DNA of 64,000 nucleotides. Source: Gongronella butleri. Its lineage: Eukaryota > Mucoromycota > Mucoromycetes > Mucorales > Cunninghamellaceae. The DNA lies in assembly GCA_025201375.1 (NCBI GenBank), contig JAIWZP010000077.1:1-64000 (forward strand). Reading direction: 5' to 3'. This document shows positions 1-64,000 of the stretch, in pieces. Both the position numbers and the translations under genes were made by a program. Below the pieces are notes generated by a model. The model saw nothing but the letters and a program-made list of their open reading frames with translations. It did not search any database and was not told the origin of the DNA. Every line of letters starts with the position of its first letter. The stretch's first letter is position 1.

Positions 1-497
1 ACCGAGATTGCGGAAGATGCGCATTCTTCCAACAAAACGCATGAAGAAGCAGTAAAGCGTGATGACCAGCCGACAGCGGGCTTTTGTGACGAGCAAAGCG
101 GGACCATTACCCGATTGGGTAATGCCCGCATAGAGGAGCGGCATGAGAAAGATCAATTGCGGCGACAAGTCAGCATTTTTCATTCTTTGATCACTGCTTG
201 CACACGCATTGACGCGTTAAACGCGTTTAAGACGCGCTTGCGCTTTCTTTCATTGACAGACCAAGCGTCTGTTAGGCTTTTCTTATTAAATCAAGCTCTG
301 TAAAGCAGGCAAATACAACAATCATATTGTACCTACAGTGAAGATACTGTACTTTACTGTAGAAGATCAATCATACACTGGAGAAAGAAAACTCATTGTT
401 TTGTCATTGAGCGGCCGTTGCGTCCCCTTCGCGTGGTCTTCAGTATGCCCACTTTATCATGATTGTAACGGTCAATTAAAGACAATTCGATGACAGA

Positions 498-620
498 ACA
501 ACGACCGCGCAACGACTGCGCAATAGTCGCACAAAGACCGCGCATTGGCTGAACAACGGCCGAGCAATGGCTGCACAACGACCGCGCTATGGTGGTGCAA
601 TAGTCGTGCGACGATCGGTT
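498..620. repeat. Degenerate 12-bp tandem repeat
   Basis: Units resembling caacgaccgcgc, aacgactgcgca and atagtcgcacaa follow one another about ten times with a 12-bp period and much divergence. Because the period is a multiple of three, the minus strand stays open (393-686) and gives a repetitive Arg/Ser/Cys-rich translation. I see no sign that this is a gene. Confidence 0.6.
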
Positions 621-861
621 AGCACACAAACGGTCAGAGCAGATTATTCCTCCATTAGTCCCAAAAAAAAAAAATTGGGCGCGCACGCGCGTTCACGCGC
701 GGCACATGATTTTATTTTGTATTTTGTCTGCTTTTTATGATATTTCAGCTAATGTCACCCAATCATAATGCCAATTTGAGTGCAATGGGGCCACCACAGA
801 GCCTTAGGCACCTTACCTTCGTCCCTTTTCGTTGTTCAGACCGAGGATGATAACTTGAGAA

Positions 862-1105
862 ATGTTGTTATATTAAAATCTGCAGTCTACAGAGCAAAAA
901 AAGTGAGAAATTGATGATCTTGCTTTGTCACCACCCCTGTTGCGCCGCAACAGCGATCGCAATTGCCATTATTACCTTCATACTAATGTTGTTGTATTAG
1001 AAGCTACAATCAATGAGAACAAAAAGTGAGAAATTGACGATCATTGGTTTGTCGCCACCCTTGTCACGCTGCAAAAGCGGTCACAATTGCCCTTACCATT
1101 ATACC
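862..1105 (+). repeat. Two-copy tandem duplication, period about 124 bp
   Basis: Copy 1 (about 862-985) and copy 2 (about 986-1105) share the order atgttgtt, aaaaagtgagaaattga, tttgtc, ccaccc, gc-rich centre and cacaattgcc. They differ by scattered substitutions and small indels. No coding potential is evident. Confidence 0.75.
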
Positions 1106-2589
1106 AAAGGAAGTAAAGAGCAGCGTTGAATCATTGCGCCTGTACAGTACTGTACAGTAGTTGCGAGTGCTGCCAGCCATACGCGACACGTGAAGAATGC
1201 AAAAGTGCATGTCAACAGAGCATGAAATGCTGTACTGTAAGTCCAATATGTGCGATGCGTGCAAAGTGAAAACATACTTGCTGACAGTGTTCAAATATCG
1301 TGTTCAACGGACCTGGCACGCCAAAAATGCTCTGGCACACGCTCAAAGTGACTAAATAAAATACCCAAAATACGCACTGCACACAACGGGGCAAGGTCGC
1401 ATTGGCAGCTACGAGAGCAAGAAACAGGTGAATGGTTGAACACCACCGATATGGGCACTCACCACCAGTTTGGAGTGCTCTAATATACGTAGAGTCTGCA
1501 GTGCTACCAACGATGACGAGAAAAAAAAGGATGAGAGAGAGAGAGAAAAGGAAAAGCGGGACCTGGCAGTCAACTAAAAAAGATTTTCTTATCTCCGATG
1601 TGGGCGAGGTTATCAATTCCCCCCATTTTTTTCTCAAAGTCCGTTTTCCGCACTCTTTTTTTTTTGTCGATCGTCATGTTCATGTCAATGAGTCAATGAG
1701 ACTCGCGTCTATTACAGTAGGCTCAGGTTGCATAGGACGACACGAAAACGGGTGTCTTTGGCTCGTGTTCTTTTGTTTTGCGTATTTTATAGTGCACGAC
1801 ATGGCCATGGACGCGTCCAATGTCCATGACTTGGTCTTTTTTTCCTTTTGGTGCATGTGACGATGGGAGTGGGTAGCATGTCGCTATGCGCGTTCATTGT
1901 GAATAGAAACGTGCCTCTGGACACGTTCTTTGTGAGCAACAGTCTATTCAGACGTGCTTTGATTCTGCTGCCCATCATGTCCAGGCAAAGAAGCAAAAAA
2001 AAAAGGCGGAAAACGGACTTGAAATACGCCGTTTTGCCCCCGCCACACCGCTGCTGCCGCCGCGCCCAATTGATCAGCCATTCTCTCATTCTGACTCCAA
2101 ATGCTTTCAATCTAAAATGAGTGATTTAATGTAGTTGTTTGGCATTGCGCACTGCTTTTCATGGGACACGGTTCCAAACCTGCCAATGGTCATTGTTTTA
2201 TTTGATGGAACAATTTTTTTTTGCAAAAAGGCTTCAGCATTATTCAAATGATAACGCGCTTGCAATTCATCGAATGCGATGCTCCAGCTCTTTTTTTTTT
2301 TTGCCAAGTCAATCAAATCGAGGGCATCTGTCAGCGCTTAACACTGCACAAATCATGGCACGGCCATTGCACGACTGGCTAACTCATTGAATGGCAATCA
2401 GTGCTGGCAATTCAAAGAACATGTTACAAGTCATTGAATTCCCGGTGCATGCCTGTTGCACGCTCGTTGATTTAATATTTTATATTTTTAAGCGTGGTCA
2501 TCGAATTGCCAGCGCACTTTCATTTTTCGCCTATTTTCTCTCAAATCGATGAGCATTCCATATCATCCAAAATTCATTTCTCCAGTGAT

Positions 2590-3560
2590 ACCTTCTTTTA
2601 AACACCAAAAAGCATGTTTTTCAAACTTTGCCGGCCAGCTGTGCTTCCAGAATAAAATTTACAGCCTGTTCGCCCTCCAATGAAACCTGCGTCATGTCAT
2701 AATACTGTAGGTACAGTACTACAGTAATTAAACTCTAGCCCAGTGCTCATTCAGGGCAGACCCGCTCGATTTTTTTTGGATCCGAAAGATACCAAAAATC
2801 TCCTATTTGTACTATTTTGCACTCATCTGTTTATCTGCATAGTCCACCCCGCTCAAAAACAGCTGTATCGCATTGAACGCAAAATTTGCAACAAAAAGGC
2901 TTAAACCCCCAAAGCGCTACGACCACTTTTGAAAAATTCAGGGGTCACTCAGGGGTCACACATTCCAGTCTCAGAAAATGCCAAATTTGGATTTTTCGAA
3001 CTCCGAGTGATCAATGCATCCCAAACAGGCAACTCCGACAATTTGCTATTGCCAGACAACATGGCAGATCACCCCAAGTTTAAGAAAAAAGCCCAAAGAG
3101 TGACGCATGAACGGCGATCGACTGAGAAAATTGCCTACATTAAGCAAGATTTTTTGCAAAAATTTAAGGGTTGACACTTCCAAATTAGGTACGTGGATTG
3201 CATGGAGTTTATTTTTTTACAGTACTGTATGACATTTTTTTTTTATTTTGCAGTGTTGAGTTGTGCGTTGAGTGGGCTACGTAAAGGCTGCTGCTGAAAT
3301 GACTGATGCAAAAAGTTAAAACTCAAGCAAGCGCGCTGCAACCTGCAAGTCATCCCAAGATTATGATAGATGCTTTGACCCCTTGTTTGTTAGTATGATA
3401 AAACGGCAATAAAAATCGGGGGTCAACTACAGTAGGCAGTTGTCAAGCAAATCACGACCAAAGATTTTCATGGTGGAAAAGTGAATTTTCTTTGCGAGTT
3501 TTGCTCAGATCACGATGAAACTTGCCGCATTCGATATGGATTCGACAGCTGCTTACGTAG
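2590..3560 (+). repeat. Dispersed repeat R1, copy A
   Basis: About 1 kb aligns with 42480-43470 (copy C), and its left part with 33300-33620 (copy B). Shared landmarks are ctcaggggtcacaca, gtgatcaatgcatcccaaac and gagtgacgcatgaacggcga. The copies differ by substitutions and by 5-bp expansions at TA dinucleotides. No conserved open frame spans the copies, so this looks like a degraded or non-coding mobile repeat. Confidence 0.8.
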
Positions 3561-4082
3561 ACACGTTAAAAGAACTATGGTTTCTCTTTCCGATTGTCGA
3601 GAAATTTAATTTTGAAAATTAATTCAATGTTTGATCAATTTTTGCAAGCGTGCAAAGTTCATTCATCGGCCGAGCAAACAATCTGAAAATGACATTCAGC
3701 GATGTCTCTTTTGAACGCAACCAGTTTCACCGCGGTCCACAAAATATTTCGAGAGCCAGAGCCGAATTTGCGAAAATAACGAATTTTCGGATGCATCTCG
3801 GTAACGGCCGAAAAAATTGTGGGATTCGATGGTTCATTGAAAAGAGGCACACCAAAAATCAAGTATTGACAACGTTGAGTGGCGATCCATTCATGGTTTT
3901 TGGTCGTCAACATTGTTGTACTGTACTGTACGGTATACTGTATGATATACTGTATGTATCATATCGTTTCTTGCTGAAAAGAGAGTCAATCTACAGTAAA
4001 TGTACAGTATCTGAGTACCATACAGCATACTGTATTCATAATTTCATATCATATTGAAAATGGTCGATTTGCTTTCGCCAAC

Positions 4083-4084
<2 letters not shown>

Positions 4085-4143
<59 letters not shown>
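4085..4143. repeat. Poly-A tract (about 59 nt)
   Basis: An uninterrupted A run in intergenic DNA, the longest homopolymer of the window. It could be the tail of an old retro-inserted sequence, but I see no recognisable element to its left and no clear target duplication. Confidence 0.8.
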
Positions 4144-4145
<2 letters not shown>

Positions 4146-4573
4146 TGTTCATCTACGGGCGTATGATACATAAAAGAACGCACGAGTGCACAGTAGTAGT
4201 ACTTCATCTCAGCGGTGCGTTGTGTGTGCTTCGTTGCAATTTGCAAATGTGAAGCCTTGGTATCATACCGTATGTTTTTGAGCAAAATTGGTGAAATGCG
4301 CATTTTTTCGGCTGAAACAGTGCCTGAATTTTCTGATTGTTCCCCCGCTTGCTCTCCCTTTTTTTTTTTGGACTTGATGCATGGCACGCACCTGACCATC
4401 GCTTTGGCAGATGGATGTCTGTGCCCTCTGTGTCTTGGCGGCGAGCCACTTTACTGTATGCAGGAGGCACAGCAAGACACATGTGCACCAAGGCGTAGCA
4501 ATTTGCTGTTGCGCTTGCGCGAGGAATGCGGAGAGTGCGGAGACGGGAAAAAATGATGTGCATCAGCAAAAAG

Positions 4574-4580
4574 TATAAAA
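4574..4580 (+). promoter_or_regulatory. Candidate TATA box of EDE1-like gene
   Basis: TATAAAA lies 74 bp before the chosen ATG and is followed by a T-rich stretch, a common fungal core promoter arrangement. Confidence 0.4.
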
Positions 4581-4653
4581 ATGGAAGGCGGGTTTTCGTT
4601 GGATAGATGCACCTTCTTTTTTTCCCTTTTTCTTTCGTTTCAGCTCTTTTTTA

Positions 4654-7600
4654 ATGGCGTATTCGGCGATGTCTTGGGAAAAGTACCTTTCTGCGCAAGA
4701 GGCAGTGGTATACGGGCAGCTGTTCAAGGCTGTTTCCAACGTGACATCCGGCATTGTCACGGGCACCGAGGCGGTGCAATTTTTTGCAAAGTCTGGCGTG
4801 CCTAACCAAATTCTGTCTGATGTAAAGTCTTTTTTGATGGACGACCTCGTTCTTTTTATGCCTCTTTGCTCTTTTACACTGAGCAGCCCTGACTCACCTG
4901 TTCGTTCTTTTTTCTTTGAAAAATAGATTTGGGAGACGGCCGATCGCGACAACCTTGGGTATTTGACGCCCGAGACATTCTCCATTGCACTGAAGCTTAT
5001 TGCTTGTGCTCAGCATGGCACCGAAGTGGCCGACCCCATCATCTCAACGAGTAAAGTGTGCACGACAAGGCGGGTGTGGCGGCCATTCTCACCATTTTCT
5101 TTCAATGGATAGGTGTGCCGCTTCCACAATTCAAGGGCATGTCGCTGGACACGGTCAGCAGCCCTCGGCCCAATGCACCTGCAGCTGCTGCTGCTGTTGC
5201 CTCTGCGCCGGCGGCCATGATCACAGCGACTGAGCGTGAAAAGTATGCGGCCATTTTCCGCGCGCAGCAGCCCAAAAATGGCGTTCTTGACGCCAATGCT
5301 GCGAAAAGTGTGTTTCTCAAGTCCAGATTGCCCAATGATACGCTGGCCGAGATTTGGTAAACATCGAGGGCAAATGGGAGTGGGGGAGAAAAATGGGGGG
5401 GGGCAGAAAATGGTAAAAAAAAAAAGCGCATTTATTGATGGATTTGCCCATTTTTTTTAGGGGACTCGCTGATGTGCGTCAATCGGGGACGCTGAACCAG
5501 ACGGAATTCACGATTGCCATGCACTACATTGCCAAGATGATGGACGGATCGATGTCGTCGTTGCCTGCGCAGCTGCCTGTGTCGGTGTATTCGTCGGCCG
5601 GTGGCGGCGGCAGTGTGTCGACGCCGCTCTTGTCGCATCAGGCGTCGCCCTTGGCACCGCAGCTCACGGGCAACAGCACGGGGTCGTTCCATCGCATCAT
5701 GACGCCGCCGCAGCGTGCAGCCACCATTGACTCGCTTGGCAGCTTTGCCTTTTCGACGGAGCCGCCGCAGCAGCAGCAAACGCCTCAAACGAGCCAAGCG
5801 CAGCAACCGCAACAAAAATGGGACGTGCCTGCGTCTGAAAAGACGCAATACGACTCGTATTTCGATCGAATTGACACGCAGCGCATCGGGTTTGTACAAG
5901 GCAAGGACGCTGTCGAGTTCTTCAAGAATTCGGGGCTTGCCGATGCGGATCTTGCGCACATTTGGGATCTGGCGGATACGGCGCAGCGTGGCCGCCTGTC
6001 GCGCGACGAGTTTGCTGTTGCTATGCACCTGATTCACAAGCGTTTGCGCGGGGAAACGTTACCCACGGTCCTCCCGCCATCGCTCATGCCACCCAGCCAT
6101 CAAGCATCCTCACCTGCCGCCTTTGTTGCCAGCCCCAGAGCCATGCCACTCACCAGCCCCGCATTTGCCTCGGCTATGCCTACACAGGATCCCTTTAATC
6201 CGCCCAGCAAAGGTAATTTTTTTTTTTTTTGAGAAAAATTGACAAAAAAAGACGTTTTATTGACTTCCCATTTTTCAGAGGGCAACCTGTTGGAGGACGA
6301 CTTGCTTGGCGACTTTGGCAACAATGATGCGCTGCCGCGCGAGACGAACCAGGTGAACCAATTGCACAACCAGATCAGCGCGCTGCAGTCGACGACGATG
6401 GACGTGAAGAAGCAAAAGGCGACGGCGGAGCAGACGCTTGAGCAGCTTGGCAAGCAAAAGGCCGAGTTGCAGACGGCGCTGACGCAGGTGCAGATGGCAC
6501 ACGACGCGGAAGTGAAGGAATTGAACGCGTTGCAAGAGACGATCCGGCAAGAAGAGCCAGCGTGGCAACAAGCGCGTAGCGAGTACGATGCGGCGCAACA
6601 GCAGCTGCAGGCGGCACGCCAAGAGATCCAGCAGCTCAAGCAGCGCATTGAATCCAGCCGCGAACAGTCGGAGCAATACCGGCAGCAAGTGGTCGCAATC
6701 CAGCAGGAAACACAACAATTGTTGCAACAAGTGGAACAATTGACGGGCGAAGCCAAGCAACAGGAGACCAAGACCGATATCCACCATCGCCAAGTCACGG
6801 CGGCCGCTCAGGACCGCGATCAAGCCAAGCGCCACATGGAAGATGCGAAAGAAGTCCAAGGAATGACGCAGGCTCTAGCCAACGACGTGCACATTGGCGA
6901 AACCAACGCGGCGCCATCGAATCCACCGAATTTGTCGACACCCATTGCCACTCATGGCGACGGAGACGACGGCGAGACGTCGTCCGACGATGACGAGCCA
7001 TTTGACCGCAAGAAATACGCGGCGGCGGCGGCGGCGTCACCCAAGTCGCCTACCAGTCCAAAGGTGCCCAGCAACAGCAACAGCCCCTTTGCAACCCATT
7101 CGACGACAGAACCCAAAAACAGCTTTTTTGACATTTTCTCGCCTCATTTGTCGCAGGCCGAGTCACCGGCAGGTACGCCCAAGCAAGAAACAACCGCGCC
7201 TGCTGCCAATGCCGCGGCCCCCGACGATTTTGATGCCGTGTTTGGCGACCTCGCGGGCGTGCCGTCGCCGGATGAGCAGGCCAATGACGAGCAGACCACG
7301 AAAAATGTCGTGCATGATCCGTTTGCCGCGTTTGGTGCGTCGGCCGCGGCCCCTACCCAGCCTGCCGCAACGTCGTCGTCGCCGTCTGCCTTTGACGACG
7401 ACTTTGATGCCGCCTTTTCGGGTTCCTTGTCGGCCGCCAAGGTCGCGACGGTCTCATCGCCTGTGCAAGGAAACGCCAAAAACACAGACATCGATGACAT
7501 TGATGCCGCGTTTGGCCTCTTTGACCAAAAGACCGTGCCCAAGGAAGCGCCCACGGCGTGGGCCTCGTCGTTTGACGGGTTTAATGCAGGTGCCAGCGGC

Positions 7601-7978
7601 TCTGGGAGCGGCCATGCACCTGCTGCTGCGGCTGCGCCTGCTGACGATTGGGACGCCATCTTTGGCGCCGCTGCTTCTGCGGCTCCTGCGGCTGCTGCCC
7701 CCGCTGCCACCACCAGTGCGCCTGCCGAGTCGTCGTCGACCGCGTCGTTTGGCTTTGACGATGCCTTTTCCACATCCGCGGTAGCCTCAACTTCTGCACC
7801 CGCCGCGACAACCACGCCAGACGCCGCATCGCGTGCCGCCAAGGCTAGCGAGAGCGACAAACTAGAGGAATTGGTCCGTATGGGTTTTGACAGGACAATG
7901 GCCAAAGATGCGCTCAATCGCTACGATCAAGATGTCACTAAAGCCACCAACTTTTTGCTCGACCAGCCTGCGCAGTAG
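4654..7978 (+). CDS. EDE1: EDE1/Eps15-like endocytic scaffold with three EH domains and UBA
   Basis: Five exons: 4654-4821, 4927-5050, 5113-5356, 5461-6212, 6279-7978; about 995 aa. Three EH domains are visible (about residues 8-95, 137-215, 300-385), each with the ISDIW/LAEIWGLAD/AHIWDLAD core. A Q/E/K-rich coiled coil follows (about 454-630), then a long low-complexity region with repeated FDAVF/FDAAF/WDAIF acidic-aromatic motifs and DPF motifs. The protein ends in a UBA domain (from LEELVRMGFDRTMAKDALN). This order matches yeast Ede1, an early-arriving clathrin-endocytosis scaffold that binds NPF peptides and ubiquitin at the plasma membrane. The ATG at 4654 is chosen because the first EH domain starts a few residues later. 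Exon phases agree at all four junctions. Yeast Ede1 is longer (about 1,380 aa); the difference lies in the linker regions. Confidence 0.92.
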
Positions 7979-8670
7979 CACCACCCACTACTCTTTTTTT
8001 TACTCCCTTTTTTTCATTGTATTCCCTCCTTAATTTATTTCGTCGCTGTCAGTAAAACACGCCTTTTTTTTTCGTTCTTTTGGTCCCCTTGATCTCCCTT
8101 GTAACCTCCTTTTTTTTGCGTGTGTGTTTGTCATCCGAGTGTCACCAATCTTGATTTTTTATGCTAGAAACGATGGCCAAGGAGGCGCGTCCACTATTTA
8201 GACTCTTATGAATGCAGGATGGCCTGATCGCGGCCCAGCTCGTGCAGAAAAGGATGCAATGCCAGCCATTTTGTTTCCCTTATTTTCGTCCTGTTGGTTT
8301 GCCATGGCTTTTGCACAATCAATGTCGTGTCTTTTTTTTTTTTTTTTTTTTTTTTTTTCATGCAGACCTCGGGACCAGCCTTGGAGGAGCAATTGAGGGG
8401 GCTCGCACCTCCTTTTAAATGCTCTCACCTTCATTTGGCAATGAAAAAGGCCGGGTGATCCACGCCAATTCGCGTGTCGCCTTCCCCTTTTTCCTTTTTG
8501 AAACGTTGTCGCGGGACCCAACCTTGGCATAAAGTCTAGTGTGCGCGTCTCCTATTCCTTTTCTCTTTGTTTCCTCGCTTTTTTTTCCTTTTTTTTCTTT
8601 TTTTCTTTTCCCTGGCTTTGGGCTTTTTTTTTTTCATCCTCATCATCCTCCTCCAATTACTCTTCATGCC
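7979..8670. other. Intergenic spacer
   Basis: Spacer between two genes transcribed the same way. It is pyrimidine-rich, with T runs at 8331-8358 and 8575-8635; the second probably forms the CT-rich leader of the RGS gene. No other feature is seen. Confidence 0.6.
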
Positions 8671-10793
8671 ATGTCGCAAGCCTACACGTCAGTCATGAAA
8701 TTCACGGTCGATGGCCGGCCATACATCAAGGTATAATCATTTGAAAGAAAAAATCGAAAAAATCGAAAAAGAACGCGTCGCGTTAACAATTTTTCGACCT
8801 TTTTTTTTTTTTTTTTTAAAAGGATGTGCATGATTTGTTTGGTGCGTTGGTGACGCAGGTCAAGTTTGATTCGCACCGGTACCTGTTTCGGAATTATGAC
8901 AATACAATTACATCGGACGACGCGCTGAATGTGTTGAGCAATCTGCAATTCACGCGGTCCATGAAGGTGCCTGATCCCGAGGACAATTTCCGCCTTGTGA
9001 CGACGATCACGACAACGACGTTCAACATGGAACGTAGTGTGGCCAAGGCGCTGTGCCAGCAATTCCTGTCGTCGCGCCTGATGGTCAATGCTGTCGATCC
9101 GTCGAATCGCACGTTCCGCGATCGTGGCCTGTGGCAGATCACACCAAAGGGCCTGATTGTGCTGAATGAGTTTTGCAAGAATACTGGCAAGGAGCACTAT
9201 TTGCTGCGCCAATTCCCCGTCGATGGCCTTGCACTTGTGCCTCTTGAGCGATATGATGACGATCAATTGTGCCTCAACCGGCAAAACATGGCGTCGCTTT
9301 TCCGCACCATGATGGATGGTCTGCAGTCCGTGTCATCTTCTTCTTCTTCGTCGTCGTCTTCCAATTCACAAAAAGAGGACAATCAGGCCAATGACGCGTA
9401 TCCTCCCTCCGTGTCGACGACCACGACGCGCCGCAGTGGCACGGACAGGCACAGTGCCAAGCGCAATTCCGTGGTGTCGACGCATTCGACAGCATCGTCG
9501 ACACATTCATCCAGTTACAACTTTACCGCGCCCTTTTCGGTGGCATCACTCATGTCGGCCGCATCCAGTCTCGCGTCCTCTGCTGCAGGCACCATGGCCA
9601 CTACCGAGAAATTCCATTTGTTGGACAATCGTCTATTGCAAACGGCGTCGTCCATGCGCGGCGCGTCAGCGTCGACGTCGACGGTCCACATGTCGCCGAA
9701 TGCAAATGCGAACGGTACACCGTCCATGGGCCAATCGCGCTCAGACACCACGGCCAATTCGTCCAATGGCGGCAAAAAGGTGCGCAAGATCTTCTCGTCG
9801 CAATTGTGCTGCGATTGGCTCGTGGCCTTTTGCACGCTCGCGTCGCGTGAAGAAGCCGAGCTCGTGGCATCTGAATTCCTGCGCCACGGCTGGATCGAAT
9901 TGCAAAACAAAGACGACGCAAAGGCCATCACCGCGTCAAAGGGCACGCTTTTGCTCGTCACCACAAAGGGCCGCAACATGATCCTGACCGACCCCGGGAA
10001 CAACAAGCCATTGGCCGCCACCAATACTAAATCAGCCGGTGCACTTGTTCAGCAGCAGCCATCGTCGCCACAAACGTCCAGCACGGCATCCAATGGCGCG
10101 AATCTTGCCGGAACAGGCGCAAATGGAGGAATTGGGGGGATTGGAGTGACTTCACAGGTCGGTGTCGTCAAACCACGCGATGCGACCATGATGCGCTCAT
10201 ACACGACGCGCCCGTCAAGTGCCGCCATGGACCATTCGCCCACCGTCATGTACAATCGTCAGCAGCAACAGGAAGGCAACTCGGCGCGCCTGATGATCGT
10301 ACTCAACGACCCGCAATTGCGCTCTCTCTTCAAGGATTTCCTCAAACAAAACTTTTGCGCGGAAAATCTCGATTTTTGGATTGATTACACGAATTTGCGC
10401 CGCAAGTGCAAGACGCAGAACCCGGCCATGATGTCGCAGAGCCAAAAGGATTTGCTCGAGGACGCATACGTCATTTGGAGCAATTATTTGTCGCCCGGCG
10501 CAAAATGGGAGCTCAATGTCGACCATGACTTGCAGCAAGAGCTTGCGCGTCTTGTCAATTCCATGATCAAGTTTGTCCCTGGCGATTATGCGCCCACCAT
10601 GGTCAACATGTCATCGCAATCCAACTCGCAATGCTTGCGCACCATCCTCAAACGCTTTGATCGCGTCGAGGAGCAGATTTGCCGCCTCATGGCGTCGGAC
10701 TCGGTGCCCAAATTCGTCACCTGGCTTACATCGTACCAAAAAAAGGAAAAGATCCCGGGCCTCGATCAGGGCATCACTCTGCTCAAGGCGTAA
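8671..10793 (+). CDS. DEP-RGS regulator of G-protein signalling (FlbA/Sst2-like)
   Basis: Two exons, 8671-8730 and 8823-10793; about 676 aa. The N-terminus (about 10-150) has the fungal DEP-like repeat of FlbA/Sst2, beginning DGRPYIKDVHDLFGAL and including a VTTITTTTFNMERSVAK segment. A canonical DEP domain lies at about 335-410. The C-terminal RGS domain (about 510-655) shows the FCAENLDFWIDY signature used for G-alpha contact. A Ser/Thr-rich linker (about 180-330) separates the halves. In fungi this family speeds GTP hydrolysis by a G-alpha subunit at the plasma membrane and so damps pheromone or nutrient GPCR signalling. An in-frame upstream ATG at 8539 would add an implausible F-rich peptide, so 8671 is preferred. 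The downstream neighbour is convergent. Confidence 0.92.
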
Positions 10794-11757
10794 AATGCAA
10801 AACGCTCGCCCCCCTTTGGACGCGATTTGATCCTCTCCTCTATTTTATGTTTTTATCAGTCCTTTTGCTAAATAATAAAGAAAATCGCATTAATGTAACA
10901 AATGGTCGCTGCGCAACTCCGTCATCCCCTGTTTGGCGCGTAAAAAAAAAAAAAGCACGCGCCGTGTTCGTCCCTTACCCCCCTTGCTAGCCCCCCTCTG
11001 TCCCGACCTTTTTACGAAAGAAAGGCGCCTGCATGGCCGATGACGGGGGTTGCACACGCCCAATTGACCCTTTTTAACGCGTAAAAAAAAAAAAAAAAAA
11101 AGAGGAAATCACGCGCTGTTGCCCCTCGTTTCCCATTACTTTTTTTTTTTTTTTCTCGTTTGCTTTTGAAAGGGCATCATGGAAAAAAAAATAAAATGGC
11201 TTCAGCGCCCAAACCCCATGAGGGTTGGAAAGAAAAAAAAAGTCGTCATTCCATCATTTGATTCATTTGATGGGTCGTTTCCCATGCAGCCTGCACCCGT
11301 GCAACGTCGTACACGCATTGCGTTCAAGCAAGAAAGCAAACGAGATCACGTTACTGGCGTGACAAGGGCGAGGGAAGGACAAGGTTTCGTTTTTGATCGA
11401 AAGGGACGGGATCATTTGCATTTTATTTTTGGATTTTTTTTTTTTTTTTTTTTTACGAAACGACAGGGAGAGAGAGTGGGGAGGGGGGAATCAGGGTGCA
11501 ATTGAGGGATTTTTTTTTCTTGTTTTCAAGGGCAGGGACCCATTCTGAACAGTGAATGGCTGAGAAAAAAGGGGAGGTGCGAGGATATAAGAGCATTGGA
11601 AATGAGTGGACAGGGGGGGATTGATTGTGAAGAAGAAGAAGAGAAGCAGGAGCAAGCTGATGAGATGAACATAAGCAAAAGAGAAGGGAGAGGAGACAGG
11701 GGAGAAAGAAAGAAAGAAAGAAAAAAAAAGGTGGAAAAAGAGGGAAAAATGGCTGGT
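10794..11757. other. Convergent 3' intergenic region
   Basis: Lies between the RGS gene and the kinase, tail to tail. It has A and T runs near 10941, 11082, 11141 and 11438 and an A/G-rich stretch (11640-11750). No gene is seen. Confidence 0.6.
10874..10879 (+). terminator. Candidate polyadenylation signal, RGS gene
   Basis: AATAAA lies about 80 bp after the stop codon. Confidence 0.45.
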
Positions 11758-13053
11758 TTACAGCCACCATGAATCCTTTTCTTGGCCATGGACAAAGACG
11801 TCCGTGTCATCGTCGTCGAGATGGTTGTCTTGTTCTTCATGGATGATGGAGGAGGCCAATGAGCTCGGGCGAGATGAGGACGAAGCGGCTTCAAAGTCTT
11901 CTTCGACAATATCGGACCAGGACATGCCAGTTGGCTGGCTAAAGATGGCCGAGTCGAAGCTTGCCTTGTCGACGGGCTTGTGGAGCGGAATGTCCATGGG
12001 CGGCAGGCGCATGGACATGGCGAGCGCCTCGTCGTCAAAGCTGGCTCCATCGTCCTTTGCATTGTTGTTGTTGTCCAAAAGCTGGTCGAGCTGGCTGAAT
12101 TCTTGCGCGAGCTCGGCAACGGTGGGTCTGTCGGCGGGATGGACGGCCAGGACGCGTTGGAGCAGCTTTGCACAGGGTCGTGACAATTCAGGGAACAATT
12201 GATCCTTGAGCATGGTGGGATTGCGCATATACTCGCGGAAAGAAGCATCCAAGGACGTGGCTTCTTGCCAGGGATTGCGGCCAAAGAGCAAGGCCAGCAG
12301 CAAGATGCCAAGGCTCCACACATCGGACGCGGCAGCGTCGTACGGCATCAATTCGACCAAATTGTTGCTTTCGTGGTCGTCATTGTCGTCGTCAAAGTGT
12401 TCCGGAGCAAGATACGTCGTGGATCCGCAGCCAAACTCGAGCGAATACCGTTCGCGCGTCGCAAGACCAAAGTCGGCCACCTTGCAGATGAATTCGTCCG
12501 AGTCATCGTCGTCGACAGATTGCAAAAGCACGTTTTCAAGCTTGAGATCGCGATGATACACGCCCTGAGCGTGCATGGACTGCACTGCATCGAGGATCTG
12601 GGCAAAGGCGCGCTTGGCGTCCTCATCTTGCATTGGTTCGCGCAGCACATAATCGAACAAATCGCCTAATTTTTGGAAGATTAAGAGGGCGTTTTTTTTT
12701 TTTTGTTCTTTTGTTCTTTTGTTCTTCTTACCTTGGTCACACAATTCCATGACCAAAAAGGTGTGATCATTCTCATGGATGACGCGGTGCAGACCAAGCA
12801 AGGATGGGTGTTTGAGCGACGCTTGGATGTCGACCTCGAGCTGTTGCAGCTTTTGCTGTTGATGATCGAGTCCGACCTTGGCCAATGCCTTGATGGCGAC
12901 ATACGTATGATCGCGCAACGACTGGCCTAAGAACAAGCAGCCATAGGAGCCATGGCCAAGCTCTTCGAGCAGCTGATAGTCGTGATCGAGCACCTTGTCG
13001 ACCAGCGTGTGCGACGTCCGGGACCAATAATCAGATTGAGTGAGAGTAACCAT
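11758..13053 (-). CDS. Ran1/Ksp1-like serine/threonine protein kinase
   Basis: Two exons on the minus strand, 13053-12732 and 12665-11758; about 409 aa. The 66-bp intron is a multiple of three and has no stop, so the unspliced frame also reads through; splicing restores ELCDQGDLFDYVL, the usual hinge/alphaD sequence. Kinase landmarks are the glycine loop LGHGSYG, VAIKAL lysine, HRDLKLENVLL catalytic loop, DFGLATRE, and FGCGSTTYLAPE in the activation segment, the last typical of the Ran1/Pat1-Ksp1-Sks1 fungal group. That group acts in nutrient and meiosis decisions. A Ser/Asp-rich tail of about 100 residues follows the kinase domain. The 5' flank is a long CT-rich tract in the sense direction (13054-13480), typical of fungal promoters and leaders. 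Confidence 0.9.
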   Translation of the reverse strand: MVTLTQSDYWSRTSHTLVDKVLDHDYQLLEELGHGSYGCLFLGQSLRDHTYVAIKALAKVGLDHQQQKLQQLEVDIQASLKHPSLLGLHRVIHENDHTFLVMELCDQGKKNKRTKEQKKKNALLIFQKLGDLFDYVLREPMQDEDAKRAFAQILDAVQSMHAQGVYHRDLKLENVLLQSVDDDDSDEFICKVADFGLATRERYSLEFGCGSTTYLAPEHFDDDNDDHESNNLVELMPYDAAASDVWSLGILLLALLFGRNPWQEATSLDASFREYMRNPTMLKDQLFPELSRPCAKLLQRVLAVHPADRPTVAELAQEFSQLDQLLDNNNNAKDDGASFDDEALAMSMRLPPMDIPLHKPVDKASFDSAIFSQPTGMSWSDIVEEDFEAASSSSRPSSLASSIIHEEQDNHLDDDDTDVFVHGQEKDSWWL

Positions 13054-16000
13054 TGTAAAAAGAAGATTGAGAGAGAGAGAGCGTGGGCGATAAGAGCGAG
13101 AGAGAGCGAGCGAGTGCGAGTAGTTGACTTGTCAGTAATCCGAGAGGAAAAAAGTAAGAGAGCGTGGCAAAAGATGCGAAATTTTGAGATTTTGAGGCTG
13201 TTGTTCGTGTAAAAAAGCGTGTTGTTGTGCAGAGCGTGATTTTTTTTTAGACAGACATGATGCAATTGAAAGTGACAAGAGTAGAATAAGAGTGTTGGGG
13301 GAAACAGGCAGATAAAAAGATGAATAAATAAAAAAAAACTAGATATACAAAGGTGAAGTTTGAGGGCGGGCGAGCAAATATACAGTGAGAGAGAAAGTGA
13401 AGCGAAGAGGGGGGAAGATGAACGGAAAAAAAAGCTATACAAAGAAGAAAAAAAAGAAAAAAAAGAGGCGGGGTGGGGGGTGCAGGTTACAAGCTATAAA
13501 GAGCCTTTTGGATATGCAAAGTGGTAAGCGAGTGCAAAGAACAGCGTGGAGGAGAACAAGAGGGATAGAGACAAGGCAAAAAACTACAAGACGAAGAACT
13601 GGAAGGGGAGAAAGAGGAAGAGAAAAGAAGAAAAAAAAGGCGATGAGAAAGCACTAGAATCACCATAAAAGGAGGCAGGATGGGAAAAAAAGGAAAGAGG
13701 CCAATCACACACACGAAAATCGATTCTGAGCGAGCCAAAAAAGGCAATGTACACATGACCCCCTCCTCGAACCTATCCATTTCGCTGCCAATGCGGTCAG
13801 GCAACAATGGGCAAATGGATGCTGCCCTTTTTTTTTTCTTTTGCACAGAACAACCCCTCTCCCCCTGCCCTTTTTCCCACCCAATTTTTTTTGTCTCCTT
13901 CCCTCCCAATCCCATTGCCCCTTCATGACGTAAAAAAAAGAGACAAAAGACTAGGAAAAATGAAAGCCCGCTCGCTTTCAGCTGCATGAACCAGCAGCTC
14001 CACGAGCACCAATCAATTTGTGTCACATTTGCCAAGTCAAACCTGAGACCTCACGTTGGCAATTGGACTCATCCCAACCTAAATCGCACACAAAACCTTC
14101 CTTGCAGCCCAAGGGCAGTTTAGCGGCGTGCTTTTTTTTTTTGTTCCGGCGAGGACGCCTTTTACGTCACTTGGCATTTAGAAATTGCATTGCGTGCAGG
14201 CACACACACACACTTTGCTCCATTGTTCGCTCTTTTGCCCTCATATAGCCACCGCGCACTCATGAAGGAGAAAGGAAAGAAAAAAAAATCAGGAGACGCG
14301 CGCTCATTATTAGCATAGGCTCGAGGCATCTAGGCAACAAACGCTTTTAAATTTATTTTCTTTATCATTCATGGTGACGTAGCACAGCGCGTGCAAAAAT
14401 GAGTGGGATCATTCTTTTGTTTTTGCGCGTCGCTCTTGTTCTGAGCTCACAAGCATGCAAATAAAGCATCAAAATAAAGAGACAAGGGGGGCAAAAACGA
14501 AAAAAAAAAAGTTGGCGCCCAGGGCGCACATCTCTGTATCATCATCACCTTTGGCTGCACAGCTGGCCATTTTATCCAAGGGGAGGGACCATGGCACACC
14601 AAGCCATCCTTCAACTTCCACCATTCGCAAGTGTTGACAGGAGAACGGGACAAAACAAGCGACAGGGCGGCAAATTTGCGTTGCTTTTGCTAAAGTGACG
14701 CTCTTTGGGGCATTGGGTTCGCCCACTTTGAAGGCTCCCCCACTCCCCCCAATGGGAAAAATAGAAAAAATGTAAGAGATCCACGCCAGCTCACCTGAGC
14801 AAAATGCATCAAAGTGTAACCCCATTCATTTTTTTTTTGTACGTGCCCCGGTGTCTCGTCTCTGTGCTTGTTCTGTGTGCCGTACCCCCTTTTATTACAA
14901 AAAATAAAAAAAATCATCCGCATGGTCATCATCAGTGCGACCATCGCCTTAGAAAAAATCCCAAAAACGAGACCACCGTGTCACAGCGTCTCTTTTTTTT
15001 GCCATGATTACACCTGCTTGCTCACCCAATGTGGCAACCCTGCCAGCCCATTGTTTACGCTTTGCATTTACGCACACAGACTGGACGCAGAAATCCCGTT
15101 TCGTATTGCACATCATTGATAGCGAGCGACGCTATCATCATAAAAAGAAAAGCATGCAATCATGATTTTGGCAAATTGGGACGACGCCCATTGGGAAAAA
15201 AAAGTGCGCGCCCTTTTGGCCGCTCCCCTTTCCGTCTCCTTTTTTTTTTTTTTTGGTTGTTCATAGCCACCCCGTCAAGGTGCAGATGAGCCCAAACACT
15301 TTTCAATCGTTCGAATTAAGGTTTTTGTTGTTGATGATCCCAAAACAGAATGCATTTCATGCCAAACACCCGAGCGGGGCCAACATTTGAGCAGGAAATG
15401 GAGCAACGCAAGCTTTTTTAGTGCAAAAGGTCACTTGATTTTGAACGCCCTCCTCTGTGTTCACTTTTTTTCTCTCTCTGTCGCTCTCCCTCACCTGCCA
15501 CTTAGCTCAGTTCCCAACCGACCGGCGACTCGGATGCAAGCGAGAAAAAAAAAAGGGGGAGAGGGATGACGGGGGGAAAAGGGGTTTCCCAAGGCGACTT
15601 TTTTTTTTGCCGTTGGAAGCCCGTCTTTCCGCCCAGTTGTAGGGCATTTGGAGCTGCGAGAGCCTCCGGGTCATTGCCAATTGAAATGCATGGTGGTGTG
15701 AGGTGGCCAGAACATCGGCTGTGCACCTTTTGCTTACTTGCTTGCATCCAATGGCGTGATGTCTCTCCATGGTCTTTTGTCCATGAGCCGCCACGCACGT
15801 CGCTGAAACCGGGCTGACATGCATAAAATGTTGCCATCCGATGCCGGCATCACACCACACGCGGCCAGGATCGTGGGTTCTCGCGTGGAATCACGCACTG
15901 CCTAATCGGGCCGTTCCGCACGATCACGGCAAGGCCACAGGTGTGTTGGTTTTTACGACGCGCTCCTTGACTTTTCCTTCTTTTGCGACGCGCTGTGGCA

Positions 16001-16360
16001 AACAGTGTTATCATTTCACGCCCTTGTGCCGCCTCAAATAAGCACATGCTTATCAATGAACTGAACAGATAAACAAATCTCTGGTGAGACGTGTTTAAAT
16101 TGGCTCCTGACGATGGAAAAAGTCCAAATTAGCCATTTGTACAGATTGCGCAACCCCAATGGCGCCGAATAACAAGGGTCTTGGATTAATTGGAACACGA
16201 AAAGGCAGCACGGTGTTGCCAGTCCAAGGGGTCATGGTTCCCATGATAAGCTTTTTTCGTGTGCGTAATTTAAGGAACATTCACCAAAACACAAATTTTA
16301 GTGTGATTTCAGCGCGCCATGCGTGTCCCTTGTCTTTTGAAACAGACGATTTCAACATTT
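13054..16360. other. Gene-poor region
   Basis: Begins with the purine-rich (CT-rich in the gene sense) leader of the kinase gene. After about 13.7 kb it is ordinary AT/GC-mixed DNA with many short A and T runs. No frame is recognised as a gene on either strand, although a small spliced gene could be missed. Confidence 0.5.
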
Positions 16361-16369
16361 TTCATTCAA

Positions 16370-17500
16370 ACGTGCCTACCCTTGCGATCCTGTGGCCACT
16401 GGTTGGCGCGCAAGGACCATTTTCGAAAATACAGATTTTCCAAGGGGATCAGTCAACGATTTGGAAAATGTAGAATTTAGGTCCGCGGATCGCCACGCTA
16501 TTCACCCACATGATAAGGTGCTCTATTTCACGGACAAACATGAAATAAAAATCATGGGTTTATCGGCTGGGTTTGGAGTAAAACGCGAAAAGCAGCCATT
16601 TTTCATCTCAAGGCAAATTCAATGAGGATTGGTCACAGCGCCTTGAAAGCCACTTCATCAGAAAGAGCTTGGCTCGCTGCGTATGTAGGCGTTGGTGATC
16701 AACGAAAAAGGTGTCTTTTGGCAAAACTAGCACGTATCAAAGTTTATTATGGACTTTGCTGCGCCGCAAAACCGCGTCACTTTGGTTATTCCTGCTCGGT
16801 TTTTTGCCTCAACAAGCTGCACCTGGAGCGGCTCTTGTGCATGGCCGCGTCGGCGCGGCTTTACAAACGCGTTCTTCTGGTGCAAATAGCGATTGAAATT
16901 TAGTCGAAATTTGCTCATTGCTCGTCACCGAGCTGATGGACCTCTCTCTTTTTTTGTCGCTTTGTTGGTTTTGCAATGCGGCCTTGCTTGTGTGCAAGTT
17001 GGCGGAATTCTGGAGACCAAAAATTTCAATTTTGGATTTGGGGGCTCGCCACGACTAGATTTTGATTTGCTTGTGGCGCGCCCCGATGCCAAGTGACAAG
17101 AGGCAGAGTCGGTCCTAGTCCGTATTTTTCGCTTTTTGATTCACGTTGGGCCGCGTTTCGGATCTTGAATTGGCGTTTTTGGCGAGATGCATCGCAAATC
17201 TGGGCAAAAACGAGGCGCTCAAAGAGCTTTTCGTCGTGGACTTGTCCCGATGGTCCTAAATTCTTAAATCATCTTTGAGGCACACACTCTCTTGATTTCA
17301 CTTCTTTTTGAGTACTCGGTTAGTACAGTCTTGTGATTTTTTGCAAAAGAACATCTGTGATTCGATTTTTCGATCACATCGACACCATAAACAGATGGTG
17401 CAATTTCAAACTTGATGTAATGCTTTCAGTGCCCAAAAAGATCAACAGGTCCAAGTTTAACATAGCCCGAATCACTGGGACGCCAGAAATATCAAGATTG
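16370..17500 (+). repeat. Dispersed repeat R2, copy 1
   Basis: The segment aligns with 36290-36990 (same strand) and with the reverse complement of about 56560-57520; a short piece recurs at 32390-32600. Shared landmarks are gccactggttggcgcgcaa, atttaggtcc.cggatcgcca, tgctcggttttttgcctca and cattgctcgtcaccg. The frames are broken by stops in every copy, so no protein can be inferred. Confidence 0.75.
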
Positions 17501-17902
17501 GTGCGTTTTGGAATTTTTTTTGATACTTTACCCGTCCAAAAGCTATAATTAACAACTTCTGAAACGTGCAACAGAGATCTTGATCTTCTGTGAGTCGCGT
17601 GCTGTGCAATTAAAAGAACATCGATCAAGTGGCTGTCGAAAACATTGCAATTGCACCGGCACTGCAGCATTTTTTTTCTGGCATGCTGTTCGTTTACCGA
17701 AAATGAAATTCATTTTTATTGCATTGAGAGTGGATTCCCCTCGCACCGACCCCACGGTCCACTGCCAAAGACGCGCGTTTAATCACTTGAATACGACAAT
17801 TATAAAGCGACAAGCCGATTGGCAGACTTTGGATTTAATTAGGTTGTAAAAAATAAAGGGGGAAGGATCAAGAGGAGGAGAAAGGGTCTATTGCACACGT
17901 CA

Positions 17903-18842
17903 TTACATCACGACGCAGCACGAATTGGTCTTTTTGGCGGTCTTGTAAAACATCTTGGACTGGCTGGAAAGGGCCTCGGAGCGGTCAACGAGCGCATCGA
18001 GCTATAAAAAATGGACAATAAAAATGAGCCATGGATCCATGTGAGGACGCGTCGCGTCACCCTTTGGAGCTGTCTTTTTTACCTTTTCGCCGCGCTGGAG
18101 CACGGAATCGATCGTCTTGTGCTATAAAAGGAAGTATACGTGATTAATCAAAAGCGGATATTGTTGCTGCGCAAAAGAAGAAGTGGGGAAGCAAGGGGAG
18201 AGGGAGGGTAGCGTTTGCCATTTGCTCGATTGGCAATTGAATTGACTTACCAAAATGGCGGTGGTCTCCTCCAATTCGTTTTGCACCTTCATGATGGTGT
18301 CTGCCTGCTTTGGATCCTGGAATTTCTGAATGTATTGGGCGAGCTCCGGGTAGTCCAGGGTGCCTTGCCATCGCTCGCGCGGGAATTTGACAATAAATTC
18401 GTCCAACACCTTGTTGAGCAATGAAAAGACGACACGCGAAGGGTATTCCTTGTCCGTGAAGATCACGCCTGCCAAGCCTTGCGGATGGGCGTACACGTGG
18501 CCCACATTGTCTGGAAAAAAGGAAACGCAAAAATGGATCAATTGGTCTTGCTGATCGACATGGAGGCCACATTTTGTCCCATTAATGCCTACTTTCGCTT
18601 TCTACACTTTGTCGCTGTCCTGTCTGTGTGCGTTCGGCGATCGTCACGGCCGTAAAGTTCATGAATTCCTGGACACTAGAGAAAGAAACAGTCGGTGAGA
18701 CTTGACAACCCCCATGAAACAGCTGTTTTTGCACTTGCCTGCCACGCTGAAAGTAGCCAAAGCTGGACAGGTCATATTGTGAGGAAAGAATGGCCGCCTT
18801 TGCCGTATCCTTCTTCAAGACAGCAATAGAGTACAGCTTCAT
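17903..18842 (-). CDS. YKT6: R-SNARE YKT6
   Basis: Five exons, 18842-18739, 18675-18593, 18510-18251, 18121-18083, 18001-17903; 194 aa (yeast Ykt6 is 200). The longin domain begins [12 protein letters not shown] and includes [12 protein letters not shown] and [16 protein letters not shown]. The SNARE motif surrounds the zero-layer arginine in [17 protein letters not shown]. The protein ends CCVVM: a CaaX box for farnesylation with a preceding cysteine for palmitoylation, which replaces a membrane anchor. Ykt6 acts in ER-Golgi, Golgi, vacuolar and autophagosome fusion. The first intron has a GC donor (AG|GCAAGT), the only choice that keeps GSVQEF in frame. Confidence 0.95.
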
Positions 18843-19197
18843 GAGATGTGTCGATAAATAAAAAAAAGAGAGAGATGAAGGGAAAAAAAAGAGAGAAACG
18901 AAAAAAAGGGTCATTCCATCCCGCTGGATTGCTTGTATTTTTTATGGGGGGCGATCCCTCGTGATTGGCTCAACAACTTCAATGGGATCCCGTGCCCAAT
19001 TGAATACGAAACGTCTTTGGTTTATTATTTTTGTGTGTCAAATGGGTCGATGTTTAATGATTTCGTCGTTTTTGCTCTTTTTCAAGATGGTGAGAGGGCC
19101 AGGCAAATGATCCCATTGAATACGAAAAAAAGAGGCTGATTGCCTGTTTTTCGCGTTTTCATGGCCATTTGTTGGCCATTTTGGCCTTTTTTTTTTT
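18843..19197. other. Spacer between YKT6 and PCI-protein gene
   Basis: Holds the YKT6 leader (A/G-rich on the plus strand) and the 3' end of the PCI-protein gene. No further feature is seen. Confidence 0.6.
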
Positions 19198-20848
19198 TCA
19201 AGTGGTGAGTGCTGGCAATGGGAAGGGGAAGGGGTCGGTTGAGCTGAGGACGATCATCAGGCGCTCATGGGAGAGGTAGCCCTTGATGTAGCCATTGTAG
19301 ATCATGGTTGCCAATTCCCATTCTGTCTCCTCCATGGTGGCCTGGACACCGACGAACTGCAGCGCGTCCTTGAAGCGTGGGATGGGTACCCTCGTGCTGC
19401 CGACGATCTTATGAACGAGGCGGAACAGGTGGCGCAGACCCACGGTGCGCGCGCGATCGACGGTGAAGTATGTTCCCTGGCGCAGCAATGTTTCCTCGGA
19501 TGCGCTTAGCGCATCGCTGAATTCCTTGACATTGCCGTGGCGGAGCGCGTCCACAATGGCGCCATACGTTTCGCGCATCGTTGGGTATCGCGCCAGCAGC
19601 TCGTTGGACGGCAGCACGCCCCTCAATAGGCGCACAGGCACAAGGTATTGGAGAATCAGCCTGTAAAAATGAAAATCAGCGCTTTCAACCCTCGATGCAT
19701 TGCTGCAGTGGTGCTTCCAACTTACTCTTTGTTATGCACGGCGCGTATCGTGCAAAGGCGGAACGCCTTGAGGAGCTCGGCCTCGGCCAGATCAAAGTTT
19801 TCCTCCGTAAACTCAAGACGACCGACATAATAGGCATAGGTGACCTGGTCACCCTTTGGGAATCGCGTCAATGGCGGCAGCACCGCATAGCGAATCCCCT
19901 TGATGACATTTCGGCACAGGTTCAATTGGTTGATCTGCAATAAACGAGCGTGTCGCGCAATGATTTTAGCTTTTTTTCGTGTATTATGGCCTGTTTTTAC
20001 CTTGAAATAGATTCGAAACAGAATGCCACTGATGCGGTACACGCCCCACTTTTTGGAGGACCTCTCCGGGCTCCTAAAAACAGAGAGTGATTAGCTTGAG
20101 GGGCTGAATGAAAGCGCAAATGATATGTTTTACCGGTCATTGATGCAAAGTGCGAAGGATTTGCTCACCGCCGATGCCGCTTCTTTCAAATTAGTGTATC
20201 TGCTTTGCTCAGGATCCTCTTCCTCATTTGCTTGCATGGCCAGGTCGGCCCAGTTTTGATTGCCGTCCGCCTAATCGACGAAAAAAGTGAGTTTGACACG
20301 CGCGCGTGCTCGATTTTTTCAAAACTCACCAGCTGCGCCACGTGTCGCAGGTCATTGAGGACCGTGTACAATGGCGTGAGGCATCGCTTGTCCCAATTGT
20401 TCATCTTGTGATTAAATGATCTGTAAAAAAAAAAAAAAAAAACAGTGAATGTCAGGCTTGCACGCTATTGATTGGATTGGATTTTGCTCTTTTTGCTTAC
20501 TTGACGAGCTCCCTTTGCGCCTCAAAGGCCTGAGCATAGTTTCGATTCTGGTATTCATCGACGGTCCTCAAGTGACTCATGACAATGTCCGTCCATTCAG
20601 CGTGTTCTTCGTCGATCACCCTGCGAACCTGTGCAGGTGACTAGCAACAAACGAGCAAGGCAAAAACAAGGCATCAGTGGGCAAAAAGAATATATTGAGG
20701 TCGCGCGTCTTTTTCTTTTTTAATAGAAACTTACGGCCTGTCGCGCGGCCTGGATGGATATTCTGTTGCGCAGCTCCAAAAGTGTGGCAATGCGATCCTC
20801 ATTATGTGCCTCAATGGCCCTGATAAAATGGTTAGCGTAATCAGACAT
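19198..20848 (-). CDS. PCI-domain mRNA-export protein, PCID2/Thp1 (CSN12-like)
   Basis: Seven exons: 20848-20735, 20640-20501, 20420-20330, 20270-20134, 20073-20001, 19934-19726, 19660-19198; about 408 aa, matching PCID2 (399 aa). Diagnostic blocks are KKWGVYRISGILFRIYFK, INQLNLCRNVIKGI, VTYAYYVGRLEF, a YLVPVRLL segment, and the C-terminal PCI winged helix ending YIKGYLSHERLMIVLS then a DPFPFP tail. Thp1/PCID2 is a subunit of TREX-2, which couples transcription to mRNA export at the nuclear pore; the CSN12 relative is similar, so the exact paralogue is not certain. The acceptor of exon 2 is ambiguous by 12 nt (20640 or 20628), giving or removing SPAQ. It is divergent from CLP1 across about 158 bp. 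Confidence 0.9.
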
Positions 20849-21006
20849 GACAAAAAAAGGATCCAAAAGTGAAAAAGAGAAGAGAAAAAGAGCCGCAATT
20901 CGCAAAAGGGCAAAAGACCGCAGCCCTTTTTGGGTTTTTGGCAGACTGAAAACACCGCTCTGCCGTTGCTTTCCCACTTTTTTTTTTCTTTCCTCTGCAA
21001 TTCCAA
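20849..21006. promoter_or_regulatory. Shared divergent promoter, PCI gene / CLP1
   Basis: Only about 158 bp separate the start codons of the PCI-protein gene (-) and CLP1 (+). The segment is purine-rich on the left and T-rich on the right. Both genes act in nuclear mRNA maturation, so co-regulation is plausible; no named transcription-factor site is claimed. Confidence 0.45.
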
Positions 21007-22732
21007 ATGGTACGCGCCTTCGTCTTTCATGGCACTGCGATCGCCATATTTTTTGCCTGCTGACGCGTTTTTTTTAAATTTTACTCTTTTTCCAGAACGA
21101 GACGCCTATTGCACGCTCAATTGACTTGGAGCCAGACAGCGAGTTTCGCTTTGAAGTGGACTTTGAGGCCAAGGCGTCCATCAAGGTAAAAAGAAAATTA
21201 CACTAGATCTGGGCGCGCACGCGTTGCTTTGCTTATGGAGACACGAGCCTCACGCTATTTATTCGTCTAGCTCGTCAAGGGCACGGCCGAGATCTTTGGC
21301 ACGGAATTGGCGCAAGGCGTCGAATATACCTTTAGTGGCCGCAAGGCGGCCATTTACACGTGGCATGGATGCACGCTTGACGTGCAAGGCACTTTTCTCG
21401 TCGAATACACGGCCAACGAGACGCCCATGAACAGCTACCTCAATACACATCTGGCCATACAGCAATTGCGCATCGTTGCAAAGGACACCGTCAACATGGG
21501 CCCACGCGTCCTCGTCATCGGGCCTCAAAACGTCGGAAAGACATCCCTTTGCAAAATCCTCGCGAGCTACGGATACCGGCAAGGCGAGAAACCCATCTAT
21601 GTCTCTCTCGACACGGCAGAGGTGAGAAAAATCGAAAAGAAAACGTATAGATTCTTATGCGTTTTGTATGATTTGCTCATTTAATAGGGCTCGATCACGA
21701 TGCCTGGTGCCATCACGGCCACGACAATCAACCACTTAATCGACATTGAGGAGGGCTTTGGCTCTTCCGCGACGACAGCAGCCATTGGCTCCGTCGCGGT
21801 GCCGCTCGCCTACTATTTTGGCTACGAGAACCCGGCCGACAATGTCAAATTCTATAAATTGGTGGCCGACAAGCTCGCCAGCACGATCCAGCGCCGCCTC
21901 GCGTCTGACACGGACAGCCGCATTGCCGGCACCATCATTGACACGCCAGGATTGATGGATCACGTCGGCTACGATATCATCCAGCACATGGTTGATGTGT
22001 TTGCAGGTAAAAAAAAAAAAAAAAATCAAGAAAAACGTGAAAGCGACGCGCTTTGTGACGCGGTGCCGCGCCGATTTCTGACGGCATTTCTGACGATTCT
22101 AGTAAACGTGGTGATTGTGCTTGGCCACGAGAGGCTGTATAGCGACATGACGCGCATTTACAAGGACCGCAACGATATTTCGGTGGTCAAGTTGCACAAA
22201 TCCGGCGGTGTTGTCGAGCGCGAACGCGCGTACATGATGCAGCTGCAACGCACCAAGATCCAGGAGTATTTCTACGGCACGCCCAAACTCGAGCTGTCGC
22301 CGTACTCGATGCTCATCAACTTTTCAGACTTGAACATCTGGCGCGTTGGCGAGGCGGTGGCACCATCGTCCGCGCTGCCGCTGGGTATGGAGTCCCAGAG
22401 CAACGAGACCGAGCTGGTCAAGGTCGACAATCTGGACATGTGTCTCCATTCGGTCATGGCCATCTTGGATGCTGAGGACGATGCAAAGCCCGACGCACGA
22501 CTCTTGGATAGCAACGTTGTCGGCTTCATCTACATGTAAGTGTCCTTGCACACGCATCAGTTGGCAGCTCGCATGTAGTGGGGTGACCTTTTTTATTCGT
22601 ATTTACGCTTTTTTTTGTTTTAGATCGGACGTCAATGATATGACCAACAAGCTAACGGTGCTCTCTCCTGCACCGGGGCGACTGCCACGCAAACACGTCC
22701 TTATGGGCTCGTTCAAGTGGCTAGAGACTTAG
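21007..22732 (+). CDS. CLP1: mRNA cleavage/polyadenylation factor CLP1 (polynucleotide kinase family)
   Basis: Six coding exons: 21007-21009, 21096-21185, 21271-21621, 21688-22006, 22103-22535, 22624-22732; about 434 aa (human 425, yeast 445). The N-terminal beta domain has SEFRFEVDFE and KGTAEIFGTEL. The central P-loop GPQNVGKTSLCK binds ATP; DTPGLMD and VIVLGHERLYSD follow; the C-terminal domain ends VLMGSFKWLET. Clp1 belongs to cleavage factor IA (yeast) or CFIIm (animals) and, with the tRNA-splicing endonuclease in animals, acts as an RNA 5'-kinase. The start is inferred: exon 2 has no ATG in frame, and the only upstream ATG with a suitable donor is at 21007, giving a first coding exon of one codon (ATG|GTACGC). 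All other junctions are phase-consistent. Confidence 0.92.
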
Positions 22733-23883
22733 GCAGGCAGCTCCGCTTTAAGCATCATTGCATTGTAGATTCATAAAGAAGGGATAAAATAATCTGTATT
22801 TTTGCATTTGCTCGTTCTTTCCATATTCCAGTTCTTTGTCCTGTTGGAAAACGAATCCACTGAATACTGTATCATAGGGGAAACTTGTCGCCATTTTTTT
22901 TTAAAACAAAACTCGTCAAAAGCGCATCCATCTCCGCGTTACACGTGTCGCTGGCCTTGCTGACGCGTGAATTGGCGAGAAACAGGGCTGGCTCGTGACA
23001 TGATGATGAGCAATCGTCGTATTTTACTGTTAAGTATGATATACTGTACTACACGTGACTTGTTGTTGCAATGACTCTGAAAGCTCGTATTTTCGATTTT
23101 GGTTTAGCAGACATCATGATACTCGTTCGGCTCTAGGAAAATCTGGCGCGGGTGACAAGAATAAAAAAAAAGATATCATACTGTACCTACTGTACGCACT
23201 CACTCGGGCAACAATTCGAGCCTAGCGACACTCATTTCATGTCAAAATCAGTGGCCCACGAAGCAAAATGAAAAAGTTACAATTTGAAACGAGCCAATTC
23301 TTTTGTGACGCGCTCGATTCACACAAACAAGCAGTGACTTTTGACGGGCCTGAGCCAGGGAAGGCGCACAAAAAAATGCGCGTAAAAATGCGCGTAAAAG
23401 CTAAAGTCAGGGTAAATGCTCGATGCTACGGTGCAATGGCACATCGTGTCATTTCAGCCGAAGGAAATGTGTCTCGGTAGCACGGATCGATTGATATTGT
23501 CATGAAGCACCGAATAGATTTTAAAGAATTGCGTCTTTTGGCAGAAAAACTGGAGACACGAGCGTGTGGCCGCCAAAATACCGGTACACAGAATTTTTGT
23601 GATTAGCGCAGCATTCGCACGCAAGATTGGCATCTTTTATTGTTTACATGCTTTGTCTTGCCCCTTGTTCGCTGCAAGTAGCAGATCAACGCAGCAGTGT
23701 ACAAAGAGATTGAACTGCCATGTGTGTGTGGTGCAAGGTTGCACAATAAAAAAAGGGGCAAAGCGAATTCTGCATTGGCGGAATTTGACTGGCTGTCATT
23801 TCAAAAGAGCGAGAAAGCAACCCCTTTCTCAATTGCTCCTTTCTTCCTCTTTTTTTTTTTATTACTTCTCGTCGACACTTGCT
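22733..23883. other. Gene-poor spacer with repeat fragments
   Basis: Contains several TACTGTA/TACAGTA and TATGATA-type 7-mers (22868-23210) and a short R1 fragment. A CT/T-rich leader precedes the J-protein gene. No other gene is seen. Confidence 0.6.
23080..23290 (+). repeat. Dispersed repeat R1, fragment D
   Basis: A segment with ttcgattttggttt.gcagacat and following sequence aligns with 42070-42230 (copy C) and 33010-33150 (copy B). Divergence is high, so its limits are approximate. Confidence 0.5.
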
Positions 23884-25163
23884 ATGCTTTTGAAAGGCAA
23901 AGGCGTGTACCTTGCTTTTCTTTTCTTCCTTGTGCTGTCAGTCGTGGTGCCCAAGGTCAAGGCTTGGGATAAACGTGAGTGGCTTGCTCTTTCGCGGTGG
24001 CTCGTCGCGATGAAGCAAAATTGATCAGATTTTATAGATGACTTTGAGATCTTTGACCTCGTGGATGAACTCGAAAAGGCCGAGGGTAAGGAAGCCAACT
24101 TTTACACTTGGTTGGACCTGAAGGTGAGGCAAAAGAGCGAAAAGAAAGGCGAGAAAGCGCGCCAAAAAACACGACTTTTAATCCATTCCGCACAATGTAG
24201 CCGTCGGCGTCGCAAAGCGATGTTGCGCGTGCCTATCGCAAGATGTCGCTGAAGCTGCAGTAAGAACTCAATGGGCTAAATAGGGCTCAAATTTCGCGTC
24301 CAACAGGCGAAAATGCGCTGAAACAGGCCCTCATGCCGTTTTTTTTTTTTTTTTTTTTTGATTTTAGCCCTGACAAGAACAAGCACGATCCCAAGGCACA
24401 GGAGCGGTTTGCGCGTCTTGGCAAGGTGGCATCGATTTTGCGCAACAAGAGCAAGCGTGAGCGATACAATTTCTTTTACAAGAACGGTGTTCCTCGCTGG
24501 CGCGGCACGGGTTACTATTATGCGCGTTTCCGCCCTGGTGTTGGCACGGTGGCGGTGATTGTGACGCTGATTGCGAGCGGGATGCAATACTTGGCGCAGC
24601 GCATCAATTATCAGCAGGAGAAGAAACGTATTTTGCATTTTGTGGACGATGCGCGTCGTAATTTGTCGCTGAATGTGCCGAAATCGCAAGGCGCACCGAC
24701 ACTCGGAACCAGTTTCATCGAGCTTGGACACCGCGCCATGCGCTGCGAGATCAAGTCGGACCACTACCTGATTGTGCACCCCGAGGACGGCAATGAGCCC
24801 ATCCATCTCAATACCGAATGGGTCCACGTGCCGCGCTTGATGGATCTCTTTGTTTTCAAGTGGCCGCGCGCTCTCGTGTACAAGGTGCTTGGCAAAAAGG
24901 ACGACACCGCGTATGATGCCGTCGACCAGGATGAAAATGACGACGACAATGACAACGCCAGTGATAATGAGGACAATGGCAGCCGTGGCAGCGACGAGTA
25001 CATGACCGAGCGACAGAAAAAGCGTGCTGCCAAAAAGGATGCCAAGAGGGAAGCGAAAAAAGACGCCAAACTGGCCGCCAAAAAGGCAACATCTGCGGCG
25101 CAGCAAGAACAGAGCGTGCCTGGCGCCAGGGTTGGTGGTCGTCGCCGTCCTGCTCGCAAGTGA
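23884..25163 (+). CDS. ER-membrane J-domain co-chaperone (ERJ5/DNAJC1-like)
   Basis: Four exons: 23884-23974, 24038-24123, 24201-24259, 24368-25163; about 343 aa. A signal peptide (LAFLFFLVLSVVVPKVKA) precedes a J domain (about 48-115) whose HPD triad is split by intron 3 (about residues 79-81) and restored by splicing. Next come KNGVPRWRGTGYYYARF and a hydrophobic segment (about 128-150, VAVIVTLIASG). The C-terminus has an acidic run followed by Lys/Ala-rich helices. J domains stimulate Hsp70 ATPase; with the J domain in the lumen, the partner would be BiP/Kar2. The arrangement resembles fungal Erj5 and animal DNAJC1 in length and order. The basic tail would then face the cytosol, perhaps near ribosomes (inference). 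Confidence 0.87.
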
Positions 25164-25287
25164 TCCCCTTTATCTCTCCCCTCCCTTTTTTTTAACCCCC
25201 ACTAGACAAGCCATGGATGCAGTCGTCGTCTGTTTTCTTTGTTTTTTTTTTCTTAGCATCAATTCAACAATAAAAACACAAAATCTA

Positions 25288-26013
25288 TTATGCATATAAA
25301 AAGATTTCGCCCTCTGCGCACCCAAAGAGAAGTAATTGATCTGCAGGAACAGGAGTGAATGCCGTCACTTGCGACTTGAAAATGGATGACTTGAATTTGG
25401 ACGAGTATGATTGAAGCTACAATAAAAACAACCAAATGCGTAAGCAAACAGCGTGTATTGCTCTATTTTTCCCGCATACCTCCTCATTGATGGGTATAAA
25501 CGACACGGAATTGTTGCCATTGATGGCCAAAATTTCGTCCTTGAAGAGGTTCATGGACAGCACGTCGAGCGACGCCGAGATGGTCTTTGTCAGCTTGAGC
25601 CGATTAACATTCCAGCAGCAAATCATGTGGTCCGCAGGTGCGCACGTCACCAGCACATCGTTGGCGTAGAATTTCAGCTAAAAAAAATAATAATAAATAA
25701 ATTAGTGATTTGTCAAGTGAAAATTTAGGCAAAAGCGTGTTTTTGTTTTCTAACCTGCGAAATCTCGGCATCTCCGCCCTTCCAGCAGTCGACGAGCATA
25801 CCGGTGCGCGTTTCGAGCAACGAGATCATGCCATTGGAGTGGCCAATAGCGACACGTGTGCCTGAGGGATTGATGGCGATGTTGCGGATCGAGCCGTTGG
25901 TTACCCCCGCGTTCACTTTCCACGTCTGCATAACCTGCTGGTTGTGCTCGTCCAAAAATCTAAGAGAATGCAAAAAAAAAAAAAGGTATGAGTCAGGGCA
26001 AGATCCACGAATT

Positions 26014-26057
<44 letters not shown>

Positions 26058-28903
26058 AACCGTCCGCGGTCGCACCAATCATGTTTACGTGGTGCTGGAA
26101 AGGCTTGACGCTCACAATTGGCGCACGACCCGTGATGAATTGATGGATGGGTTTTCCTGTTTCAGGGTGCCACAGCTATAAAACGAGAAAAAATTGGGCA
26201 AATGTAAGTGCTACGCGCCCAAATTGCTTGCACCTGGGCGTTTGTCCTTTACGTGTACTTGGCCATCGCAGCTGGCAATGAGGTCAGTGGACAAAAAGTG
26301 GAGGTCATGGATGGGTCCGCGGCGATGGCCCGTGTATGTCAGTAGCGCTTCGGAATAAGGCTCCATCTCCCAATTCTCAATGCCCTCGTGCACATTCAGC
26401 GACCACAGCTTGACCGTCTTGTCCTTGGACCCGGAGGCAAACAATTTGACCGCCTCGTTCACGGCAAACGACTTGACGGCCGACGTATGGCCTGTGCGTA
26501 TTAAAAAAAAAGACACGCGTCAGCCCCCCTTTTTTTGTTCATTTTACGCGCCTCAATGGCACTCGTACCAGCAAAGCCACGCAGCTTGAGATCATTGAAA
26601 GAGAATTGCATCGACTTGGACATTTCCTCTATCGATGAAAATGGAAAAAGATGAGGGATTCAAGTCATTTCAATGAAAAACGCGTTTTTTTTCTTACCAG
26701 AGTTGGTGGACAAGAAGCGATTCCAATTGCTACACAACCATGATCAGCAAGTGAGATAGCGCTTGGTCGTTAAAAAAGAGAGAAAAAAAAAAGAGAGACA
26801 GCTTACTTTTTGTCTTCCACGGACGGCTTCCACTTTGTTTTCCAAGGAAACACGCTGGACGACAACTTGTTCTTGTTGGATGGGCTGTCCTTTTCAGGCG
26901 ACTTGGCTGCCGTGGGCACGTGGGAAGCCGCGTCACTCGCGATTGGCTCAATGCTGGTCCCCAATGGCGGCTTTTGGAGCGGTGGCAGCGCGGACGCGAT
27001 GGGGCTGAAGACGAGCAGATCTTTTGTGGCACACGCATGCAAACGCGACGCGTCCAGTAGCAGAGGTGGTGGTAGCGCCGTTTCGTCGGCAAAGCTTGAT
27101 ATCGAGCGCTTCGATTTGATGGAATTGGATCCTGAGGCAAGCACTGGCTCTGCAACGGTCAGTCGCGCCGTCTTACTAGCCGTGTCGGACGACGAATCCA
27201 CGGACGATACAGGCGACAGTTCCATCGCAAACTCCTCGTACATCATCTTTTCGATGGCAGCACTGTAAAATGTGAAAAAAGCGCGTTAATCAGAGCCCAA
27301 TCGCTTAAATGTCCAATACTTCTTGCCTTGTTGGAATGAGTCTGTGCATGGTAGATTTGCCAATGATCTCGCACAGCTTCGAATAGGCATACATCATCTG
27401 CGTAAAAACAAGAAATGAGCCAAAATCGTGCTTTTTTTCGCGCTTTTCCTACCTGATACACCTTTTGAGGGTCCATGGCGCCTGTCTGTCCATCGTCGAC
27501 GATCGCCATGGTCGATGTGAACCCCGAAAAGTATTTGCGGAGCGTCGGGATCACCTGCACATAAAAAAAATATAAGACATTTGGCTATTTTCACTCGTTT
27601 TTCTCATTACCAATGCCTCCCAATCGACGAGCGGGATGCGATCGGCAAGGCGCAAGAGGTATTGAATGGTGTTCATGCTGAGGGTGAGCTGTAATGGGGT
27701 CATTGCGGCGGTTGGAGCGTCAATGGCGTGCGCAGGATCCAGCAACTTATAAAGCGTGGCCATGAACCCTGATCGAAGCTCGTTCAAGATGGTGGGTGCA
27801 GACATGAGGGGAAGCAACTCGGAAAGCAACGTCAGGAGCACCTCATTGACGCGGCCTTGGCGCTCGGTCAGAGGGCGCGACGCGCTGGGCAATTCCAGCA
27901 AGGAGATTAGGTATGTGTGCTGGACGGCCGTGAATGTGTCGCCAAAAAGATTGCCAATGACGCTGACAACGACGCGCATCAGCACAGGCCGTGCAGAATC
28001 GTCGCGGAAAAGCAGCTTGACCAATTGCCGGATGATGTGCTTGGATGTCAATATTGGGCCAAGTAGCTGGCAGATGTGTAGCAACGAATTGGCCGCAAGT
28101 GTGGCCATTGGCTTGGGCGACAATGCACCCACAGTGCCCTCCAATGTGCCACCCGCCGTGCCGTCCCTTTGTATCGACGCGTCATCGATCGCCAGAGCCT
28201 CAATGTAGCACGGAAGCAATTGTTGCAAAAACAATGGGATTCCAAGCCCATGGACAAAGTCCTTGATCACCTTGGCATCAAACAGCACCTTTGGAATCTG
28301 CGGGCGGAGTGTCTATGAATATAAAAAAATAAAAGCGTGTCAGTTTCCAAGGCTGGTGCAGCGCAATTGGCAAAATTTTACCTCAAACATGGCAATGATC
28401 GGCTTGAGCAGGTGCTTGCGTGTATTGTCAATGCCCAAGCGATAAGCCAGCTTGGAGAATAGACCAATGGACCCAATGCGCGTCTCGGGGCGGCTGAACA
28501 ATTGTACAAAACTCGGCAAAATAAGCATAAACGACTAAATGAGATAAAAAAAATGACATTTAGTGTGGTCCCACGCCCCTTTTTTTGTGGGTTACCTCGC
28601 CATCCATGTCGCAGATGCGATCAATCCACTTGTCGGCCAGATAAAGGCGTCGAGACCACTCACTACAAGGAAATGAATGTAAAATGGTGTCATACGCGCG
28701 TCGACAAGGTTCTTACGCCTGATAAAAAGCGGCCTGGAACTCGTACATGTCAGGTATGCACGAGTCTAGAGGCAGCGAAAAGCGCGGGTGCTGCAATGTT
28801 GTGGACGAGAAGGATGCAAGTAGAATTGACTTGGCCGTGGGCCGTTCATACCATTGCGGCGACTGGAGCGCGTCGATCACGCCTTGGACATCCGGCGAAA
28901 TCT

Positions 28904-28951
<48 letters not shown>

Positions 28952-31900
28952 TGAGCACACGTGTGATTCAAAAAACAAGGGAGGGAGAGGGCAAATGTAC
29001 GCTTGTCTGATCAGCAGAAATGTGATCGGCAAAGAATTCATGATTGGCGTCGACGATCCAATCGTCGCCATAGGCCTCGATGGCGGCATGATCGCCATTG
29101 AAGGTCAATTTGCTCTGTGTGTGTCTGCACAGCAAGAGTTCTTGCATGACGACGCCGAGCGAATGCATATCGTGTGCTGTTTCCATCGAAAACTTGTTTG
29201 TTGGCAGAGGTGTGTGGCTGTCGGGATCGATGTTGTAACGCGCAGTGTTTGGCGGCAAGAACGCGTGCGTAGGCAGCGCATCGGCGTCGGTTGCGCCTGC
29301 GCCTTCCATGTCTCCGCGATACGACGCGGCGAAATTCATGGTTTGTTCATAATGATTGAGATTCTCGGTAAAATAATCGTCTGGCATGTCCGTGGGCAAT
29401 CGGATTGGGTCGGAGCGCAGCGACGACGACAAGGACGCCGCATGGTGCGACGTGCCTATAGCTGGAGTGGCATTGGCATTGGCATTGGCGATGGAAGATG
29501 AGGCGTCCATGGACATGTTTTTGGTGTGTGTGGATAGCGACGACGTGTCGAGTGACGATGACGCGGTCGAATGGACAGAGATGGCGTGATCGCGCGTTGT
29601 GCCGACTGTCATGCTGGGCGGGCTATCCACAATGCTCTTGGCAATCGCTGGCAAAGGCGACAAATTGTTATTGGCACGCAACGTGCGCTGCGGCGTCGTG
29701 CTCGACGATTGCTCGCTGCTTGACGTCTCCATCGTCACAAGATTCGGCACGATGTCCTGGTGGTGCTGGTGATCAAATTGTCTGAAAAAAAATGAAAAAA
29801 GAGAAAAATAGGAAAAAAAAAAAATACGCGTCAATTTCTGTGTCCGTGGCGTCGTGTCGTCTTTTCTCTCGCTTTCCTATTGTCGTATCATACCTTCTCG
29901 ACTTGTTCCAATTACAGCCACGCTGAGGATGATTTGCCTGGAAAAGTTGGACAATGCCGTGTTTCATAAAAGTATTTTGCCCAGCAAGCAGCGGCAGTGC
30001 AACATTCTTGGATTCGATGCCCTCCTTGCCGGTCAAATGCTTGCCAAACGTCAAATCGATCCAATGGTGCAGGTGGCTCGACACAAACTCGCTTTCGAGC
30101 GCTTTGGCATGTTGCGCGACAAAGTCCTCTGGACTAGCTGCCCACCGAGGCAGCTGCAGGTCAGGCATGTCGTCGTGAATAGACTTGAAGATGGATGGGT
30201 CTACAGCAGCCAATTGGCGGGGGGGAGCATGTGTGAGCTGTCTTTGCCTTTTGAATCTCCTTTTTCTTCCTTTTGTACCTGTGTAAAACTCGGGTATGCA
30301 TTCATCTGGGGTCCAATGATACAGGCGCTCCATGGACGAGGGATATTCATTGGGCTCATATTTGGATCGCACGAATTGGCAGAGCACCTATTCGCAATTT
30401 CGCAAAAAATAAAAAAATGCACAAAAAAAGACGTTAGTGCTGTGCCACCGCGTCTTTTTCTCTCTTTTAAACACTTGCAGCAATTGGCGTCCGGCGAGCG
30501 AGGTATACGTAATAGGTGATATCCGAGAGAATGTCGGTGATGTGGTGTGGCATCGGCCCGTCAAAGGTAAAATCGAGTTGTTCGTCGCCTGGTGAGAAAA
30601 AAAAGTCATGATTGAGGAGGCTCAAGTTGCTTTTTTTTTTTTTACGCGCTACCTTTGTTCATACGGAACTTGGTCTTTGTAAAGTCGCGCCAGCCATCTT
30701 CAATGGTATCGCCCGAAAAATCGGTGACCCATGGCAGAATTGGATGAAAATTGGGATCGCCTTCCCGTCGACCTGTACAGAGAAGCGAAAAATGCAAGTT
30801 GGCACCCAGTGAGCGAGTAAAAGGACCACAACTTTACCTGCCAGGGCATTGAGAATCATCAAATACGAATAATTGGAGATTTCACCACGGACCCATTGCA
30901 TGACCAAGGGCTCCTGTTGGATCGTCTTGGGCATAGACATCGTGCCAATGCTGTAGCGCTCCTTGGTGTCCGTTGGCACTATGAAAACGCGATCAATCCG
31001 ACTGCTTTTTGCTTTCTCTCTCTCTCTCTTTCTTTTTTTTTTTTTACCTTTTGCCTTGGAAGATGACGAATATTGCAACCCTGCAACCTGAATCCACATG
31101 TTTTCGTTGACAAAGATGTCTGATGTCTTGAGGGAGCCATGGACGATGCCACGGTGGTGGAGGCTGGCGAGAATGCGGAGGAGTTGATAGATGATGAAGC
31201 CCTTTTTGAGATTTGAGTGCAAGATGCCTGGGTTGTACTTGATGAGATCTTGCAGTGTGGTGCCGTGATACGATGAGAGCAAATAGTAGGCGGAGGGCGC
31301 GTCGACAATCGCAAACACGTCGAGCAAATTGGCATTGCTGACGTGCACATCGTCATTGTCATCGGAGTGCGCATCGTCTCGCGTGCTGATTGGCTGCAGA
31401 ATCAGCTGGCGCCGCTGCTGGTCATCGGGCGCGTCGCTCTTTACTACTCGATACACTGGGCTCTGCGGCCAAAGCATCGCATGAATCCTCGATATGAACA
31501 TCTAAAAAAAAAAAAATGAATGTCTTTCGTCTTTTGTTTTTTTTTTTTTTTTGTCCCTCTTACCTGTGCTCGCTCCTCGGGAGTCAATTCTTGGCCATCA
31601 AATACAGAGTCGAAGCCGCTAAAAACGTCGGTCAGGGGCAATTCTTGCTCATCCTTGCCCTCGATCAGGTCATGCAAATAGGTGGTAAGTGGCCAATGGA
31701 TGTGTGCCGTCTTGGAGGTAGGATGCTGCTGATCTGGCATTGTCTGACGATAGAGAGCAAGGCTAGGCAAAAAAAAAAAAAAAAAACGCTTGTAAAATCA
31801 AAAAAGGAAGCGCTCTGTATCGGTTTTACCTAGCAAGCGCGTCGTCCGTCTTTGGCAACGCGGTGACGAGGATATTGGCGGTGGGCGCTTGCTTTTGAGG

Positions 31901-32176
31901 CACTTCGCCTGTCGTGTAGCGCATGAAGGACGGCGTATGCACCAAGACAAAGCCTGAGTCGTCCGTGACGCCGCGTTGTACCGTGTCTAGCCAGTCCGTG
32001 TCCACCTGAACAAAAAAAAAAAAAAAAAAGACATGAGCCTTGCCCATTCTTCCTTTTGAAAGCCATACCACGCAACATGCCGTCGCCTCATCGGCGTGAC
32101 CCGCAGCAACAAAGGGAAAGGCCACATCGATATGCAAGTCCTGCTTAATACGGTCCTTTAAAGAAACGCGACCCAT
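25288..32176 (-). CDS. WDR81: WDR81-like BEACH / WD40 protein
   Basis: 24 exons, all phase-consistent, 1744 aa: 32176-32069, 32005-31830, 31762-31564, 31501-31048, 30978-30838, 30772-30653, 30588-30473, 30387-30279, 30200-29894, 29781-29001, 28901-28717, 28662-28596, 28534-28382, 28312-27611, 27554-27453, 27397-27327, 27262-26807, 26729-26698, 26628-26569, 26491-26253, 26175-26051, 25959-25755, 25677-25480, 25416-25288. Residues 220-312 look like the middle of a kinase fold, with [11 protein letters not shown] in place of HRDLKxxN. A BEACH domain follows (about 320-610: [62 protein letters not shown]). Then come a Ser-rich linker, a kinase C-lobe-like piece, an alpha-solenoid (about 840-1240) and WD40 repeats (about 1500-1744). 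Block order matches animal WDR81, which controls endosomal PI3P and aggrephagy. The intron after exon 16 has a GC donor. Confidence 0.9.
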
Positions 32177-32389
32177 GACGAAGAAAGAAAGAGGTGCGGG
32201 GTGCAGCACGAGGAACGACGAGGCCCCTTTTCTATCTTTAAACCCCGGCCAAAATGCGCACATTGCTTCAAAACGCAGATCTCTTGCGAATCAGCCCATC
32301 AACGACATATGCATTGTAATTAAATTACGTGGCTCATGTGTGTCGCGATCCGAGTCAACTTGTTTCGTCCGCATTAACGCCAGCGGATG

Positions 32390-32600
32390 GGAAAACAATC
32401 GCTGTTTTTTTTAAAATCAATACGCTTCCAATTTTCATCGGGCTACAATCATTCACATTGCAAGGGGCATGCGCACCATGCGATGAATTCGCGTCTTCCC
32501 GTTCAATTAAGCCCGCTCTTAGGACTCTGCGCCCACTGGTTGGCGCGCAATGTCAATTTTCGAAATTCATGCATTTTCTAATGTGTCCGGTGTGAGGGTA
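32390..32600 (+). repeat. Dispersed repeat R2, fragment 4
   Basis: Shares ctctgcg.ccactgg.tggcgcgcaa and the following ttttcgaaa with copies 1 and 3 of R2. Only about 200 bp align. Confidence 0.55.
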
Positions 32601-32659
32601 GTGTCAACGTGGCGGTTTTTTTGGAATGATTCAGCCGTGGATACAATAAAAGCCGTTTT

Positions 32660-33620
32660 GGTTATTGCTTTCATCACTAGCAAACACGAATCTCGAGATT
32701 TCTCGAGAGTCGAGACTAAGTGATCCGATGCGCGAAAAAAATTAACACCGCTGGAGAATTGGGTCTATCATATCATCAACTGGTCCAAATTTGGGACCAA
32801 ATGAGCCAGTTTCTGATGAGGCACCAGTTTCCTAGACGTAAAACGGGTAAAGTCATGAGCATTTGGTCACGTACTACGGCGGCAATGGCCCGACGCATCG
32901 ACGACGCGCGTGTCACTTCAAATAAATCAGCGACCAAACGCGGTAAAATCACTTGTATTTTGAAGGGATCGCGTTGAAAGGTCGGCAACTTGATGTGCAT
33001 TGACTTTGATAACTTGAATTTTTCAATTTTGGTTTGGCAGACATGCTGGCTCGACTCTGCCTGCCTGCCCATATGATACCGTATTCACAAAATTTTAGCA
33101 TCCGCAACCATGAAAAAATCACTCATCAGTATTTCAGCCAGTGCCCGCGAAAATGCACAAAAGCACGATTTTCATCCGTTTTGGATTTTGCACGCAAATG
33201 ATGCGTTTGATCCGCCCGTATTTCATCTCAGAGGACAGAACTGACGCGTGCTATCATTTCATTGCCTGAAGCATCGCGACACACAGCACAAAAACATACA
33301 CATTGACCTTTGAAAACCAAAGAGCGTGTTTTTCCTATTTTGACGGCCGGCTGTGCCTCCAGAATCTCTTTTACAGCCTGCCTGCCCGCCAGTGAAAATC
33401 GCATCATAGCCTAGACCGTGGCCCAGTGTTCAGGCCAAGCCCACTCGATTTTTTTTGAACACGAAAACGCGAAAAACGTTGGATTTGTCCTTTTTTTGCA
33501 TTCATCTCGCCATCTGCTTGGTGGATCCCGCTCAAAAATAGCTGCATCGCATTCAGCGCAGAATTTGCAACAAAACGCACGAGACACAGAAGCGATACAG
33601 CAACTTTTTAGGCCATTGGA
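32660..33620 (+). repeat. Dispersed repeat R1, copy B
   Basis: Collinear with copy C (41750-42830): tctcgagatttctc, tgatccga, ttttggtttggcagacat, gcacgattttcatcc, ttacagcctgcctgcccgcc and ctcaaaaatagctgcat. This copy almost lacks the TACTGTA/TACAGTA motifs that litter copy C, so it shows the unexpanded state at several sites. Confidence 0.75.
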
Positions 33621-33779
33621 GGCTCAATGGCAGCTTCAAGCTGAGTATTTTTCATTTTTCAGTTGAGATATTGAGAAAATTTAAAGAGAAGAGAGAGAGA
33701 AAGAGGACAGGCAAACACTGCAATAATCTTTGGAGCGATCTGCGGGTTTCACAGAGGTTTATCGCTAACATTCAACCTG

Positions 33780-34360
33780 ACAGCCTAGCTAAAGGATCAT
33801 TCGAGCACCCAAGACGCGACACCCATTCATATTGGAGGATCACGCGGCCAAGGCGGTTGCCCAGCAAGCCAGACTTTGCTCGTTCCTTGCCCACACACAT
33901 ACGCACGCGCGCGCACACCCCGAGAAATATTAATCCACTGAGCTTTTTGGCTCGCAGATCAAGCAGGTACCAAAAGACACTACCCCCGTCCAAAGGGGAA
34001 GCTTCTCAGGCATGTTTCCCGGCAAGCCAGGCTTTCACCACGTCTCGAGGTGTGTCGCTCCCTCTCTCTCCCTAAAAAAAATAAAAAAAAAATAAAGAGT
34101 AGGGCAGGAACAATATTGACGCACGAGCGCTTTGTCGCCATCAGTTGCCAGACAGCCAAGCTCATGGTCAAGCCTCTCCAGTGACGGAACTCCAGGCCCT
34201 GCCCATTTACACTCGAGCAGTATTGTCTTGCTAAGCTTTTAGCCGCAAGACAAGCAGACCCCCATCAGATTGTGACCCTCGTGGTAAGGGATGCACACTA
34301 CAGATGCTAACCCCCGGCTAAAAGTGAGCCAGACTTTTGTCACGTCTCGAGTGTGAGAAA
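33780..34360 (+). repeat. Diverged direct repeats, spacing about 300 bp
   Basis: gagctttttggctcgcaga..aagcagg (33939) recurs as aagcttttagccgcaagacaagcag (34234). ggcaagccaggctttcaccacgtctcgag (34021) recurs as gtgagccagacttttgtcacgtctcgag (34322), and its first half again at 33863. Function unknown. Confidence 0.5.
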
Positions 34361-34514
34361 AAAAAAAGAAAAAGAAACCGCTGGAGGCGTTTTTCTGTTT
34401 ATTTTCGCCTGCGGACATTCAAATCGGCGACAAAAAAAAAAAAAAAAACACGCTCGCGCTTTGGAACTCCTCTTTCACCTTCTTGTTTTTCTAGAGCAAG
34501 AATACACCGCCGAA

Positions 34515-36212
34515 ATGAGCGCGAACCGGACAAGATTCCGCCAAGAGCGTAAGCTAGACGAATAAATGCACTGGTTGCAGACGAGCAAATATGGCTAGTG
34601 CTCACTTTTTTGCTCTAAATATACAGGACAAACGTCCCAATTGGCTGACTGAGGTAATAAAAAAGGTCCCAAGCAGTGATTAATCGCCCACGCCACGACG
34701 ACAGCGCCACAATTGTGCCTGGCGACGGCGACGACCGCGCAAGCAGCCTTTTACCCGACGAGCAGTTGGTAAAGCATTTTTTCTCGTTCAGCGGCATTGC
34801 TCACGTGTTTTTGATAAAACACTACGAAGCGAGCGCGACAAGAGCTGGCGTTCCTGGGCCAAACGATCCCATGCCCGTAACGTGGACTTTTTTTTTTTTT
34901 TTTTTTTTTTTGCTTTTTAGGCCATGCGTTGAAATTGACCTCTGTTTCCGCCTCTTTTTATTTTTTATTTTTTAGGCTGTCATCGCGCGGCATTCTGCAA
35001 GCTGCCGTGGACCTGCGACGCGTCCCGGGTTCCCGGTGGCCATCTATGACCAAGGCCTCGTGCATTCTCTCCAATCTGCCGCATTTCTGCCACTCGAGAC
35101 ATGAAGACCTTTGGCCAAAGCTGCACGAAGTCTGTGCAATTCGTAAGATAATGGAAAAAAAGAGAAAAAAAAGAGCGCGTCGCGGACAATCCTTTTTTAT
35201 TTTTATTTTTATTTTTATTTTTATTTTTATTTTTATTTTTATTTTTATTTTTATTTTTATTTTTATTTTTATTTTTATTTTTATTTTTATTTTTATTTTT
35301 ATTTTTATTTTTATTTTTATTTTTATTTTTATTTTTATTTTTATTTTTATTTTTATTTTTATTTTTATTTTTATTTTTATTTTTATTTTTATTTTTATTT
35401 TTATTTTTATTTTTATTTTTATTTTTATTTTTATTTTTATTTTTATTTTTATTTTTATTTTTATTTTTATTTTTATTTTTATTTTTATTTTTATTTTTAT
35501 TTTTTTATTTTTTATTTTAGGTCGGAGGGTATCCTTTGCCAAGCTGCTCCCGTGGACCCACGCATTGCCGAGTCCGAGTATTGCGTCGGTACACTCTGGC
35601 CGATGCTCCACAACGTCGCCAAGGTCGCTCAGGGCGCCAATTTCGCGTGGCGAAACGGCGAAGTCTGCCTGGATGCAGCCAACGGCGGCAGTCCGTACCT
35701 GGCCGATGGCCCCATCAAGGCTGACGGCCTCGATATATTGCTTTTGGAGGCATTTGGCCCAGCTGGGTACTCGCGACTTGACGAGGCATGCCAAGGGCCA
35801 CGTCAAGGGCGCATTTGCGGCGCACGCAATGGTGAAGGCGATGCTCGAGAGGTACGCCAAAGCGGATCGCGCTCTGATCCAGCATGCGCGTGTCCTGTTT
35901 GTGCACGCCAGCTTGCGCGGTAAGAATTCGTGTATTCAAAAAGGCAAAAGTGAATCTCACTCGGAAATTCTTCAATTGGGAAATTGTTTTAGACGACTAA
36001 AGCTGCGCAAGCTGTCGTGGCCATGGTCATGCAACAGCCAGCAGTCTGCAATGTTCAAATCATCCCAAGAATTCATGCATGTGGCGCATGTCGCCATACA
36101 GCAATGGCCATGTCTGGTTCTTCCGGCGACTGGCCAAGGCAAATGTCTGCGGGCGCAACGAGTCGCTCGAAACGATCGAGATGCTGGAATTCTTTTGACG
36201 TGTCAAGGTAAT
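34515..36212 (+). pseudogene. Unrecognised fungal gene, probably broken
   Basis: A protein-like signal runs through this stretch but not in one frame. Plausible pieces are a short start (MSANRTRFRQERKLDE at 34515), a segment at 34676-34890, an exon at 34978-35143, and a long piece from about 35521 onward containing ANFAWRNGEVCLDAANG and ADGLDILLLEAFGP. Right after this the sensible frame shifts by one base (near 35775) to continue as HAKGHVKGAFAAHAMVKAML then HARVLFVHAS, and shifts again after a probable intron (about 35922-35992) before MSPYSNGHVWFFRRLAKANV. The pattern (ADG..LE...GP, then H.KGAF..HAM, then VLF.HA) recalls uncharacterised gene families I associate with zygomycete genomes; I cannot name a function. 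Two or more frameshifts suggest decay, though sequencing error cannot be excluded. One intron carries the ATTTTT expansion. Confidence 0.5.
35192..35518. repeat. ATTTTT hexanucleotide expansion, about 53 units
   Basis: An almost perfect run of ATTTTT over about 320 bp, with two units altered only at the right edge. It occupies an apparent intron (donor GTAAGA at about 35143, acceptor TTTTAG at 35520) and forms its polypyrimidine-like tract. The period of six keeps both strands open, giving meaningless Ile/Phe or Lys/Ile translations. Confidence 0.95.
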
Positions 36213-37528
36213 CATCAGAAAGCAATCAATGGTTTAGAAAGCGATGGCACTCATTTTTTTTTCATATTCATTTGGATGACATAGCGGCGAGCATCGCAAT
36301 CCTGCGAGAATGGCACGGCAGCCGATCGATGTCGCGGGGCAAATATTATTATGATTTTTGACGCGTCAGAAAAGCGCGTCAGCTTGGTTATTTCTGCTCG
36401 ATTTTTTGCCTCAAATTCATGAACCTGGAGCATCTCTTTCTAATGGACGCGTCGGCGCGGGTCCTAGGCACGTTGATCTGATTTGATTCGCCTGCAAAAT
36501 AAAATCCAAAATCGCCCATTGCTCGTCACCGGGCTTATAGATCGCTCATTTTTTACACGATTGTTCGTTTTCCCCACGAGGCTATCCTTGTGTGCAAGTT
36601 TGCCGGATTTCAGGGGAACTATTTTTGCATTCTTTGGTTCAAGGGCTTGCCATGGCTAAATTTTGATTTGCTTGTTGCGCGCCCCCAGTGACTGTCGGCC
36701 GCCAGTAAGGATATCCCACTTGGTGTTTCTGGCATGGCGCGTGACTTTGCGACGCGTTTCGGGGCTGCAATGTAGTGTGGATGGCGAGTTAATGCCGAAA
36801 TATCGGTAAAAACGTATGTTTATAGAGCATCTCGAGAAATTCTTGCTCAAATGATCCCAAATTTAAACCAGCCGGAGCTTGACTGCTACTCAATATCTCC
36901 AAGGTTTCCCGTTGACCCTTTGGTTCAATTTTTTTGACAGGTGGGCTAATACGCTCTTGCGACGACCATATTTTGTTTCATCTCCTTCCATGACAATTTT
37001 TTTGAGAGTGAGGTGTCTTATGAATAGCTATCCACGAGTACAGCGAACACAATGATTCATATTTGACGAATGTAGAATCACCAGAACACCAGCAATTGCA
37101 AATTGGCTCATTTTTGGAATATTTTGTCGTTGCTTCGTTGTCTGAATCGCGTCAAACTCCCTGCAGATCCTTCGCGCGTTGACCAATCGCATGCTGTGTA
37201 AATATGTGGGGATCGATTGGGTAGTTGTGGAGAAATCGCGATCAAGGTTGTTTTTTTTTTTTACAATTTGCCGTGCAATCCGTGCAATCCGTGCATTGAT
37301 GGTGGAAAGACACTCTCCATCAAAAAAAAAAAAAAAAAAAAAAAGGAAAGAGCCAGCTTGCGGGCATTGGTGGCACAGGTGATTGTTCGAGATCAAGATC
37401 AAAAAACAGGCTTTGGTTTCAAAATCCGCCGTCAAAAAATCCAAAAATGGGAGCTCAAAAAAGGTGGGGCTTTCTTTTTTTTTTTTTTTTTTTCTTCCTC
37501 TTCTTGAATTGTTTAACACAACAGAACA
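36213..37528. other. Gene-poor spacer before ADE2
   Basis: Contains R2 copy 2, then AT-rich DNA with A and T runs (37321-37345, 37470-37490) close to ADE2. No gene is seen. Confidence 0.6.
36290..36990 (+). repeat. Dispersed repeat R2, copy 2
   Basis: Aligns with 16740-17280: ttggttatttctgctcgatt, cattgctcgtcaccgggct, cttgtgtgcaagttt.ccgga, aaattttgatttgcttgt. Lacks the left part present in copies 1 and 3. Confidence 0.7.
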
Positions 37529-39366
37529 ATGAACGACCAAAAAGTCGGTATTCTTGGAGGTAAATGGCGTGTTTTGTCTAAAATTTGCGCTTATTTTGAT
37601 GTTTTCTTTAGGTGGCCAGCTCGGTCGTATGATGGTGGAGGCTGCGTCTCGCTTGAATTTGCAGGTGGTGATCCTCGATGCGCCGTCTGATGCGCCAGCC
37701 AAGCAGATCGAGTCGACGCAGGCGCACCTTGCGGGTGCTTTCAACGATGCAGACAAGATCCGTGAGCTTGCGTCGCAGGTGGACGTGCTGACGGTGGAGA
37801 TTGAGCACGTGAATGCGTCTGTGCTTGCTGAATTGGAGGCGCAGGGCAAAAAGGTGCATCCTTCTGCGCAGACGATCACGACGATCCAAGACAAGTATGC
37901 GCAAAAGCAATTTTTGGTGGCGCGTGGAGTGCCTGTTGCTGAATTCATGGATTGCCCCGACGAGGCTGCGGTCAAGGCGGCGGGCGACGCGTTTGGGTAT
38001 CCGTTTATGCTGAAATCCAAGACGATGGCTTATGATGGCAAGGGCAATTACGTTGTCAAGAGCGCCAATGACATTTCTGCGGCCATGCAGGCGCTCAGCA
38101 AGACGCCCTTGTATGCCGAAAAGTGGGCGCCATTCACCAAGGAATTGGCGGTGATGGTGGTGCGTCGTGCGAATGGTGAGGTGCGTTGTTATCCTGTTGT
38201 GGAGACGATCCACAAGAACAGCATCTGCCATTTGGTGATTGCCCCCGCGCAAGTGGATGGAGCCGTGCAAGCGCGTGCGCAAAAGGTGGCTGAAAACGCG
38301 ATCAAGGCGTTCCCCGGCGCGGGTATCTTTGGTGTGGAGATGTTTGTGCTGGAAGATGGCCAGATCTTGCTCAATGAGATTGCCCCCCGCCCGCACAATT
38401 CGGGCCATTACACGATCGAGGCTTGCGACACGTCGCAATTCGAGAACCACATGCGTGCCATCTTGGACATGCCCCTCGGATCGACGGCTATGAAGGTGCC
38501 CGCATCGATCATGGTCAATATCCTCGGCGAATCCGACAGCATGGAAGAATGCTATCGCCCTTGCCACGAAGCTCTGCTCGTGGACGGTGCCACCATCCAT
38601 CTTTACGGCAAAAAGGGTTGCCGCGCAGGCCGCAAAATGGGCCACATCACGGTGGTTGGCGAATCCATGCTCCAAGTCCAGCAGCGCATCAAACCCATCC
38701 TGCATGCCATTGAGCCTGGCGTCGAACGCCCCTTGTCGTTGCAACCCCTGGTCGGCATCATCATGGGCTCCGATTCGGACTTGCCTGTCATGAAGATCGG
38801 CGCGCAAATCCTTAAAGATTTCGGCATTCCCTTTGAACTTTCCATTGTCTCGGCCCATCGCACCCCCCTGCGCATGGTCGAGTACGCCAAATCCGCCGCT
38901 CAGCGTGGCATCAAGGCCATCATCGCGGGCGCAGGTGGCGCCGCCCATCTGCCAGGCATGGTCGCCGCCATGACACCGCTCCCCGTCATTGGCGTCCCCG
39001 TCAAGGGTAGCTCCCTCGACGGCGTCGATTCGCTTCACAGCATCGTCCAAATGCCCGTAAGTTTCCTCATGCAGAAAAAAAAAAAGCCAATTGACCCCGT
39101 TTTTTCTATTTTGCATAGCGCGGCGTCCCTGTGGCCACCGTCGCCATCAACAACAGCACCAATGCTGCCCTGCTCGCCATCCGCATCATCGGTGCCTTTG
39201 TTCCGGGCGTCCTTGAGCAGATGGATGAGTACATGGTCAAAATGGAGGGCGAGGTCATGCGCAAGGTCGACAAGCTTGATCAAGTTGTACGTAACAACAA
39301 CGCAAATGAAAGACACAGCTGTCTCATACTTTTTTTTACTCGAAATAGGGCTGGGAAAACTACTAG
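37529..39366 (+). CDS. ADE2: Phosphoribosylaminoimidazole carboxylase (PurK-PurE fusion)
   Basis: Four exons: 37529-37559, 37612-39056, 39119-39286, 39349-39366; 553 aa (yeast Ade2 571). The N-terminal PurK-like ATP-grasp part (about 1-385) begins VGILGGGQLGRM and has YDGKGNYVV and [19 protein letters not shown]. The C-terminal PurE part (about 389-553) starts [14 protein letters not shown] and has SAHRTP and [12 protein letters not shown], then [13 protein letters not shown] across the second intron. It makes CAIR from AIR in de novo purine synthesis in the cytosol. The fused PurK-PurE order is the fungal form. The last exon codes only GWENY and stop. Loss of this enzyme gives red-pigmented colonies in yeasts. 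Confidence 0.97.
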
Positions 39367-39752
39367 ACATACATTGTAAATATACGAAAAAAAATAAACG
39401 ACCTTGTTTTTTTACCAAAATTCTTCATCTGCAATGACACGCGACCCAAGAGAAAGTAAAAAGAGACCTCAGATGGCGTACGAGTCATTTGCGGCTCAAT
39501 TTCGCATAAAACAGGGCATTTTTTTTTTCGATGCTTTTGTTTTATGCACGACGCGCGATTTTATGGCCCATGGTTTGGGAACACGGGGATGAAGCATAAA
39601 CGATTGGCCATGCACACCGTGCAACTTAGATAAAATGGCGCGGCATATCACGCAGACGCGTCACGTTGCGCTCAATCCATTGGAAGACACCATTTGTACA
39701 AACGGAATTTATTATTTTTGGAAATAAAATACAGTAGGACAAAAGAGGCTAA
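39367..39752. other. Convergent 3' spacer
   Basis: Space between ADE2 (+) and the F-box gene (-). It has the ADE2 polyadenylation signal and one TACAGTA (near 39731). No gene is seen. Confidence 0.6.
39393..39398 (+). terminator. Candidate polyadenylation signal, ADE2
   Basis: AATAAA lies 27 bp after the ADE2 stop codon. Confidence 0.5.
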
Positions 39753-41393
39753 TCACAATGATTTTAAATTGGACAAAGATTTGCAAGAGACAATGGCCAC
39801 TTTGCCATCGTTGATGTGATTCCAGGCATCTTCGGCCAGCTCTGACGGGAACGTGTCAGGAGCAGCAAGCGGGGCTGTATTGTCTTGCAGGCGAGCGTCA
39901 ACCCAGCGCCAAATCTGCTTTTCGAGCCATTGGGCTACAATGGACGGCAATGGCTCGATTAGATCTGGCTCGGCATAGATAAAAGCCTTGAGTCGTGGCT
40001 GGCCGGGTTGCGTGTTTTCCAGAACAAGGTGCAGCATGTTGTTGTCGCCGCCGTGGAGCTCGTATTGTAGAACCAGGCCGTGAACAGGGAGCGACACCCA
40101 CAGTGCCGTCATGGCAAATAGCAATAACATAGGCTGCATCAATGTGTTTTCTATCGAAACTGGTATGTAGGGCACCTTGACAGTGTAGAGGAAGCTGATA
40201 GAAACATGGCTCAGCTTTGGGCACGCCAGAGCCAGACGTTCCAAACTGGAGAGGCGGTCGGATTGTAGCTGGAACACGTCCAACCGTTCCAACACGAAGC
40301 TTTTGTGCTCACGCTCCCATTCCACAAATGTATCTTTTTCAAAAATTTCTTCATACAGCGTCAACTTGGTAAGAAGTGGCGCGCGTTCCATCAAAGGCAC
40401 CAGCATGTTGCACCAGTCTTCGTCAATTTCATCAAAACCATCACCTTGAGCATTGATCGCATGCACATTGGACAGGGGCCAAAATTTGAGCAAAGGGCGC
40501 AAGATTGGCGGGTCCATTGTCAAATTCTTGATGCTGCCTTCCAAGGACAGGTTGGAAAACCACGGATCGAGAAGATCATGCTCTTCAGGGTCAAGGTAAT
40601 ATCTGTAGACACCATTCAATTCAAAACTGAGATTGGCTGGCAGAGCCATGACCAAGGAGGCCGAAACTGGGGGCAGGATCTGCGAGTGTAAATCTCTTTG
40701 CCTGTCAGCGTAGCAAACCGTGACAATGAGTTTGTCGAGCCGAAGCGATGTCAGCAGATAGACCAGCAAGACAAAAGGAAAGAGAGGGTCACCGTCACCA
40801 TAATCGTCGATAGTCATTTGCAATTGTCTCAACCTGCGCAAGCGCGAGGGCGTCCCGCGGTCTTGCGTGTATTGCACAAGATGTTGACCGTCCATTCTTC
40901 CGCGCAAAAAGTGAGCATTGAGCGATTCCAACGCTGGAAGATGATCCAGAATCTTTTCAAAGACATTGAGGTCGCCACCACGTTGAATGTCGCCAAGCGT
41001 CAAATGTGTCAATTGCCGAGGCAAAAGAGCAACATCCGTGATGGGGCTCTCGTCCAAGTTTCCAAATGACTCGTAGTGAAAAACCTTCAGACATGGCAAG
41101 AAGTTCAGCGAGTGGCAGCTTGGAAGCGCGCGACAAAGTCGCAAGAACATGGAGGGTTTCGCCGGGCAATCGAAGATGACGCGCTGAAAAGGTGGGGGCG
41201 ATATGCCGGGCGATTCAAAGTGATCCAAAAAGAGGCGCAATTTCTCGTTGTTATCGAAAACAATGTCAGCATGACGGGCAACCAGTCGCGTGGCAATATC
41301 GCGCATGGTCGTGTTGACGAGGCGCGCCGTGAGAAGGTCCTTGACGCGAAGACATTCACAAATAAGATCGAGAATTTCTGGAGGAAAAAGCAT
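39753..41393 (-). CDS. F-box protein with leucine-rich C-terminal part
   Basis: Single uninterrupted frame of 546 aa. The N-terminus has an F-box-like helix set (about 1-40: MLFPPEILDLICECLRVKDL, then LVNTTMRDIA). The rest is rich in leucine with irregular LRR-like spacing (for example LTHLTLGDI, LRRLRQLQM, PLLTKLTLYEE, LERLALACPKLSHVSI). F-box proteins link substrates to Skp1-cullin ubiquitin ligases; the substrate here is unknown. Such genes are numerous and fast-evolving in early fungi. No intron is apparent. Upstream is a 46-base poly-A tract. Confidence 0.75.
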   Translation of the reverse strand: MLFPPEILDLICECLRVKDLLTARLVNTTMRDIATRLVARHADIVFDNNEKLRLFLDHFESPGISPPPFQRVIFDCPAKPSMFLRLCRALPSCHSLNFLPCLKVFHYESFGNLDESPITDVALLPRQLTHLTLGDIQRGGDLNVFEKILDHLPALESLNAHFLRGRMDGQHLVQYTQDRGTPSRLRRLRQLQMTIDDYGDGDPLFPFVLLVYLLTSLRLDKLIVTVCYADRQRDLHSQILPPVSASLVMALPANLSFELNGVYRYYLDPEEHDLLDPWFSNLSLEGSIKNLTMDPPILRPLLKFWPLSNVHAINAQGDGFDEIDEDWCNMLVPLMERAPLLTKLTLYEEIFEKDTFVEWEREHKSFVLERLDVFQLQSDRLSSLERLALACPKLSHVSISFLYTVKVPYIPVSIENTLMQPMLLLFAMTALWVSLPVHGLVLQYELHGGDNNMLHLVLENTQPGQPRLKAFIYAEPDLIEPLPSIVAQWLEKQIWRWVDARLQDNTAPLAAPDTFPSELAEDAWNHINDGKVAIVSCKSLSNLKSL

Positions 41394-41481
41394 TCTTGTC
41401 GACTAACAAGATCACGAACAAAGGAAAAGCAGGATAAGTGAAAGGAAAAGGGACCATTGTTTTGATAAAAAGGTTTGCCGC

Positions 41482-41528
<47 letters not shown>

Positions 41529-42511
41529 GCGGAAAATATGATACGCCAAAAAAGTGTTTCGTGTCGCCCATCGGATCACCAAACAAAAGCGTGGCCCTTT
41601 AATTTTTAATTTTTAGGCGGAGAACGACTCGCCACATTGCACACACTCTCTCTCCACGCAATTTCTGCTACATGCAATCACTTGGCTACCGGAACTTCGA
41701 GATCATTTTCTTTTTTATGATATTCTGTATTTTGGCTCTGGGGTTTTACTACAGTAGCAAGCCCAATTCTCGAGATTTCTCAAGACTGAATGATCCGATT
41801 TGCCAAAAAAAAATTGACACCGTCGGAGCATTGAGCGAGTTCATTATATGAGCAAGTTCAGATACTGTACGTACATAATACTGTAAAAGGGGATAAAGGG
41901 GAGCAAAATCGCCACCATCTAATCGCATACGTTCTGCTACAAAGGCCCAACGTACAGTATTGACGCGCGAATCGCCTCAACTAAATCAGAAGCCAAACGT
42001 GGCACGGTAAAGCACCTGTTTTTGAAGATACTTCAGTTACTGTATATGTTTGGCGTGCAATGATTCTAAGACCTCTCGTTTTTTCGATTTTGGTTTGGCA
42101 CATCATTGGCAGACATGATGCTGGCTCGTCGACTCTGCTGCCTCCTGCTTGCTTGCACACATTCACGAACTTGAGTTTCCGCAAGCATGCGTGAAAAAAA
42201 ATCAGTCAACATTTCGGCAAAAGCACGAGAAATGCACGAAAGCACGATTTTAATCCTTTTTGTTGGAATTTTATAATACTGTAGACTGTACGCACAAATA
42301 AAGCGCTTGATTCGTTCATGTTTCGATCTCAGTACACAGAACTTGTTGACGTGCGCTATGATACTGTATCATTTCAATGTTTGAAAAAATAAGAACGCGC
42401 TACACTGCATAAAAACGTACTACACATTCACCTTTAAAACAACACCCAACAACAAAAACGTGTTTTTCAGGTTTCGCCGGCTTGATGTGCTTCCAGAATT
42501 TTTTTACAGCC

Positions 42512-42528
42512 TACTGTACAGTACTGTA
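42512..42528. repeat. Nested 5-bp footprint array
   Basis: TACTGTACAGTACTGTA: three 5-bp units on a TA. Copy B has the unexpanded site (cctgcctgcccg), exactly 15 bp shorter. Confidence 0.7.
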
Positions 42529-42612
42529 CTTGCCCGCCAATGGAACATGCCTCGTGAGTTCGTTACTATGTACTGTAATCGTGATGATATATCATAATAC
42601 AATAAACTACAC

Positions 42613-42660
42613 TACAGTACAGTACTGTACTGTACTGTAATACTGTACTGTACTACTGTA
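42613..42660. repeat. Large TACAG/TACTG array
   Basis: 48 bp made almost entirely of overlapping TACAGTA and TACTGTA words in both orientations. It can fold into a hairpin because the two words are reverse complements. Confidence 0.85.
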
Positions 42661-44400
42661 GTAGTAGCCCACCAGTGCCCAAGACGAACCAACCCGATTT
42701 TTTTGATTTGGACTGTCGAAAATTCCGAAAACCCTCTATTTGTACTATTTTGCATTCATCTGGACGTCTGCATGGTAGACCCCGTTCAAAAATAGCCGCA
42801 TAGAATTCAACGCAAAATTTGCAACAAAAAAGCTTAAACCCCCAAAGCGCTACGATCACTTTTGAAAAATTCAGCGGTCACTCAGGGGTCACACACTTCA
42901 ATCTCAGAAAATGCCAAATTTGGGGAATTTCGAACTCCGAGTGATCAATGCATCCCAAACAGGTAACTTCGACGATTTGCTATTGGCTGACAACATGGCC
43001 AGTCGCCCCACCTTAAGAAAAATGCCCAAAGAGTGACGCATGAACGGCGATCGACAGAGAAAAGAGCCTACTTTGGAGCAAGATTTTTTTTGCAAAATTT
43101 AAGGTTTGACATTTCCAAATTAAGGTAGTGGATTGCAGGGAATTTTTATTTTTTTATTTTTCTACAGTACAGTACTGTATTTTTTTATTTTTTTACAGTA
43201 CACTGAGGAGTGCGTGGACTGCAGGCTGGTGAAATGAGTACGTAATAATAAATGACCGATGCAAAAAGATACAGTAAAACCCAAGCCAGTGCGATGCAAG
43301 TCATCCCATTACTGTAGATGCTTTGCCTCCCTGTTTGTTAGTAAAACTGTAATACTGTAAAACGCGGGTGTCGAATACAGTAGACCATTGTCGAGGAGCA
43401 AATCGCGATCAAAGATTTTGATGAAAAAGTGGGTTTTCTCATCGTGGAGTTTTAGCCACCATCCGTCGGTAAAACTGGTCTCATCATTTGATGCAGATGC
43501 TGCAAGTGCCTTCGAATGTTACAGTAAGTATCATACAGTATCATAGAGTAGTAGTACTGTTGTTGTAGGTAGAGTACTGTAGGACTGTTGTACTGTACTA
43601 TGGGAGGAAGTGGGGTGGTGATTTTGTTGAAATGCGCCGGCACTAAAAGTTGACAAAATTGACCGAGGTTGGCACCCCAAGTGCAAGGGGGGTGTACGGT
43701 ATGCATGCCGGGTAAATGCTGTTGAGAGTGTGATTTCGAAAATGAGGTGATTTCTTTGACTTTCGCACAGAAACAAGATAATACTTGTTGTCAGCGTGTG
43801 AGTGATTCAAAACTTGTCTCGGCGGTGAATGCCGAATGTTGTATGATGCATGTGTTTTGATGAGATGTGCAAACCTTGAGATTGCAGGAAGTTGGGAGAG
43901 TGAGGGGCGATTTTGCATGAATGACGGGTCGCGTCGATCGGTCGTTGAATTTTTTTTGCATTGGCGCGTCCGTGCTGCGAATATACTGTGAGTGTGGAAT
44001 GATCACGGCTGATGCTTGCTGCGCCAGCCTGAGCCGTGACACGTACGGTAATCCGTTGTCGAGAACAGCGAGGTTGAAAATTTTTGATTAAATGTTATTG
44101 GACAAGCGGGGGGTGGTGCACACTACTGTACTGGCGATCTGACAGCAGTAAATCATACTGTTGCTTGTAGTACTGTATGATACCTATGATACAAAGGTCG
44201 GTAGGTTGCGCATCGGATTTGCCGGGCTGGAACAAAATAAATGCCCCTGGGCGGGGGCCTGGGGGACTATGACATGTACAGTATGATACGATAGATCAGC
44301 ATAGATGAGAAACAAAACAAGGGACATACAACGGCGGCATTGGACGCATCGCAAAGGCAGAGCAGCTGCCACCGCCGCTGAAAAGCGTTATGATACTGTA

Positions 44401-44818
44401 CAGTGCCCGGACAAAAAAAAGTTTCGCTGTGCATAATTCTCTGCAGTGCAAGGTATCAATTAATCGCGTTAATCTCTGCTGTATTGATCAATAATGGCTC
44501 CAGTGATATGAAATTTTGCAGGAACAATGATTTAAAAGTAAAAAAGCAATTCTAAAATTATGAAATGGCTATGCCAAGCGGGTATTGAAATAGATCAAAA
44601 AAGGGATACCTGACGCGTCACGCGACGCGACGCGTACCTACGCGTATACAATGGCCTGTGGAGATGAATTGACGTTATGAACACCATCTCCAATTTTTTT
44701 TGCAACGAGTGCAATGATGCCTAATTGTATTTTAAGAATCAATTCCATGTTACATGCATTGCATCGGTGCTGTGATCGAATAATGTAAAATCATCATGTG
44801 ACACGCTTCACGCGTCAG
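44401..44818 (+). repeat. Left inverted-repeat arm
   Basis: Runs inward from CAGTGCCCGGAC to the shared sequence cacgcgtcag, beyond which the arms diverge. Confidence 0.9.
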
Positions 44819-44987
44819 TTGCATCTGGAATAACAATTGCCATCTCTGTTATCTAATTTTAATCCCTAGTTGGCTTAAAACCATTGTACTTATTTAATTT
44901 GAAGGACTAGAATAGACTGTTATCGATTGGTTGACCAGTAGGAGCACTACGACCATGTTACGAAGGAAATCGCGACTTTTGACGCGT

Positions 44988-45405
44988 CTGACGCGTGACG
45001 CGTGTCACATGATGAATTTTACATTATTCGATCACAGCACCGATGCAATGCATGTAACATGGAATTGATTCTTAAAATACAATTAGGCATCATTGCACTC
45101 GTTGCAAAAAAATTGGAGATGGTGTTCATAACGTCAATTCATCTCCACAGGCCATTGTATACGCGTAGGTACGCGTCGCGTCGCGTGACGCGTCAGGTAT
45201 CCCTTTTTTGATCTATTTCAATACCCGCTTGGCATAGCCATTTCATAATTTTAGAATTGCTTTTTTACTTTTAAATCATTGTTCCTGCAAAATTTCATAT
45301 CACTGGAGCCATTATTGATCAATACAGCAGAGATTAACGCGATTAATTGATACCTTGCACTGCAGAGAATTATGCACAGCGAAACTTTTTTTTGTCCGGG
45401 CACTG
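44988..45405 (-). repeat. Right inverted-repeat arm
   Basis: Reverse complement of the left arm, ending GTCCGGGCACTG. It is followed by TA and then by a run of CTGTA/CAGTA units up to about 45427. Confidence 0.9.
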
Positions 45406-46354
45406 TACTGTACAGTACAGTACTGTAAAACAACGTGCAAAAGATCATTGCTCGCTCTCGTTCTCTTTCACATATCATCTCTTTTCGCTTTTTATTTGTG
45501 CGCTCTACAACACCTAACCTGATGATGGTCGATCTTCGGTTTTTATGATATCATATTATATTTTTTTTTCGGAAAAGAGAGGTGCCAAATCCTCCATTGG
45601 CAAAGCTTTGTGGCATTGCTGCGAAATGTCCTTGGTGCTGCGTTGGTGATGAATTTTTTTTTCAAATTACATCATAAAGCATTGTTTGTTACGTAGGGTT
45701 GATTAGATCAAACGCATCTTGAAAGTCCCCCCGCCCCTTTGACAACAGGTTCAATCCCTGACAAAAGCCAAATTCGTTATGCAACAACAGGCCAGCAGAG
45801 CACGCACAGCAGGCCCCAGAGAGTGATGTCATTCAATACTGTACCACTATGACTCCTTCTTTCTATGATATTCAAGTGTGAAATAAGATCAGGATGGAGG
45901 ATGCTATTTTTTGGGCCGATTGCAGGATTGCTACTGTATCATATCAGCAAAACCGCGATTTGGATGATTTTGCTCATTTGGGCGCGCCAAGCAATGGTTT
46001 TAGACAGCGCACCGGTGGCGCCTGGCGCTCACTGCTGATGGGATGCATGAATTTAGATGGCCCCTGACGCTATGCTACAATCGGATCAGCTACAGTGACG
46101 ACAAGGGCGTCGCAAATGCTCTGAGGCCGGATGCAAGCTGATGAGGGCATGTGAATGACGATGCAGATCACTAAATTATAGCTTGTGCGACCCTGTGCTG
46201 CTGACATCGCGACAATGCCAATGCGTCGTCCATGCAGCATTTTTGATTCCCGCCCTCCATTTTGGGTACTTTTAAAGCGACCTCCCTTTTTTTTTTCGTT
46301 CTTTCTCTCTCTTTCTTGTGCTTGGTCTCCTGCCCCCTTTATTTATTCGTAAAA

Positions 46355-47985
46355 ATGAGCGGCAACACAACTCAAGGAAGCTCGTAAGACGCGTCAAAGG
46401 AGACTAAGCTTTTTTTTGGACCTTGGGCTGCACGCTCACACGCCGCTTTTTTTTTTCTGCAGCACGGCCGACTATGCTCGCAAGCCCGTGCTTGGCTTCT
46501 CGACTTGGTCGACGCAGATCTTGGACGAAGTCAAGGGTTATGGCGGTGGTCACCTGAATCCCTGGTAAGGACTGCTGGACGAGACAAATGGTGTGCCTAT
46601 GTACCACGCGGACAGCCGCCTTTTTATTTGTCGGGTCACATCCTCATGTCTTTTTTTTTTTTTTTTTTTTTTAGGTTCAACGACGCGGTGATCATGGATA
46701 TCTCGTCGACCATGAAGTCCAAAATGCCCCAATACGAATACATCAATTTGGATTCTGGATGGTAAATCGATTCGCCCAAAAAAAATGAAAAAGTCGCGTG
46801 ATTGCGTAGCACTTTGGGAGAATTGATGTTTTTGTTCCATTTGCCAAGGATAGGAGTGAGACCTATGACGAATTTGGGCGGTGGACTTTTCGGAAGGATC
46901 TATTTCCGCGCGGTCTGCGCGCATTGACGGATGATTTGGCCCAAAATGGGCAGAAATTGGGCCTTTATTTGTTACCTGGGATTCGCAAGGACGCGGCGGA
47001 TGACGACAATGTGCGTGTCAAGGGCATGAACGTGCGTCTTGGCGAACTTGTGCAGCAAAAGAAGGAGGGCAATGGGTTTGCCGGCACGTCATATATGCCG
47101 GATGACCACGACGATCCACGCGTGTACCAATACTATGAATCGCAAGCGGAATTGCTTGCCGAGTGGGGCATTTCGTATGTTAAGATTGACGGGTGTGGAC
47201 CTGGCGGTGGCAGCGAGTGGCAGCCCGGCGGCTCGCCCGACACAAGGCGCGATTTGGAGCTGATGCACCGTGCGTTTGCCAAGCACAAGATCTGGATGGA
47301 ACTTTCGTGGTATCTGGACGTGCAATATGCCGCGGAGTTTAGCAAGCTTGGCAATGGCGCACGTGTGTTCATCGATATCGAGTCGTATTCGAAAAAGACA
47401 ATGACCAGCGCGCATCGCGTGTTCAAGCGCATCACGTTCGCGTCGCAATGGGCAGAGACGGGCGTCGTCGGCGCAGAGAATGGATTCTACATTGACATGG
47501 ATGTTATCACGGCAGGCATGACGGTCGACGGGCAATGTATCGATGGCCTGCCCAATGATGACGTGCGTTTGGCCTACATCACGTTTTGGGCCCTCACCAG
47601 CTCCGTGTTCTGCCTTGGCGCCGACCCGCGTAGGATACCCGATAACTATCTTCATTGGTACAATCATCCCGACATGTTGACCATCCACCAATGCGGCATC
47701 ATGGCCAAACCCATTGGGTCAGGCGACGCGTGGAAGAACCGCCGCCAGGTCTGGTGGAAGTCGCTGCCCGACGGCCGTGTCGCCGTTGGCTTGTTCAACA
47801 CCAGCGTGTTCCCCGTCTTCCTCGGCCGCTCGTACGATATTTCTTTTGCGCTGGCCGACGTTGGATTGGGGAAAAAGGCAAAGATCAAGGATGTGTGGGC
47901 CGGCATCCACTTGCCCGACGTCGAGGACACGTACAAGACCGTGTTGCGCCCGGGCCAATGCCAGTTATTGCTCCTGACTCCCTGA
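46355..47985 (+). CDS. GH27 alpha-galactosidase-like glycoside hydrolase
   Basis: Four exons: 46355-46383, 46463-46564, 46675-46761, 46854-47985; 449 aa. It has the GH27 barrel landmarks GFSTWS (for GWNSWN), YINLDSGW (for the YxNxDDGW substrate loop), FPRGLRALTDDL, LGLYLLPG and YVKIDGCG, whose Asp (about residue 185) is the expected nucleophile. DMDVITAGM is the likely acid/base region. A beta-sandwich-like C-terminus follows. The family cleaves terminal alpha-galactosides or alpha-N-acetylgalactosaminides. No signal peptide is visible (starts MSGNTTQGSS), so it may be intracellular, unlike most fungal GH27 enzymes. Substrate cannot be assigned. Its stop lies only 53 bp from that of the convergent TLG2 gene. 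Confidence 0.85.
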
Positions 47986-48038
47986 AATTTCCTGGTATCA
48001 ACATGATTTAATTAAATGGCGAGAGAGGGGGAGGGGTG

Positions 48039-49447
48039 CTAGTGCTTCTTTGGCTTGACAATTAAAAGTACAATCAAAAATAAAATGACCAAGATTAATA
48101 GGAGTATCAGCTTGCGTTTCCGTGTCTTGCTTTGGTATCGAGAGCCCTGCCACAAAAAAAAAAAAAAAGAAAAGAAACAGGAAAAAAAAGGAGAAAATGC
48201 GTGTCAGTCGCCCCGCATCGCACGTCTCGCATGATCGCGTACCTTGTCTAATTGCACAACGGCATCCTTGACTTGCACAACCGTCTGCTCAATGTTGTAA
48301 TCGATGCGATCAAGCATGGTGCCCTGGTCAATGACCATGGATTGCAAATCGCGAAAAATCTCGGCCAATTGATGTATTGATTTGGCAATTTGTGTGATTT
48401 CGTGTTCGCGCTGGTCGATGGCTGCCTCGTTGGACTCTAAAACGGCTAGCTGTGTCTCGGTGAAGCCCTGTAAAAAATTTTTTTAAAAAAAACGAAAAAA
48501 ACGAGAAATAAGACATTGTGAGAAGCGCGTCGCGTCGCTTTCGGGTTCGGTCCCGTTCGATTGGGCAGGGGTTGCCTACCACTTGTGCATCCTCATCTAG
48601 CAATAGATCTGCCGCCTCGCTGCTCAGACCAGGCCCAAGAATATCCGCTTTCCTTGATTCTTGTCCCTGCATCTCTGCGAAAAAGAAAGAACGACGGAGT
48701 TGAGCACGCGTGGCACGCGACAGGGTGGCGTGCGCGACTTTCTTACTCTGTAAATAGGTGGATTGTTTCTTGCGGAACGTGGTGGACACCTCTTGCACCT
48801 TTGTAGCAAGGCTGATTTGAATGTTCCTAGCAAGCTGCGCGTCCTGCTGTTGCACTGACGCGCCGTCGACGTGAATACTCTGAATTTCGCGCTTAATGCG
48901 GTAGAATTCCTGTCAAAAAGTATAAAACGAACTAATGTAAGCAGACGAATACGTCAAAAAGTCAATTTTTTTGCTGCCTACATCTGTGATATCCGATGTT
49001 AATCGTTCAATGGCGGCCTCATCCGACGACCGATCGTCGAATCCGGGTAAAAGGTGTTTGCGGTGCATGCCGTCTAGCTTGGAAACTAGTAAAAAAAAAA
49101 AAAAAAGGCGAATTGAGCGAAATTGAGCTTCCTGTCAAGGCAAAACTCCAATTCGACCTACTTTTTGTCTTGATGGTCTCTAGTGCGTCGTTGACTTCAT
49201 CGACAATATCTACCCTATGAAAATAAAAAGCAAAAACAGTGTTAGTGTCGCGCGCGGTGAGGTCTGTTTAGGCGTTCATCCGCGTTTACCACTGGGGTGG
49301 CAGGACGGACATCTCAATGACGGCGTCGGTGCTCTCGATAAGTCCCTCCATCTCGGACGCGCCGGCCGAGAAGTGGGCAGACGTCTGTGCGCGCGCGTAA
49401 GAATTGCGAAATTGTAGAAAAAGCAGCGTTCGACTACGAGTCGCCAT
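48039..49447 (-). CDS. TLG2: Qa-SNARE Tlg2 / syntaxin-16
   Basis: Seven exons: 49447-49290, 49214-49162, 49085-48982, 48909-48747, 48674-48580, 48467-48243, 48146-48039; 301 aa (human STX16 325, yeast Tlg2 397). It starts MATRSRTLLFLQFRN, the conserved N-peptide that binds the Sec1/Munc18 protein Vps45. A Habc-like helical region follows, then a SNARE motif from GFTETQLAVLE to VVQLDK with the zero-layer Gln in FRDLQSMV/DQGTMLDRIDYN. A C-terminal membrane anchor ends KLILLLILVILFLIVLLIV-KPKKH. It directs fusion of endosome-derived vesicles with the trans-Golgi network. Together with Ykt6 in the same window, it covers two Golgi/endosome SNAREs. Confidence 0.93.
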
Positions 49448-49902
49448 AGCGGTAGCAAAAGTGCGAGTAGAAAAAGCGAGAAAGAGAAAAAAAAAAAAAA
49501 AAGGCAAAAAGGTCTTGGCCCCTTGTGCCAATTCAATCTCCAGCGGGGCGCTCGACGTCAATTCACCCGCTTGCCAAGCCAATCACGCTTTTGATCTCGG
49601 CCCGCCACTTTTGACGCGCTGTTTCGCGTCATGCCCCGCCACACACGAGAATCTGCCCGCACATCGACGCTTGTTTTCTATATTTTATACAAAAGACGGC
49701 GAGAGCTGGCCAAAAAATGACCAAGATGGCCCTCTTTTTACACATTTCATACGAATTCGTTTCAAATGAGCGATCAGCCGACCAGTCGAGATTGCTAAAG
49801 ACAATAAAAAGCTGGGAATCAAAAGGGAGGCAGGCTCGTTTTATCTTTTTTTTTTGCTCTCTTCTTTTGTTTCCGCTCTTTTCTTTCACCTTTTTTATTG
49901 TC

Positions 49903-52900
49903 ATGACTGAATCGTACCTGGACAAACTCGATCCGTGCCAAGTAAAAGCAGTGACTCACTCGGCCAAGGTGCTCCAGATCTGTGCAGGTCCTGGCTCGGG
50001 CAAGACACGAGGTAAAAACGACAAGAAAAGCCCTGTTTTTATTTTTTTACTGACATACGCCCATTTTTTGTTTGTTTTTACTGCTAGCTTTGACGACGCG
50101 CGTTGCGTATCTTGTGAAAGAGAAGGGTGTGGACCCGGGCACGATCTTGGTGGTGACTTTTACCAACAAGGCTGCGAATGAGATGCGTGAGCGCCTGTTT
50201 AACAAGGATTTGCTGGGCAATGGCGCCGCTTACCTGCGCATTGGCACTTTTCACTCGTTCTGCGCGCGTCTTATCCGTGCGTTCGCCAGCGAGGCCGGTG
50301 TCAGCCGCAACTTTGGCATTGCAGACTCGGGCAAATCATCCAGTATCAGTGAGGGCGTCTTTAAAGAGTGCTTCAAGTGCCGTCAGCGTGGCAAAGACAA
50401 GGGTAAGCACCCAAATCACGCTGAAAACGCAGCTGAATTGACAATCTCTCTGCATAATTTTAGCCAATATGATGAAATTCATCAGCGACTCAAAGAACGA
50501 CGGCATGAATTACGACGAGTATTTTGCTCACTATGGCGGCAATCCCAAGTACAACGAGACCACCATGTTTTATCAGTAAGAGACGCTTCATTTTTCCACG
50601 AAAAAGCGCGACTGATCGACCCGTTTAACAGCCAATACAAGGCGAAATTGGAGGAAATGAACTTGTTGGTAAGAAACACGCGCAAATGACGCGATTCGCC
50701 GTCTCAATGGATCTTGTTTTCATAGGACTTTGACGATTTGATCATTGTGGCGCGCGACCTGCTGCGCAACCACCCCGAGGCCGCCGACACCATCCGCTAC
50801 GTGCTCGTTGATGAGGTAAAATCAGCGTTTTATCATGTCCTCTCCATGCTCCCCCCCGCTCAACACGCTTTTCCTCATCTAGTTCCAAGATACCAATACT
50901 GCTCAATACCAAGTGATCCAGCTGCTGACAGCAAATGGCGCGAAACCTCTGACAGTCGTGGGTGGTAAGCCGAAAACATCGAAAAAATCGAAAAAAAAAT
51001 CGCGTCGCGTCGCGTGGTGTGGTGACGCGCGTCTCGTACCACCAATCGTGCTCTTTCTGATCCTTTGTGTCCCCTCTCATGTTTATTTCACGCAGATCGC
51101 GACCAAAGCATCTATGGCTGGCGCAGCGCAAGGATCGAGAACTTTGAAAAGATGTTTGAGGACTTTCCCGGCACAGAAATGACCGAGTTGAACCAGAATT
51201 ACCGCAGCACCAAGAGCATCCTGGCCAACGCGAGCCACGTTGTGAAAAAGGGTAAGCTTACGAGCCTGTCCTTGTGGCTCCATTTCTCACTTTTATTTTA
51301 TTTTTATCTTTTTTTTTTTTTTTTTTTTTTTTTACAGACAATGATCGGCCCGAACGCGATTTGTTCACGAACAATCAAGAAGGTGCGCAGGTGTCGCTTC
51401 TTCGCACCAATGACGAGACGTTTGAAAGTGCCACTGTCGCGTCCGAGGTCCAGCGCATTGTCAAATACTCCAATGGCCTGATCAAATACAAGGACATTGC
51501 CATCCTGTACCGCATGCACAACCTAACGATCCACGTGGAAAAGGCGCTCCGCCAGGCACGCGTCCCCTACGTCTTGGTAAGGAAAAATCACGAAAAAAAA
51601 GGCTGTAAATCGCGTGTCCTGACGTGATTTTGTTTTTTTTTGTTTGTAGATCAGCCAAAGCAGCTTCATGGAGCGCCAAGAGATCAAGCCGCTGCTCTAT
51701 TATGTGCAATTCTTCAACAACCCGCGCGACTCGGACGCGTTTAACCAGGTGATCAATGTGCCACGTCGAGGTGTTGGCCAACAAACGCTTACGCGCCTGC
51801 ATGAGCTTGCCAGCGCACGCGGTGTCGACATGCTCGAGGCCACGCGCATCGCCGTCACGCAACGCGCCATTGAGCTCAACAAGAGCTGTCAGTCGAGCTT
51901 GGCCAGCTTTGTCAAATTGGCAGGCATCGTCCAAGAATTGATGACCAATGATGTAAGTCGGCAAAGCGCGCGCAAACCCATCCGTCGTTTCTCATTTTTT
52001 ATTTCCCCTTCTAGGAACCGGCGTTTGAGATTTTGAAAACGATTATGGAAGTGGTGCACTACCAAGATTATGTCAAGGGCCACTTTGACAAGGATGTGAA
52101 CGTGCGTCTTGCCAACGTGGATGAGCTCTTGGTGTTTGCGCAGCGCTTGGACAAGGACGTGGACATGGACCGCAAGTAAGCATGGACATTGCAAAAGCGG
52201 CATTGCACAAATTGCCCAATTTGAGGACCATGAACAGCGGCTCATTCCGCGTTTTTATTTTTATTTTTATAGGGAGGGCAAGGACACAGACACCAAGATG
52301 CAGCGCTTTTTGGATGCCGTGTCACTTTGGAGCTCCAAGCACGACAATGACAGCCAACATAACTACGAGGACGGTGTAAGCGACATCTCAATTTGTGCCC
52401 AACAATGGGATCTCACCCTTTGTGTTGCTTTTTATACGCAATTAGAGCGTCCAATGCTTGACCATGCATGGTGCCAAGGGCCTGGAGTGGCCTGTCGTCT
52501 TCATCATTGGCTGTGAGGAAGGCTACATGCCTGCATTCTTTGCCGTGAATAGCTCACTCAAGATGCTCATTGAAGAAACGTAAGAAAAAACACGACGGGG
52601 ATGAATGACGCGTCCACTGGACTCACTGCGCGTTTTTTTTTTTTTTTATCTAGCCGTGTGCTGTATGTCGCCATGACGCGCGCAAAGTGCTTCCTGTACA
52701 TGACATACACCAAAGAGCGCACCACATCCTTTGGTGTGAGACCATCGACGCTTTCGCGCTTCATCTACGACCTGCCCGAGGACACGGCGCAGCTAAAGAC
52801 ACCCACGTGGAACAAGGAGGTGCGCACTTGGGTCGCCAATCTCTTGTCGCGGCCCGCCATCGAGGAGGATCCCAAAAATCCATTGGAATCTATTGGCGAT

Positions 52901-52922
52901 GACTTCCCTGCCACTGATATCA

Positions 52923-52959
<37 letters not shown>

Positions 52960-53787
52960 TCGCCCTCTTTGCTCCATGACGACGAGCTGCGCGTGTAGGG
53001 TGTCGTGGGCTTATGCCAATTGTGTCTTTTTTTTCCCCTATTTTACAACGATACTCAGACGAATTTGTGACATAGTGAGTCGGATGACGATTTCGACGAA
53101 GACGAAATACCTCTATTGAGCAGGTGTGCGTCGTCACGAGCACTGCCCTCGTCTATCAGGGCGGCCTCATCAAGATCTGCCACTGCCACCTCTTCACAGC
53201 CCTATCGCAATCCTCATCACACCAAACCTGCCGCCCGCCCCATCCCTCAAACTGGCTTCATGTCAGCCAAAAAAGCCTTTTCACAACCAACACCCTCCAT
53301 TTATTCCCAATCATCGTCGTCTTCTTCTTCATCTGCCACCACTGCCCGCAAAACCAAGCGCTCGTACGAGCAATTCTCCGCCAATTACGCCAATTCCGCC
53401 AATTCTGTGCTCCCTGGCTTCTCGTCCGCCAAAAAGATCGCCACGACCTTCAATTCATCCAATTCATCAGCATCAGCCGCCACATCCTCGTCCAATGGCT
53501 CCAGCCAACACGCAGCGTGTCAGACACCCAAAAAGTCGCGTAAGGAGATCCTACGGAACTGCCTGGCTCATGGGATTGCCAATGCCATGCATGAACGCTC
53601 ATATTTCACGCTGGAACAGGCCATTGATGAAGTGAAATCCCGCGTCAACGAAGCAAATGTGACCATTTTCGACGCAAAGGTCAAAGCCCTGGTCACCGAG
53701 AGCCTGGATCTTTGCGTCACCAAGGGCCAGCTTGAAATGCGGAAAAACAGCAAGGAAACACGTTATTATAATAACCAAGATCCATGA
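49903..53787 (+). CDS. SRS2: UvrD-family 3'-5' DNA helicase, SRS2-like
   Basis: Fourteen exons, all phases agreeing, 940 aa: 49903-50011, 50088-50402, 50464-50575, 50632-50668, 50726-50815, 50883-50964, 51096-51251, 51338-51576, 51650-51952, 52015-52175, 52273-52375, 52446-52579, 52654-52923, 53076-53787. Superfamily 1 motifs are LDPCQVKAV (Q), AGPGSGKTR (I), [14 protein letters not shown] (Ia), [13 protein letters not shown] (Ib), VLVDEFQDTN (II), [13 protein letters not shown] (III), [12 protein letters not shown] (IV), [14 protein letters not shown] (V) and [10 protein letters not shown] (VI). The segment before motif VI is shortened compared with the usual EEERR form. The tail is Ser-rich with two similar motifs, GFMSAKKAF and GFSSAKK, and a predicted helical end. 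Srs2-type helicases remove Rad51 from single-stranded DNA and restrain recombination. Confidence 0.92.
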
Positions 53788-53802
53788 ATTTTCCCCCTTT
53801 TT

Positions 53803-53808
53803 AATAAA
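53803..53808 (+). terminator. Candidate polyadenylation signal, helicase gene
   Basis: AATAAA lies 16 bp after the helicase stop codon. Confidence 0.45.
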
Positions 53809-54016
53809 TTGAAGATGAATTTGTGCTCTTTTTTAAAATGATTAAGACACGAGCGAGTAAGCTGGAGGCATAAGATTGTCTTTATATATACACAATTCGA
53901 ATGGGATAAAAAAAAAAAGGGGATTAAAACATTATACAAGGGAAAAGGCATAAGCAAAGGGGGGATGGCATCAAAAAAAAAAAAAAAAAGAAAGGAGGGA
54001 ACAAAGGGAAAAGAAT

Positions 54017-55397
54017 CTACGTGGACAATGTGGTGACCTCGACCTCCCATTTGGCATACTCGTCGCGGAAGCTGTTTAGCTTTTCCATGGAATAGCTGAA
54101 GTAATCATAGTCAATTTCACTCTGGGATGCCTGGATGAGGCCCCAGATGCCCCATGACAGGTGCACGGTCATGACCCAAGCGAGGACCTCGCGCTGCAGC
54201 TCGTCAACGGTGGTGTCCACGCCCAATTCATGCTTCATCGTCTCCAAGTACGCGCCAAGGAACACGCGCTGCTCTTCGTCCGTCGGGAATGGCAAGGACA
54301 TGTACTCGGCCTTGTCGCCGTGATAATCGTATCGCCACTCAACAAAGTGGTTGGCAATGTCATAGCCGCGTGGATTGTATCCAGAGTATTCGAAATCCAC
54401 CAAAACAAGCGAGCCCTTGCCTTCACGTCGCAAAATGTTGCCGTATTGAAGCTGGAAAAAAAAGAGAAAAATCAGAAATCAGTCTTTTTGCAAAGGCCAA
54501 TGGCACGTGATCTTGCTCTTTTTTTTTTTTCTTTTTTTTTTTTTTTACATCGTTGTGGCCAAAGACGACGGGGCTGTTGATGTGATGAGTCAAGAATGCC
54601 TTTGTGGCCTCGATTTCGCGTGCAAGGCGGTCAAAATCAAAAGCATCGAGAATTGGAGTCGTTTTCGGGTTGCGATTCTTGACGACGGGCAGGACACGGG
54701 CGAGCATGCTGTGCCACTTGTCAATGGTCTTCCAGATCTCCAATTGGCCATTCTCAGGGTATGGATAGATAGAGATCAGCGCATGTTGACGCGCGACGCA
54801 TTGCGCGATTTGACGCGATGTCTCGGGGACGCGCACATCTTCGTGATGCAGTGTCGTTGACGGCACATACTCCTCAAAGCGGCCATTGCCAAACACGGCA
54901 AGCAATCGCGGACCCATATGCAGCCGCCCTAGTCGCTCTAACCACATCAATTCCTTCTCGCGATCAATAAACTCATCCGCTCCAATGCCATACACACGAA
55001 GCAGCTTGCGCGTGTTGCGGTACGTCACAAAGAAGATCGCACTGAAAGAAAAAGAATCAATGGTTTTGATCTTGGCAAAAAAAAAAAAAAAAAACTTGAT
55101 CCGCTTACTTTGTCAGTGCACCACTCACGCGTTCCAGCTCCACCGCATCTCTATCTTGGATCCAGCCAGGAAAGAGATCATGACACACGGCAAAGATAGC
55201 GTCTAGCAGCGCGTCGCCCTTGAGCTCCCTGGAAAAGTAGGATAAGAACCGGATCTGCTTGTTTTTTTTGGAGTTTTTTGTTTTTTTTTTTCTTACAGAA
55301 GATCGATGACGGTCTCGCAGGTAGGCACCTTGAAGTTGCCTGACTGCGGCCGCGCCATTTTGGGGCGAATAGGCTTAGACGCTTCGTGGTTGGACAT
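54017..55397 (-). CDS. Choline/ethanolamine kinase
   Basis: Four exons: 55397-55297, 55228-55109, 55041-54549, 54451-54017; 382 aa. Typical blocks are ELERVSGALTNAIFFV (nucleotide-binding lobe), VYGIGADEFIDREKEL, Brenner's motif HNDLQYGNIL split by the last intron, and the choline-kinase motif VDFEYSGYNPRGYDIANHFVEW with the metal-binding Asp. It phosphorylates choline or ethanolamine with ATP, the first step of the Kennedy pathway for phosphatidylcholine and phosphatidylethanolamine. I cannot decide between choline and ethanolamine preference. The 229-bp space to the convergent helicase gene contains both 3' ends. Confidence 0.93.
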
Positions 55398-58300
55398 GGC
55401 AAGTAAAGAAAAAAAAATATAAAAAAAAAGAGTAGAAGCAGAAAGAACGGCGCAGAAAAGGGCAGGGGCTGCTCTTTTCATGATGTCAAAAAAAAAAAAA
55501 AAACCTTGCCCTTTTTGGTAGAACGAAACCCCACGACCTTTCTGAACTGGTTTCACACGCCTTTGTGCAACCAATCGTAGCGCTCAAATGACAGGAACAC
55601 GAGCGCACTTGAGGACACGCTCCCTCCCCTCCCCTTTGGCTTGTAAATCCAACTGACAACATGCGCTGCCACTTGAACCTTGATCAATGCCGACCTGTCA
55701 GGCGCTTAAACACGACGTTCCGACCACATCCCCTTGCAAATGCATGACATGCAACCCGCAAACACAAAGAAACCACGCAATCATGTGACATTTTTTTCCT
55801 TTTTTGCACGCAAGTTCCTTATCTCGCCCTTGCCCTTGCACTCACATGATGCCAGAGCGAATGACATTGTTTTAGGGGTGCCTCATCGTATTATGTGAGT
55901 CAAAATTCCAATGACATACGAGCTGGCGGCCATTTTGGCTTTGTTTTACAATCCCCTTTTTCGCAAATTGAGACGTGGCAGGGCGGGGATGACCGTGCGT
56001 ATGCAGTAGCAGCAATTGATCATGCTGCGCCATCGATGCAAAAGCACAAAGTATCAAGATGAACGATTTATTTGCATTTTCATGCCCCCCGACGGCCCAA
56101 TCGTGAATGGCACCAAGTGACAGGCAGGTGGGTCACGTGAGGCACATGCTTTGTTTGTTTGACAAATAGAATCCCGTTGGATGGGTCGTGTGCCAATTTC
56201 AAATGGGATGAAATGTTTCACTCTTGATTTGCTCAGCATGTGCCCTGAAAAGGGCACTGCGCACTGGCGTGACAAAGATGCCCATTTCACGGCCCCACAA
56301 GAAGAAACAGGGGCAACCAGCATCTAGCGTGACTTGGGTAAGTAAAGGGCGGGTTTACTAGAAAAATGCTAAAACTTGTGCTTTTCTTTCGGCAGCTCTT
56401 TCGTAAACCTCTTCCTTTTAATGCACATGTACGCGCCTATGAAAATTCAAATCACGTTTGATATCAACCGTAGCGCGTCGGCTTGAACCATTCTGGACAA
56501 GAACATCCTTATTTTTGCCAAATCATGCCAATTTGAGCTTGTTGGTGTTCCAGTTAGTCAATTTCCGTCAAAACCTGTAATTGTTGCATCTTTGCCTGAA
56601 AGATCAACGCTTTAAAATTTGGGACCGTTTGGACAAGAGTCAGAGAAGAAGCTCTATAAGCTGTCGTTTTACCAGACATCTTATCATAAAGTCGACAGGT
56701 TCACTCGTTGAAGCGCCAAAACACGTCGCAAAGTGATGCGCTGCGCTGGAAACCCCATGTAGGTACGACTCACGGACCGTCAAAAGCCTCTGTCGTGCAC
56801 CAACCGCAAATCAAATTTTATGCGTGACGAGTTCTCAGAAAGAAAACCGGAAAAATAGGTCCTCAGAATTGTGTCAAACTCCCGCATAAGATGAAGTGCA
56901 TCGCGAAACCACGAAAAATAGCAAAAGCGTGCGCGATCGATCTGGCCGGTAGCGAGCAATGTCTGTTTTTAGTTAAAACTTTGCACGCCATTTTCACTAC
57001 AAATACGCGTTGATACAGCTGCGCTGACGCGTCCACTCACAAGAGACACTCCAGATGCGGGGCGCTGATGCAAAAAACCGAGCATGAACAACCAAACTGA
57101 CTCGCTTTTAGGTCGCGTCAAAACTAATAGTAATTTTTGCCACGCGTTACTTTTGCCAAAAATAATCTCTTTCTACTGATCACGGACACGCCCATATGTG
57201 TTAGCGTCTGCTCTTTCTGATGAGCCAACTTTCAAGGCGGTGCAGCCGATGGTCGTTAAGTTTCCCTTGGGGTGAAAATTTGCATCTTTTCGCGTTTTTC
57301 GCGACAACCAGACAACGGATTCCCGGTTTTTATCGTGTTTCCATCGGTGAATGATGATGGGTGCACCATGTGGTCGAGTGGCACGGCGATCCATGGACCT
57401 AAATTTGGCGCTTTTCAAATTCACGACTATATCCCTAGGAAAATTGGCCATTTTCGAAAATCATCATTGCGCACCATCCAGTGGTCGCAGAGCCCCAAGG
57501 TTGGGTTCATTCGGACGAGGAGACATCAACGAATCGGTGCAATGATCAAGTGCTTGTTTGTATTGTGAATCCATGGACATGCAGCCAATATACGATAGAA
57601 TGATTCTAATTGCTATATACTAGGCAACTAGTTGAACAAAGGTCGTTTTTTATTGCATAGCACTGCAAGCGTTGAAATCTAGAGCATCGGCGATACATGT
57701 CATCAGCAGCTATCTTGTCGCGATCGAGAAGAGGAATTAGCTAAAAGAAGAAAAATGAATAAAGCAGCTGATTCTGTCTATTTCAACCTTGTACCATGGG
57801 TGCCTAAATTGTGGCACTTAGTGGTTCGCGCTCTTCTGCTTCGCTTTTGTGATGTTTTTCCTGCGTTACTTGCTCCTCTATGGGTGCACGTCTAAAAGCA
57901 AGCGTAGCACGTCAAGTTTCGCTTGCTCTGCTTCGTGAACGCACACGATTGCCAGTGTCTCCAATGTGGTCCCAAAGGTTGGCTTTGGGCTTCTTTTTCA
58001 ATTGAGCCATCGTGCAAATTAATTGAATGTCTTGGCGGGTAATTTCACAACAATTCTGCCCCATAAAAGATTTCCCACTGGGCCCGTCCCTTGTTTGCAG
58101 CCCCGGCATCAAAAGCCAGCGCGATCCACGGGACATTCTCATAGCCCGCTTTCGGATGAACCAATCAGCAGACCGAGTGGACATCTTGTTGTGGCCAGTT
58201 GAGGGCAAATGGCCTCGGCATCGCTACAATTGCTCTGTTTCTTGGGACGCATCGCCCGATCGTCTCCAAACTTGGCACACGAGGAGCCCTCGTTGCTATC

Positions 58301-59182
58301 TATCTGGTGGACTAATGATTAGACCCATTGCGCTTTCGAGTGGCATGTTTGGCACGCGTCTGTTTTTTAAAGGGGGAGATTTTTCAGCCGCGACAATACC
58401 TTCATTTAGGACTAGCCCGGGGACGGATTGCCCTTTGTTTCTAGTGAATTTGCCCGAAATGAATCTGTTGTTTTTCGGGATAAAAAGGCACATTGTGAAT
58501 CATCGTTGGCAGTCAAATTCACAAAGCACACGGAACCCAATATAAAAGGGAGGAGCAACACGCGCGTCCCCGCGTCCGCGCGTCTTGAACCTAGAGTTGG
58601 AGTAACAGAAGGGTCTTTGCGCGTTCCACATCGAGTGTCGAGAATTCTTGGCCCATGCAAGTCATCAATTTTTCATTCATGCACCTTTTGGCCAAGCGCC
58701 AGGCTTGCCTGCCTCAAAAGGAGTTCTGCGCTGATAAAAAGAGTTTTTTTGTGTCACCGTCATCGGGTGCCTTGGCTTGGAAACGTGCCTCGTGCATTGA
58801 GGCTCCATTCCCCGGGTTGAACAAAACAAAAAAACAAAAATGAGCTGACAGGGCAATGAGCCTGCTTTCATCCCACGGCCAATTGCAGGTGTACCACGGC
58901 ACACCAACTCTTTTTCTGTGCGAATAGATGAATCAGGGGCCATGTTGGTGAGGCTATGGATGTATCGTTGGCGCACAATGGCTGCGTGGTGGTGCGCAAT
59001 GGCACTCGAGAAAGAAAAAAGACGCGCGCCCGCGGACAAGGGCGTGCCGTGTGTTTCTCGTTTTCTCATGCCTTTTGTTCAGAAGCCAGACAATGAATGG
59101 AAAACCAAGAAGATGCACCGAGGTCGTACAAGACAATCGGAACCCAAAGCTTGCTTAAATCTTGTTTTGTCGCGCGCACACC
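55398..59182. other. Gene-poor region with inverted R2 copy
   Basis: No reading frame resembles a known gene. It includes R2 copy 3 on the minus strand (about 56560-57520). Frames near 58027-58545 and 58428-58820 are overlapping and lack any recognisable domain. Confidence 0.55.
56560..57520 (-). repeat. Dispersed repeat R2, copy 3 (inverted)
   Basis: The reverse complement aligns with 16370-17280 of copy 1 over its whole length: gaccactgg, atttaggtccatggatcgcc, gctctttctgatgagccaactttcaag (as reverse complement), tgctcggttttttgcatca and tttgcgacg.gtttt. Frames are interrupted in all copies. Confidence 0.75.
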
Positions 59183-59189
59183 TATAAAA
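59183..59189 (+). promoter_or_regulatory. Candidate TATA box, secreted Cys-rich protein
   Basis: TATAAAA stands 205 bp before the ATG at 59394, followed by T/C-rich leader sequence (59215-59390) as in highly expressed fungal genes. Confidence 0.4.
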
Positions 59190-59393
59190 CTCAGAGATGG
59201 GGGACAAAGAAGTCCTTTTTTTTTTGTTTTTTCAACTGCTGAAACTGATTTGTTTTTATTAAATACCCACCTTTTTTTTTTTTTTTCCACACACACGCGA
59301 CGGCTGTCTTTTGCCTTGATTCCCTCCTTTTTCATCCCCTCCTTTTTCCCCTCCCTCCTCCCCTTGGATCTCTCCATTTTTATTATATTTTCG

Positions 59394-59750
59394 ATGCGCT
59401 TCTCCACATCTTTGCTAATGGCGGCGGCCTTGTCGCTGTGCGTGATTCAAGGAGCGCGTGCGCAGACCACGGACGACCTGTGCGTGTCCGAGGGAGACGA
59501 CGATTATGTTGTTGGTGAGTCGTCGATGCTTGCGTGCCAGACGTTTTGCCAATCGCAGGCATTGGCGCCCGTTGACAACTACGACACGATGCTCAATGGC
59601 CTGTGCGTCTTGGGCACATGCTACTGCACTGAGGTCGGCATCGGCACGTGCCAGGACAGCAACCAAGAAGGCTGCGACGCCGTGTGCTATGGGCTCAATG
59701 AGGATTGGGTCGGCGTCTGCTCAAACAACCACTGTCAATGCCTCAATTGA
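59394..59750 (+). CDS. Small secreted 12-cysteine protein, tandem defensin-like cysteine pattern
   Basis: One exon, 118 aa. A clear signal peptide (MRFSTSLLMAAALSLCVIQG, cleavage probably after ARA) is followed by a mature part of about 94 residues with 12 cysteines and no other membrane segment. The cysteines fall into two successive units with the order C...CxxxC...CxxxxCxC. Unit 1 uses ACQTFC and LCVLGTCYC; unit 2 uses GCDAVC and VCSNNHCQC. That spacing is the signature of the cysteine-stabilised alpha-beta fold found in defensins, including fungal plectasin. Two units in one chain are unusual. The mature protein is acidic, unlike most antimicrobial defensins, so the function is open: defence against microbes, signalling or a structural role are all possible. 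The assignment rests on cysteine spacing only. Confidence 0.72.
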   Translation: MRFSTSLLMAAALSLCVIQGARAQTTDDLCVSEGDDDYVVGESSMLACQTFCQSQALAPVDNYDTMLNGLCVLGTCYCTEVGIGTCQDSNQEGCDAVCYGLNEDWVGVCSNNHCQCLN

Positions 59751-60171
59751 TTCCAATCAATCGGCCTCCATTGCTTTCCACGCATCGGACGCGCTTTTTG
59801 ATCCTGCCGTCCCTCTTTTTTTTTATATCGCGATTCTGCCAATTTTTTTTCTCGTTTTCGCATTTCTGCCTCCCCCACACTTGCATCCGGTGCTACGCCT
59901 CGCACCCACACTTGCCTCCTTAATGACAATGCCTAACCTGCCCACCAGCCCCTGACAAAGTAATTAATTCTTCCTTTTCCCCCTCCCTTTGTCTCTCCAT
60001 CCCCCTTCTCCTTTTTGTAATTTTATACCTTGTGCACGATTTTTTTTTACATATACCCTCATTGTGTCAATAAGAAAGCTATTAAATGTGTATTATGATC
60101 GATAAATAGAAAAAAGTAGGATGAAAAAAAAGTGGAAAGGGGGAATGAAAAACAAGAGCGAAAAAGCAGCC
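59751..60171. other. Convergent 3' spacer
   Basis: Pyrimidine-rich DNA between the secreted-protein gene (+) and the membrane-protein gene (-). An AATAAGA-like signal occurs near 60070. No gene is seen. Confidence 0.55.
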
Positions 60172-61538
60172 TCAGTATTGCAAGGCGACATCGTCCTTTG
60201 TGCCCGAGCTAAAGTGAGGTAACTTGAAGAGCTTTTTTTTGTTGAATTCTGGGCAGGATTGTGCGACCATGTTCCTGCGAGAGAAGACTTCTGTGGAAGA
60301 ATGTGTTTCTGTGGTCCAATTGCCGGGCAATTCGAGTTTTTCGTCGTGTGGGCGCATGAGACTGGTATAGTCCTCGATGACCGAGAGACCCGATGGCGCC
60401 GTGGCCATGCTGCTCTGTCGCGTGGATGGGGCAGGAGGCTCGTCAATGGATGTTCGTGAGCATGGAATCGCGTAGGTTGGCGCGTGGCTCGTGTGGATGG
60501 GCAGGCACAGCGTGTCGTCGCTGTCACGCTTCAATGGCGGCAGAGCCTTTGTGGGCAGATACGAAAAGGGCGTCAATGGCGTGGATGACGCCGTGGTCGA
60601 TGCTAGTGTGCCATTGTCGCCTGTGTGGTGATGATGGTGCGCGTTTGCAGCGCCCTGCGGCGAAACCGCAATTGTATCAAACGAGGATGACATGGACAGA
60701 GGCTGCTCCACCTTGGTGGATGGCAAAGCTTCGAATTTGGAGGCGCGCATGCGACCCACGCGACTGGACGCCGATTGAAACACGCCCGACGCGCTACGTC
60801 CACTTTTTCTGCCGCGCAGATATGCGTGAAAAGCGATGAACGACAATGAACCCCACAGAAGCGTGACAAAGATGCCCACGAGCCACGTGCTGTCCATAAG
60901 CATGCATCGTTGGTAAAGCACTGGGTAATACGCGTCGTGTTCCGCGTTAAACAGTGAGCAATGCGTGTACAAGCTGAGAAAAGGCAGCACAGTCTCCGAC
61001 GACTTGTGTTCAATTGGCGGCATCTTGTCATCCAGCAAAATACACGCGACTAGCGACACAATCAAGCAAACAATTCCAAGCACATGGTGTGTACGCTCAA
61101 GACGCTTCACACACAGCAATTGGATCGCATTCACCGCAGAAACAAACAGAGAAATCACGTACGTGCCAAGCCACGTCCAACACTACCACCAAAAAAAAAA
61201 AAAAGAAAAGAAAACGAGGCAAAAAAAAAAAAACGAAAAATCGCGTCAATGGACACGAGACCACGCGTTTTTTTTCCCTCTCGATTACCTGCCAGTGGAG
61301 CATTTCAACGGCTGGTGTCTATTCCCTCCCAAAAAAATTCATCAAGGCATGTTAACGATGCCACGGACATACTGATCGGCGCAAGGACTCTCATTCATGC
61401 ATTTGTATACTTCCTCCCTAAAAAGATCACGCGCGCTATGTGTACCTGAGTTTGAAAAGCCGCAATCATGTCCATGCTGAGGCCGACACAGCTCAGAAAA
61501 GTGATCAAGCAGCTCAGAATCAGGCTGGCATGTGTCAT
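60172..61538 (-). CDS. Predicted four-pass membrane protein of unknown function
   Basis: Three exons: 61538-61446, 61318-61289 (only 10 codons), 61182-60172; 377 aa. Four hydrophobic segments are visible near residues 5-25 (ASLILSCLITFLSCVGL), 45-62 (WLGTYVISLFVSAVNAI), 72-90 (VLGIVCLIVSLVACILL) and 128-150 (WLVGIFVTLLWGSLSFIAF). A cytosolic-looking tail of about 225 residues follows, rich in Ser/Thr/Pro with a five-histidine run. The layout of four helices plus a long tail recalls fungal MARVEL-type or tetraspan proteins, but I do not recognise the family. The tail has many possible phosphorylation sites. Confidence 0.7.
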
Positions 61539-63125
61539 TTCACGTAAAAACTAAAAGAGCAAAAGAAACAAACAGTGAAAAAAATTGAAAAACGCTGGCT
61601 CCAATGCCTCGATAAATGGCCTTTTAAATGAAAAAGTAATTGTGCTGGAGAATTCGCGTAGGATTAGGAGGTCAGGGGGGCAAGGAGGCGCGTAAAATCG
61701 AGGAGATGCTGCATTTTGAGCAAAAAAATAAAAAATTTGCCTGGACAAAGGAGGGGTATCAATGACATTTAGCCTTGCAGGTGAAATGATCATATGGCCC
61801 GCTAGTAAGGCTTAAAAAAATGTACCCCCTCCCTGATTTATAATTAAAAACTGGCATCTTAAAGAATTTGAAATGAGACCGTGACCACGGCCAGTCTGCC
61901 ACGCTGCACACCTGCACGAAATCGTGTCTTTGGTTAGCGCGTGGCGAATGGACTGATACTATCACGTCACATGAGATGACTCGAACCCCCAAATGCTCTG
62001 AGAAGACATAAAAAAAAAGGGGGATAAAGCTTTTTCTGCCCCACATTGCACACAAGGACGCATTTTTATCTTTGACGCGTTTAAACACACCTATGCTCGC
62101 CGCCCAGCAGCAATGTAACGCTTGCATCTGATATGAAACGACAAACATCCTCCAAGAGAGCATCGATTCAACTCAAAAGTTCCGTGGTCAGTGCATCAAA
62201 TATCAAAAAAGGCAGAATATGAATTTGCTAGCAGTACAACCGTCCAATTCGTCTCAAATTTGGATCAGTGGTCCCTTGCGTTCTTGCACATTATTCACCA
62301 CAAGAAAAGTTTCGACATCTAACGTTGGTGGCAAACCAATTGAAGAATCAAATCTCAAAAGCGGGCAAAACCAATTGCCGTGAACGCACAAAACTGACTC
62401 CCTGGAAAACTTGAGATGGCTGCGCATTGGCTTCCACCATCAAATGGTTTAAATTCGGGATGATGCGGACAGACCAAAGAGTTGCTGTCTTTGTACGTGT
62501 TTCAAAATACAGTCAATTGGCATTTGTCCATGAACATTGGCCCGCCCTTCGGATTTTTCTCGGGATTGAAAGGTGACGCTTCTCTTCCATTGGAACACGT
62601 ACATGCGCCTTTAGGTTGCGCAGGTAACTCACAAAGGCAAAAGGAAAGCATCACCCCCCAAAAACATGCACCGTTCCGCGATGACGCGACCGTGATGCCT
62701 GAAACTGAGCACTCTTGCGCATTTAAATCACGTGCACCGGTGTGAGCAAGTATTCACGAAAAACAAGGCATTATGCGGGTTTACGACGCGTCGAGTCGAA
62801 GCGACTATTTTAAACACGTCGCCAGAGTCGTTGACTCTTAAAAGGAAATCAGTGCACGCGTGTGAAGCATTGCATGATTCTCTTTCATCCACACATTGTG
62901 AGGCGTATCATTAATGGCAATGAAAGGGCAAAAATGCATGATATCATGTTTTTCCGTGAAATACGCGTCAAATCTCGCGGTAGACAGCCAAGATCGCGGC
63001 GCGATGTTCCCCGTGGGCAAGGATCTTGCCCGAGCTAGCGAGGATGGAAATTATCCAGCCATTGGCAGGGTGTTTTCAAAAGTTGAAACGACAAAAAAGT
63101 GAAAAAAATGTAAAAATCGACGCTT
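61539..63125. other. Gene-poor spacer
   Basis: AT-rich with scattered short frames and no recognisable product. Nothing comparable to R1 or R2 was found with confidence. Confidence 0.5.
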
Positions 63126-63131
63126 TTTATT
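63126..63131 (-). terminator. Candidate polyadenylation signal, uL16 gene
   Basis: AATAAA on the minus strand lies 14 bp after the uL16 stop codon. Confidence 0.5.
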
Positions 63132-63145
63132 TAAACAACGGGCGT

Positions 63146-63796
63146 TTAAGCACGGGCAAGGTGGTTAAAGTAGTTTTGGAGGGGACCCTTTTGGGCGACG
63201 AACTTGACATAGCAGCCATCGGGGCGGAGCTTACCCTCGGCGCGGGCCTGGACGTACTCCTCACGGGCCAAGGGGGTGAAGCCCCACTTCTTGGAGATAA
63301 TGATCTTCTGCTGGCCGGGGAACTTGTACTTGCAGCGGCGGAGGGCCTCAATGACGGTGGCCTTGTTGGAGTCCTTGGTACGGACGGAGAAGATGATCTG
63401 GCCAATGTTGACACGGGCGACGAGGCCATTGGGCTTACCAAAGGCACCGCGCATACCGGTTTGGAGACGATCCGCACCGGCACACGACAACATCTTGTTG
63501 ATACGGGTCACGTGGAAGGGATGGACACGGATACGCATGTGGAAGGAGTCCTTGCCGGAGGTCTTGGAGATGTACTTGTTGCAGCAAATACGGCCAGCCT
63601 CGAGGGCCTCAGCCGACAGCTGTTCGTACTCGTTGGACACCAAGTGGATACACAAGGGGAAGTCGTCGACGTGAGCCTTCTTGCGGCCCAAATCAAAAAT
63701 TCTGACCTTGGCATCAGGCACACCACGGCAGTAGCGCGACTTGGGGTAAGGCTTGTTCTTACAGTAACGGTAGCAGCGAGCAGGACGGCGACCCAT
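63146..63796 (-). CDS. RPL10: 60S ribosomal protein uL16 (L10)
   Basis: Intronless frame, 216 aa (yeast Rpl10 221, human 214). It starts [20 protein letters not shown] and contains [53 protein letters not shown], the P-site loop region [16 protein letters not shown], and [17 protein letters not shown]. It is the late-joining 60S subunit protein whose loading requires Sqt1 and releases Nmd3. An in-frame extension upstream (to 63886) is F/L-rich and not part of the family, so the start at 63796 is chosen. High conservation makes this the safest call of the window. Absence of introns contrasts with its intron-rich neighbours and is common in strongly expressed ribosomal genes only in some fungi. 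Confidence 0.98.
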
Positions 63797-64000
63797 GGCT
63801 AAGAGAGAGAAAAAAAAAACGAGAAAAAAAATGAGTTCCAGGTCACAGCAGCGTAAAAAAAAAATAGAAGAGAAAAAGGACAACACGACAGAAACACGAG
63901 CACAACGAGCTTGTCGACACGATGGTGAATATCAATGGCTTGCGAGAGACGGCCATGGTGTGTTGGGAGTGAACGTGTTGTGGGCGGTTAAAAGGCGGTG
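63797..64000. promoter_or_regulatory. Upstream region of uL16 gene
   Basis: Purine-rich on the plus strand (CT-rich in the gene sense), a typical ribosomal-protein leader and promoter. A short open stretch at 63922 runs off the window edge and cannot be judged. Confidence 0.4.

Follow-up and report, generated by a model that had tools for sequence, protein, structure and literature searches.

The window analysed here, a stretch of 64,000 nucleotides, comes from the soil fungus Gongronella butleri (Mucorales). Its gene-poor parts hold two copies (A and B) of a repeat, R1, a foldback element, E, and many short words in which a triplet lies between two TA dinucleotides (TA-NNN-TA), either singly or stacked as units in arrays. 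Their positions are as follows:

1..4600, gene-poor island rich in TA-NNN-TA (from word counts)
1143..1159, three-unit array TA CAG TA CTG TA CAG TA
2601..3491, plus strand, BLAST-matched part of R1 copy A
3317..3318, plain TA in R1 copy A; copy B has TACAGTA there (43270), with one adjacent substitution
3362..3368, TATGATA of R1 copy A, an 8-bp insertion in the alignment, near the TACTGTA of copy B (43310)
3919..3947, adjoining mixed arrays CTG CTG CGG / CTG TGA, with all three word classes
22865..23185, second island, with CTG TCA (22865-22876), TCA CTG (23174-23185) and single units
42401..43540, plus strand, R1 copy B, query stretch
42512..42528, three-unit array CTG CAG CTG, inserted (15 bp) at a single TA of the R1 consensus
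42613..42652, arrays CAG CAG CTG CTG CTG (42613-42639) and CTG CTG (42641-42652)
43163..43179, three-unit array CAG CAG CTG
43270..43276, TACAGTA in R1 copy B, TA in copy A
43310..43316, TACTGTA in R1 copy B, at R1 site 654
43529..43545, mixed array TCA CAG TCA
44389..44400, array TGA CTG, immediately left of element E
44401..45405, element E, a 1005-bp non-autonomous foldback with ends CAGTGCCCGGAC...GTCCGGGCACTG and a 300-bp perfect terminal inverted repeat
45406..45427, four-unit array CTG CAG CAG CTG, immediately right of element E
45544..45555, array TGA TCA, of the second footprint class

Distribution of the Words

The initial annotation had reported that TACAGTA and TACTGTA occur dozens of times in gene-poor islands and are absent from coding sequence, and both observations are borne out. 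The window has 26 copies of the first word and 42 of the second, and 66 of these 68 lie within three islands (1-4600, 22700-23500 and 41400-46300; 10.3 kb) whose borders were set once the word positions were known; the remaining two begin at 39730 and 63760. Thirty simulations under a third-order Markov model of island sequence gave 8 such words on average and never more than 15; outside the islands 2 words were observed against 1.2 expected. In an independent coding check of six window ORFs (9.6 kb), five with an above-cut-off Pfam match and one with a sub-threshold F-box match only, none of the 68 words was found; the TA dinucleotide is also three times rarer in these ORFs (17 versus 51 per kb).

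The CAG/CTG words are thus as originally described, but two other classes had been overlooked. TATGATA/TATCATA occurs 29 times in the window, 25 of them in the islands, and frequently shares arrays with TACAGTA/TACTGTA; TACCGTA/TACGGTA is a third and less common class. In the whole genome there are 16,213 words of the first class (the reversed-word control for TACWGTA, which is weak as a null, gives 6,355) and 9,529 of the second. A census of all TA-NNN-TA words, each counted once by its context, was made in 340 kb that included the window and overlapping loci, a non-random sample chosen for E, transposases and R1; it gave 663 CAG/CTG, 240 TCA/TGA, 73 AAA/TTT and 57 CCG/CGG, with every remaining triplet class at 26 or fewer. 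Each of the three classes described above is self-complementary except at its central base, as would be expected if two 3-nt overhangs annealed around one mismatch.

Insertions at TA among R1 Copies

The 38 R1 copies, which were compared at about 900 candidate places, carry 5-bp insertions at TA that fall into two main classes, are randomly oriented and recur at the same TA sites from copy to copy. The R1 consensus has 830 dinucleotides, 30 of them TA; nevertheless, 21 of the 34 5-bp insertions convert TA to TA-NNN-TA, and all 21 triplets are either CAG/CTG (14) or TCA/TGA (7), out of 32 possible classes. The other 13 were scored as not of the TA type, some of them being TACAGTA next to a substitution, for example at 43270 in the window. 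Among the TA-type insertions of 10 and 15 bp, four of five are stacks of units such as TGA+CTG or CCG+TCA+CTG. CCG appears just once in the R1 insertions, within a 15-bp stack; in the census CCG/CGG words are enriched, and CCG-ended elements are present.

One TA site can bear differing triplets across copies. Site 118, for example, is plain TA in the consensus and TATGATA, TATCATA or TACTGTA in individual copies; site 654, again TA in the consensus, reads TACTGTA in two copies (one being that at 43310) or TACAGTA, and near it copy A has TATGATA (3362) with 3 extra inserted bases, 8 in all. The insertions are spread over many TA sites, with no more than three copies affected at any one. The comparison of TA with TACAGTA/TACTGTA alleles that was originally proposed has, among R1 copies, yielded insertions of 5, 10 and 15 bp starting at TA.

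Order of Units in Arrays

The overlapping arrays with a 5-bp step that the initial annotation listed at 1143-1159, 42512-42528, 43163-43179 and 42613-42660 are all present, the last as 42613-42639 plus 42641-42652. Arrays of this kind invite comparison with a pentanucleotide microsatellite in which TACAG/TACTG units are born and extended through replication slippage. Tandem units and the 5-bp step would suit such an origin, and one nine-unit array (L049:2232), composed of CTG followed by 8 CAG, does resemble true slippage. Slippage is nonetheless a highly improbable source of the units, and we reject it: instead of being identical head to tail, adjacent CWG units have the same orientation in 58 cases and a different one in 53. 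Moreover, 4 of 13 three-unit CWG arrays alternate twice, which is impossible by one step from a two-unit array, and the classes mix freely (CWG-CWG 111, CWG-TSA 75 and TSA-TSA 24 neighbouring pairs), so that two or three of them can occur within one array; six control triplet classes form no arrays. Most CWG runs away from E, 399 of 433, are in any case single, and the R1 copies show a one-step origin from plain TA. The longer CWG-only runs comprise 16 of two units, 13 of three, 2 of four, 2 of five and 1 of nine; 18 of the 34 with at least two units reach at least three, where about 4 would be expected from the one-to-two rate. Slippage had been named at the outset as the model that could overturn a footprint origin; with its failure, through random orientation and mixed classes, and with the 5-bp steps at TA in R1, the proposal that TACAGTA/TACTGTA are excision footprints is supported.

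Element E and Its Transposase

The element noted at 44401 does have CAG...CTG ends; it extends from 44401 to 45405, with TA on either side. Its first 28 bp at both ends are those of an autonomous copy, and no ORF of at least 100 aa overlaps it; having autonomous-type ends without a transposase, it is classed as non-autonomous. The autonomous copy (L060:2559-3891) is 1333 bp long and has a 30-bp perfect terminal inverted repeat beginning CAGTGCCCGGAC, within the 1-2 kb size and with the inverted repeats of a Tc1 element; TA adjoins all 98 distinct E-type ends, those of L060 included, in keeping with the TA duplication of Tc1. The ends of the family read CAGTG[C/A]CCGGAC, and the scored copies are 98-100% identical, near-identical ones sitting at different places.

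Autonomous E encodes a Sleeping Beauty-like DD34E Tc1-like transposase. The ORF (~342 aa) matches PF01498 (HTH_Tnp_Tc3_2) and PF13358 (DDE_3), both above cut-off; counted by eye, 34 residues separate the second D (MEDGA) from the E (PIENLW); and its sole match among solved structures is Sleeping Beauty SB100X (E 2.9e-29). The PF01359 profile found no match in the genome, but neither did it find any in its controls, so this negative does not demonstrate absence.

The Flanks of E

Distinct E copies with both sides visible number 53: 33 in a first set (34 rows, the window copy appearing twice), 10 autonomous and 10 further foldback copies. Fifty-one of them lie between two CNG triplets (33/33, 10/10 and 8/10, respectively) as against 165 of 10,093 other TAs (1.6%), and so E appears, on this positional evidence, to target adjacent scars. 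The two exceptions (L095/L096 and L097/L098) are flanked by CTG and, on the opposite side, by TTG, and none of the 53 sits at a TA that lacks CNG on both sides. When ends are counted singly, 96 of 98 are preceded by CNG (91 C[A/T]G and 5 C[C/G]G) and none by TGA/TCA. At three E-TA-E junctions there is no intervening unit, the CNG being supplied by E's own end. The outer TA is present on 92 of 96 CNG sides of E compared with 606 of 1,088 in the background, an excess that could reflect a longer target preference, or repeat hits at one site instead of attraction.

An outer TA this regular, together with a nearly obligate CNG, could also mean that the CWG triplets belong to E, whose true ends would then be CWGTACAGTGCCC... 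and whose target duplication would be the outer TA. We consider this decidedly unlikely. The middle base of the triplet is random (48 T, 43 A) across copies of which those scored hardly differ; of the 32 rows in which both flanks are CWG, 19 have the same middle base left and right and 13 do not; CCG/CGG flanks are about as frequent as CCG/CGG among background units (5/96 versus 57/722); the three E-TA-E junctions lack the triplet; and 35 of 101 E sides bear two or more units, whereas a given side of other TAs bears a CWG unit in about 6% of cases. A 7-bp target duplication, TACWGTA, was likewise rejected on the disagreement of left and right middle bases.

Alternatively, E might insert at plain TA and acquire its flanking units later, through repeated excision and local re-insertion. 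Sites are indeed struck again, as the excess of arrays with three or more units indicates, local hopping has been reported for Sleeping Beauty (PMC7827188), and the two one-sided copies would fit. This sequence of events is still unlikely: random re-insertion to left or right predicts many one-sided copies rather than so few, plain flanks on both sides are seen in no copy, 59 of 101 E sides have exactly one unit, and TGA/TCA, a quarter of all units, never adjoins E. Insertion of E between existing scars is the reading that we retain. The suggestion that an element such as that at 44401 produced the footprints must then be divided: its CAG...CTG ends fit, and E is expected to lengthen arrays, but since it is never found at a TA lacking CNG on both sides, the first scar at most sites is probably not of its making, and it probably lands where scars already adjoin.

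Other Transposon Families

The ends of resident families match the word classes, four families having CAG or CTG and two CCG, one of the latter with CCA copies as well. For the CAG/CTG class, the R1 insertions carry the same triplet with which a resident element terminates. CNG before TA is found at 1 of 22 ends of the CCG-ended CCGTGGCTCT family and at 1/6 and 1/5 in two others. Copies of the CTGGATTTG and CAGAGTTTCC families mostly show one end each, and their ends are therefore provisional. Perfect and relaxed inverted-repeat scans, a repeated-start scan and a repeat-boundary scan revealed no TGA/TCA-ended element in the loci examined (~1% of the 33-Mb genome), although this class has ~9,500 words; two further transposase loci (L136, L137) had none either. 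The footprint reading of the initial annotation thus stands, but not its single CAG...CTG family as the source: two or three footprint classes imply that several transposon families took part in making the scars.

It might be argued that selection has spread TACWGTA and TATSATA as regulatory or protein-binding motifs, both being near-palindromic and lying outside the six ORFs examined in the window. We regard this as extremely improbable, given the 5-bp insertions scattered thinly over the TA sites of R1 and the correspondence of family ends with two of the three classes; nor does a binding-site model explain the 5-bp step or the free central base.

Discussion

Taken at the level of sequence comparison, the TA-NNN-TA units are most likely footprints of Tc1-type excision, and that such footprints, combined with an E family that inserts between neighboring scars, form one explanation of the data is in our judgment very probable. 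The transposase would cut 3 nt inside the element and leave 3-nt 3' overhangs, whose outer bases would pair around one central mismatch, as for Sleeping Beauty; repair of the mismatch to either base would give C[A/T]G, T[C/G]A or C[C/G]G. In a first stage, families needing only TA (ends CTGGATTTG, CAGAGTTTCC and CCGTGGCTCT), and a putative family with TGA/TCA ends, would scar single TA sites. In a second, the E family would insert at a TA with CNG on either side, whether this lies between neighboring scars or where a scar meets the end of an older E. Excision of E from CNG-TA-CNG would yield CNG-TA-CWG-TA-CNG, with two targets in place of one, so that arrays would be self-feeding and E would stay in non-coding islands.

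A more specific proposal, which we hold to be somewhat probable, is that E is scar-homing: its transposase would read TACNG-TA-CNGTA and integrate into the scars of its own superfamily, the arrays being self-building landing pads. If so, E-free alleles would already read TACNGTACNGTA, each later excision would add one scar and double the targets at that spot, and the arrays would hold E in a safe haven made by transposition, besides preserving thousands of excision events in countable form. The sequence TACNG-TA-CNGTA resembles two E ends placed back to back.

Sleeping Beauty is described as leaving TACAGTA/TACTGTA footprints through 3-nt overhangs (PMC4378557, PMC7827188) and as integrating near-randomly genome-wide, with a bias toward AT-rich palindromes (PMC7827188, PMC7913693). 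The words, the TA target and the overhang logic are the same in G. butleri, and the E transposase is homologous to SB100X; in contrast to Sleeping Beauty, the G. butleri scars are natural, number thousands per genome and fall into two or three classes matching different families. With the IS630/Tc1/mariner DD34E group E shares TA duplication, CAGT ends and an HTH + DDE_3 transposase of ~342 aa, but its CNG-TA-CNG context far exceeds TA. Stowaway MITEs, Tc1/mariner-related like E, have been found within older footprints in intron 4 of the Triticeae beta-amylase gene, with elements repeatedly gained and lost at a single site (PMC1925063). That case concerns one intron site across species with variable short footprints, and the available text of the report neither infers a scar preference nor gives a genome-wide record (PMC1925063). 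Pineapple Ac-mMITEs and rice Micron favor short tandem repeats, which is interpreted as damage limitation (PMC8449440); the former are Mutator-like and aimed at (TA)n, whereas the repeat used by E itself consists of transposon scars. Among the open-access matches listed we recognized no paper on scar-homing transposons or on transposons of G. butleri, and the draft-genome paper of this fungus contains no word starting with "transpos".

The footprints of cut-and-paste elements usually vanish among random sequence, but in G. butleri they are dense and of few classes, and they seem both to document past transposition and to attract new insertions. As scars can be ordered within R1, with its ~900 candidate places, excision numbers, family order and re-targeting could become readable from one assembly. 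If E does home to scars, it would offer a Tc1-type transposase with a target context of ~8-12 bp, of use in genome engineering, and the waste product of the family would be its preferred target, a simple way into a harmless niche.

Distribution of the scar words

The 7-mers TACAGTA and TACTGTA (together TACWGTA) had been described in the initial annotation as likely transposon footprints, confined apart from single cases to gene-poor islands and absent from coding sequence. The window contains 26 of the former and 42 of the latter, 66 of the 68 falling within three islands (1-4600, 22700-23500 and 41400-46300; together 10.3 kb), where Markov models of order 1, 2 and 3 trained on the island sequence predict on average 0.8, 1.9 and 8.1 such words; none occurs in six ORFs examined (9.6 kb). 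The proposed distribution is confirmed, and the array coordinates named at that time all hold; a second class of words, TATGATA and TATCATA (TATSATA; 25 inside the islands, 4 outside), had been overlooked.

Features of the window:
2601-3491, R1 repeat (~1 kb), copy A
33423-33575, R1 repeat
37554-39437, phosphoribosylaminoimidazole carboxylase, 100% identical over the matched part to a G. butleri protein
42401-43540, R1 repeat, copy B
44401-45405, foldback element E, ends CAGTGCCCGGAC

Over the 33.0 Mb counted (110 contigs), the forward strand has 16,213 TACWGTA, 1,613 TACWGTACWGTA and 9,529 TATSATA, against 6,355, 12 and 1,031 for the reversed words, which are a poor null for such counts. The density in the window outside the islands (0.037 and 0.074 per kb for TACWGTA and TATSATA), if taken as background, extrapolates to genome totals of ~1,200 and ~2,400.

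Insertions in the R1 repeat

If these words are footprints, copies of a repeat should differ by TA versus TACWGTA alleles. R1 has 896 candidate places genome-wide, and scores were computed for the best 40. The set comprised 46 pieces (from the loci read plus 15 additional copies, excluding two overlapping loci and matches below 60 bp); 38 pieces reached 550 bp and were aligned, and the 8 shorter ones were left out. The aligned copies are 85-95% identical to their own majority consensus, whose 831 nt include no word of any of the three classes. Relative to this consensus the copies carry 34 five-bp insertions. Of these, 21 start at TA and fit a change from TA to TA-NNN-TA, with the triplets CAG/CTG (14) and TCA/TGA (7) and nothing else; the other 13 are not of this type as aligned, some being TACAGTA beside a substitution. 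Five of ten insertions of 10 or 15 bp are also of TA type, four being stacks of units (TCA+CTG, TGA+CTG, CTG+CAG+CTG and CCG+TCA+CTG) and the fifth GAGAACAGTA; the remaining lengths of 3-30, single letters excluded, contribute 15 more. The triplet varies at a given site: consensus position 118 has TATGATA, TATCATA and TACTGTA in loci L029, L064 and L073, and at position 654 (CATTAGATG) L064 and window copy B share TACTGTA and L060 carries TACAGTA, with TATGATA plus three extra inserted bases nearby in window copy A. It follows that the scars postdate the dispersal of R1 and are recurrent.

Arrays are not microsatellites

The structure of the arrays contradicts slippage. Among 720 distinct runs of TA-NNN-TA units, 573 are single units; neighbouring CWG units are randomly oriented (58 the same, 53 different), and classes are mixed between adjacent units (CWG-CWG 111, CWG-TSA 75, TSA-TSA 24). 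Runs of two were absent for all six control triplet classes. A microsatellite reading was accordingly rejected. One long run does resemble slippage (L049:2232, a CTG followed by eight CAG), and, in contrast to the scar arrays, the window has an ordinary microsatellite at 35193-35518, a (TTTTTA)n tract of 326 bp (54 copies, 98% match).

Origin of the units

Tc1-type transposases are described as cutting 3 nt in from the element end on the non-transferred strand, leaving 3-nt 3' overhangs on the flanks, the end joining of which yields the footprint (PMC7827188); for Sleeping Beauty two consensus footprints, TACAGTA and TACTGTA, are reported (PMC4378557). Two CAG overhangs would pair at their outer bases, and repair of the central mismatch in either direction would give C[A/T]G; by the same reasoning other ends would give T[C/G]A and C[C/G]G. 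A census of distinct TA-NNN-TA words found 663 CAG/CTG, 240 TCA/TGA, 73 AAA/TTT and 57 CCG/CGG, with every other class at 26 or fewer, so that three of the four commonest classes, AAA/TTT being the exception, have the form with paired outer bases. By inference, every unit would be a scar left by excision.

Candidate donors:
E, 1005 bp, at least 40 full copies with 98-100% identity (40 of 205 candidates scored)
L060:2559-3891, autonomous relative of E, 1333 bp, with 28 terminal bases common to E at both ends
DDE_3 families, ends CTGGATTTGTCC and CAGAGTTTCC, mostly one end observed per copy
DDE_1 family, ends CAGTAGGTTCTGG
Further resident element ends, CCGTGGCTCTC and CC[G/A]TACCC

The transposase of the autonomous relative has HTH_Tnp_Tc3_2 and DDE_3 domains; its only solved-structure match is Sleeping Beauty SB100X, and among 120 listed of its 634 homologues three are named Tc1-like. 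DDE_3 matches number 74 (some elements give two), many with equal scores and frames free of stops. No donor with TGA/TCA ends was found in the ~1% of the genome read.

Other residents were observed in passing. The DDE_1 (pogo-like) elements in L031 and L032 are ~2.9 kb long and have stops in the transposase frame. A CCG-ended DDE_3 family of 1.63 kb (L062, L063, L118-L135), with 346-aa frames of equal score at nine places, inserts at TA without scar preference (1/22 ends). Four copies of a 336-aa DDE_3 family (L051, L052, L054 and L055, on contigs C15, C5, C86 and C104) lie at most ~1.6 kb from a contig end, and the DNA beyond them is nearly identical between copies, which may point to a repeat that is subtelomeric or breaks the assembly; a copy on C54 is away from the contig end. 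Contig C86 starts with the window.

Element E and its putative target

Across 98 distinct E-type ends, counting those of autonomous copies, the flank is CWG with an outer TA in 87 cases, CWG without it in 4, C[C/G]G with outer TA in 5 and TTG in 2; TGA/TCA adjoins none of the 98. CNG flanks are found at 1/22, 1/6 and 1/5 ends of the control families CCGTGGCTCT, CTGGATTTG and CAGAGTTTCC, and in 11 of 13 rows of the related CCRYCCC family, the other two rows having no preceding TA. Both sides are visible in 53 distinct copies. CNG stands on both sides in 33/33 of a first set (34 rows, the window copy entered twice), in 8/10 further foldback copies and in 10/10 further autonomous ones (three diverged ends read by eye, one side an E-E junction), against 165 of 10,093 non-E TA sites in the loci. 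Two copies (L095/L096 and L097/L098) are one-sided, with CTG as one flank and TTG as the second; this odd flank reads TGATTGTA in both (C19:78525, C17:328079), which could reflect mutation of a CTG or a less strict target. The middle base of the adjoining CWG (48 T, 43 A) is independent of element length class, as read by eye, and at three places (L003:2496, L016:1990, L030:2497) two E-type elements stand end to end through one common TA.

The simplest reading of these flanks is that E prefers CNG-TA-CNG, which adjacent scars and its own ends would both supply. The CNG flanks would on this view be older than the insertion. The preference may extend further, since the outer TA is enriched at CNG flanks of E (92/96 versus 606/1,088, the background being a count of CWG plus outer TA over every CNG-left site, which omits a few C[C/G]G cases). 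Stowaway elements within older footprints are described at one intron site in Triticeae (PMC1925063), and (TA)n microsatellites are reported as preferred by some MITEs (PMC8449440); in the open-access literature searched we recognised no report of genome-wide targeting of excision scars by any transposon. Public reads exist for several other G. butleri strains (PMC9117579).

If E requires two neighbouring scars as its target, growth from two units to three should be in excess. CWG-only runs away from E number 399, 16, 13, 2, 2, 0, 0, 0 and 1 for one to nine units: 34 of 433 continued from one to two and 18 of 34 from two to three, where ~4 were expected at the first-step rate (p 6e-9, in a simple model with a constant one-to-two rate). 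Runs made only of TGA/TCA show little such growth: 133 are single units, 10 have two and one has five. Hot spots could yield the same excess; short of proof, the pattern suggests that E itself is responsible for the growth of its scar arrays from two units to three.
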